The notes under the pieces were generated by a model. It searched no databases and was not told the origin of the DNA. It saw only the letters and a list, made by a program, of their open reading frames with translations. From contig NZ_CP095046.1 of NCBI RefSeq assembly GCF_022919215.1, forward strand, positions 1,726,501-1,790,500: 64,000 bases of DNA, given 5' to 3'. This DNA is from Hymenobacter cellulosilyticus. Its GTDB lineage: Bacteria; Bacteroidota; Bacteroidia; Cytophagales; Hymenobacteraceae. This document shows, one piece after another, positions 1 through 64,000 of the stretch. A program made the translations under genes and the position numbers. Numbering within the stretch: the stretch's first letter is position 1; each line of letters begins with the position of its first letter.

Positions 1-1117
1 CCAGATCTTCCGTCACGTAGCGCTTGGCAATGTCGGCCGTGGGCAGCGTGTCGAGGTGCTGAATAGCGGTGTGGTATTCCATGTTTTCCCCGTTAAACAG
101 CTCGTTGATGAAGCTGAAGCGCTGGTTGATGGAAATGGCCTCCCGCAGCGACTCCACCTTGGGCGCCGACTTCTCAGCCAGCGTGGTGCTGGTGCGTTCG
201 GCTCGTAGCGTTTCGCTGAGTGGGGCCGAAGCCGGGCGCTCGGCCTTCAGCTTCTCGTAGAGCGGCACGCCGGCTGGAGCTACGGTTTCGGCTAAAGAGC
301 GGCGGGCCGGCTCGGGCTCCGACGTAACTGGAACAGAAACAGGAGCCGCGGGGGCAACGAAAGAAGGCGGTGTAGCGGACTCAGGTGCGCTTGGGGCAGC
401 GGAAACGGCGGGAGCTTCTTCTGCCACCGGGGCAGGTGCAGGCGTGGCGGGAGCTGCCTCGGGTGCTTTAGCAGCTACGGGCGCAGCCTGTTCCTCTAGG
501 TCGGCAACAGAAAGTGGCAGCAACTGGCTGAACTCCTCCACGACTTTCTCCAGAACCGAGTGGTCCTTGGGGTTAGCTTCCTGGTAGAGGTTGAAACGGG
601 TCAAGACAGCGTCCCGCTCCAGCGTGGTGCCCGGGGCGAGGGTATCGATAAAGCCCTGAAAAAAGGCCTTGTCCAGGTCCAGGTAACGCAGCGAGTCACG
701 CAGCTGCTCAGCCGTCACAGTGGGCTGGGTGCCTAGCAGCTTCTGCTCGAAAGCCTGTTGCGGGTCGACGGCCACGCCCAGCGTGTCGCTGATGGCCCGG
801 GCCAGCAGGGGTTCAAACGCCGCCCGGCCCAGCTTGATGCGGCGCGAGAGGGTGTTCATAAACTGGGTCAGGGCCTGGCGCACGTCGGCGGCCTCAAAGT
901 CGAAGTAAGGGCTGCGCAAGCGGGCCATTTCGGCCGTCCACTGCGTGAGCAGCTGCTGCACCACAAACAGGTTTACCTGCCGGATAGGCGTAAAGCGCAG
1001 CACCGCCGGTCCGTCTAGGGTGGCGGTAGGAGCGGGGCCAAAGTGCTGGGCACAAAGCTGAGCGGCCAGCCGCTGACCGTATTGTTCGCGTTTTGCGGAG
1101 CTATATTTGTCTTTCAT
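1..1117 (-). CDS. Conserved Bacteroidota protein of unknown function, 3' end cut by window edge
   Basis: An open frame runs from an ATG at 1117 to the window edge, giving about 372 residues without a stop. It begins MKDKYSSAKREQYG. The first 200 or so residues are predicted mostly helical. A long Ala/Pro-rich stretch of low complexity follows at about residues 210-270. Near the cut end is a compact segment with the pattern NQRFSFINELFNGENMEY. I recall that last pattern as a conserved motif of a widespread Bacteroidota family without assigned function; this is memory, not a search. No signal peptide or membrane segment is visible. The start lies only 34 bases from the ATG of the divergent ferredoxin at 1152, so the two probably share a promoter region. 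The gene is certainly real, because the frame is long and its codon use matches its neighbours. The function is unknown. Confidence 0.75.
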   Translation of the reverse strand, partial: MKDKYSSAKREQYGQRLAAQLCAQHFGPAPTATLDGPAVLRFTPIRQVNLFVVQQLLTQWTAEMARLRSPYFDFEAADVRQALTQFMNTLSRRIKLGRAAFEPLLARAISDTLGVAVDPQQAFEQKLLGTQPTVTAEQLRDSLRYLDLDKAFFQGFIDTLAPGTTLERDAVLTRFNLYQEANPKDHSVLEKVVEEFSQLLPLSVADLEEQAAPVAAKAPEAAPATPAPAPVAEEAPAVSAAPSAPESATPPSFVAPAAPVSVPVTSEPEPARRSLAETVAPAGVPLYEKLKAERPASAPLSETLRAERTSTTLAEKSAPKVESLREAISINQRFSFINELFNGENMEYHTAIQHLDTLPTADIAKRYVTEDL

Positions 1118-1151
1118 TGAAAGCCTGGTTCAACGGGCAATTTACGCAAAG

Positions 1152-1475
1152 ATGCCCACTCTAACCGTGCAAAACCTGCCTGGCGCCGTAGTTTCGGTGC
1201 CCACCGGCGCTACGCTGCTCGCCGCTCTGCACGCCGCCGGCTTCGACTGGATGCACGCCTGCGGAGCCAAAGGCCGCTGCACCACCTGCCGCCTGGAAGT
1301 CACCGAAGGCCTGGAGCTGCTCAGTCCGCCCACCGACGCGGAGTTACGCTACCGTACGGCCGGCCGCCTGCTGCCCCACGAGCGCCTCACGTGCCAGACG
1401 CGCCTGTCCGCGGGCAGCGTAACCGGGCGCGTACCCGAGGCCACCCAGCTACCCCACCAGCACTACTCCGAATAA
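1152..1475 (+). CDS. 2Fe-2S ferredoxin
   Basis: A 107-residue protein beginning MPTLTVQNLPG. It carries the plant/adrenodoxin-type cysteine pattern CGAKGRCTTC (Cys37, Cys43, Cys46) with the fourth ligand Cys81 in LTCQTRL, so it should bind one 2Fe-2S cluster and act as a small soluble electron carrier. The beta-grasp layout (two N-terminal strands, cluster loop, C-terminal strands) fits the length. The frame is open upstream to a TTG at 1107, but ATG 1152 is chosen because the family starts directly with the first beta strand and the upstream residues are not conserved in character. It is divergent from the unknown gene ending at 1117. The redox partner cannot be told from the sequence. Confidence 0.85.
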   Translation: MPTLTVQNLPGAVVSVPTGATLLAALHAAGFDWMHACGAKGRCTTCRLEVTEGLELLSPPTDAELRYRTAGRLLPHERLTCQTRLSAGSVTGRVPEATQLPHQHYSE

Positions 1476-1493
1476 AGCCGCCAAGCTGTTGGC

Positions 1494-2689
1494 TCAGGGA
1501 AGCTCGATAAAGAAGGTAGTGCCTTTGTGCTCAAAGCTTTCCAGCCAGATCTTGCCCCCGTGCAGCAGCACAATCTGCTTGGTGATGAAAAGGCCCAGCC
1601 CAGTGGTGGCAGTACCATAGAGACCCTCCCGCGCGGCCGTGCTGAACTTGTCGAAAACGTGCTCCTGCAGCTCGGCCGGTATGCCCTGGCCGGTATCCTG
1701 CACCTGAATGTGAACCCGGCCCTGCTGTTCCTGTAGCCTGACGTAAATGTGGCCTCCCCGGGGCGTAAACTTCAGGGCGTTGGTTAGCAGATTGTCCAGG
1801 ACGCGGCTGAAGCGGCCGGGATGAATGTGAGCCTCCACTACTTCGGCCGGCAGCTCCAGCACCAGCTCGATGCCCTGCTGCTGGGCTACCACCCGGTACA
1901 CCAGCAGGCGGGCGTCCAGGTAGTCGTTCATATTGACGCGCTGCTTTTCCATGCGTTTGGCATCCAGCTCGCCTAGGTACAGCACGTCCTTGAGCAGGGC
2001 ATTGGCATCGGTGCAGGCTTGCTCTATCATGCTCAAAAAGGCCTTGGTTTCCTTCTGCGTATTGGCCGGGCAGGTGCTCAGCAGGGTTTCGTCGCGCTGC
2101 AGCACCTCCACCAGCATCTGAATGTTGGTCAGCGGGTTTTTCAGGTCGTGGGCAATGAGATGCATGATGGTTTCCTGCGCGTCGTACAGGCGCTTGAGGG
2201 TTTCCTCAGCTGCCTTCCGCTCCGAAATATCCTCCAAAGTAGTATAGCCCATCAGGCCGGCTTCATCTTCGAACAGAATCGAAGTGACCCGACACCAAAA
2301 CGAGGAGCCGTCGGGGCGCACCAGGCAGGTTTCGAGCGAGAAGCTTGGCGTCTTGTGCCCCAGAGGCGTTCCTGCAGCAGCTCCCAGTCGTAGCGGTGAT
2401 GCGGGTGCGCAAAGTCCAGAATGCGCCGGCCCACCAGCGCACCGGCACTGCCCACGCCCAGCATATCAGCCAGGGCCGCGTTGGCCTGCCGGATGGTCAG
2501 GTCAGGGGCAATGATTTTCTGGCCCAGGGGCGAATTCTCAAACACCGTCCGGAAGCGCCGCTGGCTTTGCGCGTGCTGTTCCCGCTGCTGCGCCAGCTCC
2601 TGCGCCGCGGCCTGATACTGGCGCAGCTGCCGGATTTCTTCTCGCAGGGCATTCATTTCTATTTCGGCAGAGTCACTGGGGCTAAACAT
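1494..2689 (-). CDS. PAS-domain sensor histidine kinase (one apparent frameshift)
   Basis: A cytosolic-looking kinase of about 398 residues once a single base is restored. The order is an N-terminal coiled coil (residues 10-50), one PAS domain (about 50-170, from FRTVFENSPLG to a PAC-like segment), a HisKA dimerisation helix with the phospho-acceptor histidine in LIAHDLKNPL, and an HATPase_c domain with the N box LLTNALKF, G1 DTGQGIP and G2 TTGLGLFITKQ. No membrane segment is seen, so it should sense an internal signal or the redox/energy state through PAS. The reading frame breaks at the C run 2358-2361 (plus strand). One more G on the coding strand turns the text into WGHKTPSFSLETCLVRPDG and joins the two halves. 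No response regulator is adjacent, so this is an orphan kinase. Confidence 0.85.
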
Positions 2690-2968
2690 GAGCAGGGGTA
2701 GTATCCATGAAGCGGTGGAGGCGGGATACTGCTGACAAGGTACGGCCCGGCGGCCAGTCCGTTCCAGACTTTTCAGTATTTAGAAAAGACACTCGACGGT
2801 GCCGGCGCCTGGCCCGCAAAAGACTGCTCAGGTATAAGATGTTGATAATCTTTGTAGTAGTGAAAAGCCCAGAGCTGGGCGTTTGAGGCTCCGCCCTGAA
2901 ACTCGTACTTTAGAGGTTCCAACTGGAGCCTGCCCGCCGGGTTCCGACCACCGCCAACTGCTACCACC

Positions 2969-3592
2969 GTGTTTATAGAACCCCGCGTCGGCACGAGCCG
3001 CGATACGCCCCGCCGGGGCTGGATTGAAGTTGTTTGTGGCTCCATGTTTTCGGGCAAAACCGAAGAGCTCATTCGCCGGCTGAACCGGGCCAAAATTGCC
3101 CGGCAGCGCGTCGAGATATTCAAGCCCGCCCTCGATACCCGCTACCACGACCATAACGTGGTGTCGCACAACGCTAATAGCATCCGCTCCACGCCCGTGC
3201 CCATTGCCCAGGAAATGCTGCTGCTGGCCGGCGCCTGCGACGTAGTGGGCGTCGACGAGGCCCAGTTCTTTGATGAGTCCTTGGTGGAGGTCTGCACCCA
3301 GCTGGCCAACCGCGGCACCCGCGTCATCGTGGCCGGCCTCGACATGGATTTTATGGGCAAGCCTTTTGGCCCCATGCCCACGCTGATGGCCATTGCCGAG
3401 TTTGTAACCAAGGTGCACGCCGTGTGCGTGTGCTGCGGCGAGCTGGCCACGTATTCCTTCCGCATTGCCGCTTCCGACGACAAGATCCTGCTGGGCGAAA
3501 CCGATTCGTACGAGGCGCGCTGCCGGGCCTGCTTCCTGGAAGGCATGAAGGAAAAAACGACGGAGCCCACAGTCACCGCCGCAAAGCACTAA
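2969..3592 (+). CDS. tdk: Thymidine kinase, type II
   Basis: Phosphorylates thymidine with ATP in the pyrimidine salvage pathway. The 207 residues show the P-loop GSMFSGKT at 24-31 and the Walker B-like DEAQFFD at 96-102, with the catalytic Glu97. Two zinc-binding pairs, Cys153/Cys156 and Cys185/Cys188, are typical of the short tetrameric TK family. The best start is a GTG at 2969; there is no ATG before the P-loop apart from the Met inside it, and the residues [16 protein letters not shown] fit my memory of Hymenobacter relatives. The intergenic stretch of 279 bases before it separates it from the divergent PAS kinase and should hold both promoters. Confidence 0.93.
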
Positions 3593-3654
3593 TCAGCCCG
3601 GCTCGGCGTTAGGTACCTGATTTTATACCTTAAGTAGGCTTTTTCCTTTTGCCA

Positions 3655-6042
3655 ATGAATTATCTGCTACGCGTCAGCCGGTGGTCCGGTACCTTCTTTC
3701 TGCTCCTGCTGGCTATCAGCGGGGCCGTAGCGCAAAACACGGCCGGCTACGGCGACTGGCAGCTGTATTTGCCCAACAACCGGGCCCGGGCCTTGGCCGA
3801 AGCCGGCAACCGCATCTACGTGGCCACCGAGGAGGCTTTCTTCTTTTACGATAAAGAGCTGAACACCACGCAGCTGCTCTCCAGCCGGGATGGGCTGCAC
3901 GACGTAGGGGTGAGCACGCTGGGCTACGACCCTACGACCAAGCAGCTGCTGGTGGTGTACCGCAACGGCAACCTGGATATCATCGGGGACGACGGCAGTA
4001 TTCTCAACCTCAATGCCATTCGGCGCAAAACCATTACCGGCGACAAGACCGTTACCCAGGTCAGCTTCAGTCAGGGCCGGGCGTATCTAAGTGCCGGCTT
4101 TGGCTTGGTGGTCGTGGATATGGCCCGGCACGAAATCCGGGAAACCTACGGCAACATTGGACCCGGTGGTGCGCCCGTGACGGTGTACGCCACTACGGTG
4201 CTGGACAACACGCTGTTTGCGGCTACTTCCGCTGGGCTAATGCGCGGGCAGCTCACCGAAAACCTGCTCGACTACCGGCGCTGGACCATCGATTTGCCCT
4301 CGGCCAGCGCGGCCACGGCCCGCTACCGTACCCTGACTACCTACAACAAGAAAGTGTACGCCGGCGTTGATGCCGGCAACCTGCTGTGCTATAACTGCGA
4401 CCCTACTACTATCTGGCAGCCTAATTACACCGTGTACGTGGGCGACCGGTATCAGCAGCTGAATGCTTCGGCTGCTGGGCTGCTAGCCGTTGGTGATGGC
4501 AAAATCATGCTCATCAAGCCCAACGGCACCGTAGAGCGTCTGCTCACAACGGAGCAAAGCCCGTTTCCGGTTGCCGTAATACAAAGTAAGGAGGGTGATT
4601 TTTACGTGGCTGACTCGCGCAATGGGCTAGTGAAGCTCTCGGCCAATAAGCAGGTAGAAAGTTTTGTTACCAACGCCCCAGCCTACAGCCGCTCGTACAG
4701 CATCCTGGCCGATGCCCGCTCCAACACGGTAGATGTCTTTAGTGGTGGGTATGACGACCGGTACGTGCAGCAGGAGTGGGGTGGTGGCTTCTTTGAGTAC
4801 AAAGACGGCAAATGGACCAATTTCACCAATGAGGGCTTCACCCCGACGGCTTCGTTCCCTAGGTTCAAGGATATTACCCGCGGAGTTCGCACCAAGGACG
4901 GCACGCTCTACATTGCCACCTACGGCAACGGCCTGCTGAAGTGGAAAGGCCCCTGGGAATTCGAGCATTTCACGCAAGGCACGCCGGGCTCCCCGCTGCA
5001 GACTTCCTTACGACCTGGTGAAAAGGATTATCAGACCACTTATCAGAACTATGTCCGGATCACCGACCTGGCCAAGGATTCCAAGGACAACGTGTGGGTG
5101 GTAAACCGCCATACGGAATTGCCGGGTATTTCGGGGCTGCATCAGTACTTGCCCGCCACCAATACCTGGAAAACCATGCCCTATCTTTCCGGCTTTGAAG
5201 GACTGGACCGCATTGTTATTGATGATAATGACTACGTGTGGGTGTCCCAGTCGCGCAAGCTCCTCAACACAAGCTCTGGCGGTGGTCTGATTGCCTACGA
5301 CCCGGTTAATCAGTATTACCGGTCGTTCAATGCCGTCAACAGTGAGCTGCCCGATGATTATATATACGACCTAGCCAAGGACCGCAAAGGCAATATCTGG
5401 GTGGCTACGGCCAAGGGAATAGCCGTTTTCAACGACCCCAGCACGGTATTTCTCTCCACCAACGCCGGTAGCCTTCAGCAGCCCCTTATTCGCACTGGCA
5501 TTTCCACCGGCTTCCGGGCCCTGCGCGACGAGGTAGTGAAGACAATAGCCGTCGACGGGGCCAACCGCAAGTGGTTCGGCACCGACCGGGGCCTGTGGCT
5601 CTTCACCGAAGATGCCGACGAGGATTTGCTGCATTTCACCACCGAAAACAGTCCGCTACCCTCCAACAGCATCGTGGAGGTGGAAGTAAACGACAAAACC
5701 GGGGAGGTATTTGTCAGCACCGACGGGGGCCTGGTGTCGTTCCGTGGCGCCGCTTCCATTACGGAAGGCAAGCCCGACTGTGCGAAGGTGTCGCCCAACC
5801 CGGTGCGCACCGACTTCACCGGGCAGGTCGGTATCAGCGGGTTGGCCAACAACGGGATGGTCAAGATTACGGACGTAACGGGCAAGCTCGTGTACCAGAC
5901 CAAGGCCAACGGCGGCACGGTGGTCTGGAACCTGGCCGACTACAACGGCCGTAAAGTGCAGTCGGGGGTGTACCTGCTGCTCTCCTCGGATGCGGATGGC
6001 AAAAACGGCTGCATCAGCAAAATTGCCGTAGTGCAGAAATAA
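3655..6042 (+). CDS. porZ: Type IX secretion system protein PorZ
   Basis: A 795-residue secreted protein with signal peptide (MNYLLRVSRWSG...ISGAVAQ, cleavage near residue 27). Two beta-propellers are built of repeated blades with D-G-x-LYIATYG and KGNIWVATAKG signatures. The last 80 residues (SPNPVRTDF... to QSGVYLLLSS) form a T9SS type A C-terminal sorting domain. PorZ of Porphyromonas gingivalis is a surface component of the attachment complex that helps the sortase add A-LPS to T9SS cargo; its length and propeller-propeller-CTD order match. The first 140 residues (WQLYLPNNRARALAEAGNRIYVATEE) are the family-specific part and distinguish it from generic two-component propellers. recO follows on the same strand after about 100 bases, a pairing I recall from other Bacteroidota. 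ATG 3655 is preferred over the upstream TTG. Confidence 0.85.
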   Translation: MNYLLRVSRWSGTFFLLLLAISGAVAQNTAGYGDWQLYLPNNRARALAEAGNRIYVATEEAFFFYDKELNTTQLLSSRDGLHDVGVSTLGYDPTTKQLLVVYRNGNLDIIGDDGSILNLNAIRRKTITGDKTVTQVSFSQGRAYLSAGFGLVVVDMARHEIRETYGNIGPGGAPVTVYATTVLDNTLFAATSAGLMRGQLTENLLDYRRWTIDLPSASAATARYRTLTTYNKKVYAGVDAGNLLCYNCDPTTIWQPNYTVYVGDRYQQLNASAAGLLAVGDGKIMLIKPNGTVERLLTTEQSPFPVAVIQSKEGDFYVADSRNGLVKLSANKQVESFVTNAPAYSRSYSILADARSNTVDVFSGGYDDRYVQQEWGGGFFEYKDGKWTNFTNEGFTPTASFPRFKDITRGVRTKDGTLYIATYGNGLLKWKGPWEFEHFTQGTPGSPLQTSLRPGEKDYQTTYQNYVRITDLAKDSKDNVWVVNRHTELPGISGLHQYLPATNTWKTMPYLSGFEGLDRIVIDDNDYVWVSQSRKLLNTSSGGGLIAYDPVNQYYRSFNAVNSELPDDYIYDLAKDRKGNIWVATAKGIAVFNDPSTVFLSTNAGSLQQPLIRTGISTGFRALRDEVVKTIAVDGANRKWFGTDRGLWLFTEDADEDLLHFTTENSPLPSNSIVEVEVNDKTGEVFVSTDGGLVSFRGAASITEGKPDCAKVSPNPVRTDFTGQVGISGLANNGMVKITDVTGKLVYQTKANGGTVVWNLADYNGRKVQSGVYLLLSSDADGKNGCISKIAVVQK

Positions 6043-6148
6043 ATACCGGCCTTCAGAGCGGGCGGCGGGAGTTATCCGCGGCCCGGTGGTGTTTGTTTCC
6101 TGTGCGCCCGGGCAGAGTGCCTGGGCGCTGCTACCAGCCTTCCTGTTC

Positions 6149-6868
6149 ATGCTGATCAAGACCCGGGGCATTGTCCTGAACTACATCAAGTACCGCGAAA
6201 CGTCCATCATTGCCCGCATCTACACCGAGCGGCTGGGCTTGCAGACGTATATTATCAACGGCGTGCGCAAGGCCAAGCCGCCGGGCCGCATTGCCCTGTT
6301 TCAGCCTTTCACCCTGCTGGATCTGGTGGCCTACACCTCGCGGCAGGGCGGTATCACCCGGCTTTCCGAGTATCGGTGTGCCTTGCCGTTCAGCACCCTG
6401 CCCTACGACGTGCAGAAAAGCAGCGTAGTGCTTTTTCTGTCAGAAATAGTGAGCCGCACCCTGCTGGAAGAAGAGGAAAACGAGCCTCTGTTCCACTTCC
6501 TGCACGACTCCATCGTGCGCTTTGACCAGCAGCGGGAGGGGTTCGAAAACTTCGCCCTGGTATTCCTGCTGGAGCTGGCCAGCTACCTCGGGTTTGGGGT
6601 TGAGTCGGGCGAGGAAATTACCAGTCAGGTTGCTTTTGCCTCGGCAGCTCCCGCTACCGCTTCGGGGGCCAGCCCCGCCGCTCTCCGCTTCCGGGAGTTC
6701 GACCAGTACTTCAACGAACTGCTCCGCACGCCCGAGCACTCCACTATTCCCAACGGCCGCATCCGGCGCGAACTGCTCGATGTGGTTATCCGCTACTACC
6801 AGCTACACATCGAAAAGCTGGGTGACATCCGCTCCCTGGATATTCTGTCGGAAGTGCTGGCCGAGTAA
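6149..6868 (+). CDS. recO: DNA repair protein RecO
   Basis: A 239-residue protein with an N-terminal OB fold (MLIKTRGIVLNYIKYRETSIIARIYT) followed by a helical C-terminal domain, as in RecO, the mediator that loads RecA onto SSB-coated gaps with RecR. The first 80 residues carry the family signature: the RGIVL strand, the YTERLG turn and the YIINGVRKAK strand. The zinc-binding cysteines found in some RecO proteins are absent, which is common in Bacteroidota. The frame is open upstream to 6086, but the residues before Met 6149 are not RecO-like, so that ATG is used. A strong terminator follows at 6911. Confidence 0.9.
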   Translation: MLIKTRGIVLNYIKYRETSIIARIYTERLGLQTYIINGVRKAKPPGRIALFQPFTLLDLVAYTSRQGGITRLSEYRCALPFSTLPYDVQKSSVVLFLSEIVSRTLLEEEENEPLFHFLHDSIVRFDQQREGFENFALVFLLELASYLGFGVESGEEITSQVAFASAAPATASGASPAALRFREFDQYFNELLRTPEHSTIPNGRIRRELLDVVIRYYQLHIEKLGDIRSLDILSEVLAE

Positions 6869-6910
6869 AAAGCCGCGTACTTGGTCAGCACCTCGCATGG
6901 CTGACTGTAA

Positions 6911-6958
6911 ACCATAAAAAAACGCCTGCCATTCTCTGGCAGGCGTTTTTTTATGGTT
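6911..6958. terminator. Bidirectional intrinsic terminator between recO and FKBP gene 1
   Basis: Perfect hairpin with arms ACGCCTGCC and GGCAGGCGT around ATTCTCT. It is flanked by an A run on one side and a T run on the other, extended by the outer repeat AACCATAAAA / TTTTATGGTT. It serves recO on plus and the FKBP gene on minus. Confidence 0.85.
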
Positions 6959-6965
6959 TACGGTT

Positions 6966-7444
6966 TTAACGGACTTTCACGATTTCCAACTCAAACACCA
7001 GGTTGGTATTAGGCGGCACGATAAACTTCGAGTCGTCGTCGGGATTAAGCACGCCCCGGGCACCGTAGGCCAGAGCGGCCGGAATCCAGACCCGGGCCCG
7101 GCTGCCCTGGGGCAAGAGCAGCAAGATTTCATCCCAGCCCGGAATAACCTCTCCCCGGCCTACGCGCAACCGCAACGGCTTGCCCTGGCCCACCGACGAG
7201 TCGAAGATGTGGCCGTCGGGCAAAAAACCGGTGTAGTGCACCAACATCCGGTCGCCGATCCGGGCCTGAGGGCCCGTTCCTGGCTGCCGGACGGTGTAGC
7301 GCACCCCGCTGGCGGTTCGTTGGCTGAGCACGGTGTCGGCCAGCATGGCGGGGCGGGGTGGGGCAGTTTGGGCGTGGGCCCGCGGCCCGGACCCAGCGTG
7401 AGCATTGCGCTCAGGCCCGTGGAAAAAAGCCAGATGCTGTGCAT
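6966..7444 (-). CDS. FKBP-type peptidyl-prolyl isomerase 1 of the cluster (frameshift in the signal region)
   Basis: The 126-residue C-terminal part is one clear FKBP domain: VHYTGFLPDGHIFDSS, the VIPGWDEILLLLP loop, WIPAALAYGARG and the last strand NTNLVFELEIVKV. An N-terminal export sequence (MHSIWLFSTGLSAMLTL) lies in another frame starting at ATG 7444. Adding one base at the G run 7376-7378 (plus strand) joins the two as a 159-residue exported protein with a cleavage-like HAQ. Unlike its three neighbours it has no lipobox cysteine. It is the last gene of the four-FKBP array and should accelerate Xaa-Pro folding in the periplasm. If the frameshift is real, translation could start at Met 7346 and give a cytosolic isomerase. 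Confidence 0.75.
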
Positions 7445-7453
7445 GCGCCCGGC

Positions 7454-8007
7454 TTACTGAACCTGCTTGATTTCCATATAGAACTGCAGCGGCTCATCCC
7501 GGGAATGCTGTTGCTGCCGTACTGCCCGTAAGCCAGGTAAGAGGGAATGAAGACCTGCTTCTGGTCGCCGGGGCGCATCAGCTTCAGGGCCTCTTCCCAG
7601 CCCCGGATAACCTGGCCCTGACCGACTACTACCTCGGTGCACTCGCAGAGGGTACGGTTGCCGTAGGATTTGTCGAAAATCTGGTCTTCGTACGCTTCCC
7701 GGATATAGCTGCCGATGTACTTCACCTGTACCTTGTTGCCGGGTTTGATCAGCTCACCGCTGCCATCCTTAATCTTTACCAGGTACAAGCCCGACTCCGT
7801 ACGCTGGTAGTTGCTGCTGCTGATGTTGTGACGCGTGAAGTAGGCTTGAATCAGGGCGTCATCCACCTTGCGGAATTCCTCTTCGTGGGCTTTAGCGGCT
7901 TTCACTGCGTCGGAATCCGTATTGCAGGAAGCCAGTAGCAGGGGAGCGGCCAACAGCAGCCACACCGCCAGGCGGGTAACTATCGAGCGGGGGAACATTG
8001 TTTTCAT
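7454..8007 (-). CDS. FKBP-type peptidyl-prolyl isomerase 2, lipoprotein (frameshift near the end)
   Basis: A 184-residue lipoprotein after restoring one base. The signal peptide MKTMFPRSIVTRLAVWLLLAAPLLLASC ends in a lipobox with Cys at about 28. A helical spacer follows, then an FKBP domain (VQVKYIGSYIREAYEDQIFDKS, VIRGWEEALKLMRPGD, VFIPSYLAYGQYGS). The domain is divergent: an extra loop with RTLCECTEVVV replaces the usual PF-F-L strand. The frame breaks in the C run 7498-7500. One extra base gives the proper FKBP end IPGDEPLQFYMEIKQVQ and a stop at 7454. It is probably anchored to the outer or inner membrane facing the periplasm. The spacing of its neighbours suggests one unit with nrnA, as in the gldI neighbourhood of gliding Bacteroidota. 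Confidence 0.8.
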
Positions 8008-8063
8008 CTCGTTATGCTTGTTCTCTGGTACTAAAAAACGCCGGGCGGGCCCGGAGTTGGGAT

Positions 8064-8570
8064 TTACTTTACATCCACCAGTTCCACGTCGAAGCGCAAC
8101 ACGGTGTTTGGCGGAATGGTGCCGCCGCCCGCGCCCTGGGAGCCGTAGGCCAGCCGCGACGGAATCAGCAGGGTGGCTTTGCTGCCTTTGTTCATTAGGG
8201 CAATGCCTTCGTCCCACCCCGTAATCACCTGCCGCGCCCCTAGCTTAAAGCTGAAGGGCGTGTTGCCGCGCTTAGAGGTAGCGTCGAAAACAGTACCATC
8301 CAGCAGCATGCCCGTGTACAACACGGAGACCGTTTGACCTGCATTGGGTTGCACGCCGGTGGTTTTATTTGTGGGCACAAAGTACAGGCCGGAATCTTGG
8401 CGCTGGGCGTCCGTGAGCTTGTTATCGGCCACGTACTGCTTGATGATGCCCTCGTCAATTTGTGTGTAATCCTTCTCGTCTTCTTTTTGACAGGCTGCGA
8501 GCAGGCTCAGGGTGCTCAGCAGCACCAGCACGCGGCTGGGCAGGGAGCGGGAGAAAAAACGGTGTAGCAT
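8064..8570 (-). CDS. FKBP-type peptidyl-prolyl isomerase 3, lipoprotein
   Basis: A 168-residue protein with a lipoprotein signal MLHRFFSRSLPSRVLVLLSTLSLLAAC (lipobox LAAC), a short acidic spacer with a helix IDEGIIKQYVADNKLTD, and a canonical FKBP domain from about residue 75. The domain contains VSVLYTGMLLDGTVFDATS, VITGWDEGIALMNKG, LLIPSRLAYGSQGAGG and RFDVELVDVK. The spacer helix before the domain is shared with neighbours 2 and 4, so these arose by duplication. The start at ATG 8570 is chosen because the in-frame upstream residues (MRPGAGRGG...) are translated from the terminator of gene 4. The likely role is periplasmic protein folding. Confidence 0.88.
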   Translation of the reverse strand: MLHRFFSRSLPSRVLVLLSTLSLLAACQKEDEKDYTQIDEGIIKQYVADNKLTDAQRQDSGLYFVPTNKTTGVQPNAGQTVSVLYTGMLLDGTVFDATSKRGNTPFSFKLGARQVITGWDEGIALMNKGSKATLLIPSRLAYGSQGAGGGTIPPNTVLRFDVELVDVK

Positions 8571-8582
8571 AGGCCTAAAAGC

Positions 8583-8626
8583 AAAAAAGCCGCCGCGCCC
8601 GGCCCCAGGGCGCAAGCACGGCGGCT
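8583..8626 (-). terminator. Intrinsic terminator after FKBP gene 4
   Basis: Read on minus, a GC-rich hairpin with outer arms AGCCGCCG / CGGCGGCT is followed by TTTTTTGC. It lies between the stop of FKBP gene 4 at 8647 and the start of gene 3 at 8570, so genes 1-3 may be transcribed less than, or separately from, gene 4. Confidence 0.65.
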
Positions 8627-8646
8627 CGGTTATGTAGTCGCGTTCC

Positions 8647-9600
8647 TTATTTAACGTCCACGAGTTCCACGTCGAAGCGCAGGGGCGCGTCGGCTGGGAT
8701 GTCGGCGCCGGCGCCGCGCTGCCCGTAGGCCAGCGACGAGGGAATCAGCAGGGTAGCCTTGGTGCCTTTGTTGAGCAGGGCAATGCCCTTATCCCAACCC
8801 GGAATTACCTGGCCCACACCCAGCGGGAATTCGATTGGCTTATTGCCCATTTTAGCCGACGAGTCAAACACTTTGCCGTCGAGCAGCTTGCCTTCGTACA
8901 GCACCGAAACCGTCTGGCCGGGCGTAGGCTTGGCGCCGCTGCCGGCTTTGGTTACCACGTAGTACACGCCCGAAGGGTCTTTCTGCGCCGTCAGGTTGTT
9001 TTTCTTGATGTACTCCTGCAGAATCACGTCGTCCTTCTTGAGCTGCTGCTCAGCGTAGGCCATCATTTTCTTCTGCTGCTCTTCCATCTGCACTTTCTGG
9101 TCGGCCATGGCCTCTTCCTCAGTCTGCAGCTTGTCGGCCTTCACGTACATGCTCATCGTGTTGCCGGCCTTCTTCATGAACGGCGGCACGGGCTGCTTGA
9201 ACGACTTGGCGAAGATGGTGTCCACGTTGAACTTGAACACGGCCGAGTCGCCGGGCTGCAGCAGGGCCAGGGCCTCTTCAATGCCACCCTTGGTGGTTAC
9301 TTCCTGCAGCTTGATGCGCATCGGGATGCCCTGCTGCTTGCGGGAGTTGAACAGGACCGAGTCTTTGGCCGTGCGGTACTCCACATTCAGCGCCAGAATC
9401 TTGCCCAGCCGGTCTTTGTACGTGGCGTCGCCCTCGGCTGCTACCGATTTGTCGCTGTACTTGCCGCCTTCACTTTTGAAGATTTTATACTCGATGCCAG
9501 ACTTGGTCTTGGTGAAGTCACCACCGCCCTTATTACAGGAGGCCAGGCCCAGAACGCCGGCAGCGAGGGCCAGGCTCAGAAAATTGCGTTGAAGGAACAT
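8647..9600 (-). CDS. Two-domain FKBP-type peptidyl-prolyl isomerase 4, lipoprotein
   Basis: 317 residues. The signal MFLQRNFLSLALAAGVLGLASC has a lipobox LASC. Residues about 30-165 form a degenerate FKBP-like domain (SGIEYKIFKSEGG, LNVEYRTAKDSVLFNS, GIEEALALLQPGD) with a long insertion and without the usual active-site aromatic set. A charged coiled coil with repeated E/Q/K follows at about 165-210. A canonical FKBP domain (VSVLYEGKLLDGKVFDSS, VIPGWDKGIALLNKG, LLIPSSLAYGQRGAG) is at about 220-317. The layout resembles dimeric periplasmic chaperone isomerases where one domain holds clients. It is next to nrnA on the same strand with 39 bases between, so the two are likely co-transcribed. Confidence 0.88.
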   Translation of the reverse strand: MFLQRNFLSLALAAGVLGLASCNKGGGDFTKTKSGIEYKIFKSEGGKYSDKSVAAEGDATYKDRLGKILALNVEYRTAKDSVLFNSRKQQGIPMRIKLQEVTTKGGIEEALALLQPGDSAVFKFNVDTIFAKSFKQPVPPFMKKAGNTMSMYVKADKLQTEEEAMADQKVQMEEQQKKMMAYAEQQLKKDDVILQEYIKKNNLTAQKDPSGVYYVVTKAGSGAKPTPGQTVSVLYEGKLLDGKVFDSSAKMGNKPIEFPLGVGQVIPGWDKGIALLNKGTKATLLIPSSLAYGQRGAGADIPADAPLRFDVELVDVK

Positions 9601-9639
9601 GAAAAGAGAAGGGTTGGAAAAAGTATATTTTGAGGCAAG

Positions 9640-10683
9640 TTACACCGAAGGGGGCGCAACCGCCAAAGGCGCCGTCACGAGCTGCGTCTGGTACTCGGGC
9701 AGCAGGTCCAGAAAGCGCTGCACGGTGGGCTCCAGGGCCTCGTGGCTGATGCCACCGGCCGCGTTGTGGTGGCCACCGCCATTGAAGTTCTTGCGGGCAA
9801 ACTCGTTGACGGAGAAGTCGCCCACCGAGCGGAAGGAAATCTTCACCGCCTGGCCCCGGTCGATGAGCACGGCCGCAAACACGACGCCCTCGATGCTGAG
9901 CGCGAAGTTGACCAGGCCCTCGGTATCACCGGTTTTGGACTGGTACTGCCGCAGCTCGTCCTGGGTAATGGCAATGTAGGCCGTGTTGTACTCGCGCAGC
10001 ACCGTGAGCTTGTCCTTGAGCACGAAACCCAGGAAGCGCAGGCGCATTTCGGAGTGCGAGTCGTAGATGCGGCGGTGCACTGACGAGAGGTCAATACCGG
10101 CGTTGAGCAGCTCGGCAATGATCAGGTGCACGTTGCGCGAGGTGCTGGGGTGGCGGAACGAGCCCGTGTCGGTCATAATGCCGGCATACAGGCTCTCGCC
10201 GATACCCACGTCAATCATGTCCTGGTCGCCCAGGTCCCGGATTACCTCAAACACCAGCTCGGCCGTGGCCGCTGCTTTGGGGTTTGAAAAGTCGAGGTCG
10301 GCAAACTGCTCGGGCTCCAGGTGGTGGTCGATGAGGACCTTGGTGCCGGGCGCGGTGCGGATATACTCGCCCATCTCGTGGATGCGGCCCAGGCAGCTAA
10401 AGTCGAGGCAGAAGAGGACCTCGGCCGTGCCGATAATCTCCCTCACCTGCGCGTCGTTCTGCCGGGCATCGTACACCACTACCTCGTCGTTGCCGGGCAT
10501 CCAGGACAGGAAGCTCGGATAGTCGGAAGGCGTGACAACGGTGACCTGGTGGCCTTTTTTGCGGAGGTATCCCGCCAAGCCCAGCGAGGAGCCGAGTGCG
10601 TCGGCATCGGGCTTGTGGTGAGTAGTGATGAAAATCTGCCGGGGCTGCGCGAGCAACTCCTTCAGTTCGCTGATAGTGGACAT
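9640..10683 (-). CDS. nrnA: DHH-family phosphoesterase, NrnA-like oligoribonuclease / pAp phosphatase
   Basis: 347 residues. The DHH part shows HHKPDADALGSS at 22-33, CLDFSCLGRIHEM near 92-104 and the name-giving LIDHH at 117-121. The DHHA1 part ends with FNGGGHHNAAGG near 300-311, which binds substrate phosphate. The family degrades short RNA oligomers from the 5' end and dephosphorylates 3'-phosphoadenosine 5'-phosphate in the cytosol. Length and motif order match NrnA rather than RecJ or DHH-CBS proteins. It is divergent from ndk with 385 bases between, and FKBP genes follow it. In several Bacteroidota ndk, this gene and an FKBP gene occur together (general knowledge). Confidence 0.88.
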   Translation of the reverse strand: MSTISELKELLAQPRQIFITTHHKPDADALGSSLGLAGYLRKKGHQVTVVTPSDYPSFLSWMPGNDEVVVYDARQNDAQVREIIGTAEVLFCLDFSCLGRIHEMGEYIRTAPGTKVLIDHHLEPEQFADLDFSNPKAAATAELVFEVIRDLGDQDMIDVGIGESLYAGIMTDTGSFRHPSTSRNVHLIIAELLNAGIDLSSVHRRIYDSHSEMRLRFLGFVLKDKLTVLREYNTAYIAITQDELRQYQSKTGDTEGLVNFALSIEGVVFAAVLIDRGQAVKISFRSVGDFSVNEFARKNFNGGGHHNAAGGISHEALEPTVQRFLDLLPEYQTQLVTAPLAVAPPSV

Positions 10684-10804
10684 TGCCTACTGATAGGTGG
10701 CTGAAATTCGGTGGTTTAGGCCGGAAGCAAGGCGGCAAAAGTCGGAAATATTCCGCAGATAATCGCCGAGGACCTAACAAAGCTTGCTGGGCTTTGGGTT
10801 CGCA

Positions 10805-10812
10805 CAAAGGTA
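10805..10812 (-). promoter_or_regulatory. -7 promoter element TACCTTTG for nrnA
   Basis: CAAAGGTA on plus reads TACCTTTG on minus, a full match to the Bacteroidota -7 consensus TAnnTTTG. It lies 122 bases upstream of the nrnA ATG. A clear -33 TTTG is not seen at the right distance. Confidence 0.45.
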
Positions 10813-10969
10813 ACCTACGGGCCGCTATTCCGTAGGGCGGCCCGCCGGTGCAGCTTCAGAAAGGCGGAATCGGCCCCGCAAACCGCTAAAACAAGGGGTG
10901 AAGCAAGCAAAAGAAAAGTGGTGGTAGCGGGCTCGTACCCTAGCTGATGAGGTCGTTATTTGCGGAGTA

Positions 10970-11002
10970 TTGTACTGAACTGCGCAGATTCGGCTACTTT
11001 TG
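10970..11002 (+). promoter_or_regulatory. Promoter for ndk
   Basis: TACTTTTG at 10995-11002 fits TAnnTTTG exactly. TTG at 10970-10972 stands 22 bases upstream, as expected for the -33 element. The ndk ATG is 67 bases downstream. The rest of the 385-base gap between nrnA and ndk shows no gene. Confidence 0.6.
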
Positions 11003-11068
11003 CGGCCACAATCTGCCCCGGCAGGCTAACTCCTGATTTTACTTTCAACTTTATAAAACTTCTTCCGA

Positions 11069-11488
11069 ATGGCAACTAACCGCACGTTCACGATGATTAA
11101 GCCCGACGCGGTGCAGGACAACCACATTGGTGGCATCCTGCAGATGATCGAAGAGGGTGGCTTCCGCATCGTTTCCCTGAAAAAAGTACAGCTGACCGCC
11201 GAGCGCGCCGGTGAATTCTACGCCGTGCACAAGGAGCGCCCCTTCTATGGCGACCTAGTAAAGTACATGTCCTCGGGCCCTATCGTAGCTGCCATCTTGG
11301 AGAAGGACAATGCCGTAGCCGATTTCCGCACCCTGATTGGCGCTACCAACCCCGCCCAGGCCGCTGAAGGCACCATCCGGAAGAAGTACGCCAAGAGCAT
11401 CGAAGCCAACGCCGTGCACGGCTCGGACTCCGACGAAAACGCCCAGATTGAAGGCGACTTCTACTTCAGCGCCGACGAGCAGTTCTAA
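11069..11488 (+). CDS. ndk: Nucleoside diphosphate kinase
   Basis: 139 residues, the normal NDK length. It transfers the gamma phosphate from ATP to other nucleoside diphosphates through a phosphohistidine. The active-site His117 sits in NAVHGSDS, and the substrate-binding N-terminus reads [11 protein letters not shown]. Other landmarks are the KPN-like loop [18 protein letters not shown] and the [17 protein letters not shown] segment. ATG 11069 follows a clear promoter, and a terminator follows the stop. It stands alone on the plus strand between divergent and convergent neighbours. Confidence 0.97.
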
Positions 11489-11545
11489 GCAAATAAAGTG
11501 AGCTAAGATAGCTGCTCTTTTACCATCTTGGCTTCGCTTACTATT

Positions 11546-11583
11546 GAAAATCCCGCTTCACAAGCTGTGAAGCGGGATTTTTT
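11546..11583. terminator. Intrinsic terminator after ndk
   Basis: AAAATCCCGCTTCACA / TGTGAAGCGGGATTTT with a short loop AGC, then a T run. It is symmetrical and so may also serve the AAA ATPase gene that converges on it from minus. Confidence 0.85.
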
Positions 11584-11644
11584 GTGTGCTGAAAATAAAC
11601 TAAGCTTAAACTGATTTTATACTACTGGTATACCAAATACCCGT

Positions 11645-12754
11645 CTAGCGGGAAAAGCCGATGCGCCCTGGAGCCGGAACGGCTTCGAATGAGGGCGTGT
11701 CGCGGTTAAAGATATCGGCCAGAGCCATGGGCTCGGTTACGGGCTCAGCCTGGCCCAGCGAAGAAGCCAAGGCTTGGGCTTTTTCCTGCTGCAGAGGCTG
11801 AAAATGGTACGCCGCAATCAGGCGGCCTTTCCGCAGCAGAGCACTATCGATGCGGGTCAGGTCGGTATTGAAGGTGCAGATAATCTGAATGTGGAACCCG
11901 TCGGCCAGCAGCCCGTCGGAGAGGTTGAGCAGGTTGCTGACGGCGCTGGGAGTGCCGCCGGCCGCGTCGCGCTTCATGAGCAAAGACTCCGCATCCTCGA
12001 TGATGAGAATAGAGTTGGTGTTGTCGTGCAGCAGATTGATAAACTCCGGGTCGGCAATGCGGGCCGCCAGGCTGGGCGGTATAAACAGCTTGGGCTTATC
12101 GGTAAGGCCGCAGAGGTGGCGAATGTAGCTGGTTTTGCCGGTGCCGGGCGGCCCGTGAAGAATAACGATACCCTTGTCCTGAGGCTGCTGCAGGCGCTGC
12201 ACAATGGTCTCGTGAGTGGGCAGCAAGTCGTCGTTGTAGTGGGTGCTCAGGTTAAGCTCCGGCACCCGGATGTCGAGCGGGGTAAACTCCAGGTCGTTGT
12301 AAGCCAACCGCAGCACGTGAATGCGCTGACGTTCCTGCTGGCCGGCTTCCAGCTGCGCCAGGAGCAGGGCCTGCACCCGGGCCAGCGCCTCTGGGTCAGC
12401 CTGGGGCGAGTAGTAGAGATGAGCGCCCCGGTCGCCGTAGAGGCCGTATCCGCGGAACAGTAGCAACAAGTGAGGGGCCAGCAGCACGGCCAGCAAGCCG
12501 ATTTCGGGTTCCTGACCTACTTTCTCCATGTACATCAGGCGGGCCACCGTGGCGGCTTCCATATCGAGCTGCTGAGCCAGTTCACCCAATACCAGCTGTC
12601 GGGCGGCAGCCGACGACAACTGATAGGACAGCTGCTGCGGCAGCCGGCCGAAGGCGCCGTAAAACCAGGCCGTGGGTTGGAAGTAAGAATCCCGCTCAAA
12701 CATGGAAGTCAGATCGGGTGAGGGAATTGTAGGGGAGGGTAGTGGTTGTGGCAT
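11645..12754 (-). CDS. AAA-family ATPase
   Basis: 369 residues. The N-terminal 190 residues are helical and unlike any family I can name. The AAA core begins with the Walker A GPPGTGKT at 201-208 after an HETIVQRL helix. It has a Walker B ILIIEDAE at 249-256, a sensor-1 strand IICTFNTDL with Asn, and an arginine pair in ALLRKGRL. This is the arrangement of small chaperone-like AAA proteins related to the CbbX/BCS1 type, which remodel protein partners using ATP. No partner is encoded next to it, so the substrate is unknown. Met 12703 (MFERDSYF) is a possible later start. It is about 90 bases downstream of the permease stop but separated from it by a terminator. Confidence 0.8.
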   Translation of the reverse strand: MPQPLPSPTIPSPDLTSMFERDSYFQPTAWFYGAFGRLPQQLSYQLSSAAARQLVLGELAQQLDMEAATVARLMYMEKVGQEPEIGLLAVLLAPHLLLLFRGYGLYGDRGAHLYYSPQADPEALARVQALLLAQLEAGQQERQRIHVLRLAYNDLEFTPLDIRVPELNLSTHYNDDLLPTHETIVQRLQQPQDKGIVILHGPPGTGKTSYIRHLCGLTDKPKLFIPPSLAARIADPEFINLLHDNTNSILIIEDAESLLMKRDAAGGTPSAVSNLLNLSDGLLADGFHIQIICTFNTDLTRIDSALLRKGRLIAAYHFQPLQQEKAQALASSLGQAEPVTEPMALADIFNRDTPSFEAVPAPGRIGFSR

Positions 12755-12779
12755 AGACTATAGGGAAACTGGGAAAAGC

Positions 12780-12820
12780 CGCGCCCCGGCCGCCGCAGTG
12801 CTTGCGGCCACCGGGGCGCG
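12780..12820 (-). terminator. GC-rich terminator after the MFS nucleoside permease gene
   Basis: Arms CGCGCCCCGG and CCGGGGCGCG with an inner CCGC/GCGG pair form a long hairpin. On minus it is followed by GGCTTTTCCC. Confidence 0.6.
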
Positions 12821-12842
12821 GGTAGTTAATTCCGATGGGTGG

Positions 12843-14183
12843 TTAGGCCGGTTCGGCCGACAATAAGGGCTCGGTGTGCTCGGTGTTTTGCGCTTCCTGG
12901 GGCGTGTGCTTGTGGCGGAATAAAACGACAAACAGCACGGCAATGGCCAGGGCATAGCCAGCAAACGCCAGCCAGATACCCTGCCAATCCTTGGTGACTC
13001 CATCAGCGGCGGTAAAATACTGTTCGATAACATAACCGCTAACCAGGGAGCCTAGGACTGCCCCAAAACCATTGGTCATCATCATAAACAAGCCCTGCGC
13101 GCTGGCTCGGATGCTGGGCTGCGTCTGGGTTTCGACGAACAGCGAGCCGGAGATGTTAAAGAAATCGAACGCCATGCCGTACACGATGCACGAGAGGATA
13201 ATCATCCAAAGGCCCGCGTTTAAGTCGCCGTAAGCAAACAGTCCGAACCGTAGCACCCAGGCTATCATGCTGAAGAGCATCACTTGTTTGATGCCAAAAC
13301 GACGCAGGAAGAAGGGGATAGCCAAGATAAACAGCGTCTCGGAAATCTGGGAAATGGACATGATAATGGCCGGGTGGGTTTTCAGGGCATCTATCGGATG
13401 CGCAACCAAATACCGCAGCACCTCGGCCAAGGGCATTTCCTCAGTGGTCACGCTGTTAGGAGGCAGCAAGTCATGCAGGAAAGTATCGCCGTAGGCATTG
13501 GTGAGCTGTAAAGCGGCGCCCAGCAGCATGGCAAACAGGAAGAAGGTGAGCATCTTCGGGTCGCGCAGCAGGGCAAACGACTTCAGGCCCAGCACATCAA
13601 TCAGGGAGCGGCTGGGCGTATCCTTGGCCGTAGGCGGGCACTTGGGCAGGGTAAAGGAGTACAGACCCAGCATGAAAGCCGCAGCAGCAGCCACGTAGAA
13701 CTGATTGGCCGACTTCTCGAAACCCAGCAGACTAACCGTCCACATGGCGGCAATGAAGCCGATGGTGCCCCATACGCGGATGGGCGGGTAGTCCTTCACC
13801 ACGTCGAAGCCCTCTTTTTTAAGCACTGAGTACGACACGGCAATGGACAAGCCTAGCGTGGGCATGTAGAAAAACATGTTTAGCAGGATAACCTGAAACA
13901 TGGTGCCGGGAGAGTCGACCAAGGGTACGGTGCACAGCACGACGGCGCCTAGCAGGTGGAGCACGCCGTAGAGCTTTTCGGCATTTACCCACTTATCGGC
14001 TACGATACCCATGAGGGAGGGCATGAAGATGGACGCAATGCCCATGGTAGCAAACACGGCCCCGAACTGTTCGCCCGACCACTGTTTGGTTTGAAACCAA
14101 TACGCGCCAATGGTAATCAGCCACGAGCCCCAGATGAAAAACTGTAAGAAGCTCAGGATAGTGAGACGCAACTTCGTACTCAT
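12843..14183 (-). CDS. MFS transporter, nucleoside:proton symporter family
   Basis: 446 residues with about twelve hydrophobic segments. The start MSTKLRLTILSFLQFFIWGSWLITIGAYWF is characteristic of the NupG/XapB nucleoside permease family, including the WG-W pattern in helix 1. Further matches are the loop IRVWGTIGFIAAMW before helix 5 and the QTQPSIRASAQGLFMMMTNGFG stretch late in the protein. The family takes up purine and pyrimidine nucleosides with protons across the inner membrane, which fits the salvage enzymes tdk and ndk elsewhere in the window (inference). ATG 14183 is preferred to the TTG at 14192. An AT-rich leader of about 350 bases separates it from the divergent membrane-protein operon. 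Confidence 0.85.
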   Translation of the reverse strand: MSTKLRLTILSFLQFFIWGSWLITIGAYWFQTKQWSGEQFGAVFATMGIASIFMPSLMGIVADKWVNAEKLYGVLHLLGAVVLCTVPLVDSPGTMFQVILLNMFFYMPTLGLSIAVSYSVLKKEGFDVVKDYPPIRVWGTIGFIAAMWTVSLLGFEKSANQFYVAAAAAFMLGLYSFTLPKCPPTAKDTPSRSLIDVLGLKSFALLRDPKMLTFFLFAMLLGAALQLTNAYGDTFLHDLLPPNSVTTEEMPLAEVLRYLVAHPIDALKTHPAIIMSISQISETLFILAIPFFLRRFGIKQVMLFSMIAWVLRFGLFAYGDLNAGLWMIILSCIVYGMAFDFFNISGSLFVETQTQPSIRASAQGLFMMMTNGFGAVLGSLVSGYVIEQYFTAADGVTKDWQGIWLAFAGYALAIAVLFVVLFRHKHTPQEAQNTEHTEPLLSAEPA

Positions 14184-14463
14184 GCAATTCAATTAAAAAA
14201 CGGGAGGGAGGGAATTTTGCTCCTAAATATACAAGATTATCGGCCTGGGGAATTACCAGTTAAGGTTTGGTTAACTCGGCGGGCAGCATGCCAATGCAGC
14301 TATATAGTAGGGTCTGCTGCACCCCTGGAGCCGCTATAAGAAAGAAGCAAAAGGGCGTTTTAGGTTCCTGTCAAAGGCTTCGAATCAGCAGGAAAAGGTA
14401 CTAGATGACAGATTGGCTACGGTGAACAGGAAGGCCGTTGAAAAAAAAGTTTGCGTTGTGATG

Positions 14464-14487
14464 TAGTTTATAATGTAAACTAGTTTA
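14464..14487. promoter_or_regulatory. Palindromic operator in front of the membrane-protein operon
   Basis: Three copies of one half site: TAGTTTA at 14464-14470, its reverse complement TAAACTA at 14476-14482, and TAGTTTA again at 14481-14487. The last two form the perfect 12-bp palindrome TAAACTAGTTTA; the first two form an inverted repeat with spacer TAATG. The array runs into the -7 element, so a bound protein would block RNA polymerase. The regulator encoded at 16086 in the same operon is the obvious candidate (inference). Confidence 0.6.
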
Positions 14488-14493
14488 TGTTTG
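14486..14493 (+). promoter_or_regulatory. -7 promoter element TATGTTTG
   Basis: Full match to TAnnTTTG, 43 bases before the ATG at 14536, overlapping the last operator half site. The other 290 bases back to the permease start contain no gene that I can support. Confidence 0.55.
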
Positions 14494-14535
14494 TATCACT
14501 CAAGCACACATCCACAACCTCAACCCTTTAGCACT

Positions 14536-15114
14536 ATGTCGACCGCCACCACTTTCGTTTCCGCTCCCGCTTCTGCCGCTGGTCAGCCGCTGCCTATCAC
14601 GCCCCAGGAGTTGGCTACCAACGCTACTGACTACTTGCTCTGGGGTACGGCTCTGGGCACGGCGGCTCTGGTACAGGCCGCCGTGCCGAACCTGCAGGGC
14701 CTGCCGTTCCGCGTGGCCATTGCCGGCGCCGGCCTCACGGCTTTTGCCTTTCACTTCTACCGCGGCTACCGGCTGCCCGAGCGTTCGGGGCAGGGCGAGG
14801 CGGTGCGGTTGCTGCGCCTGGCTACCTGGGTAGTACTGGCCGTACTACCGGCTCTAGTGCCCAAGCTGGGCTGGTCCACGGTGCTGCCCTTGATGCTGTT
14901 TGCCATTGGTACGCGCACTTTCGTGGCCGGCGGCATCCTGCAGCTGCGCACCCTGATTTTTGGCGGGGCGGCGGCCTGGGTATTCGGCACTCTGGCTTTG
15001 CGCTTCCAGGCACCAACTGACCAGATGCTGCTTTTGCTGGCTACTGCGGCGGCCGCTTTGCTGGTGCCCGGGCCGTACTGCGCGCTGCCGCCCGGCGCTA
15101 GTTTCCGTTGCTGA
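14536..15114 (+). CDS. Small integral membrane protein, paralogue of the gene at 15509 (frameshift at the end)
   Basis: About 190 residues. A cytosolic start of 30 residues is followed by six hydrophobic segments in three pairs. It resembles the protein at 15509 throughout: DYLLWG matches DLLLWG near the start, and the pattern F-AGGILQLRTLIFGGAAAW matches FATGGALRFRPLVLGGAACW near residue 140. At the end the read frame gives an odd PYCALPPGASFRC tail. Restoring one G at the run 15070-15072 yields PGAVLRAAARR with a stop at 15101, which matches PGHLLKARFRR in the paralogue, so 15101 is probably the true end. It is the first gene of the unit controlled from 14464. The biochemical role is unknown. 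Confidence 0.7.
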   Translation: MSTATTFVSAPASAAGQPLPITPQELATNATDYLLWGTALGTAALVQAAVPNLQGLPFRVAIAGAGLTAFAFHFYRGYRLPERSGQGEAVRLLRLATWVVLAVLPALVPKLGWSTVLPLMLFAIGTRTFVAGGILQLRTLIFGGAAAWVFGTLALRFQAPTDQMLLLLATAAAALLVPGPYCALPPGASFRC

Positions 15115-15139
15115 CTTTCACTACTTGCTGTCAATTGCC

Positions 15140-15478
15140 ATGATTACTGCGCAAACCCTGGCTGGCTTTCAGCTGAAAAACCGGCTGACCTTCCGCGGAG
15201 GCGTCATCGTTGGAGCGTCGGTGGGGCTAACCGGAGGCGTTGTGCTGGGTTGGGTGCTACCCGGTCAGTTGCTGGGCCTGCTGCTCCTGGCAAGTGGGGG
15301 TTTGGTATGGTTGCTGGGGCTGCTGAGTCGGGAGCGGCGCCAGAGCCAAGAGCCTACGCTGAAGGCGCGGCCGGTTAAGGCAGAGCCCGCGCCCAAATGT
15401 CTTGCCCACCGGCCCAGTCAGTCCCAGGAAATTCGTTGTAATCCGTTTTTTGAGTTGCTCTCGTCCTCTTCTCTGTAG
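15140..15478 (+). CDS. Small two-helix membrane protein of unknown function
   Basis: 112 residues: MITAQTLAGFQLKNRLTFRG, then two closely spaced hydrophobic helices rich in Gly (about residues 20-65), then a basic, Pro-rich tail. It lies in line with the flanking membrane-protein genes, 38 bases after the corrected end of the first and 30 before the next, so it is part of the same operon. I do not recognise a family. The tail after about residue 85 is of low confidence: one missing C around 15393-15397 would instead end the protein near 15440. Confidence 0.5.
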   Translation: MITAQTLAGFQLKNRLTFRGGVIVGASVGLTGGVVLGWVLPGQLLGLLLLASGGLVWLLGLLSRERRQSQEPTLKARPVKAEPAPKCLAHRPSQSQEIRCNPFFELLSSSSL

Positions 15479-15508
15479 TTTTACCCCTGCCTTTTGCCTA
15501 ATCCCCTT

Positions 15509-16102
15509 ATGGAAACCACTGACAAACCGCTGACCGGACCGGAAAGCCTGCACCTGATTCAGCAGATGATTCGGGAGGCCAAGCAGGACCTGAGCGACAA
15601 TTCCTTCGACCTGCTGCTCTGGGGCTGGCTGGTGCTGGCCGCTACGCTGGTGCATTACGGTTTGCTGCAAACCGGTTACAATAAGCCCTGGCTGGTCTGG
15701 CCTATTCTAATGGGCCTGGGCTCGGTGGCGGCCTTTGTAAACGGGGTGCGCCGCGGCCGGCGCGAAAAGGTGCGCACCGCCCAGGGCGACTTTATGGTGT
15801 ATCTGTGGTCGGGGTTCGGGGTCCTGATGCTCATGCTCCTGGGCGTGGGTTCTACCGAGGGCTGGAGCAAAGTTTACCCGCTCATTATCGGTTTGTATGG
15901 CCTGGGTACGTTTGCCACTGGTGGAGCACTACGGTTTCGGCCGTTGGTGCTGGGCGGAGCGGCCTGCTGGCTGCTGGCGACACTGGCGTTTCGGGTCGAC
16001 TTTGCCACCCAGCTCCTGCTGGTAGCTGCGGCCGTGCTGGTGGCCTATATTATTCCCGGGCATCTGCTCAAAGCTCGTTTCCGCCGTGGCCGCGCCGTTT
16101 GA
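15509..16102 (+). CDS. Small integral membrane protein, paralogue of the gene at 14536
   Basis: 197 residues. A polar helix (GPESLHLIQQMIREAKQDLSDNSFD) is followed by six membrane segments. A conserved-looking RRGRREKVRTAQGD loop lies between the second and third. The C-terminal IIPGHLLKARFRRGRAV overlaps the start of the regulator gene by 17 bases, which indicates translational coupling. The polar N-terminal helix followed by DLLLWGWLVL recalls uncharacterised Bacteroidota membrane proteins often found directly before a small winged-helix regulator (memory, no search). The function is unknown. The start MET at 15509 is chosen over the TTG at 15494. Confidence 0.75.
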   Translation: METTDKPLTGPESLHLIQQMIREAKQDLSDNSFDLLLWGWLVLAATLVHYGLLQTGYNKPWLVWPILMGLGSVAAFVNGVRRGRREKVRTAQGDFMVYLWSGFGVLMLMLLGVGSTEGWSKVYPLIIGLYGLGTFATGGALRFRPLVLGGAACWLLATLAFRVDFATQLLLVAAAVLVAYIIPGHLLKARFRRGRAV

Positions 16103-16391
16103 GGACCTCGACCCGCTGCTGCATTCCCAGCTTCGGCTGGCAGTAATGTCGCTGTTGCTCAGTGTGCGCGAGGCTGAGTTTACCTTTTTGAAGGAGAAAA
16201 CTGGCGCCACCGCCGGCAACCTGAGCGTGCAGATCGGCAAGCTCAAGGACGCGGGCTACCTGACCATGACCAAGGAATTCAGCGGCAGTTACCCGCTTAC
16301 GCGCTGCGCCATTACGCCCCAGGGCGTGGCCGCGTTTGAAGCCTACGTTCAGTCCCTGCAGCGCTACCTCAAGCCCCCGGATTCGGCGTAA
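16086..16391 (+). CDS. Winged-helix transcriptional regulator
   Basis: 101 residues, starting with a GTG that overlaps the previous gene. It is a single winged helix: LHSQLRLAVMSLLL (helix 1), EFTFLKEKTGATAGNLSVQIGKLKDAGYL (helix-turn-helix) and the wing MTKEFSGSYPLTRCAITPQG, then a dimerisation helix FEAYVQSLQRYL. This is the small stand-alone type related to the MarR/PadR-like winged-helix group (PF13601-like). Being last in the operon and having a palindromic site at the operon promoter suggests autorepression of the membrane-protein genes (inference). No ligand domain is present, so a partner or the membrane proteins may provide the signal. Confidence 0.85.
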   Translation: MAAPFEDLDPLLHSQLRLAVMSLLLSVREAEFTFLKEKTGATAGNLSVQIGKLKDAGYLTMTKEFSGSYPLTRCAITPQGVAAFEAYVQSLQRYLKPPDSA

Positions 16392-16409
16392 ACCGAGGGT
16401 TACGTTACA

Positions 16410-16447
16410 TAAAAAAAGCCCGCTCCAGTTATGAAGCGGGCTTTTTG
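16410..16447. terminator. Intrinsic terminator between the regulator operon and sod
   Basis: AAAAAAAGCCCGCT / AGCGGGCTTTTT around a short loop, usable from both sides. It ends the plus-strand operon and the convergent sod gene. Confidence 0.85.
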
Positions 16448-16466
16448 CTGGTTGCAAAGCCAAGAA

Positions 16467-17074
<608 letters not shown>

Positions 17075-17185
17075 AAAGTAGGGGTGTTAAGTTGGATGAA
17101 TGTATGCGGGTGGAAGAGGCTAGGTATTAACTCCGATGCCGTCCATATGGTTGTGGACCGGGGCAGCAGCGCGGCCAAAAGTAGA

Positions 17186-17632
17186 TTATTTACGGCGTTG
17201 TGCGAAAAACTCCCGCATGAGTTCGGCCGACTCCTGACCCAGGATTCCGGTAACCAACTCGGTGCGGGGATGCAATAGGTTGCCATGCCGCCGAAAACCG
17301 CGTTTTTCCTCGGGCGCCCCGTACACCACGCGCTTCACCTGGGCCCAGAAGCTGGCCCCGGCGCACATCACGCAGGGCTCCACCGTGACGTAAAGCGTGC
17401 AGTCGGCCAGGTACTTGTTGCCCAGGTAATTGGCCGCAGCCGTCAGGGCCAGCATTTCGGCGTGGGCCGTCACGTCGCGCAGCTTCTCGGTTTGGTTGTA
17501 GGCCCGGGCAATAATCTGCTTGTCCATCACAACCACGGCCCCAATTGGAATTTCCTCCTCCTGCAAGGCGTAGCGCGCCTGTTTCAGCGCCTCCCGCATG
17601 TAGTGCTCGTCGGAATACAGAGAAAGAGTCAT
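17186..17632 (-). CDS. tadA: tRNA(adenine34) deaminase TadA-like
   Basis: 148 residues. It has the zinc and catalytic site of the cytidine/adenosine deaminase fold: HAE at 57-59 and PCVMC at 86-90, plus the TLYVTVEPC strand. The motif RVVYGAPEEKRGF and the N-terminal YMREALKQARYALQEEEIPIGAVVV match TadA, which makes inosine at the wobble position of tRNA-Arg. The segment CAGASFWAQ replaces the usual CAGA-(LIM)-, a minor difference. Met 17632 is preferred since the 11 residues before it in frame are not conserved. Related nucleoside deaminases (guanine deaminase type) are an alternative but fit less well. Confidence 0.85.
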   Translation of the reverse strand: MTLSLYSDEHYMREALKQARYALQEEEIPIGAVVVMDKQIIARAYNQTEKLRDVTAHAEMLALTAAANYLGNKYLADCTLYVTVEPCVMCAGASFWAQVKRVVYGAPEEKRGFRRHGNLLHPRTELVTGILGQESAELMREFFAQRRK

Positions 17633-17683
17633 GATTTCAAAAGGGAAGAAGGTACTGAAGTGCAAAGGTGACAGAATCTGTCA

Positions 17684-17830
17684 TGGCGAGCGAAGCGCGG
17701 CCATCCGTCCTCTGAAGTGGAGAAAGTTTTCGTAAGTGAAAAGCCCTTTACTACCGAGATAGTAAAGGGCTTTCTAGTAAAAGAAAGAGTCGTACTGCGC
17801 AGAGGACGGATGGCTTCGCGCTGCTCGCCA
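17684..17830. repeat. Nested inverted repeat, REP/MITE-like, 147 bases
   Basis: Outer arms are 17684-17714 and 17800-17830. Both share CAGAGGACGGATGGC and CTCGCCA as reverse complements; the middle nine bases are not complementary in register. Inside is a second hairpin with arms AAAGCCCTTTACTA and TAGTAAAGGGCTTT around CCGAGA. The inner stem may end transcription of the minus-strand gene at 17849. Confidence 0.65.
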
Positions 17831-17848
17831 GGCCACGAAGGTGTCAAC

Positions 17849-18418
17849 TTACTTTTTCACCGTAATGGTCTGCATCAAAGCCTGGGCGGTGGGGCGCCAC
17901 TGGGGCTGCTCTTCGGCGGGGCAGTTGAAGGTGAAGACCAGCAGCTGGTCGCCCTGAATGGCGTACTGCACAAACTGGTAGCGGCGGATGGGCGCCAGGT
18001 TGCTACCGCGCTTGTTGTCGGCCACCGATGAGACGAACTCGAAGGCAATAAAGTCGCGCTTGTTGATGGTTCGAATGTCCTCGGACAGGAATTCAACCTT
18101 GGAGTACATGTTCTGGATGCTGGACTTGTAGATTTTCAGCAGCAGGCCGTAGTCCCGGTCGGTGAAGGTGGTGGGCTTCTGGGCCACGCTCAAATCCACG
18201 CGGCCACTGGGGTTGGTAAACACGGCCAGGGGCCGGCGGGCAGCGGGATATTTGGCCGCTATACCGTCGTCGGGCAGCGTGGTAAAGCCGGCCGGCACCC
18301 CGATGGTAATGTTTTTGCCAACCGTCGTTTTAGTGAGCTTGGGGCCGGCAAAGGCCGCAAGCAACCCGATTACCAGCAGTAGAGCGGCGAGGCGCCCCAG
18401 CAAAGTGGATGTTTTCAT
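17849..18418 (-). CDS. Secreted protein of unknown function
   Basis: 189 residues. The signal peptide MKTSTLLGRLAALLLVIGLLAAFAG has no lipobox cysteine. The mature part alternates strands and loops: ITIGVPAGFTTLPDDGIAAKYPAARRPLAVFTNPSGRVDLSVAQ, then the helix LLLKIYKSSIQNMYSKVEF, then strands ending in LLVFTFNCPAEEQPQWRPTAQALMQTI. The pattern of two sheets framing one long helix and a closing helix is like the DcrB/PsbP fold, but this is a guess from pattern only. It stands between two terminator-like hairpins and is probably a single gene. Confidence 0.7.
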   Translation of the reverse strand: MKTSTLLGRLAALLLVIGLLAAFAGPKLTKTTVGKNITIGVPAGFTTLPDDGIAAKYPAARRPLAVFTNPSGRVDLSVAQKPTTFTDRDYGLLLKIYKSSIQNMYSKVEFLSEDIRTINKRDFIAFEFVSSVADNKRGSNLAPIRRYQFVQYAIQGDQLLVFTFNCPAEEQPQWRPTAQALMQTITVKK

Positions 18419-18524
18419 AAGAGAGCGGCAAGGTAACCGGGCGGCCGCAAATGAGCCGCCCCGCGGAAGAGTTTAGGGTAAAACGCGCAAACCACGCGGG
18501 TCTGTTCCGGGAAGCCGGTTGAAA

Positions 18525-18566
18525 GAAAACGCCTCCGAAACCAGAACGATTTCGGAGGCGGAAAAT
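18525..18566. terminator. Intrinsic terminator 3' of the gene at 18581
   Basis: Arms CGCCTCCGAAA and TTTCGGAGGCG with loop CCAGAACGA. On minus the hairpin is followed by TTTTC, so it fits as the end of the gene that stops at 18581. Confidence 0.7.
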
Positions 18567-18580
18567 GGCCCTGAAGCTTC

Positions 18581-19036
18581 CTAGCGACGCTTTTTCGAAA
18601 CTGGCGCCGAAGGATACTTAATACGGACCTTCTTCCAGTACACGTAGTTGCCCGTTTTGGCCTCTACCATGTAGGTGCCGGCCGGAATGCGGCCCAGGTC
18701 AACCGGCGCGCCGGTGTTGTTGGCCGGGTCCAACTCGGTGGTGTAGATGGGCTTGTTCTTGTAGTCGGTCATCACCAGCGTGCCGGGCTTGGTAAACTGC
18801 TGGGTGAAGCTAAGCATAATAGTTTGCCCACCCGAAGCCGGGAATACGTCGATGCCCGAGAGGGTTTCTACGCGCTTGATAGGGCCATTCAGGGTCACGG
18901 GCTCGGCGTCGGCTTCCGTTTTGGTTTTCACCGAGGCACCGGTTTCCGACTTCGACTTGGTCTTAACTTTCGTCTGGGCCTGGGCCGCGGAGAAGGTAAA
19001 CAGGGCTGCGGCGGCGAGAAGAACGGTACGTTTCAT
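18581..19036 (-). CDS. Secreted protein of unknown function with a charged linker
   Basis: 151 residues. The signal peptide MKRTVLLAAAALFTFSAAQAQ (cleavage AQA-QT) is followed by a Lys/Thr/Glu-rich linker TKVKTKSKSETGASVKTKTEADAEP of about 27 residues. A beta-sandwich-like domain follows, with GQTIMLSFTQQF, TLVMTDYKNKPIYTTEL, LGRIPAGTYMVEAKTGNYVYWKKVRI. The last block resembles the GTYxVxVxTxxGxxxxKxxIK pattern of T9SS-related or DUF3244-like domains, without the full sorting motif. The function is unknown. Met 19036 is preferred over upstream in-frame codons because it begins a perfect export signal. A possible -7 element (TACCTTCG on minus) lies at 19136-19143. Confidence 0.75.
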   Translation of the reverse strand: MKRTVLLAAAALFTFSAAQAQTKVKTKSKSETGASVKTKTEADAEPVTLNGPIKRVETLSGIDVFPASGGQTIMLSFTQQFTKPGTLVMTDYKNKPIYTTELDPANNTGAPVDLGRIPAGTYMVEAKTGNYVYWKKVRIKYPSAPVSKKRR

Positions 19037-19281
19037 ATGCAGATGGAGGGGAGAAAGCGGTATAGCAGTGTCGGGAAGGCGCATTGCAGAATCCGGGCCA
19101 ATTTTCTAAAAGGCGACGCGCCCGGCTGCCCAGGCCACGAAGGTAGCACGGTTCGTCTTGTCGTAATCATTTACGCTACCCGAAATGATAACGAAAAGCG
19201 GGAGCGGGCAGTGTGCCGAGCGTCTGGTTGGCAAATTCGGGGGCATTGCTTTCTAGATGTGGCGCACGCGCCCATGAATCC

Positions 19282-19289
19282 TATCTTTG
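19282..19289 (+). promoter_or_regulatory. -7 promoter element TATCTTTG for aspS
   Basis: Full match to TAnnTTTG, 43 bases before the aspS ATG at 19332. No clean -33 box is seen at 19-22 bases. Confidence 0.5.
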
Positions 19290-19331
19290 CGCCGAGCGTC
19301 CCGCTTTCTTCATCCCGAATATCCCTAGTTT

Positions 19332-21094
19332 ATGCTCCGTACGCACACTTGCGGCGAACTTCGCCCCGACCATATTGGCCAAACCGTAACCCTCGCCGGC
19401 TGGGTGCAGCGCACCCGCGACAAGGGCGGCATTCTCTGGATTGATTTGCGCGACCGGTACGGCATCACCCAGCTGGCCCTGGAAGAAGGCGTGGAAACCG
19501 AGCAGGTGCGGGCCCAGGCCCGGGAGCTGGGCCGCGAGTTTGTGCTGAGCGTAACGGGTAAAGTAGCCGAGCGCCACTCCAAAAACGACAAGATGCCCAC
19601 CGGCGGCATCGAAATCCGGGTGGAGACGCTCAACGTGCTGAACCCGGCCAAGCTGCCGCCCTTCCTGATTGAGGACGAAACCGACGGCGGCGACGACCTG
19701 CGCATGAAGTACCGCTACCTCGATTTGCGCCGCAACCCGGTGCGCAACAACCTGATGCTGCGCCACCGCATGGCCCAGGCCGTGCGCCGCTACCTCGACG
19801 GGCAGCAGTTTATCGAAGTAGAAACCCCGGTGCTGATTAAAAGCACGCCCGAAGGAGCCCGCGACTTTGTGGTGCCCTCGCGCATGAACCCCGGCGAGTT
19901 TTACGCCCTGCCCCAGTCGCCCCAGACCTTCAAGCAGCTGCTGATGGTGTCGGGCTTCGACCGGTACTTCCAGATCGTGAAGTGCTTCCGCGACGAAGAC
20001 CTGCGCGCCGACCGGCAGCCGGAATTCACCCAGATTGACTGCGAAATGGCTTTCGTGGAGCAGGAAGACATCCTGAGTACTTTCGAAGGCCTGGTGCAGT
20101 ACCTGTTCCGGGAAGTGAAAGGCCTGGAAATCGGGACCCTGCCCCGCATGACCTACGCCGACGCCATGCGCTACTACGGCAACGACAAGCCCGACACGCG
20201 CTTTGAAATGAAGTTTGTGGAACTCAACGACGTGGTAAAAGGCCAGGGCTTCCCCGTGTTCGACGCGGCTGGTTTGGTAGTCGGCATCAACGCCCACAAC
20301 TCGGCCATGTATACCCGCAAGCAGCTCGACGAACTGACCGAGTTTGTGAAGCGGCCCCAGGTGGGCGCCACCGGCTTGGTGTACGCCCGCGTAGAGCCCG
20401 ACGGCAATGTGAAGTCGTCGGTCGACAAGTTCTACTCCCAGGACGAGCTGCAGAAGTGGAAAGCCGCTTTCAACGCCCAGCCCGGCGACCTGCTGCTAAT
20501 TCTGGCTGGGGAGCCCAACAAAACCCGCAAGGCCCTCTCGGAGCTGCGCTTGGAAATGGGCAGCGTATGGGTCTGCGCGACAAGGACGTGTTTTCGCCGC
20601 TGTGGGTGGTTGATTTCCCGCTGCTGGAATACATCGAGGAGGAAGGCCGCTACTTTGCCATGCACCACCCCTTCACTTCGCCCAAGCCCGAGGACGTAGC
20701 CCTGCTCGACAACCCCGCCACCATCGGCGAGGTGCGGGCCAATGCCTACGACATGGTCATTAACGGTGTAGAAGTGGGCGGCGGCTCTATCCGCATCCAC
20801 GACCGGGGCGTGCAGGCCCGCATGTTCAGCCTGCTCGGTTTCTCGGATGAGGAAGCTAAGGCCCAGTTCGGCTTCCTGCTCGACGCCTTCGAGTACGGCG
20901 CCCCGCCCCACGGCGGCATTGCCTTCGGCTTCGACCGTCTCTGCAGCCTCTTCGGCGGCGCCGACTCGATTCGGGACTTCATTGCCTTCCCCAAGAACAA
21001 CTCCGGCCGCGACGTTATGATTGACTCGCCCTCTCCCATTTCCGGGGCTCAGCTCAAGGAGTTGAGCATTGCCACAGCGGTGGAGAAGAAGTAG
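19332..21094 (+). CDS. aspS: Aspartyl-tRNA synthetase (apparent frameshift)
   Basis: 587 residues after adding one base, the length of the bacterial-type enzyme. It charges tRNA-Asp with aspartate. Regions in order: the anticodon-binding OB fold ([31 protein letters not shown]), class II motif 1 ([25 protein letters not shown]), motif 2 ([18 protein letters not shown]), the bacterial GAD insert (about 280-410), and motif 3 ([15 protein letters not shown]). The frame breaks at the G run 20558-20560: ATGGGCAG should be ATGGGGCAG, giving [13 protein letters not shown]. Since the gene is essential, a real lesion is not plausible. It follows its own promoter and has no obvious operon partner. Confidence 0.95.
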
Positions 21095-21097
21095 GTA

Positions 21098-21544
21098 GTG
21101 AGCTTTACATACCTACTGGAAGCGCCTGAGTGGTATGACAGGACCGTACGTTACTCGTGGCGCTGGGCAATTGTAAGTCTTATAACTGGGGGCTTTTTCC
21201 TTTGGTTACAATTCGGCACTGAGTTCGGCAAACATCAAAGTAGAGACAGGGCGGGAGCTTTAGGAATAGTCCTCTCCGTTTCAGGCAGCTACCTCCTGGT
21301 TAACCGAAGCCCCAAATTCAAGCTAGCCGAAGCAGGCGTTTGGACGCCTCATAGTGGTTTTTGGCCTCGGGCACAAATTGATGTACGAATTGAGAGGCAT
21401 GGGAAACTACAAGAAACATATATAGCGCTCTATTCAGTTGATCAGCAAAAATACCTTGAGAAAATTCGCCTTACACTACTCGATATAAGCAGAGAAGAAT
21501 TGGAAGTTTGGATAACTCGTGTGAATGCAAGTCATAATGAATGA
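21098..21544 (+). CDS. Membrane protein of unknown function
   Basis: 148 residues from a GTG at 21098, only 3 bases after the aspS stop. Two hydrophobic helices (WAIVSLITGGFFLWLQF and AGALGIVLSVSGSYLLV) are followed by a soluble domain with strands (WTPHSGFWPRAQIDVRIERHGKLQETYIALYS) and a final helix. Codon use and base composition are more AT-rich than in aspS, which suggests a recent arrival or a weakly expressed gene. I do not recognise a family. The stop is followed at once by a strong hairpin terminator. Confidence 0.6.
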   Translation: MSFTYLLEAPEWYDRTVRYSWRWAIVSLITGGFFLWLQFGTEFGKHQSRDRAGALGIVLSVSGSYLLVNRSPKFKLAEAGVWTPHSGFWPRAQIDVRIERHGKLQETYIALYSVDQQKYLEKIRLTLLDISREELEVWITRVNASHNE

Positions 21545-21554
21545 TTAAGTCTGT

Positions 21555-21588
21555 AAGCGGCACCTGATATTTCAGGTGCCGCTTTTGC
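21555..21588. terminator. Intrinsic terminator shared by the genes ending at 21544 and 21600
   Basis: AAGCGGCACCTGA / TCAGGTGCCGCTTTT hairpin, loop TATT, with a T run on plus. It separates two convergent genes. Confidence 0.85.
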
Positions 21589-21599
21589 TTTTACCCTCT

Positions 21600-22632
21600 T
21601 TACAACCAGGCCACGTTCTCCCGAAACTCCACCGGATACATGTTCATATACTGCACGATGCGCGGGTAGGTGCCGCGGTTGGGACTACTGCCGTGGGCAG
21701 GAAGTGGTGCCAGATGACTAGGTCGCCGGCCTGGGCGGCAATGGGTACAGCCTGGGCATCCAGGTTTACCTGGCGCGGGTCGGTGCCGGCGGGCAGCTGG
21801 GCCAGCCAGGTTTCCAGCTGACGGTGAAAGCCCGGTACGCAGCAAAAAGCGCCTTGCTCAGCGGGCGTGTCGCAGAGGTAAAGCAGGCCCTGGGTGCCGA
21901 AGTGGAAGGGCGGCTGCAAACTCATATCCCAGTGCAGGTGGGGGCCCTGGAAAGGCAAATTGGCGGTTTCGGGCGGGTTAAAGCTCGTGCGGTCGGTGGT
22001 CATCCACAGGTCGGGTGTGCCCCAGATTTGGGCAAAGGCTTTTTGAATCCGCATGGACCGGCGGTTGGCCAGCAGGGTAGGGTGGTGGTAGAAATCCATC
22101 ATGATGCCTTTCCCAATGGGCTTTTCATACCAGGAAGCGGGCTGTCGGGGTGCATGCCCAGGGTTTCCCACACGGCCTGCTCGGTGGCCCGGGCCTGCTC
22201 CCGGGAAACGGCCTGGCGCACGATGACGTAGCCGTTTTCGTCCCAGAAGCGCAGGTCCTCGGCGCTGAGCACATCTTCCTGGGCTTCGATTGTGAGCAGA
22301 TAAGCCTGCAACTCCTCCCCGTAAGGCTGGCCCGAGAAGATGCTGTTCAGTCGCTCAATTTGCTGGGGAGCAAGCCACCCGTCGTTTTTAGCCAGAACCC
22401 ACTGCTCAAAATCGTCGAAGCTTGGGGCAACCTGCAGCAGGTAGCGCGTCGTTTCTTCCAGCGGCAGGCCCAGCCCATTCAGCAGCAGATTATCAAACCG
22501 CCATTCCTGCTCGGTAAGCTCACTGCCCCGGCCGGTGCGTTTGGCCAGGGTCTGGGCCCAGAAACGCTTCAGATGCCGTACGCCAAGCAGCCCGGTTTCG
22601 GTGGAGCTGATAAGGGGTAGATGCTGGCTCAT
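21600..22632 (-). CDS. Phytanoyl-CoA dioxygenase (PhyH) family protein (two apparent frameshifts)
   Basis: 344 residues after correction. The N-terminal 110 residues are helical and probably not catalytic. The PhyH part begins at DLRFWDENGYVIVRQAVSREQA. It has the iron ligands His and Asp in HLHWDMSL and the distal His in LPHGSSPNRG, with the 2-oxoglutarate arginine in YPRIVQYMNM. The family hydroxylates small molecules using Fe(II), oxygen and 2-oxoglutarate; the substrate here is unknown. Frames break at the G runs 21695-21697 and 22139-22141 (plus strand). One base at each gives HPDSPASWYEKP and HHFLPHGSSPNRG. All catalytic residues then lie in one protein. It is a single gene between a terminator and the divergent sensor kinase. 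Confidence 0.8.
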
Positions 22633-22824
22633 AGGCTGTATTGAGTGCTGGTCTGCTGTAAGGCGGCAATACATTAAAAGTAGAAAGCAATTCCACCAGT
22701 ATGCCCTGTGCAAAACGCTCTAGTTGCCGCTGTGAATAGTTACGCAAGGTAAGGGCCCGGACGGCCGGGCGCCAGTCTAGCTGCTAGGCAAGCTCAAACA
22801 ATTTTTTGGTCGGAAATTCCTCGG

Positions 22825-22852
22825 TTGCAAACTCTTGCCCAGGTCATCTTTG
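22825..22852 (+). promoter_or_regulatory. Possible promoter for the propeller sensor kinase
   Basis: CATCTTTG at 22845-22852 matches the -7 consensus except for its first base, with TTG about 17 bases upstream in GGTTGCAAAC. The ATG is 55 bases downstream. TATCATTG at 22874-22881 is a second candidate. Confidence 0.35.
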
Positions 22853-22906
22853 GCCGGAAGTGGTTCCCCGCAGTATCATTGCGGGCTGCTTGTTGCGGCT
22901 TGCCTT

Positions 22907-25900
22907 ATGACTTACTCTGATAGCGCGTGGCGGCGCGGCAGCTGGCTAAGCCTGCTTATCGGCCTGCTAAGCTTCGCCGCTTCCGCCCAAACGTCCTCTT
23001 CCCTGACTTTTCGCACGCTCACGGCGGCCCAGGGCCTGTCGGAAAACAGCGTGTACGGCATCGTGCAGGATCGGCAGGGCTTCCTCTGGTTTGGCACCCA
23101 GGATGGGCTCAGCCGCTACGACGGCGTCGAGTTTCGGGTGTTTCGCAACGACCCCCAACACGCGGGCAGTCTGAGCAGCAACTTCATCTTATCATTGGCC
23201 GAGGATAAGCAGGGCCAGCTGTGGGTGGGCACCGGCGGGGCGGACTCTGCCGCTATAACCCCGTGACGGGCCGTTTCCGCGCCTTTGAGTACGAGCCCAA
23301 CGACGTGAACGGCCTGGCCGACAACTTCGTGCGCGTGGTGTACTGCGACCGGCAAGGCCAGGTGTGGGCCGGTACGGAAGGCGGTCTGCACCGCTTTCAG
23401 CCCACTAAAAACCATTTTCAGCGCTTCACGCACGCGGCTACTTTTCCCGAGAATCTGCGGCGCAACTCGGTGCGCACCATCACTGAGTCGTCTTCCGGGG
23501 CGCTGTGGGTAGGCACTGGGGAAGGCTGCCTTAGTCGCCTCGATGCCCGCACCGGCCAGCTGGAGGCCGACCCGCGCTGGACCGCCACCAGCGCCATTAC
23601 CGCCCTGCAGCCCGACACCAAGGGCGGCTTGTGGGTGGGCACCGAAACCGACGGCCTCTGGTATCTGCCCGCCACGGGCAGCCGGCAGGCCCTGGGGCAG
23701 CAGGCGGCCGGACCCGGCGAGGCCATCCGGGCCCTGTTTCTCGACCAGCAGCAAGACGTCTGGATTGGAACTAACAAGGGGCTGGTGCGCTACAACCCGG
23801 TTGCCAAGGTCTTTACCACTTACCGGCACCAGAGCGGCTCAGCCCATACGTTGCCCGATAATGTCGTCCTGTCGGTATTCCAGGACCGCTCGGGGCTACT
23901 CTGGGCCGGAACGGAAGGCGGCATCAGCAGCTTCGAGGCCCGGCCCAGCGCCTTTGCGGCCTACCCCGGGCTGGCCGGCAACCCCAACGGGCCGGTCTGG
24001 GCCGTGTGTGAAGGAGCCGGCGGCATAGTATGGGTGGGCACCGAAAGTGTGGGTTTGGTGAGCTACAACCCCGCTACCGGGCAGCGCCGCCAGTTTCGGC
24101 ACAACCCCCAGGACCCCGGTAGCCTGAGCGAAGACTTCGTGCGCGCCCTGTGCCTTGATAGGGCCGGCCGCCTGTGGGTGGGCACCCAGAGCCAGGGCCT
24201 CGACTGCCTGGAGCCCGGCGCCACCCGCTTCGTGCACTACCGCCACAACCCGGCCGTGAAAACCAGCCTCAGCGAGGATTTTATCCGCACTATTTACCAG
24301 GACCCCCAAGGTCGGCTCTGGGTGGGCACCGAGGGCGGGCTGAACCGCTTCGAGTCTGCCCAAAACGGCTTTACCAGCTTCCGGAACGTGCCCGGCGACC
24401 CACACAGCCTGAGCAACAACTTTGTGCGCGTGGTACATCAGGACCGCGCCGGCCTGATCTGGGTGGGCACCGGCGGGGCGGGCTGTGCTGCTACAATCCC
24501 GCCACGGGCCGGTTCACCGCCTTCCGAACCGACGACCGGAACCCGCGCAGCCTGAGCAGCAATTTCGTACGCTCTATCCTGGAAGACCACACCGGGCGGC
24601 TGTGGGTGGGCACTGAGGGCGGTGGCTTCTGCCGCCTCGACGACCCCAAGCGGGGCGTGTTTACCACGTTTCGGGAGCCCCAGGGCCTGCCCAACGACGT
24701 GGTATACGGCATTCTGGAAGACCGGCAGAATAATCTGTGGCTATCCACCAACAAGGGCTTGGCCCGCTTCACACCCTCCAGCGGGCAGTTTTACACCTTC
24801 GACAACCGGGACGGGCTGCCCTTCGATGAGTTTAACGCCGGCGGCTACTTCGCCAGTCCCACGGGTCGAATGTACTTTGGCGGCGTGCAGGGGCTGGTCA
24901 GCTTCAACCCGGCTGCCGTGCGCACCAACGCCGTGCCACCCCGGTGGTGCTTACCGGCTTCCGCAAGTTCAACCAGCTCGTAGAGCTCGATACCAGCATT
25001 ACCGTGCGCCGCCGCATTGAGCTGGCCCCAGCGACTATTTCTTCTCCCTGGAGTTTGCGGCCCTGAACTTCCGTTTGCCGGAGAAAAACCGCTACGCCTA
25101 CATGCTCGAAAACTTCGACCCCGACTGGGTGCAAGCTGGTACCAAGCGCGAGGCCACCTACACCAACCTCGACCCGGGCACCTATACCTTCCGGGTGCGG
25201 GCCACCAATAACGACGGTATCTGGAACCCCAGGGCACGGCCCTGACCATCGTGGTGCAGCCGCACTGGTACAGCACCTGGTGGTTTCGGGTGCTGATCAG
25301 CTGGGTGTTTTTCGGGCTGCTGTTTCTGGCCTACCGCCTGCGGGTGCGGCAGCTGCTGGCCCTGGAGCGGGTGCGGCACAACATTGCCCGCGACCTGCAC
25401 GACGACATGGGCTCCACGCTTAGCAGCATCTCTATCCTAAGCCAGATTGCCCGCACCCACCAGCATAATCAGCGCACCGAGCAGGCCACGGCGTTGCTCG
25501 ACCAGATTGGCGACTCTTCCCGCCGCATGCTCGACGCCATGGACGACATCGTCTGGACCATCAACCCGGCCCACGACTCGATGGAAGACGTGGTGGCCCG
25601 CATGCGCAGCTTCGCCTCCGACGTGCTCGAAGCCCGCGGCATCGACTTCACCTTCCGCGCCGACCCTCCGTAACCGGTCTGCGGCTGAACATGCGGGCCC
25701 GGCGGGAGTTTTTTTTGTTGTTCAAGGAAGCTGTAAACAACCTGGCCAAGTACGCCCAGTGTGCCCAGGCTGCCATTTCCCTCCGCTACGAAAACCACCG
25801 CCTGGTACTCACCGTGCAGGACGATGGTGTGGGCTTCGACCCCAGGCTCCGGCCCAGGGCGGCGGCAACGGGCTGACCAATATGCGTAGCCGGGCGGCGG

Positions 25901-25974
25901 TCATGAAGGGCGTACTCGATATTCAGACCGCGCCTGGGCAGGGCACGGTGCTGCAGCTGAGCGTGCCGCTATAA
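22907..25974 (+). CDS. Large two-component sensor kinase with periplasmic propellers (seven apparent frameshifts)
   Basis: About 1,024 residues after restoring seven bases. The signal peptide is MTYSDSAWRRGSWLSLLIGLLSFAASAQ. Some thirteen blades of the form LWVGT-x-GGL-x-RY build two seven-bladed propellers, followed by a Y_Y_Y domain (LEFAALNFRLPEKNRYAYMLE, YTFRVRATNNDGIW) and one membrane helix (WWFRVLISWVFFGLLFLAY). A HisKA_3 dimerisation region carries the phosphate-accepting His in RHNIARDLHDDMGS, and the HATPase ends with GGGNGLTNMRSRA. There is no built-in receiver, so the LuxR-type regulator at 26103 is its partner. Lesions lie in G/C runs at 23237, 24475, 24939, 25026, 25227, 25664 and 25840. 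Adding one base at each gives an unbroken, in-family sequence. It likely senses an extracellular polymer or its fragments. Confidence 0.85.
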
Positions 25975-26066
25975 AGCTGATTCTGAGTTGGCAACCCTGT
26001 GGGCAGTTCAACTGCGAGCAAGCTGCTCACATTATTATGTAGGCGCAAGCAGGGCCGTTAGCCCCG

Positions 26067-26074
26067 TATCTTTG
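26067..26074 (+). promoter_or_regulatory. -7 promoter element TATCTTTG for the response regulator
   Basis: Full match to TAnnTTTG, 29 bases before the ATG at 26103. The regulator can therefore be made independently of the kinase gene upstream. Confidence 0.5.
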
Positions 26075-26102
26075 CCATTGCCAAACCCTCTAGCTGTACC
26101 CC

Positions 26103-26759
26103 ATGGAAACCCCCACGCGCGTCCTGATTTACGAAGACAACTCTGACCTGCGGGCCAGCCTTAGCCAGTTGCTCGCCGGCTCGCAGGGGCTAGAGCTGGT
26201 GGGGGCGCTAGGCAATTGCACCCAGGCTACCACCGACGTGGCCCGCCTCACGCCCGACGTGATTCTGATGGACATCGATATGCCCGGCATCAACGGTATT
26301 GAGGGTCTGAAGCGTATTAAGAAGGCCGCGCCCCAGGTAAACGTGGTGATGCTGACCGTGTTTGAGGACAACGACCGGGTGTTTGAAGCCATCTGTGCCG
26401 GCGCCGATGGTTACCTGCTCAAGAAGACGCCTCCCGTGAAGCTGCTCGACGCCATCGGGGAGGTGCGGCTCGGCGGCGCCCCCATGACGCCCGCCATTGC
26501 CCGGCAGGTGCTGCGCCTGTTTCCGCGCTCCAAACCGCCGGTAGCTACCGCCACGGATGAGTCGCCGGCCAACCTGAGCGCCCGGGAGCAGGAAATCCTG
26601 GGGCTGCTGGTAGAAGGCTACAGCTACAAGATGATTGCCGCCGACCGGGGCATCAGCATCGACACGGTTCGCTCCCACATCAAGAAAATCTACGAAAAGC
26701 TGCACGTGCGCTCCATGACAGAAGCTGTATCGAAAGCTCTGCGCCAGGGCCTGACCTAA
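26103..26759 (+). CDS. LuxR/NarL-type response regulator
   Basis: 218 residues. The receiver domain (1-125) has the acidic pair Glu11/Asp12, the phosphorylation site Asp57 in VILMDIDMPG, the Thr in VVMLTVFED and the Lys in YLLKKTPP. A flexible Pro/Ala linker is followed by a LuxR helix-turn-helix (NLSAREQEILGLLVEGYSYKMIAADRGISIDTVRSHIKKIYEKLHV). It is encoded 128 bases after the propeller sensor kinase, whose HisKA_3 domain normally pairs with this regulator class, so the two form one signalling system. The target genes are not evident. The preceding -7 box suggests a separate transcript. Confidence 0.93.
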   Translation: METPTRVLIYEDNSDLRASLSQLLAGSQGLELVGALGNCTQATTDVARLTPDVILMDIDMPGINGIEGLKRIKKAAPQVNVVMLTVFEDNDRVFEAICAGADGYLLKKTPPVKLLDAIGEVRLGGAPMTPAIARQVLRLFPRSKPPVATATDESPANLSAREQEILGLLVEGYSYKMIAADRGISIDTVRSHIKKIYEKLHVRSMTEAVSKALRQGLT

Positions 26760-26776
26760 GGCTTTTACTTCCGGGT

Positions 26777-26796
26777 AATCACATGATCATGTGATT
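26777..26796. promoter_or_regulatory. Perfect 20-base palindrome downstream of the response regulator
   Basis: AATCACATGATCATGTGATT reads the same on both strands. It lies 17 bases after the regulator stop, in a 430-base stretch without a gene (26760-27190). It may be a protein binding site or a cruciform; it lacks a T run and so is a poor terminator. Confidence 0.45.
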
Positions 26797-27019
26797 GACT
26801 AGCGGGCCAAAAAGCAGCACCTTGAGTACGACCAATGACCCTGCCGAATCCGTCATGCAGAGGGCAAGCAGAGCCATTGGGTGTTACCTCCAAATTGTCG
26901 GGAGCCATGCCAAAACCACGCCGCCAAGTGCTGATAGTGTTAGTAGGTCTCTGGTTGAGAGGCCGTCCGGCCCTAGCCTGAGCAGCGGCCTTCTTCCCGC
27001 GCGCCAGGCTCTCCGACAT

Positions 27020-27073
27020 CCGCCGCCCGATTTCCGGTCTCACACCGCCGGAAGTCGGGCGGCGTAGTTTTTA
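27020..27073 (+). terminator. Strong GC-rich hairpin with T tail
   Basis: Arms CGCCGCCCGATTTCCGG and CCGGAAGTCGGGCGGCG pair with one mismatch over a short loop, followed by TAGTTTTTACGG. It could end the regulator transcript some 260 bases downstream. No other gene in the stretch 26760-27190 is supported. Confidence 0.55.
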
Positions 27074-27190
27074 CGGCTCTAGGGCCAGCCGGCAGTTTGC
27101 TCTTTCTGAGCTGGAGTCGCAGATTTTTAAGACGATTCTTGCTCCGGGCGGTTATCTTCGGAATTCAAATACCGGTTGGAGCGCCTCGCT

Positions 27191-27985
27191 ATGCAGATTT
27201 TACGCAATACTTCCTTGGAGCAACTGTTCGTTCTCGATATCGAAACAGTCCCCTGCGTAGGCTGCCACGATGAGCTGAACGACATGCTGCGCCTGCTCTG
27301 GGAGCATAAATGCCACGCCCTACGCCGCGAAAAAGGCTGGAGCTCATCGCGTCTTGACGTGGAAGAAATGCCGTCCCACCTCGAAGCGGCCTCCTTGTTT
27401 GAGCAGGCGGGCATCTACGCCGAGTTTGGCCGGGTGGTGTGCATTTCGGTGGGCTGCTTCACTTTCGACAAGCAGGAGGAGCAGTGGCGCTTCCGGGTGA
27501 AAAGCTTCGCTGACCACGACGAGGTAACGATGCTGCGCGAGTTTTCGGCCCTGTTGGCGCGCAAGCCTAACTACCTGCTCTGCGCCCACAACGGCAAGGA
27601 GTTCGACTTTCCTTACCTGGGCCGCCGCCTGCTCATCAATGGGCTGCCGCTGCCGCCCCAGCTCGATGTAGCCGGCAAGAAGCCCTGGGAAATTGCCCAC
27701 CTCGACACGATGGAGCTCTGGAAGTTCGGTGACCGGAAATCCTACACGTCGCTGTCGTTGCTGGCGGCCATGTTCAACATTCCCACGCCCAAAGATGACA
27801 TTACCGGCGCCGACGTAGCCCGCGTGTACTATACCGACAACGACCTGCCGCGCATTGTGCACTACTGCCAGAAGGATATTATTACCACGGCCCGGCTCCT
27901 GCAGAAATTCCGCGGCGAACAGCCCTTTGCCGACGAGGCCGTCATCTACGCCGACGGGATAAGTGCCGTGATGAAGCGCGTATAG
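27191..27985 (+). CDS. 3'-5' exonuclease, PolB-like exonuclease family
   Basis: 264 residues with an RNase H-like DEDD fold. The first acidic pair is in FVLDIETVP (Exo I). The second block is CAHNGKEFDFPYLGRRLLING (Exo II), and the last is YCQKDIITTARLLQKF (Exo III, with Tyr and Asp). Between them is LDTMELWKFGDRKSYTSLSLLAAMFNIPTPKDDITGADV, typical of the family of predicted PolB-related exonucleases (PF10108-like). All catalytic acids are present, so it should remove nucleotides from 3' ends of DNA or RNA; the pathway is unknown. It is a single gene with its own leader. ATG 27191 is preferred over 27176. Confidence 0.85.
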   Translation: MQILRNTSLEQLFVLDIETVPCVGCHDELNDMLRLLWEHKCHALRREKGWSSSRLDVEEMPSHLEAASLFEQAGIYAEFGRVVCISVGCFTFDKQEEQWRFRVKSFADHDEVTMLREFSALLARKPNYLLCAHNGKEFDFPYLGRRLLINGLPLPPQLDVAGKKPWEIAHLDTMELWKFGDRKSYTSLSLLAAMFNIPTPKDDITGADVARVYYTDNDLPRIVHYCQKDIITTARLLQKFRGEQPFADEAVIYADGISAVMKRV

Positions 27986-28168
27986 CGTCGTTCTCGCAGC
28001 CTATAGTACAGTTCGCCCAGCCCTTGCACGCAGGGGCTGGGCGGTTGCTTTTCAGGGGGCTTAGCGCTGAACAGGTTGAGTCGTAGAATTTTATACTTGG
28101 AACTATGTATTACTATTTGAATAAAAATTAGTACTATTAACTATCAACCACGTTAAAACTTTACGAGT

Positions 28169-29533
28169 ATGCATCAGAACCTACTGGAAGAAGTCGAAAC
28201 GTACTTTACGGGTAATACCGTAAGCCAAACCAGCGTAGTGGTGGGCGAGAGTGAGGAGGGAGTGCGCAAAGCGTTAGGTAAGATTACTCCACTTGTTCTC
28301 AGTAGTTTCATGGGTCGCGCCGAGCGGCCCGGTGGTCCGGAAGTCCTCTGGACCCTAACCCACGAAGCCGCCGAATCGGGCGTGCTGCCCAACCTGCTCA
28401 CGGCCGACACCCTGCACCGTCGCTCCGACCTGATGCGGGCCTTGCTCGGGGAAGCCTACGGGGCCACCGTGGCCCGTATTGCCACGGCCACGGCCATCAA
28501 GCCTTCGTCGGTAGAAACGCTGCTGGCTATCGTGGCTCAGGCCGTACTGCACCGCTTGGCAGGCTACGCGGCCCTGCACGACATGAACCCCGAGGAGCTT
28601 TTTAGCTTTCTGAAAAGCCAGCGGAGTCAGGTGCTCGAAGCCATGCTGCCTGGCAGCTCAGTGAGTCCTTTCCAGGCCGAGCCCGATGCGGCACGCCCGG
28701 CGCGGCCCCAGGAAGTAGCCAGCACTAAACTTGAGCCGAGCGCAGGCACCTGGGCTCCAGTGGGTGGGGGCCACACCTACAGCGCACCCACTGCCGCACC
28801 AGTCGAAGTACCAGTTCCGCCAGCCTCCCGCTGGGCCTGGGTTCTGGCCCTGGTCTTGCTGGGAGCAGGCGTCGAGTACTTAGTGATGCGCAATCAGTCC
28901 GGAACTGGCCGGGTGAGTCCGGCCGCCTTGGGTTTGACCAGCGCCGTGGCGGCTCCGGTAGAGAATAACGCGGCTGGCTCTAAACTCAGTGCCGAGTCGA
29001 TTTTGCCGACTGCTCCCGGCGGGCACTACGATGCGGCTCTCGACACCTACATCTACGACCCGGGCCGGCCCGTGACCCTGACAATGATAGACGGCACCAG
29101 CCAGACGGTGGGCGTCAACTCCACGGAAAACCGGCTTTACACCTTCCTGGCCAGCCCTACTTTGCAGGTGGACCCCGTAAACCGGACCAAGGGCTGGATC
29201 AACTTTGACCGGGTGAACTTCGATGCCCGCAAGGCCACGCTCACCGATGAGTCGCGGCAGCAGCTGCGCAACGTGGCCAGCATTCTGAAGAGCTTTCCCA
29301 ATGCGCACGTCAAGATTGGCGGCTACACCGACAGCACCGGCCACTGGATGGCCAACATGAAGCTCAGCGAGGAGCGGGCCAACGCAGCTATGTCGGAGCT
29401 GGTAGCCATGGGAATAGGAGTGGGTCGGCTGGAAGCCAAAGGCTACGGCGGCAAGTACGGCGTAGCCAGCAATGCCACACCCCTGGGCCGGTCCTTGAAC
29501 CGCCGGATCAGCATCCGGGTCACCCAGAAATAA
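28169..29533 (+). CDS. DUF937-transmembrane-OmpA fusion protein A
   Basis: 454 residues. The N-terminal 160 residues are a helical DUF937 (YidB-like) region (MHQNLLEEVETYF to LEAMLPG) without signal peptide. A Pro-rich linker contains SAGTWAPVGGGHTY. One membrane helix lies at 221-240 (RWAWVLALVLLGAGVEYLVM). Next comes an unnamed domain of about 70 residues starting GHYDAALDTYIYDPGRP and ending NSTENRLYTFLA. Last is an OmpA-type peptidoglycan-binding domain (INFDRVNFDARKATL, IGGYTDSTG, RANAAMSELVAMGI, NRRISI). The predicted topology is cytosolic DUF937, inner-membrane anchor and OmpA domain in the periplasm. A paralogue with the same order is encoded at 37201. The role is unknown; linking a cytosolic factor to the cell wall is one idea. 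The 180 bases before it are AT-rich. Confidence 0.8.
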   Translation: MHQNLLEEVETYFTGNTVSQTSVVVGESEEGVRKALGKITPLVLSSFMGRAERPGGPEVLWTLTHEAAESGVLPNLLTADTLHRRSDLMRALLGEAYGATVARIATATAIKPSSVETLLAIVAQAVLHRLAGYAALHDMNPEELFSFLKSQRSQVLEAMLPGSSVSPFQAEPDAARPARPQEVASTKLEPSAGTWAPVGGGHTYSAPTAAPVEVPVPPASRWAWVLALVLLGAGVEYLVMRNQSGTGRVSPAALGLTSAVAAPVENNAAGSKLSAESILPTAPGGHYDAALDTYIYDPGRPVTLTMIDGTSQTVGVNSTENRLYTFLASPTLQVDPVNRTKGWINFDRVNFDARKATLTDESRQQLRNVASILKSFPNAHVKIGGYTDSTGHWMANMKLSEERANAAMSELVAMGIGVGRLEAKGYGGKYGVASNATPLGRSLNRRISIRVTQK

Positions 29534-29552
29534 GCGTTGGCGCAACGGGCAG

Positions 29553-29590
29553 AAAAACAGAAAGAGCGGCCCGCGAGCCGCTCTTTCTGT
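29553..29590. terminator. Bidirectional terminator between ompA-like gene A and nuoN
   Basis: AACAGAAAGAGCGGC / CCGCTCTTTCTGTT arms around a small loop. It separates two convergent genes and ends the nuoK-N transcript. Confidence 0.85.
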
Positions 29591-29613
29591 TAGCTAACCG
29601 GATGGATTCCGGC

Positions 29614-31011
29614 TTACTTGAATACTTCGCTAAATAGGCCCGGCAGGACACCCAGCAGCACCGTCAGCAAAGCCAGCAGCACCAGCACCGCCGACTGGAA
29701 CCCACTCACCTGAATAGGAGCGACAGTTTCGTCTTCGGCTGGCTGCATATACATGGCAATAATGGGGCGCAGGTAGTAGTAGATGCTCACCATCGACATA
29801 ACGACGGCGAATACCACCAAGCCAATGTAGCCCCGGTCAATAGCCGCGCCGAAGGTGAAGAACTTGCCGAAGAAACCGCCGGTGAGCGGAATGCCGGCCA
29901 ACGAGAGCATGGCCACGGTCATCACGAAAGCCAGCAGCGGGTTGGTCTTAGCCAGGCCGTTGAAGCTGGCGTAATCCTCGCGCTGCCGCTGATCCGAAAC
30001 CAGCTTGAGCACAGCAAAGGCCGCTACCGTGGCAATGGAGTAAGCCAGGGAGTAGAAGAAAATAGCGTTGGCCGAAAGCTTGCCGTTCACGGCTACCAGA
30101 CCGATGAACAAGTAGCCGGCGTGCGAAATGCTGGAGTACGCCAGCATCCGCTTGATGCTCGTCTGAGCCACAGCACCCACGTTGCCGATAAGCAGCGTCA
30201 GGATGGTAATGGCCATGATGGTCGGAACCCAGAAGCCTTTGGCGGCGAAGAAGGCTGCCATCAGGAGCTTAAAGAAACCGGCGAAACCAGCGGTTTTTAC
30301 CACCGTGCTCATGAAGGCCGTGAAGAAGGTAGGCGTGCCTTCGTACACGTCGGGCGTCCAGTAGTGGAAGGGCGCGGCCGAAACTTTAAAGCTGATACCA
30401 ATGAACATGAGCAGCATGCCGATGTAGAGCATGGGCTGCAGTGAAGCATTGGCGGGATTTACAATGCCGGCATTAATCTGGGTGAGCTGGAAGGTGCCGG
30501 TAGCACCGTACACCAGCGCAATGCCGAAGAGCAGGATGCCAGTGGCAAACGAGCCCATCAGGAAGTACTTCAAAGCCGCCTCGTTAGAACGCACGTTGCG
30601 CTTGTCCGAACCAGCCACCACGTACATCGACACGCTCAGAATTTCAATGCCGACAAACAGCATGAGCAGGTTGTCATAGCTCACCATCATAATGGCGCCT
30701 ACGAGCGAGAAAAGCAGCAGGGAGTAATATTCGGCCAGGTTTTCCTGCCCGTCACGCACGTACTTTTCCGAAAAAGGAATCAGCAGCAGCGTCGTCAGGA
30801 CCACGATGCCGGTGAAGGCCACCGAGTACCGGTCGATAGTAAGCATGTTATTGAAATACGACTGGGCGTCGGCATTCCAATCAATGAGGTTCACCCCGAA
30901 CACCAGGGCCAGAATGACCATAGCAGCGGGCAGCAGGATCTTGTTAGACTTCAGGAACCCGAAGAACAAGTTAACGATGCCGAGAACGGAGAGCAGAATG
31001 ATGGAGGTCAT
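29614..31011 (-). CDS. nuoN: NADH-quinone oxidoreductase subunit N
   Basis: 465 residues and about 14 membrane helices. It is a proton-pumping antiporter-like subunit of complex I in the inner membrane. Family landmarks are YYSLLLFSLVGAIMMVSYDNLLMLFVGIEILSVSMYVV, SNEAALKYFLMGSFATGILLFGIALVYG, SFKVSAAPFHYWTPDVYEGTPTFFTAF with the conserved Lys, and RMLAYSSISHAGY. ATG 31011 lies 11 bases after the nuoM stop. It is the last gene of the nuoK-L-M-N unit. Confidence 0.95.
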   Translation of the reverse strand: MTSIILLSVLGIVNLFFGFLKSNKILLPAAMVILALVFGVNLIDWNADAQSYFNNMLTIDRYSVAFTGIVVLTTLLLIPFSEKYVRDGQENLAEYYSLLLFSLVGAIMMVSYDNLLMLFVGIEILSVSMYVVAGSDKRNVRSNEAALKYFLMGSFATGILLFGIALVYGATGTFQLTQINAGIVNPANASLQPMLYIGMLLMFIGISFKVSAAPFHYWTPDVYEGTPTFFTAFMSTVVKTAGFAGFFKLLMAAFFAAKGFWVPTIMAITILTLLIGNVGAVAQTSIKRMLAYSSISHAGYLFIGLVAVNGKLSANAIFFYSLAYSIATVAAFAVLKLVSDQRQREDYASFNGLAKTNPLLAFVMTVAMLSLAGIPLTGGFFGKFFTFGAAIDRGYIGLVVFAVVMSMVSIYYYLRPIIAMYMQPAEDETVAPIQVSGFQSAVLVLLALLTVLLGVLPGLFSEVFK

Positions 31012-31021
31012 GTCGTCGGGA

Positions 31022-32506
31022 TCAGGGCTTAGCGATTTGCGTGATGATCTGCAGCACGGCAGGCTCCGAGATGCGCAGGAAGGTATTGGGGAACAGGCCA
31101 ATCCAGAACACCAGCACAATCAGGGGTACCAGCACGGCCAGCTCGCTGCCGGTCAGGTCCTGAATGGTCGAAGTAAAGGAGGTTTCGGGGCCCAGCATCA
31201 CGCGCTGGAACATGCGCAGCAAATACACGGCCGCCAGAATGATGGTAACACCGGCCACGGCGCCCAGCCAGGGGTTGTACTGATACACGCCAGCCAGTAG
31301 CAGGAATTCACCCACGAAGCCGTTGGTCAGCGGCAAAGCCACCGTGCCTAGCAGCAGCACCAGGAAGCAAACCGACAGAAGCGGCGTGTGCTTGGTCAGA
31401 CCACCCAGCTCGGCAATCTGGCGGGTGCCGGTGCGGCGCTGGATAATGTCGCCGATAAAGAACATGCCGACCACGTTCACGCCGTGGGCCAGCATCTGAA
31501 TCACGGCACCCTGCAGGCCCATGAAGGTGAGCGAGAATACGCCGGCGGCCATCAGGCCCACGTGCGACAACGACGAATAAGCAATAAGCCGCTTCATATC
31601 CTGCTGGCGGATGGCGATGATAGCGCCGTAGATAATGCCGATAACCGCGAGAATCATCACCAGCTTACCCCACTGGCTTGTGCCCAGCGGCACCACCGGC
31701 AGCAGCCAGCGCAGCGTACCGTAGATACCCATTTTGAGCATAATGCCCGAGAGCAGCATGGTGGCGGGCACGGGGCTTTCGGTGTAGGTGTCGGGCTGCC
31801 AGGTATGGAAGGGGAAAATCGGCATCTTCACGGCGAAGGCAATGAAGATCAGCCAGAACAGCCAAGCCTGCTCCCCGGCCGACAAGGTCAGGTTATAGAA
31901 AGCAGCAATGTCGGAGGAACGGACGCCGCCGTTGGCCCCGGTCTGGAAGTAGAGGTACACGAAGGCGGCCAGCATAAACAGCGAGCCGATGATGGTGTAC
32001 AGGAAGAACTTGAAGGTGACGGCAATGCGGCGCTCCGAGCCCCAGACGCCGGCCAGGAAATAAATCGGAATCAGGGCTACCTCCCAGAAGAAGTAAAACA
32101 GGAAGGCATCCAGTGACACGAATACGCCAATCAGGCCGGTCTGCATGAACAGAATCAGGGCGTAGAAAGCCGAGGCATTGGGGTAGTCGTGGCGGAAGGA
32201 AGCCAGGATAATGAGCGGCACCAGAAACGTGGTGAGCAGCACCAGCAGCAGGCTTAGCCCATCCATGCCAATGTGGAAGTTGATGCCGGCGGAGGCTATC
32301 CAGGGCAGGTTGACCCCAAACTGGGAATAAGCAGCCTGGGTATTGCCCGGGGCCATATTCGTGGAAGCCGACACGGCGGCAAATACGGCCACGGCGAATT
32401 CCAGCAGGGCCGCGCCGAGGGCCATTACCCGGGCCGCATTGCCCTTGGCAAAGTGCAGCAACAGGGCCGCCGCGACGGGAAAGAAGAGTAAAAAGGCAGT
32501 CAGCAT
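31022..32506 (-). CDS. nuoM: NADH-quinone oxidoreductase subunit M
   Basis: 494 residues, the normal length. It is a proton-translocating membrane subunit with about 14 helices. Clear family blocks are GINFHIGMDGLSLLLVLLTTFL, FYFFWEVALIPIYFLAGVWGSERR with the key Glu, AVKMPIFPFHTWQPDTYTESPVPATMLLSGIMLKMGIYG and IAYSSLSHVGLMAAGVFS. It sits between nuoL and nuoN on the minus strand with about 60 bases to nuoL. Confidence 0.96.
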   Translation of the reverse strand: MLTAFLLFFPVAAALLLHFAKGNAARVMALGAALLEFAVAVFAAVSASTNMAPGNTQAAYSQFGVNLPWIASAGINFHIGMDGLSLLLVLLTTFLVPLIILASFRHDYPNASAFYALILFMQTGLIGVFVSLDAFLFYFFWEVALIPIYFLAGVWGSERRIAVTFKFFLYTIIGSLFMLAAFVYLYFQTGANGGVRSSDIAAFYNLTLSAGEQAWLFWLIFIAFAVKMPIFPFHTWQPDTYTESPVPATMLLSGIMLKMGIYGTLRWLLPVVPLGTSQWGKLVMILAVIGIIYGAIIAIRQQDMKRLIAYSSLSHVGLMAAGVFSLTFMGLQGAVIQMLAHGVNVVGMFFIGDIIQRRTGTRQIAELGGLTKHTPLLSVCFLVLLLGTVALPLTNGFVGEFLLLAGVYQYNPWLGAVAGVTIILAAVYLLRMFQRVMLGPETSFTSTIQDLTGSELAVLVPLIVLVFWIGLFPNTFLRISEPAVLQIITQIAKP

Positions 32507-32568
32507 ACTTTATTCAGATGCAGATGAAGCCGGGGAAATCTTCCACGCCGGCCGTCCAGAGGAAAGCG

Positions 32569-34550
32569 TTAGAATTGGAAGACGTTCAAAGCCAGAATCA
32601 GCACGATGCCGACGACCATCAGAATCAGGTAGAGGCCTACGTAGCCGGTTTGCACGTAGCGCAGCAGCTGCCCGCCGCCCAGCGTGACGCGGCCGAAGCC
32701 ATTGACGATGGGGTCGATGATGCCCTGCTCCACGTAGCGGTACAGGCCTTTCGACAAGCCCATGACGGGCTGCACGAAGAGGGTATTGTAGAGCTCGTCG
32801 ATGTAATATTTGTGGTAGACCAGGCTTTCCGGGGCCGAGCGTTGGGCATCGTCCTCGGCCGGGCGCACCCGGCGACTCACGTACTGCACGTAGGCGAAGA
32901 GGATACCCAGCACGCCGGCCGCTACCGACAGGCCAATGAGCATCAGCTCCGTGCTGTGGTCCAGCTCCGTGGCAAAGGCCTCGGGGTTCAGGGCTTTCGA
33001 GTAAGTAAACAGCGGGGCCAGGTAATCAGCCAGGTAGTGCTTGCCCAGGAACATCGGGGCACCCATAAAGCCCCCACGGCGGCCAAAACAGCCAGGATAA
33101 TCAGCGGCAGCGTCATCGAAGCCGGCGACTCGTGCAGGTGGTGCTTCTGCTCCTCGGTGCCACGGAACTCGCCGAAGAAAGTCAGGAACAGCAGGCGGAA
33201 CATGTAGAAAGCCGTCAGGAAGGCCGTCAGCAAACCGATGCCCCAGAGAATCTTGTTGTGCTGGAAGGCGTGCTCCAGGATTTCGTCTTTCGAGAAGAAA
33301 CCCGAGAAGGGCGGGATGCCCGAAATAGCCAGGCAGCCAATAAAGAAGGTGAGAAAGGTAATCGGCAGGGCTTTGCGCAGGCCACCCATGCGGCGAATAT
33401 CCTGCTCGTTGCTCATGGCGTGAATCACGGAACCGGCCCCCAGGAACATCAGGGCCTTGAAGAAGGCGTGGGTCAGGACGTGAAACAGCGAAGTGCTGTA
33501 GCCCATAACGCCCAAAGCCAGGAACATGTAGCCGAGCTGGGAAACCGTGGAGTAAGCCAGTACTTTCTTGATGTCGTTCTGGGCCAGACCAATGGTGGCG
33601 GCAAACAGGGCGGTGATGCCGCCAATCCAGGCTATAACGTGGAGCGTGTCGGGGGCCAGGGTGAAGAGTACGTTGGCCCGCAGCACCATATAGATACCGG
33701 CCGTTACCATGGTAGCGGCGTGAATCAGAGCCGAAACTGGGGTGGGGCCGGCCATGGCGTCGGGTAGCCAGGTGTAGAGCGGCAGCTGGGCCGACTTACC
33801 CATGGCACCCACGAAGAGCAGCAGGGTAATGGCCGTCACGACGCCCGTGCCGATTTGCAGGGTCGAGGCCTTGTAGAAAACCTCCCCGTACTGCACGGAG
33901 TCGAAGGTCAGGTAAATCAGGAAGATACCGAGCAGGAAGCCCAGGTCGCCGACGCGGTTGATGATGAAGGCCTTCTTGGCGGCGTTGTTGTTGGCCGTTT
34001 CCTTGTTCCAGAAGCCGATGAGCAGGTAGGAGCAGAGCCCCACGCCTTCCCAGCCAATGAAGAGAATCACGAAGTTGGCGCCCATTACCAGCACCAGCAT
34101 GCTGAACACGAACAGGTTGAGGAAGGCGAAAAACTTGCCTACATTCTCGTCGTGGTGCATGTAGCCGATGCTGTAGACGTGAATCAGGAAGCCCACACCC
34201 GTCACCAGCAGCAGCATAACCAGGCTGAGCTGGTCAATCTGGTAGGTGAAGGGAATCTGCATCGTGCCGACCGTAATCCAGTCGAAGAGCTTCACCGTGT
34301 ACGCCTGGTGGGCTGTGGCGCCGGGCGCCAGCCACTGAGCCGTGGGGTGCAGGAACTCCCAGAACAGCGTTACCGAAATCAGGAAGGAGCCCAAGACCAT
34401 CAGGCTGCTGATGGCGCCGGCTACCGTGCCCGAGAGTTTTTTGTTCAGCAGGCCATTGATGAGAAAACCCAAAAACGGCAGCAGCGGAATCAGCACGTAC
34501 AGCAGCGTGGAGAAAGGGGCGCCGGCTGCGGGTATTACAGTTTCTTGCAT
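32569..34550 (-). CDS. nuoL: NADH-quinone oxidoreductase subunit L (apparent frameshift)
   Basis: 660 residues after correction, matching the long distal antiporter subunit with its lateral helix. Blocks include LLVTGVGFLIHVYSIGYMH, FIGWEGVGLCSYLLIGFWN, QLPLYTWLPDAMAGPTPVSALIHAATMVTAGIY and the C-terminal AILL-type helix region. The frame is lost at the C run 33071-33075 (plus strand). One base more restores AVGGFMGAPMFLGKHYL and joins the 520-residue front with the 165-residue rear. The start MQETVIPAAG at 34550 follows a REP-like repeat that sits between nuoK and nuoL. Confidence 0.95.
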
Positions 34551-34575
34551 AAAGAGTATGCTATAAGAAAATCGT

Positions 34576-34661
34576 CTGTCATCCTGAGCCTGCGAAGGAT
34601 CTTATGCGGTTGAACGGGTCGTTCTAGCGTGATAAGGTCCTTTGCAGGCTCAGCATGACAG
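34576..34661. repeat. REP-like inverted repeat between nuoK and nuoL
   Basis: 86 bases. Left arm CTGTCATCCTGAGCCTGCGA at 34576 and right arm TTTGCAGGCTCAGCATGACAG ending at 34661 are nearly complementary, as are the inner ATCTTAT / ATAAGGT segments. The TCATCCTGAGCCTGCGAAGG core looks like the dispersed repeats I recall from Hymenobacter-type genomes. Here it lies inside an operon and would form a long stem in the mRNA. Confidence 0.65.
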
Positions 34662-34672
34662 GCGAGTTATCA

Positions 34673-35005
34673 TTACCACTTAAGACGGTTAAGCAGATTG
34701 ACGTCGGTATTCTGGAAGTTGCGGTAAATCATCACGATGATGCCCAGGCCCACCGAGACTTCGGCAGCGGCCACGGCCATGATGAAAAACACGAAAATTT
34801 GTCCGTTGGGGTCGGAGCGGTAAGCGGAGAAAGCCGTCAGCAGCACGTTTACGGCATTGAGCATGAGCTCCACGCACATAAAGATGATAATGGCATTGCG
34901 CCGGGTTAGCACGCCCGTTACGCCGATGGCAAATAGCGCCGTGGCGAAGTATATGTAATACTCAAGCGGGACGGTGCGAATGACTTCCGGGATGGTCTGT
35001 TCCAT
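34673..35005 (-). CDS. nuoK: NADH-quinone oxidoreductase subunit K
   Basis: 110 residues and three membrane helices. It has the two buried Glu of the family in IIIFMCVELMLNAVNVLL and AVAAAEVSVGLGIIVMIY, which form part of the proton path. Length and end (FQNTDVNLLNRLKW) are normal. It is the first gene of the second half of the split nuo set and has its own promoter candidate at 35070. Confidence 0.95.
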   Translation of the reverse strand: MEQTIPEVIRTVPLEYYIYFATALFAIGVTGVLTRRNAIIIFMCVELMLNAVNVLLTAFSAYRSDPNGQIFVFFIMAVAAAEVSVGLGIIVMIYRNFQNTDVNLLNRLKW

Positions 35006-35069
35006 GCAGTGGGGTCAGCGGACAAGGCAAAGAGGCCCAGCCAAAGCTCAGCTGGGGTGAATTAGCTGG

Positions 35070-35077
35070 CAAAGGTA
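35070..35077 (-). promoter_or_regulatory. -7 promoter element TACCTTTG for nuoK-L-M-N
   Basis: CAAAGGTA on plus reads TACCTTTG on minus, 65 bases before the nuoK ATG. A weak -33 match (TGTG on minus in place of TTTG) stands 19-20 bases upstream. It shows how the separated half of the complex I genes can be transcribed. The remaining 290 bases up to the divergent sigma-factor gene hold no other gene. Confidence 0.55.
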
Positions 35078-35364
35078 TCCTGAAAATCGGTAAATCCACA
35101 GGGAAAAGTACAGTTCCGGCCGTTCCGGCAGCCTGCCTGAAGGTGGTAAGGCAGGAATTAGAAACAATTAATGCCCTTGCCGGCCCAAGCGCGGTGAAGC
35201 ATCTTGCATAGCGCTGTGGTAAGGGCCTTGATTACCACTGCCCACGAGTCACGCCGCTGTGGTTGGCAAGACATTCTTTTTCAAGCGGCACTTCGCCCTA
35301 TATCCCGCAAAATATTCTCGCGCCGATAAAGTATTTTTCCGCCTTCCGCGTCTGTTTAGTCAGA

Positions 35365-35967
35365 ATGGACGCACTAGCACTTAAAGCCTTGCCCATAGGC
35401 ACAATGAGAGGACAGGACCGGCAGATTCAGGAGGCCGTGCAGGAACAGCGCGGTCGGCTGCTGGCCTTCATCCGCCGCCGCGTGCCCGACCCGGACGACG
35501 CCGAAGATATTCTGCAGGATGTTTTCGGGGAGCTGGTCGAAAGCTACCGGATGCTCAAGCCCGTGGAAAAAGTAGCCTCCTGGCTGTTCCGCGTGGCCCG
35601 CAACCGCATCACCGACCTCTACCGCAAAAAGAAAACGGCGTCGCTGGAAGAGGAAATGCTGCGCTACGCCGACGACAATGAGGAAGGCTCCCTGCTGCTG
35701 GCCGATGTGCTGCCCGCCGATGACGACGCCCCCGAAAACCGGCTGCTTCGCGAAACCCTGATGGAGGCCCTGGCCGAAGCCCTGGACGAGTTGCCCAAAA
35801 ATCAGCGCGACGTGTTCGTGTGGCACGAGCTGGAAGGCAAGAGCTTCAAGGAGCTGGCCGAGGAAACCGGGGTGCCGCTCAAAACCCTGATTTCGCGCAA
35901 GCACTACGCCGTGCAGCACCTGCGCCAGCGCCTACAGGTGCTCTACACCAATTTGTTTACCGACTAA
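35365..35967 (+). CDS. ECF-like sigma-70 family RNA polymerase sigma factor
   Basis: 200 residues from ATG 35365 (or 187 from ATG 35404). Region 2 is RLLAFIRRRVPDPDDAEDILQDVFGELVESYRMLKPVEKVASWLFRVARNRITDLYRKKK. Region 4 is EALDELPKNQRDVFVWHELEGKSFKELAEETGVPLKTLISRKHYAVQHLRQRL. Between them is an acidic linker EEEMLRYADDNEEG. No region 1 or 3 is present, as in ECF-type factors. The gene just downstream at 35987 encodes a small membrane protein and is probably co-transcribed; it could act as a membrane-bound control for this sigma factor, but it lacks a recognisable anti-sigma domain (inference). It faces away from nuoK. Confidence 0.88.
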   Translation: MDALALKALPIGTMRGQDRQIQEAVQEQRGRLLAFIRRRVPDPDDAEDILQDVFGELVESYRMLKPVEKVASWLFRVARNRITDLYRKKKTASLEEEMLRYADDNEEGSLLLADVLPADDDAPENRLLRETLMEALAEALDELPKNQRDVFVWHELEGKSFKELAEETGVPLKTLISRKHYAVQHLRQRLQVLYTNLFTD

Positions 35968-35986
35968 GTCTCTCCCCACCCCGCAT

Positions 35987-36379
35987 ATGGATCGTCATAA
36001 CTGGCCGCTTCGCGTCCTCAAATTTATTCTCCTCGGTATCCTGTTCGTGGCCGTAATGGGCTACCTCACGATGAGCCTGTGGAACTGGCTGGTGCCCGAG
36101 CTTTTCCACGGTCCGGTCATCAATTTCTGGCAAACCCTGGGCCTGCTGCTGCTTACCCGCCTGCTCACCGGCTTCCGGGGCGGCTCCGGCCGGCCGGGCT
36201 TCAGCCGCAAGTGGCAGCAGCACAAAAACGACTGGAAACAGAAAATGGAAAGTCGCATGGCCGGCATGACCCCGGAGGAGCAGGAGAAATTCCGCCAGAA
36301 GATGCGCGCCAGCTGTGGCCCACCCGCCTGGATGCGCCGACAGTCGACCGAAACCGCCTTCAACGCGCCCGTGGAATAG
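35987..36379 (+). CDS. Small membrane protein linked to the sigma factor gene
   Basis: 130 residues. Two hydrophobic helices (LRVLKFILLGILFVAVMGYLTMSLWNWLV and FWQTLGLLLLTRLLTGF) are followed by a basic Gly-rich turn and a charged helix KWQQHKNDWKQKMESRMAGMTPEEQEKFRQKMRASCG. It starts 19 bases after the sigma factor stop, so the two are one unit. I recall similar short proteins with the MTPEEQEKFRQKM-R-CG ending beside sigma factor genes in other Cytophagales, without known function. A terminator follows. Confidence 0.75.
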   Translation: MDRHNWPLRVLKFILLGILFVAVMGYLTMSLWNWLVPELFHGPVINFWQTLGLLLLTRLLTGFRGGSGRPGFSRKWQQHKNDWKQKMESRMAGMTPEEQEKFRQKMRASCGPPAWMRRQSTETAFNAPVE

Positions 36380-36434
36380 CCGCAGCTGCCTGCTCATGGC
36401 TGTAGCGTGGGCCGGTGGCGAATACTATGTTGGA

Positions 36435-36471
36435 AAGCGGCTCCCGAGTAGCTCGGGGGCCGCTTTTTTTA
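36435..36471 (+). terminator. Intrinsic terminator of the sigma-factor unit
   Basis: AAGCGGCTCCCGAG / CTCGGGGGCCGCTT with loop TAG (one bulged G), then TTTTTTT. Confidence 0.8.
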
Positions 36472-36595
36472 TGTGTCAAACCCAAGAAAGCCAATAAAGG
36501 CGCTGACTTTCTTGGGATTGCAAAAAGATATCAACTACTGCGCAGCTGTCATTTCCGGGCTTTTCGTATACCGGAGCAGCATATTTTGTAGCCCT

Positions 36596-37165
36596 ATGGT
36601 TGTTCCCAATTCTTCTCCCGACTCTCCGCCTGCCGCGCCCGGGGGAATGGCCCAAGTGGTGGAGCGCAATATCGAAGCCCTGTTGCAGCGGCAGCAGCGG
36701 GAAGAGAAAAGCAGAACCTGGCAGGACCGCACCGCCGACGCCGTAACCAAGTTTACAGGCAGCATGGCTTTCGTCTTGATTCACCTGGTGTTCTTTGCCG
36801 GCTGGATTTTGTGGAACGTAGGCTGGCTTGGTCTTAAGCCCTTTGACCCGTCGCTGGTAATTCTAGCCATGGAGGCTTCCGTGGAAGCCATCTTTCTGTC
36901 CACTTTCGTGCTCATCAGCCAGAACCGTATGGCTGCCCTGGCCGATAAGCGCGCCGACCTAAACCTGCAGGTCAGCTTACTTAGCGAGCATGAAATAACC
37001 CGACTGGTGATTCTGGTGCGGGAAATAGCGCAGAAAATGGATATTCAGGAGGCCCAGGACCCCGAAATTCCCGAGCTGACCCAGGATGTACACCCCGAGC
37101 GGGTTCTCGACACTATTGCGGAGTACCAGCGCAAGCAGGAGCAAGAAAGTAAGAGTTCAGACTAA
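36596..37165 (+). CDS. DUF1003 domain membrane protein
   Basis: 189 residues. A Pro/Ser-rich start is followed by a coiled helix ERNIEALLQRQQREEKSRTWQDRTADAVTKFTGS. The DUF1003 core has two membrane helices: SMAFVLIHLVFFAGWILWNVGWL, with the family Phe-Asp-Pro motif KPFDPSLVILAMEASVEAIFLSTFVLISQNR. A cytosolic tail reads ADLNLQVSLLSEHEITRLVILVREIAQKM. Members of this family occur in many bacteria and have no assigned role. ATG 36596 is chosen since the upstream frame includes the preceding terminator. It converges on the OmpA-like gene at 37201. Confidence 0.85.
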   Translation: MVVPNSSPDSPPAAPGGMAQVVERNIEALLQRQQREEKSRTWQDRTADAVTKFTGSMAFVLIHLVFFAGWILWNVGWLGLKPFDPSLVILAMEASVEAIFLSTFVLISQNRMAALADKRADLNLQVSLLSEHEITRLVILVREIAQKMDIQEAQDPEIPELTQDVHPERVLDTIAEYQRKQEQESKSSD

Positions 37166-37200
37166 TTGTGGCTCAGTTAGCAGCCAGCGCCGCGTTGATT

Positions 37201-38801
37201 TCAGCGACTGTGCCGAACAGATTTCTCTCCCTTAAGGCGCTTGCCCAGACGCTGCATCCACCGGCCAAACTTGGTTCGGCGGTAGCGTGGAACCCGGGTT
37301 TCCAGCCGCTCTGCCTTTCGGCTGACTACAGCCGGAGCCGGGCGTAAAGGAGGGGGCACCTTGTGGACTGGAACATTGGCAGCCGAAGACGGGCTCCAGG
37401 TTTTGCTAACCACTTGTAGGCTCAAGCGCCGGTTTAGAGCCCGGCCGATGGGGCCTGAATTAGAAGCTGCCGCCAGCTGCGCCCCGTATCCTTCGGCCTG
37501 CAGGCGGCTGCCCGAAATACCCAGGGCGAGCAGGGCGTAGCGTGCCGCCCGGGCCCGCTGCTGGCTTAGCTCCTGATTGGCTTGCTCGTCGCCGGAGGTA
37601 TCCGTATGGCCCCTATTCGCACCTGGGCGCGGGGAAAGGCCCGCAGAATAGCTGCCACGTTACGCAGCTGCTCCTGCGACTCGGCCGTGAGCGTGGCGCG
37701 GCCCGGAGTAAAATATACCCGGTCCATATTGAGCAGCGCCGCCGGCGAAGCAGACGACTCAACAGCCTGAATAGGGTCGGCGAGGAGTCGGTAAAGCTGG
37801 TACTCGGTCGAGTTGGTGCCCACGCGTTGGCGGCTGCCGTCGGGCAAAGTAAGCACCAAGGGCTGGCCAGTATGGTAGATATAGGTATCCGTATCCGGGT
37901 CGTAATGACCGGCCTGGAACTCCTCTGTAGTTGGAGCCGCGGGTTTTGGCGGTGCGCTGCGCGTCGAAGGCACCACATTGCTGACTGGCACGGCCGGTGT
38001 GCCCACCGGGCTTTGCGTTTCGGCGCGTACGACTGATTCAGCGGGGCGAAGCAGATATTGTCCGCCCAGGTAGCTCAGTACTGCCAGGGGCAGCGTCAGC
38101 AGCCACGCAGCTACGGGCAGCTTTTCCCGCTTGGCTGGTTGTGAACCCGCACTGCCCGGCGTGAACGTAATGCCGCCACCTACCTTTTCCCAGGTTCCGG
38201 CGCCGGCCACCGTGAAGCGCTGCAGCGGCTCGGGCTCAATGGTGGCGGTGGGCTCTGTTGAAGAAGAATCGGCTGCCGACGCTGGTTTGGCCAACGGCGG
38301 TTCCGGAGCCTGCGCCACGTTAATTACGCGTGGTTGCACCAGCAGCCACTGGCAAAGCTGGCTTGCCGTCAGTTGTTGGTCGGCGGCGTGCTCACCGAGT
38401 GTGCCAAGCACGGCCGCTACGGCAACTTCCAGGAGCGTTGTAGTAGCCGCTTCGGATAGGCTGGCAGCTCCCGAAATCCGTTGGATGGTAGTTTGGTAGG
38501 TTTCCCCGAGCAAGCCTTGCATCAATCCGGTACCCCGGCCTTGAGTTAGGTCCAACTCACAAGCTCGTAACTGCGCAAGAGTACCGTTTGCGTGAGCCTG
38601 TTGGGTGAGCGTCCACAGCGCTTCTTCCCCGTTGGGACGGCTTATTCGGTCTTGTAAGCTTCGGATAACCAGCGAAACAAGCTCATTCAGCGCGTGCTTT
38701 ACGACAGCTGAGTTCTGTCCAGCAATTGGGCTGAGGTGTCGGAGCTGTTCCTCTGTAAAGAGCTGATTGACTGCTTCAGCTACGGTTTTCGCCTGCAGCA
38801 T
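37201..38801 (-). CDS. DUF937-transmembrane-OmpA fusion protein B (apparent frameshift)
   Basis: 533 residues after correction, with the same order as protein A at 28169: DUF937 (MLQAKTVAEAVNQLFTEEQ to about 165), the motif AGAGTWEKVGGGITF, one membrane helix (LPVAAWLLTLPLAVLSYLGGQYLL), the central GHYDPDTDTYIYHTGQP ... GTNSTEYQLYRLLA domain, and OmpA (LNMDRVYFTPGRATL, VRIGGHTDTSG, NRRLSLQVV). It adds a basic, Pro-rich tail of about 65 residues that A lacks. The frame breaks at the C run 37610-37613 (plus strand); one base gives IGGHTDTSGDEQ and joins the rest of the OmpA domain. It lies inside the block that splits the nuo genes. The role is unknown. Confidence 0.8.
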
Positions 38802-38920
38802 AGAAAAGCACAGTAAAGTGTTTTCTAATTTAAGGATAAATTATTGATGAAAAAATAATATTATGTAGTTAGCATAATTGTGTTCGGATAACTGTGGAGC
38901 TATAACTCAGCTACTGTGTT

Positions 38921-39562
38921 CTACAGCGGTACGTACACTGGCTTGGCATCCTCCTGTTCCGCAAACACAATGCTGGCCCGTTTGAAGTCCTTTTTAGGCA
39001 GCTTATACATGCTGACCTGGTATTCAGGCTCGCCATAGCTCACTCCCTGCAAAGCGGTAGCAGGCTTGGAAGTCGACGAAAGCACTAATCGGACCGTGTT
39101 ATCCGCTGCGGCTTCCGCTTCTAGCTCATCGTGAAACGTGGCTCCGGCCGCCGCTACGGGCGGGTGAATCAGCAGCACAACAAACTCGTGCTTGAAATCA
39201 GCGGGAGCTGCCTGGTTGGGTTGAGCCGATACTACGTCCTGGGCTTCAAGCACGTGTTGGAACGCGGCGCTATCCGTGACAATCAGGTAGTCGGTATCGG
39301 TAGGGTGGGGCAGTTCCACCGTTCCATCCTCGTTCACTTGTCCTACGCCCGTGTACTGATTTTCACCAGCGGCAGCGGCCTGTTGAGCTTGTTCCGCATT
39401 CACCTGACCCAGAATCATGGCTACCGCTTCCTGGGCTGAGGTACCCTTAGGATTTCTGACGAAGCTGTAGCCTTCTATTTCCTGAGAAGGCACGTCTGCA
39501 CTTGAACAGGCCATGACGGTGAGTAAAAGGGCTCCGCGGCTAATAGATGCCAATAACTTCAT
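38921..39562 (-). CDS. Lipoprotein of unknown function
   Basis: 213 residues. The signal MKLLASISRGALLLTVMAC has a lipobox VMAC and is followed by SSADVPSQE. A Gln/Ala-rich helix (LGQVNAEQAQQAAAAGENQ) precedes a mixed domain with strands TDYLIVTDSAAFQHVL and HEFVVLLIHPPVAAAGATFHDELEAEAAADNTVRLVLSS and the ending YQVSMYKLPKKDFKRASIVFAEQ. No cysteine other than the lipid site is present. I do not recognise a family. It is about 120 bases upstream of the DUF937-OmpA gene B on the same strand, with an AT-rich gap between them. Confidence 0.7.
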   Translation of the reverse strand: MKLLASISRGALLLTVMACSSADVPSQEIEGYSFVRNPKGTSAQEAVAMILGQVNAEQAQQAAAAGENQYTGVGQVNEDGTVELPHPTDTDYLIVTDSAAFQHVLEAQDVVSAQPNQAAPADFKHEFVVLLIHPPVAAAGATFHDELEAEAAADNTVRLVLSSTSKPATALQGVSYGEPEYQVSMYKLPKKDFKRASIVFAEQEDAKPVYVPL

Positions 39563-39709
39563 AAGCGGGACAGGTAGGTGCAGTCGTTCGGGGATAAAGA
39601 TGGGCGAATTTTATTAACCTGAAGCTTTCCGTTGTCACGCGCTCAGCTATAACAATGATTACCAAAAATGCCCCGGAAATAAGAGGGGCCGGAGCCGCTC
39701 CCATAAAAT

Positions 39710-40267
39710 CTACTTTGACGCTACCCACCACGACTCCAGCAGTGTTCCCTGTCCATAACCGTTAATGATAATGTACTTTACTTGCTTATGAAGAACGGTA
39801 TCGGGCAAGTCAATTACGTTATAGTCAGCTAGTCTATATCTGCTGTTCAACACTGCGTAGTCGGCTTCTGTGGGCAGCATTTTATCTTCCTTGGCTATTG
39901 AGACAACCTTGTTGAAATCATCAATCTGGCCAAGCCAAACAGTAGCGCCCGGCTGCAAGCGCCAACCTGGAATACGCTCCATGGAAAAGCTCTGGCGCCC
40001 GAGTTTTATTGACAAGTCCAGCGTGTCATTCTTTGCTACAAAGGGAAGCAAAAGCAAGCCAGCACTATCCCGAAGCAAGTAGCGGTGCGTGCGAGACCAT
40101 AGTGTTATGTCCTTTGCTTTTACTCTACGCTGCTTCTCTTTATTGTTTACATAGTAGTGTATGCTCAGCACTGGAGATTTAACATTACTCTCGGTCGAAC
40201 GCGAAGTCTGACACAATACAGGCAGAGCATAACTACAAGCCAAAAAAGTAAGAAGCGCTGCTCTCAT
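39710..40267 (-). CDS. Exported protein of unknown function
   Basis: 185 residues. The signal peptide MRAALLTFLACSYALPVLCQ may be a lipobox-like or normal cleavage site. The mature part has a beta-rich core: SIHYYVNNKEKQRRVKAKDITLWSR, LLLLPFVAKNDTLDLSIKLGRQSFSMERIPGWRLQPGATVWLGQIDDF, and the C-terminal VKYIIINGYGQGTLLESWW. It is AT-richer than its neighbours. It begins only 20 bases below a strong terminator that ends nuoJ, so its own promoter is not apparent. No family is recognised. Confidence 0.65.
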   Translation of the reverse strand: MRAALLTFLACSYALPVLCQTSRSTESNVKSPVLSIHYYVNNKEKQRRVKAKDITLWSRTHRYLLRDSAGLLLLPFVAKNDTLDLSIKLGRQSFSMERIPGWRLQPGATVWLGQIDDFNKVVSIAKEDKMLPTEADYAVLNSRYRLADYNVIDLPDTVLHKQVKYIIINGYGQGTLLESWWVASK

Positions 40268-40286
40268 ATTTAAAAAGTTGATGCTA

Positions 40287-40336
40287 AGAAACAAAAAGCG
40301 GCGCCTGATGCTTCAGGCGCCGCTTTTTGTTTCTTA
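40287..40336. terminator. Strong terminator after nuoJ
   Basis: Long perfect hairpin: AAGAAACAAAAAGCGGCGCC pairs with the mirrored GGCGCCGCTTTTTGTTTCTT around TGATGCTTCA. It closes the nuoA-J transcript on minus and supports the view that the nuo genes form two separate units. Confidence 0.85.
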
Positions 40337-40350
40337 AAAGAAGCTCTTGC

Positions 40351-40868
40351 TTAGAAATTCCTTTCTCCGGCTTCGCGCTTACCCAGCATTACGGCTCCAA
40401 CCATAGCGGCTAGGAACAGCACCGAGGCCAGCTCGAAGGGCAGCAGGTACTTGGTGTAGAGAATCATGCCCAACTGGCTTACCATACCAATCTGCGAGTT
40501 GAACACCGGCGCGTTGAACGTGGTGCCGGGCTGCACATCGCGCAGGGCAGCCACCATCACGACCAGCAACAAGCCCCGGCCACCGCCGCCGCTACCTTCG
40601 ATAAAGTCGATTTGTGGGGTTCCGTGTCGGCGTTCAGGTTCAGGAACATAATCACGAACAGGAACAGTACCATAATGGCACCGGCGTACACGATGATGTT
40701 GACGGCGGCCAAGAACTGCGCGTTCAGAATCAGGTAGTGACCCGAGAGCGAGAAGAACGTCAGAATCAGGAACAGCACGCTGTGTACCGGGTTTTTGGCC
40801 AGTACTACGCCAAGGGCCGCAAACAAAGCCACAAACGACAGGAAGAAAAACAGGGAAGAAGAGGCCAT
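40351..40868 (-). CDS. nuoJ: NADH-quinone oxidoreductase subunit J (apparent frameshift)
   Basis: 172 residues after correction. It is a membrane subunit of complex I with five helices. Family blocks are [62 protein letters not shown] and the closing [24 protein letters not shown]. The frame fails at the C run 40574-40577 (plus strand). One base gives [14 protein letters not shown] and rejoins the two parts. Met 40868 is the first one that yields a normal N-terminus. It is the last gene of the nuoA-J unit. Confidence 0.93.
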
Positions 40869-40947
40869 TGGCGGAAAGTAGCGCGAATGTGAAAAGGTAA
40901 AACCGGCCATCCGAAAGCAGGGCTTCAAGATGGCAGGAAGTATTCGA

Positions 40948-41547
40948 TTAGCGGGCAGCTACAGCTTGCTGGCTGGTTTTCTGGCGCAAGGCCTCGGCCT
41001 GCTCGGGCGTGAGTTGAATGCCGCGGATGCTGCGAGCGTCCGGATCAACGGGCTCTACCAGACGGTCTTTGCCGTAGATGAACTCGTCGCGCTCGAAGCG
41101 GGGCGGGGCCATCTTGTCGGGCTGCAGATATACGGCAGCTTTCGGGCAGGCTTCTTCGCACAGGCCACAGAAGATGCAGCGCAGCATGTTCACCTCATAG
41201 CTGACGGCGTATTTCTCCTCGCGGTAGAGGTTTTCCTCGCCTTTTTTCCGCTCACCGGCCACCATCGTAATGGCTTCGGCGGGGCAGGCTACGGCACAGA
41301 GGCCGCAGGCCGTGCACCGCTCCCGGCCTACTTCGTCGCGCTTGAGCACGTGCAGGCCGCGGAAGATGGGGGAGAAGGGGCGCTTTTCTTCGGGGTACCG
41401 AACGGTCACCTGCTTTTTGGTAGCCGCCCGGAAAAAGTGGCGCATGGTGATGCTCAACCCCTGGAAGATGGCCGGCAGGTAGGCCCGCTCGGCCAGCGTC
41501 ATGGGCTTGGCTTCCAGCTTTTTCGCTCTATTGCTTAAGGACTGCAT
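40948..41547 (-). CDS. nuoI: NADH-quinone oxidoreductase subunit I
   Basis: 199 residues. It carries the two 4Fe-4S clusters N6a/N6b: CTACGLCAVACP and CIFCGLCEEACP are complete. It passes electrons to subunit B. A long basic N-terminus (RAKKLEAKPMTLAERAYLPAIFQGL) and a C-terminal extension rich in Gln/Ala go a little beyond the usual length. It follows nuoH with 8 bases between stop and start. Confidence 0.96.
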   Translation of the reverse strand: MQSLSNRAKKLEAKPMTLAERAYLPAIFQGLSITMRHFFRAATKKQVTVRYPEEKRPFSPIFRGLHVLKRDEVGRERCTACGLCAVACPAEAITMVAGERKKGEENLYREEKYAVSYEVNMLRCIFCGLCEEACPKAAVYLQPDKMAPPRFERDEFIYGKDRLVEPVDPDARSIRGIQLTPEQAEALRQKTSQQAVAAR

Positions 41548-41555
41548 AGGTTCGA

Positions 41556-42637
41556 TTACTTAATAACACCGCCCAGAATCAGGCCGCCGGTGAGCAGGAT
41601 GTTGAAAATGGCCAGCGGGATCAGGATGGTCCAGCCCAAGCGCATCAGCTGGTCGTAGCGGAAGCGGGGCAGAGTCCAGCGCACCCACATGAAGAAGAAG
41701 ATGAAGGCGAAGATCTTGCCGAACAGCAACAGCAGGCCCAGTACGGAAATCAGGTTCTGAGCCGACATCAGCTCCCAGCCCTGGGCCGATACCAGCCAGT
41801 CGCGCAGCTCGTACTGGAAGGGAAAGTTGAAGCCCCGAAGTAGAGCACGCTCATCACGGCCGAGGCCACGAAGACGTTTACATATTCGGCAAACAGGTAC
41901 AGACCCATTTTCATGGAGCTATACTCGGTGTGGTAGCCACCTACCAGCTCGGTTTCGCACTCGGGCAAGTCAAAAGGGGTGCGGTTGGTTTCGGCGAAGG
42001 CGCATACCAGGAAGATGATGAAGCCCAGGGGCTGTTTCACGATGTTCCAGAAGTGCCACTCGCCGGCTACCGATTGCTGCAAGGTGATTTCCCGCAGCGA
42101 AAGGGTGCCCGAAATCATCAGCACGGCGATGAGCGACATGCCCATGGCCAGTTCGTAGCTGATGTTCTGGGAGCCGGCCCGGATGGCGCCGAGCAAGGAG
42201 AACTTGTTGTTGGAGGCCCAGCCGCCAATCATCACCCCGTACACGCCCAACGACACAATGCCAAATACCCAGAGCATGCCGATGTTGACTTCGATGCCTT
42301 GTAGGTTGAATACGTTGTTGCCGAACTGCACCACGTTGCCAAACGGAATTACCGCCGACGACATCAGGGCCGTAATCATGGCCAGGCAGGGGCCCAGCAC
42401 GAACAGCGCCCGGTTGGCGCCAGCGGGGAAGAACTCTTCTTTGGTGAAGAGCTTCACTGCATCGGCTAAGGGCTGCAGCAAGCCAAAAGGACCGGCGCGG
42501 TCCGGGCCAACGCGGTCCTGCAGGAAGGCCGCAATAACCCGCTCAGCGTAGGTGCAATACGTAGCAATCAGCAACGAAACGCCGAAAACGACGAGGATAA
42601 CAATGGATTGCCAGCCTAAGGTTGGTAGTTCGATCAT
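41556..42637 (-). CDS. nuoH: NADH-quinone oxidoreductase subunit H (apparent frameshift)
   Basis: 360 residues after correction. It is an eight-helix membrane subunit forming the quinone chamber. Hallmarks are [43 protein letters not shown], the loop [43 protein letters not shown], and [32 protein letters not shown]. The frame breaks at the C run 41833-41836 (plus strand). One base gives [19 protein letters not shown]. The start at 42637 is 4 bases from the stop of the next gene upstream, so they are tightly coupled. Confidence 0.95.
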
Positions 42638-42641
42638 CAGA

Positions 42642-43649
42642 TTAGTTACCTAAGCGCATGGGAGGATTCTGTTCCAGGTCGCGGACGGAGCTTTCTGGCA
42701 AGTCGGCAATAACCTGGGCATTGAGCACGGGCAGCTCGTAGTGGTTGGCCGAAATAACCGACGAACGGTCGATGTGGGCCGGGCCTTCCAGCGTCCAGTC
42801 GGACGTTTCCTTCTTATCGAAGCGGCAGGTGTTGCAAATCCACTCCTTCACCTCGCCGTACTGGTCCTTACGGGCCGTTACGCGCAGCACGTCCTTGCCT
42901 TTGTACCAGAGCACCACTTTGCCACAGCACTTGGGGTTTTCGCAGTCACGGTGGGCATTTACGGGTTTCGTAAACCACACGCGCTGTTTGAAACGGAAGG
43001 TTTTATCGGTCAACGCGCCCACCGGGCACACATCGATGACGTTGCCGCTAAACTCGTTGTCGATGATGTTCTCGATGTAGGTACCAATTTCGGCGGCGTC
43101 GCCGCGGCCCAGTACGCCGTGCACGCGCTTCTCGGTGAGCTGGTCGGCTGTGAACACGCAGCGGTAGCACAGGATGCAGCGCGTCATGTGCAGCTGAATC
43201 AGCGGACCGATGTCGATTTTCTCGAAGGTGCGGCGCTCCTCTTCGTAGCGCGTGGTGCTCACGCCGTGCTCGAAGGCGAAGTTCTGCAAGTCACACTCCC
43301 CAGCCTGGTCGCACACGGGGCAGTCCAGCGGGTGGTTGATGAGCAGCATTTCCACGATGCCCTTGCGCACGTTGAGCACCTGCTCGGACGTCGTATTCTC
43401 GACCACCATGCCGTCCTGCACCGGCGTTACGCACGAGGCAACCAGCTTGGGCATGGGGCGGGGGTCTTTGGCCGAGCCGGCCGCCACACGCACGAGGCAG
43501 GCGCGGCACTTGCCGCCCGAACCTTTCAGCGGCGTGTAGTAGCACATGGCCGGGGGCACGATGCCGCCGCCGATGGTGCGGGCCGCGTTGAGGATGGTGG
43601 TTCCGTCCGGAACGTCAACCTCGATGCCGTCAAATGTTATTTTAGCCAT
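42642..43649 (-). CDS. nuoG: NADH-quinone oxidoreductase subunit G, short form
   Basis: 335 residues. It contains only the N-terminal iron-sulfur part of NuoG: the 2Fe-2S site (CYYTPLKGSGGKCRAC, with a later Cys in LVASC), the His/Cys cluster site HPLDCPVCDQAGECDLQNF, and the 4Fe-4S site CILCYRCVF with DVCPVGAL. The molybdopterin-oxidoreductase domain that makes the E. coli subunit about 900 residues is absent. As I recall, this short form is usual in aerobic Bacteroidota, so it is not a truncation by mutation. The C-terminal CENPKCCG and CNTCRF pairs may bind another metal. It links NuoF to NuoI. Confidence 0.9.
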   Translation of the reverse strand: MAKITFDGIEVDVPDGTTILNAARTIGGGIVPPAMCYYTPLKGSGGKCRACLVRVAAGSAKDPRPMPKLVASCVTPVQDGMVVENTTSEQVLNVRKGIVEMLLINHPLDCPVCDQAGECDLQNFAFEHGVSTTRYEEERRTFEKIDIGPLIQLHMTRCILCYRCVFTADQLTEKRVHGVLGRGDAAEIGTYIENIIDNEFSGNVIDVCPVGALTDKTFRFKQRVWFTKPVNAHRDCENPKCCGKVVLWYKGKDVLRVTARKDQYGEVKEWICNTCRFDKKETSDWTLEGPAHIDRSSVISANHYELPVLNAQVIADLPESSVRDLEQNPPMRLGN

Positions 43650-43696
43650 TATTCAGAGCTTCCTAAGGGCGGAAGTGAAATGTCAGTTAGTACAAA

Positions 43697-45037
43697 TTAA
43701 GCCAGTACCGCTTTGCCGGGAAACACAGCGCCGGGGCGGGTAGCTTCCTGGGGGTAGCGCACGTGCCACTCGAATTCGTCGCGGAAGTGACGGATGGCGG
43801 CCGAAACCGGCCAGGCAGCGGCTTCACCCAGCGGACAAATCGTGTTGCCTTCGATTTGCTTGGCCACGCTGGCCAGCACGTCGATGTCGCGCTCATTGCC
43901 GTGGCCGTGCTCGAGGCGGTGCAGGATTTTCTCCAGCCAGCCCGTACCCTCACGGCAGGGCGAGCATTGCCCGCACGACTCGTGGTGGTAGAAGCGCGAG
44001 AAGTTCCAGGTGTTGCGCACGATGCAGGTGGTTTCGTCCATGGCAATGAAGCCACCCGAACCCAGCATGGTGCCCGTCACGAACCCGCCATCCGACAACG
44101 ACTCGTAGGTCATCAAGCGGGGCTCACCCGCGGCGGTTTTCAGAATCAGCTCCTTGGGCAGAATCGGTACCGACGAACCGCCGGCTACGACAGCCTTCAG
44201 GTCGCGCCCTTTCCAGACGCCGCCGCAGTACTCATCGGAATAGATGAATTCCTCGACCGGCACGCCCAACTCGATTTCGTAGATACCGGGTTTGTTGAGG
44301 TGGCCGCAGGCCGAAATCAGCTTGGTGCCGGTGCTCCGGCCCACGCCAATCTTGGCATACTCGTCGCCACCGTCGTTGACAATAACCGGCACGGCCGCAA
44401 TGGACTCCACGTTGTTCACCACCGTGGGGCGGGCGTAGAGGCCCTGCACGGCGGGGAATGGGGGCTTGTTGCGGGGGTTGCCGCGCTTGCCTTCCAGGGA
44501 TTCAAGCAAAGCCGTTTCCTCCCCGCAGATGTAGGCGCCCCCACCGGGGTGCACGTACAAATCCAGGTCGTAGCCCGAGCCCAGGATGTTCTTGCCTAGG
44601 AAACCGGCCGCGTAAGCTTCAGCAATGGCCTTTTCCAAGATGCGCAGCACGTACAACAACTCCCCGCGGATGTAGATGTAGGAAGTATTGGCGCCCAGGG
44701 CGTAGGAGCTGGTAATCATGCCTTCCACCAGCAGGTGGGGCAGTTTCGACATCAGCTGCCGGTCCTTGAAGGTGCCCGGCTCCGATTCGTCGGCGTTGCA
44801 AACGAGGTAGCGCGGCACGCCTTCAGGCTTGGCCAGAAAGCTCCACTTCATTCCGGTGGGGAAACCGGCGCCGCCGCGGCCGCGCAGGCCCGACTTCTTC
44901 ACCTCTTCCACCACCTCGTCGGGGGTCATGGTTTTGAGGGCCTTCTCCACCGAGCGGTAGCCGCCATGCTTGCGGTATACTTCAAAGGTGTCGATGCCTT
45001 CAACGTTAATATGTTCGGTCAGCAGTTTGCGTCCCAT
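43697..45037 (-). CDS. nuoF: NADH-quinone oxidoreductase subunit F
   Basis: 446 residues. It binds NADH and FMN and a 4Fe-4S cluster (N3). Motifs are GLRGRGGAGFPTGMKWSF (FMN/NADH), VCNADESEPGTFKDR, GAYICGEETALLESLEGKRGNPRNKPPFPA, and the cluster site ESCGQCSPCREGTG with a further Cys in GNTICPLGEAAAWP. It follows nuoE by 27 bases. The tail is slightly longer than in E. coli. Confidence 0.97.
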   Translation of the reverse strand: MGRKLLTEHINVEGIDTFEVYRKHGGYRSVEKALKTMTPDEVVEEVKKSGLRGRGGAGFPTGMKWSFLAKPEGVPRYLVCNADESEPGTFKDRQLMSKLPHLLVEGMITSSYALGANTSYIYIRGELLYVLRILEKAIAEAYAAGFLGKNILGSGYDLDLYVHPGGGAYICGEETALLESLEGKRGNPRNKPPFPAVQGLYARPTVVNNVESIAAVPVIVNDGGDEYAKIGVGRSTGTKLISACGHLNKPGIYEIELGVPVEEFIYSDEYCGGVWKGRDLKAVVAGGSSVPILPKELILKTAAGEPRLMTYESLSDGGFVTGTMLGSGGFIAMDETTCIVRNTWNFSRFYHHESCGQCSPCREGTGWLEKILHRLEHGHGNERDIDVLASVAKQIEGNTICPLGEAAAWPVSAAIRHFRDEFEWHVRYPQEATRPGAVFPGKAVLA

Positions 45038-45064
45038 AGTGTCTGAGCGGTAAGCTGAAAGAGG

Positions 45065-45639
45065 TTAATTGTTGGCTACGGCGTTAGGCAGGCCTTTTTC
45101 TTCCCAAGGAAGAGCCGGACGGTGCACCATGTTGCGCAGCTCGCTGAGCATGGCGTTTACCGAAGCTTCGGTGTCCAGCTGCTCGTAGTATTTCTCGCGC
45201 ACCTGCACCACGGGGGCAAAGCCGCAGGCGGCCAGGCATTCCACCTCTTTCAAGGTAAACAGGCCATCGGCCGAAGGACCGCCGCCAACCTTAGCGCCGG
45301 TGATACGCTCCAGTTCGGCCGTCAGCTCATCGGAGCCACGCAGCTGGCAGGGACCCGTACGGCAGATTTCCAGCACGTGCTTGCCCACCGGCTTGAGGTT
45401 GAACATGGTGTAGAAGGTCGAAACCTCGTACACCTCGATAGGTTTCACGCCCAATACCTCGGCCACCAGGTCCTGCACCTCGGGGGCTACCCAGCCCCGA
45501 ATTCGGCCTGGGCAATGTGCAGCACCGGCAGCATCGCCGACTTGCGGCGCTCCTCCGGGTATTGCTTGCAGATACGGTCTATTTCAGCCTTGGCAGCTTC
45601 CGAAAACTGGGGTTTCACGGGCGCGGTTGTCGATTCCAT
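45065..45639 (-). CDS. nuoE: NADH-quinone oxidoreductase subunit E (apparent frameshift)
   Basis: 191 residues after correction. It has the thioredoxin-like 2Fe-2S fold, with Cys ligands in CRTGPCQLRG and CLAACGFAPVVQV. The N-terminal helical part MESTTAPVKPQFSEAAKAEI ... LHIAQAEF lies in another frame and starts at ATG 45639. The break is at the C run 45495-45498 (plus strand); one base gives QAEFGGWVAPEVQDLVAEVLG. It partners NuoF in the NADH-oxidising tip. Confidence 0.93.
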
Positions 45640-45660
45640 AAAGTCAAATTCAGCAAAAAA

Positions 45661-46926
45661 CTACGCGTCCAGCTCGCCGGCAATAACGTTCATCGACGAC
45701 AAGGTCACGATGGCGTCGGAGAGGCTGCTTCCCACCACCATTTCGGGGTAAGCCTGGTAGTAGATGAAGCAGGGGCGGCGGAAGTGCAGGCGGTAGGGCG
45801 TGCGGCCCCCGTCGGAAATCAGGTAGAAGCCCAGCTCGCCGTTGCCGCCTTCCACGGAGTGGTACACCTCGCCCACTGGCGCTTCAATCTCACCCATGAT
45901 GATTTTGAAGTGGTAGATCAGGGCCTCCATGTTCTTGTAGACAGCCTGCTTGGGAGGCAGGTAATAGTGCGGTGCATCGGCGTGGAAGGGGCCTTCAGGC
46001 AGGTTTTCCAAAGCCTGGTTGATAATGCGCAGGCTCTGCCAGATTTCCTCGTTGCGCACCATAAACCGGTCGTAGGTGTCGCCCTTGGTGCCCACGGGGA
46101 TTTCAAACTCGAAGTCCTCGTAAGAAGAGTAGGGGTTCATGGCCCGCACGTCGTAGTCGACGCCGGCGGCGCGCAGGTTGGGGCCGGTGAAGCCGTAGTT
46201 CAGCGCTTTTTCCGCCGTAATCGGCCCCACGTTCACCACGCGGTCCATGAAAATGCGGTTGCGGTTGAACATGGATTCAAACTCCTTCATCACCGCCGGG
46301 AAAGTCTTGAGCCAGTCGCGCAGCTTCTGGATGGCGACATCCGAGAAGTCGCGCTCCATGCCGCCCACGCGGCCCATGTTGGTAGTCAGGCGGGCGCCGC
46401 AAATTTCCTCGTAAATCTCGTACACCTTCTCGCGCTCCTGGAACACGTACAGAAAGCCCGTGAAGGCCCCGGTGTCTACGCCCAGGATCGAGTTGCAGAT
46501 CAAATGGTCGGTGATGCGGGCCAGCTCCATGGCAATAACGCGCATGTACTGGGCGCGCTTGGGCACCGTTACGCCGAGTAGTTTCTCTACCGTCATGTGC
46601 CAGCCCATGTTGTTGATGGGTGACGAGCAGTAGTTCATCCGGTCGGTGAGAGGCGTGATTTGATAGAAGGGCCGGCGTTCGGCAATCTTCTCAAAAGCCC
46701 GGTGGATATAGCCAATAGTGGGCACACCCGAAATAATCCGCTCCCCATCCATTTGCAGGATGTTCTGGAAAATGCCGTGCGTGGCCGGGTGCGTCGGACC
46801 CAGGTTGAGGGTCGTCAACTCCTGGCTGAAGTCGTTGAGCGTCGGAATCAGGCCGCTGTTATGCTGCTGCTCCCGCGCTTCCTGAATAATTTTATGCGTG
46901 CCTTCCAGCGAGTCGTTTACTGCCAT
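45661..46926 (-). CDS. nuoD: NADH-quinone oxidoreductase subunit D
   Basis: 421 residues. It is the 49-kDa type subunit that forms the quinone site with NuoB. Landmarks are LNLGPTHPATHGIFQNILQMDGERI, GYIHRAFEKIAERRPFYQ, INNMGWHMTVEKLLGV and YPEMVVGSSLSDAIVTLSSMNVIAGELDA. It is separate from NuoC, not fused as in E. coli. It follows nuoC by 18 bases. Confidence 0.96.
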   Translation of the reverse strand: MAVNDSLEGTHKIIQEAREQQHNSGLIPTLNDFSQELTTLNLGPTHPATHGIFQNILQMDGERIISGVPTIGYIHRAFEKIAERRPFYQITPLTDRMNYCSSPINNMGWHMTVEKLLGVTVPKRAQYMRVIAMELARITDHLICNSILGVDTGAFTGFLYVFQEREKVYEIYEEICGARLTTNMGRVGGMERDFSDVAIQKLRDWLKTFPAVMKEFESMFNRNRIFMDRVVNVGPITAEKALNYGFTGPNLRAAGVDYDVRAMNPYSSYEDFEFEIPVGTKGDTYDRFMVRNEEIWQSLRIINQALENLPEGPFHADAPHYYLPPKQAVYKNMEALIYHFKIIMGEIEAPVGEVYHSVEGGNGELGFYLISDGGRTPYRLHFRRPCFIYYQAYPEMVVGSSLSDAIVTLSSMNVIAGELDA

Positions 46927-46944
46927 GATATAGTAACCAGGGGC

Positions 46945-47514
46945 CTAGCGGCCGAAGAAAAGGTCTGTTTTGTCTTCGCGGGTACCATCTTCCAGCGCGT
47001 ATTCCTTGCGCATGGGGTGGTAGTCCATATCTTCCACATTCAGGATGCGGATCAGGTTGGGGTGGCCCGTGAAGATGATGCCATAGAAGTCGTAGGCCTC
47101 ACGCTCCATCCAGTTCGCCGTGGCGTAGAGGTCGGTGAGCGTGGGCACGACTGGGTCAGCAATGGGGAAGAACATCTTGATGCGCAGGCGCAGGTTGTTT
47201 ACCAGGCTGTGCACGTGGTAAATCATGCCCAATTCCTTACCCTCGTTTTCGGGGTAGTGGATGCCGCACATCGTGGTTAGGAAGTTGAGCTGCAACTCCT
47301 GGTCCTGCTGCAGGCCGGCAATGATTTCGTGAATCCGCTCCCGGGTCGTGGTTACCGTCAGCAGGCCGTAGGGCTCCTCCACGTCGGTAAACGTGTCGGC
47401 GCCGAACAAGCGGTGCAGCAGCGCGAGCAGTTGAGCGTTCTTGGCCGCTTGCGGGTCTTGCGGGGCCGCCGCTTCCTGGGGTGCTGCCGCAGATTCTGGA
47501 GTATTTTCAGCCAT
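46945..47514 (-). CDS. nuoC: NADH-quinone oxidoreductase subunit C
   Basis: 189 residues. An Ala/Pro-rich N-terminus (MAENTPESAAAPQEAAAPQ) of about 25 residues is not part of the fold. The 30-kDa domain follows, with the signature NWMEREAYDFYGIIFTGHPNLIRIL. The conserved Glu/Asp residues of the signature are present. It connects NuoD to the peripheral arm. Confidence 0.93.
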   Translation of the reverse strand: MAENTPESAAAPQEAAAPQDPQAAKNAQLLALLHRLFGADTFTDVEEPYGLLTVTTTRERIHEIIAGLQQDQELQLNFLTTMCGIHYPENEGKELGMIYHVHSLVNNLRLRIKMFFPIADPVVPTLTDLYATANWMEREAYDFYGIIFTGHPNLIRILNVEDMDYHPMRKEYALEDGTREDKTDLFFGR

Positions 47515-47542
47515 TCCTGTAAGAGAAGCTAAGAGGCAGAAA

Positions 47543-47575
47543 CTGGCCCTTCCGGCAGAGTACCGAAAGGGCCAG
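47543..47575 (-). other. Hairpin between nuoB and nuoC
   Basis: CTGGCCCTTTCGG pairs with CCGGAAGGGCCAG (one G-U pair in RNA), loop TACTCTG. No T run follows on minus, so it is more likely an mRNA processing or stability element than a terminator. Confidence 0.5.
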
Positions 47576-47583
47576 CGTCCAAA

Positions 47584-48140
47584 CTACTTGATGTTGTAAG
47601 AAGCCAGCAGCGCCTGGTACTCGGGCGCGTTGCGGCGACGAATCGATTCGGTGCGGGCCAAGTCCTGCACCCGCATCAGGCCGTCGAGCACCTGCTCGGG
47701 GCGGGGCGGGCAGCCGGGCACGTACACGTCGACGGGAATGATCCGGTCGATGCCCTGCAGCACGGAGTAAGAGTCGAAGATACCACCCGAGCAGGCGCAG
47801 GCGCCCATGGCCAGTACCCAGCGGGGCTCGGCCATCTGCTCGTACACCTGCTTCACGATGGGCGCCATTTTCTTGGCGATGGTGCCCATCACCATCAGCA
47901 GGTCGGCCTGCCGGGGCGAGAAGCTAGGACGCTCCGAGCCAAAGCGGGAGATGTCGTAGTGGGAGCCCATGGTAGCCATGAACTCGATGCCGCAGCAGGA
48001 AGTGGCGAAGGGCAAAGGCCACAGGGAGTTGGCGCGGGCCATGCCCACGACCTGCTCCAGCGAGGTTGCGAAAAAGCCAGCGCCTTCCACACCCTCGGGG
48101 CGTCCACCATCTTTATTTCAGGAACACGAATATCGCTCAT
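47584..48140 (-). CDS. nuoB: NADH-quinone oxidoreductase subunit B (apparent frameshift)
   Basis: 185 residues after correction. It holds the terminal 4Fe-4S cluster N2: the adjacent cysteines in [16 protein letters not shown], a third in [14 protein letters not shown] and a fourth in [10 protein letters not shown]. The frame breaks at the G run 48097-48100 (plus strand). One base gives [18 protein letters not shown], joining the start [10 protein letters not shown] to the cluster domain. It directly follows nuoA. Confidence 0.94.
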
Positions 48141-48218
48141 GAGATTTTTCAGTTTGGAGGGGCATTATACCCTTAATCCGAACACCAGCGCGCCGGCAAA
48201 AGTTTGGTTGAATTGGAC

Positions 48219-48613
48219 TTAGGCGTGCGTGCCAGTCCACTTCAGGATGCCCTTTTTGATGACATAGGCAAAACCTGCCATCAGCAGGGCCAGGAACACA
48301 ATCATCTGCAGGAATCCGTCCCAGCCCAGGGTGCGGAAATTCACGGCCCAGGGGTACATGAAGATTACTTCCACGTCGAAGAGCACGAACAGGATGGCTG
48401 TGAGGAAGTATTTAATCGAAATCGGGGTGCGGGCATTGCCCACCGACTCGATACCACACTCGAAAGAAGCGTCTTTCACCGTGCTCTGCCGCTTGGGCCG
48501 ACGAGGTGAGACACAATCATGGCGAAGGCCACGAAGGCAATGGCCAGGCCGAATTGCACCACAATGGGCAGAAAATCAACCGGCTGGTAATTAGTGGTTA
48601 CAGCGAGAAGCAT
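48219..48613 (-). CDS. nuoA: NADH-quinone oxidoreductase subunit A (apparent frameshift)
   Basis: 131 residues after correction and three membrane helices. ATG 48613 gives MLLAVTTNYQPVDFLPIV and a first helix in another frame. The family block SFECGIESVGNARTPISIKYFLTAILFVLFDVEVIFMYPWAV contains the Cys loop and the buried acidic pair. The break is at the G run 48495-48497 (plus strand); one base gives HLVGPKRQSTVKDASFECG. It is the first gene of the complex I set and is preceded by a very good promoter. Confidence 0.93.
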
Positions 48614-48656
48614 ACGATTCAGCAGTTAAAGGCCCGTATAAACAGGCATTGAGGGG

Positions 48657-48687
48657 CAAAGGTAGGGCTTAGAGCTTTGGGAACAAA
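48657..48687 (-). promoter_or_regulatory. Promoter of the nuoA-J operon
   Basis: On minus, TTTG (plus 48684-48687) is followed after exactly 19 bases by TACCTTTG (plus 48657-48664). This is a full match to the Bacteroidota pattern TTTG-N19-TAnnTTTG, 44 bases before the nuoA ATG. The remaining stretch up to the gene at 48921 shows no supported gene. Confidence 0.7.
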
Positions 48688-48920
48688 GGTTCTGCGGGCC
48701 CTGGTTCGCAATGGCGTATATTTGGACAAATTAGGTTTTATTAATGTGGGTCTGGCCCAGTTGCCGCCCCAGCCCTACACGACAGGAAATTGCTTGGCAT
48801 ATATCAACCCTCTTAGCTGCATGGCAACTACGAAGGCGACGTGTACGCTACGCCGAAGATGAAATTGATAGCACACCGATATGGGCCCAGCCGCTGGGCG
48901 AATAGCAACGAGTAGGATAC

Positions 48921-49463
48921 ATGAGTGACCATAGTACTACGATTGTTCCAGCTCTGTCAGCTTATCCCGGTAAAGAGGATAAGGCAAAAGAAATTCTGAA
49001 CTGGCTTGTTGCCGAGGACATTATAAAGCCTACACTTTCCGACTGTGTTTTAAGCGCATCAGGAGGCTACGCTATAGCTGAGGGAGCAAGGGCCGTGATT
49101 GGCTCAGCTAAACGGGGGCCATTTGACCTAGCCGTAAACGGGCTCGAAATCGTTACCGAACGGCAGGTTTTTGACACGGGCGGCAATGGGGTGGAAGAGC
49201 TGATCTGCCCAAGCTGCGACCAGGACCTTGCGGCGGAGGATTGGAGCTTTATTGATGACTGGTACCAGGGCCACACTAATGATGTTGTCTGTCCGGTTTG
49301 CAACACCGCCGCTGATATTCACTTGTTCCGCTTCACGCCGGTGTGGGGCTTCAGTGACCTAGGCTTTAGATTCTGGAACTTGCCCGATCTGACCGAAGCC
49401 TTTATAAATAGGTTTCAGCAAAAGCTTGGCTGTACTGTCTCGGTTGTTTACCAACGCATCTGA
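48921..49463 (+). CDS. Protein of unknown function with a zinc-ribbon-like pair of CxxC motifs
   Basis: 180 residues. The N-terminal 80 residues look like a compact alpha/beta domain (ALSAYPGKEDKAKEILNWLVAEDIIKPTLSDCVLS). Then CPSCDQDL and CPVCN stand about 35 residues apart, a spacing suited to one zinc. The end, FRFTPVWGFSDLGFRFWNLPDLTEAFINRFQQKLG, is aromatic-rich. There is no signal peptide and no membrane helix. The gene is alone between the nuo promoter and a terminator, and its base composition is AT-richer than the region, so a recent transfer is possible. I do not recognise the family; an immunity-type or single-domain stress protein cannot be excluded. Confidence 0.65.
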   Translation: MSDHSTTIVPALSAYPGKEDKAKEILNWLVAEDIIKPTLSDCVLSASGGYAIAEGARAVIGSAKRGPFDLAVNGLEIVTERQVFDTGGNGVEELICPSCDQDLAAEDWSFIDDWYQGHTNDVVCPVCNTAADIHLFRFTPVWGFSDLGFRFWNLPDLTEAFINRFQQKLGCTVSVVYQRI

Positions 49464-49468
49464 CACAT

Positions 49469-49506
49469 GACAAGGCCGCTTCGGAATTCCGAAGCGGCCT
49501 TTTACT
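49469..49506. terminator. Intrinsic terminator after the zinc-ribbon gene
   Basis: AAGGCCGCTTCGGA / TCCGAAGCGGCCTTTT hairpin with a two-base centre. It also lies downstream of the convergent regulator gene. Confidence 0.85.
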
Positions 49507-49540
49507 AAGTACCAACTAGGCGGCACTCTATAGCTGCTGA

Positions 49541-50329
49541 CTAGAAAGTCAATATAGAGCCGTCTTCCAGGGCCCGGCTGTAGTTTTCCAGATCGAACTC
49601 GTAGAGGAAAGGGGAACGGTGGGGCCCGATTTTCTTTTGCTCGTCGAGCTGCCGGATCAGGCCCAGGGTGAGGAGCTTCTTGCGGAAGTTGCGCCGGTCA
49701 ATCTGCCGGCACAGGATGGTTTCGTAGAGGGAGTGAATTTCGGGCAGGGTAAACTTGTCCCGCAGCAGGTTGTAGCCAATGGGCTGCTGAAAAATATGAG
49801 CCCGCAGCGTTAGCAGAGCTTTCTGGATAATCTCGTTGTGGTCGTACACCAGCTCGGGAATATCGGCCACGTTCAGCCAGCAATATTCGTCGACCAGAAA
49901 CTCGGGCGTCACAACCACCTGCAGGTAGTCGACCAGGGCGTAGTAGCCAATGGACAAGGTGCGCTCGGAAAGCCAGTGCCCGGGGCTGAGGCTGACGCCC
50001 ACCTTGGAGTAGGTCGTGTTGTGCGTCTGCTCGGTCTTGATGTCGTTCATCCGGGTGGCGCTGTCGCCGAAGGTGTAGAACTGCTGCAAGAACAAACCGG
50101 TGAGCTGGGTTTTCTCGGCCAGAATGCGGTGGGCCGCGTCGGTCAGGGTTTCGTGCCGCCCGATGTAGCCGCCCGGCAGGCTCCAGTTTTCCTGGCCGTG
50201 GTGCCGAATGAGCAGCGTTTTGAGCTCGTGGTCGTGGTAGCCAAAGATGGCGCAGTCGATGGAAAGATGGGGCAAAAACCGCTCTGCGCCATGATGCACA
50301 AAATCCAGGACGTCCTGACGCGTATTCAT
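49541..50329 (-). CDS. Nudix-domain transcriptional regulator (NrtR/AraR-like)
   Basis: 262 residues. The first 150 form a Nudix-like domain (LSIDCAIFGYHDHELKTLLIRHH, NWSLPGGYIGRHETLTDAAHRILAEKTQL). The last 80 are a winged helix (RDKFTLPEIHSLYETILCRQIDRRNFRKKLLTLGLIRQL). The Nudix box has lost catalytic glutamates: the expected REUXEE reads RILAEK, so it should bind rather than hydrolyse a ligand. In Bacteroidota such regulators control arabinose, xylose or NAD genes (general knowledge). It is divergent from the SusC operon, which makes it the likely regulator of that locus (inference). A palindrome sits 15 bases in front of its ATG. Confidence 0.88.
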   Translation of the reverse strand: MNTRQDVLDFVHHGAERFLPHLSIDCAIFGYHDHELKTLLIRHHGQENWSLPGGYIGRHETLTDAAHRILAEKTQLTGLFLQQFYTFGDSATRMNDIKTEQTHNTTYSKVGVSLSPGHWLSERTLSIGYYALVDYLQVVVTPEFLVDEYCWLNVADIPELVYDHNEIIQKALLTLRAHIFQQPIGYNLLRDKFTLPEIHSLYETILCRQIDRRNFRKKLLTLGLIRQLDEQKKIGPHRSPFLYEFDLENYSRALEDGSILTF

Positions 50330-50343
50330 AAGCGAAAGTTTAT

Positions 50344-50360
50344 TGCGTAGAATTTACGCA
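50344..50360. promoter_or_regulatory. Palindromic operator candidate for the Nudix-type regulator
   Basis: TGCGTA-GAATT-TACGCA is a perfect inverted repeat with outer, nearly symmetric GTTTA and TAAAC flanks. It is placed at the start of the regulator gene, as expected for autoregulation. The rest of the 590-base gap to susC (50361-50920) is a long leader in which I see no gene and no second clear copy. TGCTTTTG about 40 bases before susC is a weak -7 candidate. Confidence 0.5.
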
Positions 50361-50920
50361 TTGTAAACAAATGTTTCTATATTCGGCCCGTAGACACTGC
50401 AGAAGAACTGCGTCGGCTTGCCTGATTTCGATACGCAAGTTCCCGTTTTCCTGCTTATCCTCTACTTCCGACCTGCTGAAATTTCCACTGCTAACCCCCA
50501 TCGTATGCAGAACTCTCCGCTGGTTTCCCCGGCGACGCACCGCTGCTCAGGGCTCTAAACAGAGCCTGCTAAGCCAGCCCAGTCCTTACTAGTACTTTTT
50601 CCGCTCTACGGCCGCCTTGTTGACTGGCAATGACGCCGTTTTTAAGCTGCACAGCTAGCTCCTAATTTATGGAGCTTAATCTGAGCATACTTCCTCTGAG
50701 GGCCCGAAAAAGGCTCTCCCCACACCTGTTTGCCCTAATTCAAAAGCCGAAATTTTCCGGCCTGAATAATCGTGCCCGTACGCGTCGGTAGATTGAACTT
50801 TCCGACGATACTATTATCTGTTTCTGCTCCCTCTATTCTGACTCGAAAGCTGCACTGCTTTTTGACTGGCACCTCTTTGCCTGCTTTTGTCCACTAACTC
50901 CCATTTAAAATCCCACCTTT

Positions 50921-53900
50921 ATGCTTTCACAATCACACAGGAAAATCCTTTTACAGGGAGCGGCGCTGCTTACTGCTAGTAGCCTGCAAACGTTTGTGGC
51001 TTCGGCGGCTCCGCTGCGGCCAGCACCAGAAACGAGCCTGCAGCCCCAGCAGGTGGCCAACGTCCGCGTGGCCGGTCGGGTTACCCAGGCTAACGGGAAG
51101 GGCTACCGGGCGTTACGGTGGTGGTGAAGGGGAGTTCGGTGGGCACTAGTACCGATGCTACCGGTAATTTCAGCCTGGAAGTGCCCGAAGGCAGCGTGCT
51201 GGTATTCAGCTTTGTGGGCTACTCGCGCCGGGAAGTACCCGTAACGGAAGCCACTACCAGCTTCAACGTGACGCTGAGCGAAGACGCGCAGGCGCTCAAA
51301 GAAGTAGTAGTAGTAGGTTATGGCACCCAGGAGCGGCAGAGCGTAACGGGCGCCGTGGCTTCGGTGTCGGGGCGCGACGTAGCCGCGCAGCCCGTATCCG
51401 ACGCAGCCCAGGCCATTCAGGGCCGGGCAGCCGGTGTGCAGGTGGTATCCAACTCAGGCTCGCCGGGTACGGGCGGCACTTCGGTGCGGGTGCGGGGCAT
51501 TACCTCGGCCGGCAACAACTCCCCGCTGTATGTGGTGGACGGGTTTCCGCTGCCCTCGGCAGTGGATGGCAATGGCAATGCCACGGGTAACGAGCTGAAC
51601 AGCATCAACCCCAACGACATTGAAAGCATCGACGTGTTGAAGGACGCCTCGGCCACGGCTATTTACGGGGTACGGGCCGCCAACGGCGTTGTTATTGTAA
51701 CTACCAAGCGGGGCAAAGCCGGCGTGTCGAGCATCAACCTGGATGCCTACGTGGGTACCCAGCAGGTGTGGCGGCAGATTCCGCTGCTCAACGCCCAGGA
51801 GTTTGCCCAGCTCAACAACGAAGCCCGCCGCAACGGGGGCCTCGACGTGATTCCGAAATACGCCAACCCCAGCTCCCTGGGAACCGGTACCAACTGGCTC
51901 GACGAGATTTTCCGGCCGGCCAAGATTCAGAACTACGCTTTGTCGGCCACGGGGGCAGTGAAAAAGCCCGTTACGCCGCCAGCGCCGGCTATTTCCAGCA
52001 GGACGGCACCATTATCAACTCCAGCTTTCAGCGCTTTACGTTGCGGGCCAACGGGGAAGTGCAGCTCAGCAAAGTCCTCAAAATCGGTAATACGCTGGGC
52101 TTGACCCACCAGGAAGAACAGCCCCTAAACAACGAAAACAACGAGTTTTCGGGCGTTATCCAGCTGGCTCTGCAAGCCCCGCCCACCGCGCCGGCCTTCA
52201 ACCCGAACGGTACCTACTACGAGTTTACCAGCGCCGACAACTACGGCGAGGAAAACCCCGTGACAGCCGCCCGCCGGCCTCAGATCCGGAACAACCGCAA
52301 CCGGGTAACTTCCACGTTCTACGCCGAGCTGGAGCCTCTGAAAGGTTTGCGCCTGCGCACCAACGTGGGCACCGACCTGCAGTTTTTGCAGGGTGACCAA
52401 TTTTTTCCCTCCATTGTCGGTTCTTCCAAGTACCCGACTTCCCAGGCCACGGCCAACAGCAGCTCCAACTACAGCCCGAGCTACCTGATTGAGAACACGC
52501 TGACCTACGATAAGCTTATTGGCAACAACCACCAGTTTAGCTTGCTGCTGGGGCAGTCGGCCCAGCAGTTCGACAACTTCTACCTCGGCGGTGCCCGCAC
52601 CGGCTACAGCACCAACAACCTAACAATTCTGGACCGTGGGCCGGTAAACTCCCAGCTCAGCAACAACGGCGGCAACAGCCGGACCCGCCTGGCCAGCTAC
52701 TTTGGCCGGGCTAACTACGAGTTTGCCGGTAAATACCTGTTCCAGGCCATTCTGCGCTACGATGGTTCCTCGGCTTTTGCGCCTGGCAACCAGTTTGGCT
52801 TCTTCCCCGGGGCCTCGGCCGGCTGGCGCCTCTCGGAGGAAGAGTTCCTGAAAGACAACGCGTACGTAAGCAACCTGAAGCTGCGCGTGGGTTATGGCCG
52901 GGTGGGCAATCCGCTCAACGCGGGCACGTTTGCCTACCTGACCACCGTCAACTCGACGCCGCAGTCCAACAACGGCGTGCCCGGCACGGGCTATGTGTTC
53001 GGTACTGGCAACCAGCTGCAGGTAATCGGCGGCGCCCCAACCCGTTTGCAGAACACGGACCTGCGCTGGGAAAACAACGAGCAGTTCAACGTGGGTATCG
53101 ACGTGGGGCTGTGGAAAAACCGCCTCTCGGGCTCTGTCGACCTGTACCGCCGCACCTCACCCAACCTGATTGCGGCCGTGCCGGTGACCTACGTGTCGGG
53201 TACCAGTGAGAGCATCAACACCAACGCGGCAGCCTCTACCAACCGCGGCATCGACTTGGCCATTACCTCCAACAACTTCGCCGGGGATGCTGGCGGGCTG
53301 AGCTGGACTACTTCGTTGAACGTGAGTGCCTACCGCAACGAAATTACCTCGCTCGGTGCTGGCAAGCCCTTCGACGGGCAAAACACCCGGGGCGGGGGTA
53401 ACCTGGTGCGCTACGAGGCTGGTGTACCGTTCGGCTCCTTCTACGGCTACGTGGCTGATGGCCTGTTTCAGACTCCCGAGGACGTGAAAAACCACGCCGT
53501 GCAGGTGGCCGGTACCGACCCGACTAAGAGCACGGCCCCCGGCGACATCCGCTTCAAGGACCTCAACAACGACGGTATCATCAACGACCAGGACCGCACC
53601 TTTATCGGCGACCCGAACCCGAGCTTCACGTATGGCCTGAACAACACGCTGGGCTTTAAGGGCTTCGATCTGAACATCTTCCTGCAGGGCTCCCAGGGCA
53701 ACGACGTGTATAACCTGAACCGCTACTACACCGAGGGCGGCCTCTACGGCGCTTCCAACGCCAGCACGATTACCCTGGACCGCTGGACCGGCGCCGGCAC
53801 GAGCAACGACATTCCCCGCGCCGTAGCCGGTGACCCTAACCAGAACCTGCGCATCTCCTCCCACTACATCGAGGACGGCTCCTATATGCGCGTGAAACTG

Positions 53901-54113
53901 CTCACACTGGGCTACACGCTGCCCGTGGAACTGGGTAAGAAGATTTACACCCAGCGGGTGCGCGTCTATGTGAGCAGCCAGAACCTGCTAACCTTCACCA
54001 AATACAAAGGCTTCGACCCGGAGCTGGGCAATCAGGGCGGCAGCTTCGGCGTCGATCGGGGCGTGTATCCCCAGGCCCGCACCTTCCTGGCCGGCATCAA
54101 CATCGGCTTTTAA
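50921..54113 (+). CDS. SusC-type TonB-dependent outer-membrane transporter (two apparent frameshifts)
   Basis: About 1,064 residues after correction. A signal peptide (MLSQSHRKILLQGAALLTASSLQTFVASA) is followed by a carboxypeptidase-D-like domain (VRVAGRVTQANGKGLPGVTVVVKG), a TonB box region and plug (EVVVVGYGTQERQSVTGAVASVSG, SVRVRGITSAGNNSPLYVVDGFP, IESIDVLKDASATAIYGVRAANGVVIVTTKRGK), and a barrel ending GVYPQARTFLAGINIGF. It imports glycan fragments together with the SusD partner. Frames break at G runs 51100-51102 and 51951-51955; one base at each gives GKGLPGVTV and SATGGSEKARYAASAGYF. It is the first gene of the glycan locus. Confidence 0.92.
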
Positions 54114-54152
54114 GCCAGCGGCCGGCCGAGTTGCCTTTTTCTCCCCTCAAAC

Positions 54153-55675
54153 GTGATGACCATGTTACAAAAACCCACTACCCAACGCTTACCCAAACGC
54201 GCGCTGATTCTGGCCCTGGGCACCCTGAGCCTGCTCAGCGGCTGCGGCAAGGACTTCCTGGAATTGCAGCCCCGCAATGCCGTTACCACCGAAATCTTTT
54301 ATAAAACCCAGAACGACGCTATTCAGGCCACCAACGCGGTGTACTCCCAGCTGCAGCAAAACGGGATGTACAACTACTCGCTCTGGGGTATCGGCGACGT
54401 GATGTCGGACAACTCCTACTTGGGTGGGGTGGGGCCGCCGACGGCATCGAGTTTCAGCAGCTCGACAACTTTACCATTCCGGCCACCAACCCGCTCGTGA
54501 CCAGTCACTGGCAGCGCGCCTACCTGGGTGTGGGCCAGGCCAACCAGGTACTGACCCGCGTGCCGGCCATTGAAATGGATGCCGCCATCAAGAACCGCTG
54601 CCTGGGCGAGGCCGCCTTCCTGCGGGCCCTGTATTACTTCTACCTCGTGCGGGGCTTCGGCGACGTGCCGCTGGTGCTGACACCCCCGGCCACGGCCGCC
54701 GAAGCGGCCAGCCTGAGCCGCACGCCTGCCGCCCAGGTATATGCCCAGATTGAAAAAGACCTGCTCGACGCCATTACCAAGCTGCCCGCATCCTATTCGG
54801 GCGACGACGTGGGACGGGCCACGAAATGGTCGGCCACGGCCCTGCTGGCCAAGGTGTACCTGACCGAGAAGAAAATGCCGGAAGCCGCCGTGCAGGCCCG
54901 GGCTGTTATTGCCGGCTCCGGCAAAAGCCTGTGGACCAATTTCGGCGACAATTTCAAGGTAGAAAATGAGAACGGGCAGGAGTCGCTGTTTGAGGTGCAG
55001 TTTAAAAACGGACTGAGCAGCTACACGACCGACGGCCCCGGCTCGGTAATGAACGAGTTCTGGGGCGCCCGCTTCTTTGGTAGCCCGTACGTGGTATCGT
55101 CGGGTGGGTACGGCTTCAACATCCCGGAAAAGGAATTTGTGGACGGCTTCGAGCCCGGCGACCTGCGCAAGGGTCCCACGGTGTTCGTGCCCGGCGACAA
55201 ATACCCCGACGGGCAGGTGCAGCCGGCCTCGCTCGTCGGCGACCCGTACGGCTTCAACATCCGCAAGTTCTTTGTGGGCACCGTAAACGTGAACAACTGG
55301 GACTCGCCCCTGAACGTGCCGATACTGCGCCTAGCCGAGGTGTACCTGATCCTGGCCGAGGCCGTGGGTCCAACTCCCGAAGGCCTGGATGCCATCAACA
55401 AGGTGCGGCGCCGGGCGTTCGGCTTCCCTCTCAATGCGCCTTCGGCCAAGGACCTCACGGCAGCTACGCCTGACTTCAACGCGGCCGTGCTGCGGGAGCG
55501 GCGCTACGAGCTGGCCTTCGAAATGGACCGCTGGTACGACCTGAAGCGCACCGACAATCTCGTCAAGACGATGAATGCCCAGGGCAAACCCGCTAAGGAC
55601 TTCAACAACCTGCTGCCCATTCCGCAGTCGGAGCGCAACGTGAATCCGAACCTAAGCCAGAATCCGGGCTATTAA
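54153..55675 (+). CDS. SusD-type outer-membrane glycan-binding lipoprotein (apparent frameshift)
   Basis: 507 residues after correction. The lipobox is LLSGC at about residue 29. The family start CGKDFLELQPRNAVTTEIFYKTQNDAIQATNAVYSQLQ is followed by TPR-like helices (RCLGEAAFLRALYYFYLVRGFGDVPLVL), RWYDLKRTDNLVK and the end NLLPIPQSERNVNPNLSQNPGY. It caps the SusC barrel and binds oligosaccharide at the surface. The frame breaks at the G run 54426-54429; one base gives YLGGGGAADGIEFQQLDNF. It starts 39 bases after SusC in the same operon. Confidence 0.92.
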
Positions 55676-55822
55676 TCCACCGGCTGGGTTGTAACTGCCC
55701 GCCGGGGGCTCCGTTTGGTGGGAAAAGTGGCGTCTGGCAACGGGCGCTGCTTTTCCCTGCCGGCGCCCTGATTACGATTCGGGCAAAAATCCACTCTGCA
55801 TACCTTCTTTCCGCTTACTTCT

Positions 55823-58103
55823 ATGCTTTACAAATCCCCCGTTTTGCGGCCCTGCTGGGCACCACAGTCTGTTCTGCGATGATGAGCATGTACGTTGCCC
55901 AAAGCAAGTCGGGCCCGACGACCGACAAGCCGGCCCCCAAGGAAAACCAGCAGGCCCGACTCACGGCTAATGACGACAAGGTTAATGCCCTGCTCAGCAA
56001 GCTGACTCTGGAAGAGAAAATCAAGATGGTGCACGCCGTATCGTCGTTCAACTCGGGTGGCGTGGAGCGCCTCAATATTCCCGAACTGGAAACCTCCGAC
56101 GGCCCGCACGGGGTGCGCTTCGAGCACGGCCGCGGCTGGACGGCCCAGAAAGGCGTGGACGACGCCGGCACCTACCTGCCCACCAACAACACCCTGGCTT
56201 CGACCTGGAACCCGGCTCTGGGCTACGCCTACGGCTCGGTGCTGGGCGCGGAAGCCAACTACCGCGGCAAAGACGTGATTTTGGGCCCCGGCATCAACAT
56301 CATCCGGGCCCCCTTGAACGGGCGCAACTTTGAGTACCTGAGCGAAGACCCCTTCCTAGTCTCGAAAATGGTGGTGGGCTACATCAAAGGCGTGCAGGAC
56401 CAGGGCGTATCGGCCTGCGTGAAGCACTACGCGGCCAACAACCAGGAAATTCACCGCAACGACGTGGACGTGGACATGAGCGAGCGGGCCCTGCGCGAAA
56501 TCTACCTGCCGGGCTTCAAGGCTGCCGTGCAGGAAGGCGGGGTGAACACGCTGATGGGTTCCTACAACAAGTTCCGCGGCACCTGGGCCACCGAAAACGC
56601 CTACCTGATGAACGACATTCTGAAAAAGGAATGGGGCTTCAACGGCGTGGTGATGAGTGACTGGGGCTCGGTGCACAACACCCAGAACGCCCTGCGCAAC
56701 GGCACCGACCTGGAAATGGGCACCGACTTGGTGCTGGCCTACCAGGGCACGTCCCAGACCTCGGGCAGCATCAACCAGGAAAAGCTCAGTGAAACAGTAT
56801 ACGACCGGTTTTTCCTGGGCAATGCCGCCCTCGACGCCATCAAGAAAGACCCCAGCCTGCAGCCCCTGCTCGACGACAAAGTACGCCGCATTCTACGGGT
56901 GATGTACGCTACCAACATGCTGGATGGAGCTAAACGCAAAGCCGGCTCCTACAACACCAAGCAGCACCAGGCCACGGCCCTGAAAGTAGCTGAGGAAGGC
57001 ATTGTACTGCTCAAAAACGACGGCAACATTCTGCCCTGAAGAAAACCGTGAAAAGTGTGGCCGTTATCGGGGCCAATGCCACCCGCGAAAACGCCATGGG
57101 TGGCGGCAGTGCCCAGGTGAAAGCCAAGTATGAAATTACTCCCCTGCAGGGCCTGAAAAATGCCTTGGGCACCAAGGCTAAGATTACCTACGCGCCCGGC
57201 TACACCGTGGCCCCGGGCCAGAAAGCTGATGCCAAGCTGATTGCCGAAGCGGTAGCCGCGGCCAAAGCCTCGGAAGTAGCCATCATCGTGGGCGGCTGGA
57301 TTCACGGCTACGACTACAGCAAGTGGGACCAGAACGCCTACGACGCCGAAAGCGTGGACAAGCCCGACATGAACATGCCCTTCGGCCAGGATGAGCTGGT
57401 ACAGGCTGTGCTTAAAGCCAACCCCAACACCGTAGTGGTGCTGCTCGGCGGCGGCCCGATTGATGTGTCGGCCTGGGCCGGTCAGGCCAAAGGCATTGTG
57501 GAAGCCTGGTACCCCGGTATGGAAGGCGGCAACGCCCTGGCGCACATTCTGTTTGGCGACGTGAACCCCTCGGGCAAGCTGCCCCTGACGTTCCCCGTGA
57601 AGCTGGAAGACTCGCCGGCCCACAAGATTGGCGAATACCCCAGCACGCCCGGCAACCCGCTCAAGCAGTTCTATAAGGACGACATCTTCGTGGGTTACCG
57701 CTACTTCGACACCTACAAAGTAGCTCCGCAGTTTGCCTTCGGCCACGGCTTGAGCTATACCACCTTCAAGTACGACAAGCTAACCGTAACGCCCGGTAAG
57801 CAGAGCGCCACCGTGAAGCTGACGGTGACCAATACCGGCAAAACCGCCGGGGCCGAAGTGGTGCAGGTGTACGTGCACGACGAGCAGGCTGCCGTGAAGC
57901 GCCCCGAGAAGGAGCTTAAGGGCTTCGACAAGGTTTTCCTCAAGCCCGGCGAGTCGAAAACCGTAACGGTGAACCTCGATTCGAATGCCTTCCAGTACTA
58001 CGACGAGGGTAAAAAGCAGTGGGTCCTGGAGCCCGGCAAGTTCGACGTGCTGGTGGGTAGCTCCTCCCGCGACATTCGTCTCACCGGCAACGTGACCCTG
58101 TAA
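55823..58103 (+). CDS. Beta-glucosidase, glycoside hydrolase family 3 (two apparent frameshifts)
   Basis: 760 residues after correction. The start MLYKSPRFAALLGTTVCSAM... is an export signal, visible only after restoring a base in the C run 55836-55840. The GH3 N-terminal barrel has LLSKLTLEEKIKMVHAV, LETSDGPHGVRFE, KHYAANNQE and the nucleophile Asp in GVVMSDWGS. The C-terminal sandwich follows (VAVIGANATRENAMGGGSAQV, AIIVGG), and a fibronectin-III-like tail closes (VTNTGKTAGAEVVQVYVHD). The second lesion is at 57034-57036; one base gives NILPLKKTVKSVAVIG. It should release glucose from beta-linked oligosaccharides in the periplasm, downstream of SusC/D import. Some GH3 enzymes are xylosidases, so specificity is not certain. 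Confidence 0.88.
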
Positions 58104-58208
58104 GCAAACCCTGGCCGTCCAATTTCTTCCGCCGCTGGGTACGTCTGCTCGTGCTTGGGTGGCGGAAGAAAACGGACGGTTTTGGGTAGGCCTACTTATC
58201 CGCCTTCT

Positions 58209-61063
58209 ATGGTCAATTCCTATTTCCGTGTTTTTCTTTTAAGTGGCGCTATCCTGCTGCCTGCCGTTGCCCTGGCCCAAAAAGCCACGGTGCAGCGGCA
58301 GGCAGACGGCGTTGTGGTGCATCTGCCGCGCCGCAACGACAACGACCCGCGCACGGTGCGCCTGCAGGTAGTATCCGACCAGATTATCCGCGTGCAGGCT
58401 AGTCCGCAGGAGGTAATTGCCGCGCCGCCCAGCTTGATGGTGGTGCCGCAGCAGCCTACCGCCGTGAAGTGGCAATACAAGGAAAAAAAAGGCCTCGGCA
58501 CCATTAGCACCGGCGCGTTGCGGGCTACCGTGTCGCTCAGTACCGGCGAGGTTAGCTTCACCGATTCTCAGGGCCGCACCATTCTGCAGGAGCGGCCGGG
58601 TGGGGGCAAAACCTTCCGGCCCATCGTAGCCGACGGGCACCCGCTCTACCAGCTGGAGCAGGTCTTCGACTCGCCGGAAGGAGAGGGGCTCTACGGCCTG
58701 GGTCAGCACCAAAACGGCACGATGAACTACCGCGGCCAGCAGGTGGAATTGGCCCAGAACAACACCGACGTAGCCGTACCCTTCCTCGTGTCAAGCCGTA
58801 ACTACGGCCTGCTCTGGGACAACTACTCCATCACCAAAGTCGGGGATACGCGCGACTACCAGCCGCTGTCCTCGCTCAAGCTTTATTCCAAGGAAGGCAC
58901 CCAGGGCTGGCTCACGGCCACGTATGTGCGCAAGGACAAGCCGGCGGAAGTGCTGGTGCAGCGGCCCGAATCGGTGCTGAACTACGAGTACCTGGAGGAC
59001 CAGAAAAACTTTCCGGCCGGCCTCAAGCTGGGTAATACGCTAGTCAGCTGGGAAGGCTCGATTGAGTCGGGCACGGCGGGGCTACACCACTTCCTGCTCA
59101 AGAATGCGGGCTACGTCAAGTTCTACCTCGACGGCAAGCTGCAAGTGGAGAAGTGGCGGCAGGCCTGGAACCCGGGCACGGCGGTAGTAGCCTTGCAGCT
59201 GGAAGCCGGCCGTAAATACCCCATCAGAATCGAGTGGAACCCCGACGGCGACGAATCCTATTTGGGTTTGAAATGGTTGAGTCCGTTGCTCGGCCAGAGT
59301 CAGCACGAGTACGGGTTGGCCTCCGAAGCCGGCCAAAGTCTGGACTACTACTTCGTGCACGGCCAGACCCTGGACGAAGTCATCAGCGGTTACCGGCAGC
59401 TCACGGGCAAGGCCCCGATGGTGCCGCGCTGGGCTATGGGGCTGTGGCAAAGTCGGGAACGGTACAAAACCCAGCAGGAAATGCTGGACGTGGCCGCCGA
59501 GTTTCGCAAGCGCCGCATTCCCATCGACAATATCGTGCTCGACTGGTCGTACTGGAAGCCCGCCGAGTGGGGTAGCCAGGAGTTTGACCCCAGCCGCTTC
59601 CCCAACCCCGACGGGCTGATTAAAACCCTGCACGACCAGAACCTGCACTTCATGATTTCGGTGTGGGCCAAGTTTTACGAGGGCATCCCGGCTTACCGCG
59701 ACTTTCAAAGCAAAGGCTACCTCTACCCGCGCAACATTGCCAACCGCACCAAAGACTGGATTGCGCCCGGCTACACGTCCACGTTCTACGACGCCTTCAA
59801 CCCCAGGCCCGCCAGGCGTTCTGGGATTTGATGAACACCAAGCTCTTCACCAAGGGCATCGACGCTTGGTGGATGGACGCCTCCGAGCCCGACATTTACT
59901 CTAACACCTCGGTGCCCACCCGCAAGGAGCTGATGACGCCCACAGCGTTGGGTTCGGCCACCCAGTATTTCAACGGCTTTCCGCTTCAGAATGCAAAGGG
60001 AATCTACGAGGGGCAGCGCCAAACGGCGCCCAATCAGCGCGTATTTCTGCTGACCCGCTCGGGCTACGCCGGCTCCCAGCGCTACGCGGCGGCCATCTGG
60101 AGCGGCGACATTGGCTCCCGCTGGGAAGACTTCAAGAACCAGATTCCGGCCGGCCTGAACTTGTCGTTGTCGGGCATTCCGTACTGGACCACCGACATCG
60201 GCGGCTTTGCCGTGGAGCGGCGCTACGAAAAGCCCAACGCCCAGGACCTGGAAGAGTGGCGGGAGCTGCAGGCGCGCTGGTTTCAGTTTGGGGCCTTTTG
60301 TCCGCTGTTTCGGGTGCACGGGCAGTTTCCCTTCCGGGAGATGTTCAACATTGCGCCCGAGACGCATCCAGCCTACCAAAGCATGCTCTACTACGACCAA
60401 CTGCGCTACCGCCTGATGCCGTATTTCTACTCCCTAGCCGGCCGGGTGCACCACGAAAACTACACCCTGATGCGGGGCCTGCAGATGGACTTCGCCGCCG
60501 ACCCCAACGTGCGCAGCATCGGCAGTCAGTTTATGTGCGGCCCCAGCTTGCTCGTCAGCCCCATTACCGAGTACCAGGCTCGGGAAAAGCCCCTGTATCT
60601 GCCCGCCGGTACGGGGTGGTACAACTTCTATACCGGCCAGCACCAGGCCGGCGGCCGGCAGATTGTGGAAGCCGCTCCGCTGGAACGCATGCCGCTGTTT
60701 GTGCCCGAAGGCGCCATCCTGCCTTTTGGCCCCGAAATCCAGTACGCCGCCGAAAAGCCTGCCGACCCGCTGACGCTCTACGTCTACACTGGCCGCGACG
60801 GGCAGTTTACGCTCTACGAGGACGAGGACGTGAACTACAACTACGAAAAGGGTGCCTTTGCCACCATTCCCCTGCGCTACGACGAAAAGGCCAAAACCCT
60901 GACCATCGGGGCCCGGCAGGGCGCGTTTCCGGGCATGACGACCCAGCGCACGTTTCGGGTAGTGGCCGTCAGCAAAGCCCGGCCTGTACCTGCTAACCTA
61001 ACCCAGACCGCGGGCCAAACCGTTAGCTATTCCGGGCAGGCCGTGACCGTGCCGGTAGAATAA
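58209..61063 (+). CDS. Alpha-xylosidase-like glycoside hydrolase family 31 with PA14 insert (apparent frameshift)
   Basis: 951 residues after correction, close to the length of known PA14-containing alpha-xylosidases. A signal peptide MVNSYFRVFLLSGAILLPAVALAQ is followed by an N-terminal sandwich with GEGLYGLGQHQNGTMNYRG. A PA14 insert (GLHHFLLKNAGYVKFYLDGK, RKYPIRIEWNPDGDESYLGLKW) lies at about 290-370. The catalytic barrel has the nucleophile in DAWWMDASEPD and the acid/base in AAIWSGDIGSRWEDF. The C-terminal sandwiches follow. The frame breaks at the C run 59801-59804; one base gives DAFNPQARQAFWDLM. Such enzymes remove alpha-xylose from xyloglucan oligosaccharides, so with the GH3 enzyme this suggests xyloglucan fragment use (inference). 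Alpha-glucosidase activity is an alternative. Confidence 0.88.
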
Positions 61064-61290
61064 AACATAGTGTGTATTAGATTGATGGTTAGTAATAATT
61101 GGTGAAAAATGGGCTGCTGGCTGAGTGGGTGGTCCGGCAGTGGAGTGGTGCGTGAATGAGCTGCGGAAGAGGTTGCCTCTGCAAGGGCAGCATCTTCCGT
61201 AGCTCCCGCGGCCGGTCAATGCTAGCCGGTACGTACCTTGGATCCAGCTTCCTTTCCGTTCAAACCCACTTCCCAACTTTCCCGCAATTC

Positions 61291-61803
61291 ATGTCAGCCA
61301 GCCAGGTCTTCATCATTATGGGCGTATCGGGCAGTGGCAAAACCACCGTGGGCCGCCTGCTAGCCCAGAAGCTCAGCCTGTCATTCTTTGATGCCGACGA
61401 CTTTCACTCGCCCGAAAACATAGCCAAAATGCAGGGCGGTACCCCGCTCACCGACGACGACCGACAGGGCTGGCTAACCAGCCTGGCTGCCAGCATTCAG
61501 GAGTGGAGCCAGGGCAAAGGCGCTGTGCTGGCCTGCTCCGCCCTGAAGGAAAAGTACCGTCAGGAGCTCAGCGCCGCTGCTTCTCAGCCTATTGCCTGGA
61601 CACTCCTGGATGGTTCGCTGGAACTGGTGCGCCGGCGGCTGGAAGGGCGGCAAGGCCACTACATGAACCCGGCGCTGCTAGACTCGCAGTTTGCCACTCT
61701 GGAGCGGCCGGCCTATGCGCTACGCCTGCCCATCGATGCCGCCCCGGAATACCTGGTAAGCCGGATAGTTGCTCACTTCAGCCCGGCCGATTCGCCAGCT
61801 TAA
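61291..61803 (+). CDS. gntK: Gluconokinase
   Basis: 170 residues. P-loop kinase of the GntK type: GVSGSGKTTVG at 11-21, the substrate region DADDFHSPENIAKMQGGTPLTDDDRQGWL, CSALKEKYRQEL and the lid RRRLEGRQGHYMNPALLDSQFATLE. All are diagnostic of the family, which makes 6-phosphogluconate from gluconate. ATG 61291 is chosen because the longer frame upstream is not conserved in kind. It precedes the gluconate permease by about 50 bases, so both form a gluconate module next to the glycan locus. Confidence 0.93.
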   Translation: MSASQVFIIMGVSGSGKTTVGRLLAQKLSLSFFDADDFHSPENIAKMQGGTPLTDDDRQGWLTSLAASIQEWSQGKGAVLACSALKEKYRQELSAAASQPIAWTLLDGSLELVRRRLEGRQGHYMNPALLDSQFATLERPAYALRLPIDAAPEYLVSRIVAHFSPADSPA

Positions 61804-61850
61804 TGTCCACCATTGCCCTTGACTTTATTTAGCCCAAGTAAGTTTCCCGT

Positions 61851-63173
61851 ATGCCCTTTCTGATTCTGCTACTGGCCGTGCTGGCGTTGATTGGGCTCAT
61901 CAGCTGGGCGAAAGTGCATCCGTTTCTGGCGTTTCTGCTGGTTTCGCTCGGGGTCGGTTTAGCCCTGGGCCTGCCGACGGCTAAGCTGCTAGGGGCCGTG
62001 TCGCAGGGCCTGGGCGAAACCCTGGGCTCGGTGCTTATTGTCATTGTGCTGGGCGCTATGCTGGGCAAAATCGTGGCCGAAAGCGGGGCTGCCCAGCAGA
62101 TTGCCGCCGCCCTAATCAGCGCCTTCGGCACCCGCTACATTCAGTGGACGCTCATGGTCGTGGGCTTTATCATCGGCATTCCGCTGTTCTACAACGTGGG
62201 CTTTGTACTGATGATACCGCTCATCTTCTCGGTGGTCTACAAGTACAAGCTGCCGGCCGTATTCGTAGGCCTGCCCATGCTGGCGGCGCTTTCCGTGATG
62301 CACGGGTTTTTGCCGCCTCACCCGTCGCCCACGGCCCTGGTGGCCCAGTTTCACGCCGACCTGGGCCTGACCTTCTGCTACGGCCTGCTCATTGCCATAC
62401 CGGCCATTATCCTGGCCGGGCCCGTGTACGCGCACACGCTGCGCAATATCGTAGCCGTGCCCCTGGCGGGGTTCGTGGCCGATACCCGCCCCGAAAGCGC
62501 CTTGCCGGGCCGGCTGAACAGCTTTCTGTCGTCGTTGCTGCCCGTACTGCTGCTGGCCCCGGTGCTGGGCTTGCAGGCCGTGCTTCCCGCCGGCAACGCC
62601 GCGGCCCCGGTGCTGACGTTTCTGGCCGAGCCGGTGGTAGCTATGCTGCTTTCCGTTGGCGTTGCTACTATTACCCTGGGCACTAGGCAGGGCAAGAGCC
62701 TGGCGGCGGTAATGGACGCGTATTCGGCCTCGGTGAAGGATGTAGCGCTGATTCTGCTCATCATCGGTGGGGCGGGAGCCTTCAAGCAGGTGCTGGTGGC
62801 CAGTGGCATCAGCGGGGCCATAGCCGCGGGTCTGCTCGATACCGGAGTGCCGCCGCTGCTGCTGGGCTGGCTGATTGCCGCCGCCATCCGGGTGAGTCTG
62901 GGCTCGGCCACCATTGCCGGCCTGACGGCCGCTGGCGTGATGCTGCCCACCATGGCCCAGTCGCACGCCAACCCCAACCTGATGGTGCTTTCCATCGGGG
63001 CGGGCAGCCTGCTGTTGTCGCACTTCAACGACGCGGGCTTCTGGCTTTTCAAAGAGTACTTCAACCTTTCCGTGCGCGACACGCTGCGCTCTTGGACGGT
63101 GATGGAAACCATTGTGTCGGTGGTCGGGCTGGCGGGTGTGCTGCTGCTCGACTGGCTACTGCCGCTGATGTAG
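61851..63173 (+). CDS. gntP: Gluconate:proton symporter, GntP family
   Basis: 440 residues with about 12 to 14 membrane helices. Family traits are the N-terminal ISWAKVHPFLAFLLVSLGVGLALG, the VVGFIIGIPLFYNVGFVLMIPLIFSVV block, ALSVMHGFLPPHPSPTALV, and SLGSATIAGLTAAGVMLPTM with HFNDAGFWLFKEYFNLSVRDTLRSWTVMETIVSV near the end. It imports gluconate or a related sugar acid across the inner membrane for GntK. A long hairpin terminator follows. Confidence 0.93.
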   Translation: MPFLILLLAVLALIGLISWAKVHPFLAFLLVSLGVGLALGLPTAKLLGAVSQGLGETLGSVLIVIVLGAMLGKIVAESGAAQQIAAALISAFGTRYIQWTLMVVGFIIGIPLFYNVGFVLMIPLIFSVVYKYKLPAVFVGLPMLAALSVMHGFLPPHPSPTALVAQFHADLGLTFCYGLLIAIPAIILAGPVYAHTLRNIVAVPLAGFVADTRPESALPGRLNSFLSSLLPVLLLAPVLGLQAVLPAGNAAAPVLTFLAEPVVAMLLSVGVATITLGTRQGKSLAAVMDAYSASVKDVALILLIIGGAGAFKQVLVASGISGAIAAGLLDTGVPPLLLGWLIAAAIRVSLGSATIAGLTAAGVMLPTMAQSHANPNLMVLSIGAGSLLLSHFNDAGFWLFKEYFNLSVRDTLRSWTVMETIVSVVGLAGVLLLDWLLPLM

Positions 63174-63204
63174 TAGCTGCTGAATCCAGCAGTTACCTTG
63201 TCAT

Positions 63205-63258
63205 AAGTCAACGAAAAGGCCGCTCCGGAGTCCCGAAGCGGCCTTTTCGTTGACTTAA
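63205..63258. terminator. Bidirectional terminator between gntP and pruA
   Basis: Long perfect stem AAGTCAACGAAAAGGCCGCT / AGCGGCCTTTTCGTTGACTT around CCGGAGTCCCGA. It serves both convergent genes. Confidence 0.85.
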
Positions 63259-63266
63259 AAAACAGC

Positions 63267-64000
63267 TTAGAAGCCGCCCTGACCCGTAATGTTCAGGTTC
63301 TCGCCGGTGTCCACGCCCATAAAGGGGTAGCGGTAGTCGACGGGCGTCACGAAGGTTTCCTTGATGGCGCGCGGCGACACCCAGCGCAGCAGGTTTAGCA
63401 TGGAGCCGGCCTTGTCGTTGGTGCCGGAGGCACGGGCCCCGCCGAAGGGCTGCTGACCAACTACCGCGCCGGTGGGCTTGTCGTTGATGTAGAAGTTGCC
63501 GGCCGCGTGCACCAGCTTTTTCGAGGCCAGGTCAATGGCGTAGCGGTCCTGAGCGAAGATAGCGCCGGTCAGGGCGTAGGGCGAGGTGCCGTCCACCAGG
63601 TCCAGGGTCTTTTCGAAATCCTGGGAATCGTAGACGTGCAGGGTCAGCACGGGGCCAAACAGCTCCTCGCACATGGTCACGTACTGCGGGTTCTTGGTCA
63701 CAATCACCGTGGGCTCGATGAAGTAGCCTTTCGACTTATCATGGCCGCCGCCGGCAATGATTTCCACCGAGTCGTCGGCCTTGGCGGCATCAATGTAGCG
63801 GGCCAGCTTGTCGAAGGAAGCCTCGGTAATAACGGCGTTGACGAAGTTGGAGAAGTCTTCCACGTCGCCCATCTTGATGGACTTCAGATCTTCCTGCACA
63901 TAGCCTTTCACCTCGTCCCAGATGTTGCTGGGAATGTAGGCGCGGGAGGCCGCCGAGCACTTTTGCCCCTGGTATTCGAAAGCGCCGCGGGTAATAGCCG
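63267..64000 (-). CDS. pruA: 1-pyrroline-5-carboxylate dehydrogenase, C-terminal part (cut by window edge)
   Basis: The last 244 or so residues of an aldehyde dehydrogenase whose start lies beyond the window. The catalytic cysteine is in AITRGAFEYQGQKCSAASRAYIP. Further blocks are MGDVEDFSNFVNAVITEASFDKLARYI, GYFIEPTVIVTKNPQYVTMCEELFGPVLTLHVY, NFYINDKPTGAVVGQQPFGGARASGTNDKAGS and the end SPRAIKETFVTPVDYRYPFM. These match L-glutamate-gamma-semialdehyde dehydrogenase, the second step of proline degradation, which oxidises P5C/glutamate semialdehyde to glutamate with NAD. The reading frame is clean throughout the visible part. Confidence 0.92.
   Translation of the reverse strand, partial: AITRGAFEYQGQKCSAASRAYIPSNIWDEVKGYVQEDLKSIKMGDVEDFSNFVNAVITEASFDKLARYIDAAKADDSVEIIAGGGHDKSKGYFIEPTVIVTKNPQYVTMCEELFGPVLTLHVYDSQDFEKTLDLVDGTSPYALTGAIFAQDRYAIDLASKKLVHAAGNFYINDKPTGAVVGQQPFGGARASGTNDKAGSMLNLLRWVSPRAIKETFVTPVDYRYPFMGVDTGENLNITGQGGF

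What the first reader, a model, noticed from the sequence alone, without database searches (positions are those of the whole stretch)
1494..61063. 28 one-base losses, all in G or C runs, break 19 genes
Positions (plus strand): 2358, 7376, 7498, 15070, 16885, 20558, 21695, 22139, 23237, 24475, 24939, 25026, 25227, 25664, 25840, 33071, 37610, 40574, 41833, 45495, 48097, 48495, 51100, 51951, 54426, 55836, 57034 and 59801. Each is a run of G or C, now 3-5 long. Adding one base of the same kind restores family sequence, and the corrected lengths are all divisible by three. No insertion and no A/T run is involved. Genes hit include aspS, sod and six nuo genes, which cannot all be dead. Seven hits fall in one kinase gene. 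This is most likely a platform or polishing artefact, so any pseudogene call in this genome should be doubted.
Basis: partly seen in the sequence, partly recalled or inferred. Interest (0 to 1): 0.7.

Follow-up and report, generated by a model that had tools for sequence, protein, structure and literature searches.

The report
Sequencing errors in G/C runs
The recorded DNA of this Hymenobacter-like bacterium lacks single letters in many runs of G or C, which makes healthy genes look broken; it is almost certainly a sequencing or assembly error and not biology.

Summary
27 of the 28 sites are one base short against at least one syntenic relative; the last, 37610, rests on two protein-family pieces in successive frames. 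The pattern is genome-wide. Over 464 kb compared with a close relative there are 114 one-base losses and 8 one-base gains. Of 112 localised losses, 104 touch a G/C run of three or more (92.9%; 16.8% for simulated random deletions). Assigned without favouring any base, loss rises with G/C run length: 36/2034 at length 4, 55/312 at 5, 10/21 at 6, against 3/1872 A/T runs of four or more. Hit and unhit genes show the same selective constraint. All three class II D/K/N-type synthetase genes found in the genome are in pieces, and a 16S rRNA G run is one base short in one of two full copies. Two other few-contig genomes of the genus carry the same signature; samples of seven others do not. This is homopolymer under-calling, probably in a long-read assembly never corrected with accurate reads. 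Reads and assembly method were not available, so the platform is open. Pseudogene calls in this genome should be distrusted.

The parts
1494..2689 (-). PAS/histidine kinase gene, one loss near 2358
   Evidence: 398-aa ORF in G052; net -1 there; HisKA and HATPase_c
6966..7444 (-). FKBP-type isomerase gene, one loss near 7376 (weakest alignment)
   Evidence: 158-159 aa ORFs in G052, G045, G001; net -1 in G052 and G045, -6 in G001; FKBP_C
7454..8010 (-). FKBP-type isomerase gene, one loss near 7498
   Evidence: 183-185 aa ORFs in 3 relatives; net -1 in 3 of 3; FKBP_C
14487..15101 (+). gene without a Pfam match, one loss near 15070
   Evidence: 188 and 204 aa ORFs in G052 and G001; net -1 in 2 of 2; no family at E 1e-5
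16468..17074 (-). superoxide dismutase gene (sod), one loss near 16885
   Evidence: 202-aa ORF in 5 relatives; net -1 in 5 of 5; Sod_Fe_N and Sod_Fe_C
19260..21094 (+). aspartyl-tRNA synthetase gene (aspS), one loss near 20558
   Evidence: 611-628 aa ORFs in 6 relatives; net -1 in 6 of 6; match of the window ORF ends at residue 411-421 in most relatives searched
21600..22620 (-). PhyH-family gene, losses near 21695 and 22139
   Evidence: 344-349 aa ORFs in 3 relatives; net -1 in 3 of 3 at both sites; PhyH
22984..25980 (+). two-component sensor kinase with regulator propeller, seven losses (23237, 24475, 24939, 25026, 25227, 25664, 25840)
   Evidence: 1025-1046 aa ORFs in G045, G001, G017, G041; frames switch by -1 at these places; Reg_prop, Y_Y_Y, HisKA_3, HATPase_c
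32569..34550 (-). NADH-quinone oxidoreductase chain 5 type gene (nuoL), one loss near 33071
   Evidence: 646-672 aa ORFs in 6 relatives; net -1 in 6 of 6; Proton_antipo_M/N
37204..38801 (-). DUF937 plus OmpA-domain gene, one loss near 37610; supported by family pieces only
   Evidence: DUF937 in the ORF up to the site; OmpA in the next piece in another frame; no syntenic DNA in the six relatives
40351..40874 (-). chain 6 type gene (nuoJ), one loss near 40574
   Evidence: 169-183 aa ORFs in 6 relatives; net -1 in 6 of 6; Oxidored_q3
41556..42637 (-). NADH dehydrogenase chain 1 type gene (nuoH), one loss near 41833
   Evidence: 359-388 aa ORFs in 6 relatives; net -1 in 6 of 6; NADHdh
45065..45639 (-). 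2Fe-2S thioredoxin-like subunit gene (nuoE), one loss near 45495
   Evidence: 191-192 aa ORFs in G045, G001, G017; net -1 in 4 of 5, 0 in G052; 2Fe-2S_thioredx
47584..48140 (-). 20 kDa subunit gene (nuoB), one loss near 48097
   Evidence: 184-204 aa ORFs in 5 relatives; net -1 in 5 of 5; Oxidored_q6
48219..48613 (-). chain 3 type gene (nuoA), one loss near 48495
   Evidence: 131-145 aa ORFs in 5 relatives; net -1 in 5 of 5, placed about ten bases away with G052; Oxidored_q4
50921..54113 (+). SusC-type TonB-dependent receptor gene, losses near 51095 (reader: 51100) and 51951
   Evidence: 1064 and 1067 aa ORFs in G052 and G045; net -1 in 2 of 2 at both; Plug, CarbopepD_reg_2
54126..55675 (+). 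SusD-type gene, one loss near 54426
   Evidence: 515 and 505 aa ORFs in G052 and G045; net -1 in 2 of 2; SusD_RagB
55823..58103 (+). glycoside hydrolase family 3 gene, losses near 55836 and 57034
   Evidence: 760-aa ORFs in G052 and G045; net -1 in 2 of 2 at both; Glyco_hydro_3
58209..61063 (+). glycoside hydrolase family 31 gene, one loss near 59801
   Evidence: 953 and 1015 aa ORFs in G052 and G045; net -1 in 2 of 2; Glyco_hydro_31

Best explanation
The losses are sequencing or consensus errors; the living cell very probably has the full runs and intact genes. The read technology or the polishing step under-counts the length of G and C runs, the more often the longer the run, and the assembly was not corrected with accurate reads. 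Shown: the one-base losses, their dependence on G/C and run length, their spread over the chromosome, unchanged constraint on the hit genes, and their presence in rRNA. Inferred: that a long-read-only assembly is the cause. Not determined: which platform.
For: 114 losses against 8 gains in 281 genes, 337,467 aligned bases. 104 of 112 localised losses touch a G/C run of three or more; 16.8% of 3000 random deletions do. G/C runs by length before loss: 36/2034 (4), 55/312 (5), 10/21 (6), 1/2 (7); A/T runs of four or more: 3/1872. No G/C run of six or more is left in the window; the syntenic stretches of G052 and G045 hold 4 and 10. Spread stretches of the chromosome: 96 losses, 6 gains in 400 kb; seven relatives: 0 to 2.5 losses per 100 kb. 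Scatter as run content predicts. Nonsynonymous/synonymous 0.351 in 85 hit genes, 0.336 in 173 unhit genes. All three class II D/K/N-type synthetase genes in pieces while 56 of 60 relatives list a full-length AspRS-type match (list cut) and G052 lists all three whole. The two full own rRNA operons differ at seven G/C runs, four of them in 23S and two in 16S; the compared parts of G052's copies show no one-base G/C-run difference.
Against: No reads, coverage or assembly method were seen. Not all losses fit: 5 of 112 touch no run of three or more and 3 fit A/T runs best. A published older-chemistry long-read case had more A/T than G/C deletions (PMC12007338), so near-exclusive G/C loss is not the general rule. 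The two own rRNA leaders also differ in two A runs, though G052's copies show A-run differences too. Six of 23 in-frame stops in hit genes lie away from gene ends and loss sites, in three genes, against 2 of 8 in unhit genes. The kinase gene has more hits than its run content predicts (7 sites, 5 of them in that count, 1.36 expected).
Confidence: 0.97

Rival explanations
1. The losses are real mutations: the genes are decaying pseudogenes, or the strain is a mismatch-repair hypermutator that slips in G/C runs.
For: Slippage in repair-deficient cells does favour homopolymers (general knowledge). Six of 23 in-frame stops in hit genes are not near gene ends or loss sites. A MutS-related second gene is shorter in this genome than in G052 (open frame 494 against 832 aa), itself perhaps one of the losses.
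Against: mutS1 and mutL lie in open frames of 935 and 671 aa. Gains are 14 times rarer than losses. Constraint is the same in hit and unhit genes. Genes that a cell needs are hit: aspS, two more class II synthetases, sod, six nuo genes.
Confidence: 0.015
2. The losses are real and the cell reads through them, by ribosomal frameshifting or by RNA polymerase slipping on the runs.
For: The frames continue after every site with family sequence intact.
Against: rRNA genes, which are not translated, show the same shortened runs and differ between copies. G/C runs of 3 to 5 with no shared flanking motif are hit. The extrapolated number, 1,500 to 2,000, is far beyond any known use of recoding (inference, general knowledge). 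Seven relatives lack the pattern.
Confidence: 0.005
3. The errors are real errors but driven by a DNA modification in this strain that distorts the signal at G/C runs.
For: Modified motifs are a known source of systematic long-read errors (general knowledge). Near-exclusive G/C loss is unusual beside the case in PMC12007338.
Against: Hit and unhit runs of the same length have similar flanks at positions -2 to +3 for lengths 4 and 5; length 6 and over has only 11 hit and 12 unhit runs. Two other genomes show the same G/C-run signature.
Confidence: 0.01

Closest known systems
Under-called homopolymers in an earlier PacBio genome of Clostridium autoethanogenum (PMC4687164; passages seen)
   Same: About 240 erroneous one-base deletions, most in homopolymers, causing false frameshifts; a subset checked by Sanger sequencing.
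   Different: Lower density (4.35 Mb genome), a low-GC organism, and A/T as well as G/C positions in the part of the table seen.
Gene-fragmenting indels in an older-chemistry long-read assembly, Kastor paper (PMC12007338; passages seen)
   Same: 59% GC genome, fewer than 2000 indels, 23.3% pseudogenes before correction, deletions after runs of four to five bases. The density is like that inferred here.
   Different: There A/T runs were hit about twice as often as G/C runs; here G/C almost alone.
Read-level nanopore run-length bias (PMC8486125; passages seen)
   Same: Run length is underestimated, C and G runs are worse than A and T runs, and more so with length.
   Different: Statistics of reads and not of an assembly; the platform of this genome is unknown.

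Membership tests
Homopolymer under-calling in an assembly | One-base losses greatly exceed gains | tested here: met
   114 against 8; also 4 of -2, 2 of +2, one +8 and one +11
Homopolymer under-calling in an assembly | Losses sit in homopolymers and rise with run length | tested here: met
   36/2034, 55/312, 10/21 for G/C runs of 4, 5, 6; 92.9% touch a G/C run of 3 or more, null 16.8%
Homopolymer under-calling in an assembly | Genome-wide, without regard to gene function, rRNA included | tested here: met
   96 losses in 20 spread stretches; aspS and other synthetases; 16S and 23S copies
Homopolymer under-calling in an assembly | A/T runs hit as well as G/C runs, as in PMC12007338 | tested here: not met
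   3 of 1872 A/T runs of four or more. This feature varies between platforms, so it bears on the platform and not on membership.
Homopolymer under-calling in an assembly | Reads or another method show the longer run | not testable with these tools
   No reads or assembly record are held
Genuine pseudogenes | Relaxed constraint in the hit genes | tested here: not met
   0.351 against 0.336
Genuine pseudogenes | Further disabling changes besides the losses | tested here: inconclusive
   17 of 23 in-frame stops in hit genes lie within 100 bases of a gene end or 60 of an event; six, in three genes, do not
Mismatch-repair hypermutator | Broken mutS or mutL | tested here: not met
   mutS1 open frame 935 aa, mutL 671 aa, both over the cut-off
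Programmed frameshifting | Confined to translated genes | tested here: not met
   16S and 23S rRNA copies carry the same kind of loss

The most novel reading that the evidence does not exclude
Something in the DNA of this and two other genomes of the genus, such as a modification or structure at G/C runs, makes sequencing fail there, so that the error map carries biological information about the strain.
Probability: 0.02. Interest if true: 0.4.

Novelty: not a real feature. Interest (0 to 1): 0.15.

Why it matters
The genome stands for its species in the collection searched here. 85 of 281 compared genes carry at least one false break, so pseudogene counts, pathway completeness and gene-loss claims drawn from it would be wrong. 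Two other few-contig genomes of the genus share the fault.

Tried and rejected
A flanking motif that would point to DNA methylation was sought and not seen. Hot spots along the chromosome were tested and not found. Decay of the seven-hit kinase gene was rejected because its frames align with relatives between the sites. Recoding was rejected because of rRNA. Two text searches for a paper behind this genome gave nothing usable (listings only), and two on PacBio-type errors gave general hits (listings only, apart from the papers whose passages are cited).

One search repeats it with the longest touched run of any base; the numbers are the ones used. Rows dropped: switches within 60 bases of gene ends and duplicate places (before that 124 of -1 and 15 of +1), two of 114 losses that could not be localised, and two ties between G/C and A/T. 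In one search's set, 20 of the 28 reported sites appear; the other eight lay near gene ends or outside the selected genes and rest. The frame-tracking model recovers 21 of 28 sites and calls two gains, so its rates are low estimates. Sample L130 overlaps L143 and L144, so the two 400 kb sets share 20 kb. In the reverse comparison G052 shows 38 gains and 10 losses against own frames. The first comparison of the second own rRNA copy failed because the strands were opposite and was redone. G052's two other rRNA copies aligned only in part.
Full report
Where the window lies. The window is C1:1726501-1790500 of a 6.09 Mb genome in 3 contigs, rated 95.48% complete. Its NuoF is 93% identical to that of Hymenobacter sp. 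CRA2, and 60 genomes of its genus were searched beside it.

The 28 sites. I aligned the window to syntenic DNA of six relatives. Frames taken from the relatives switch by -1 in the window at the reported places. Around the runs, 106 of 111 site-by-relative comparisons show a net loss of one base, and 27 of 28 sites have at least one such relative. Site 37610 has no syntenic DNA; the ORF before it matches DUF937 and the next piece, in another frame, matches OmpA positions 38-98. The genes were named from the relatives' intact copies. Weak spots: 7376 (poor alignment), 51100 (fits better at 51093-51095), 48495 (place varies with the relative), 45495 (G052 nets zero through a difference of its own) and 25664 (the relatives shown have another base at the gap). 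Four further -1 calls in the window (8577, 18453, 19117, 19312) and one +1 (8635) lie in badly aligned sequence near gene starts and are not counted as findings.

Not only this window. Over 464 kb compared with G052 (370,756 bases in aligned blocks, 86.3% identity) there were 281 comparable genes, 108 of them with a frame switch. After dropping switches within 60 bases of gene ends and duplicates, 114 were -1, 8 were +1, 4 were -2, 2 were +2, and there was one each of +8 and +11. With the roles reversed, G052 showed 38 of +1 and 10 of -1 against own frames. Of 112 localised losses, 104 touch a G/C run of three or more (92.9%), against 16.8% of 3000 simulated random deletions. Assigned to the longest touched run of any base, 102 fall to G/C, 3 to A/T, 2 are ties and 5 touch no run of three. 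By length before loss, G/C runs lost a base in 36 of 2034 (length 4), 55 of 312 (5), 10 of 21 (6) and 1 of 2 (7); A/T runs of four or more in 3 of 1872. The window has no G/C run of six or more, while the syntenic stretches of G052 and G045 have 4 and 10. Flanking bases do not separate hit from unhit runs of length 4 and 5.

Genome-wide. A frame-tracking model trained on G052 recovers 21 of the 28 sites. On 20 stretches spread over the chromosome it finds 96 losses and 6 gains in 400 kb. On samples of 40-100 kb from seven relatives (G052, G009, G045, G001, G003, G017, G041) it finds 0 to 2.5 losses per 100 kb; on G010 and G005, 19 and 22. Near these losses a G/C run of four or more lies within 30 bases in 100% (G010, 19 losses), 77% (G005, 22) and 70% (own, 96), against 24%, 29% and 33% at random places. 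G005 and G010 were chosen because their AspS, or AspS and NuoF, matches were split; the other 51 genomes searched were not run through the model. Extrapolated, the genome may hold 1,500 to 2,000 such losses (inference).

Why not biology. The three class II D/K/N-type synthetase genes found in this genome are each in two pieces in different open frames. In the cut listing, 56 of 60 relatives have a full-length AspRS-type match, and G052 has all three whole. G005, G010, G028 and G036 lack the full-length AspRS-type match in that list; G028 and G036 are 82% complete. Differences from G052 give the same ratio of nonsynonymous to synonymous codons in 85 hit genes (0.351) and 173 unhit genes (0.336). 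Of 23 in-frame stops in hit genes, 17 lie within 100 bases of a gene end or 60 of an event; six, in three genes, do not. mutS1 and mutL lie in long open frames. In rRNA the two full own operons differ at seven G/C runs: four in 23S, two in 16S and one in the leader. One is the 16S stretch GACGGGGGCCCGCACAAG, one G short in one copy, full in the other and in G052; that this stretch is nearly universal is recalled. The own leaders also differ in two A runs and in unalignable flanks; G052's copies too differ in A runs, but show no one-base G/C-run difference in the parts compared.

Known parallels. PMC4687164 (passages): about 240 erroneous deletions in an earlier PacBio genome. PMC12007338 (passages): fewer than 2000 indels and 23.3% pseudogenes in an older-chemistry long-read assembly of a 59% GC genome, but with A/T runs hit more. 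PMC8486125 (passages): nanopore reads underestimate run length, and C and G runs fare worse than A and T. [quoted passage not shown] The platform used here is unknown.

Verdict. It is a known kind of artefact and not a feature of the organism.

Noticed in passing
genomes G005 and G010 (L163-L172): Two other few-contig genomes of the genus (4 and 5 contigs, 94% and 93% complete) show 22 and 19 one-base losses per 100 kb, again near G/C runs.
   Followed up: partly
L214 and L215 (own rRNA operons): The two full rRNA operons of the genome differ at seven G/C runs, one being the 16S run next to the 907 primer site.
   Followed up: yes
window 22984-25980: The sensor kinase gene carries seven losses where its run content predicts about 1.4; perhaps the extreme of many genes, perhaps lower read depth there.
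   Followed up: partly
window 45480-45500 against G052 (L105): G052, the closest relative, has a one-base difference of its own in nuoE and no intact nuoE ORF was listed for it; the single-contig reference may hold a few errors too.
   Followed up: no
L223, own genome C1:4433432-4434043: A second MutS-related gene has an open frame of 494 aa here and 832 aa in G052, possibly another false break.
   Followed up: no
   Followed up: partly
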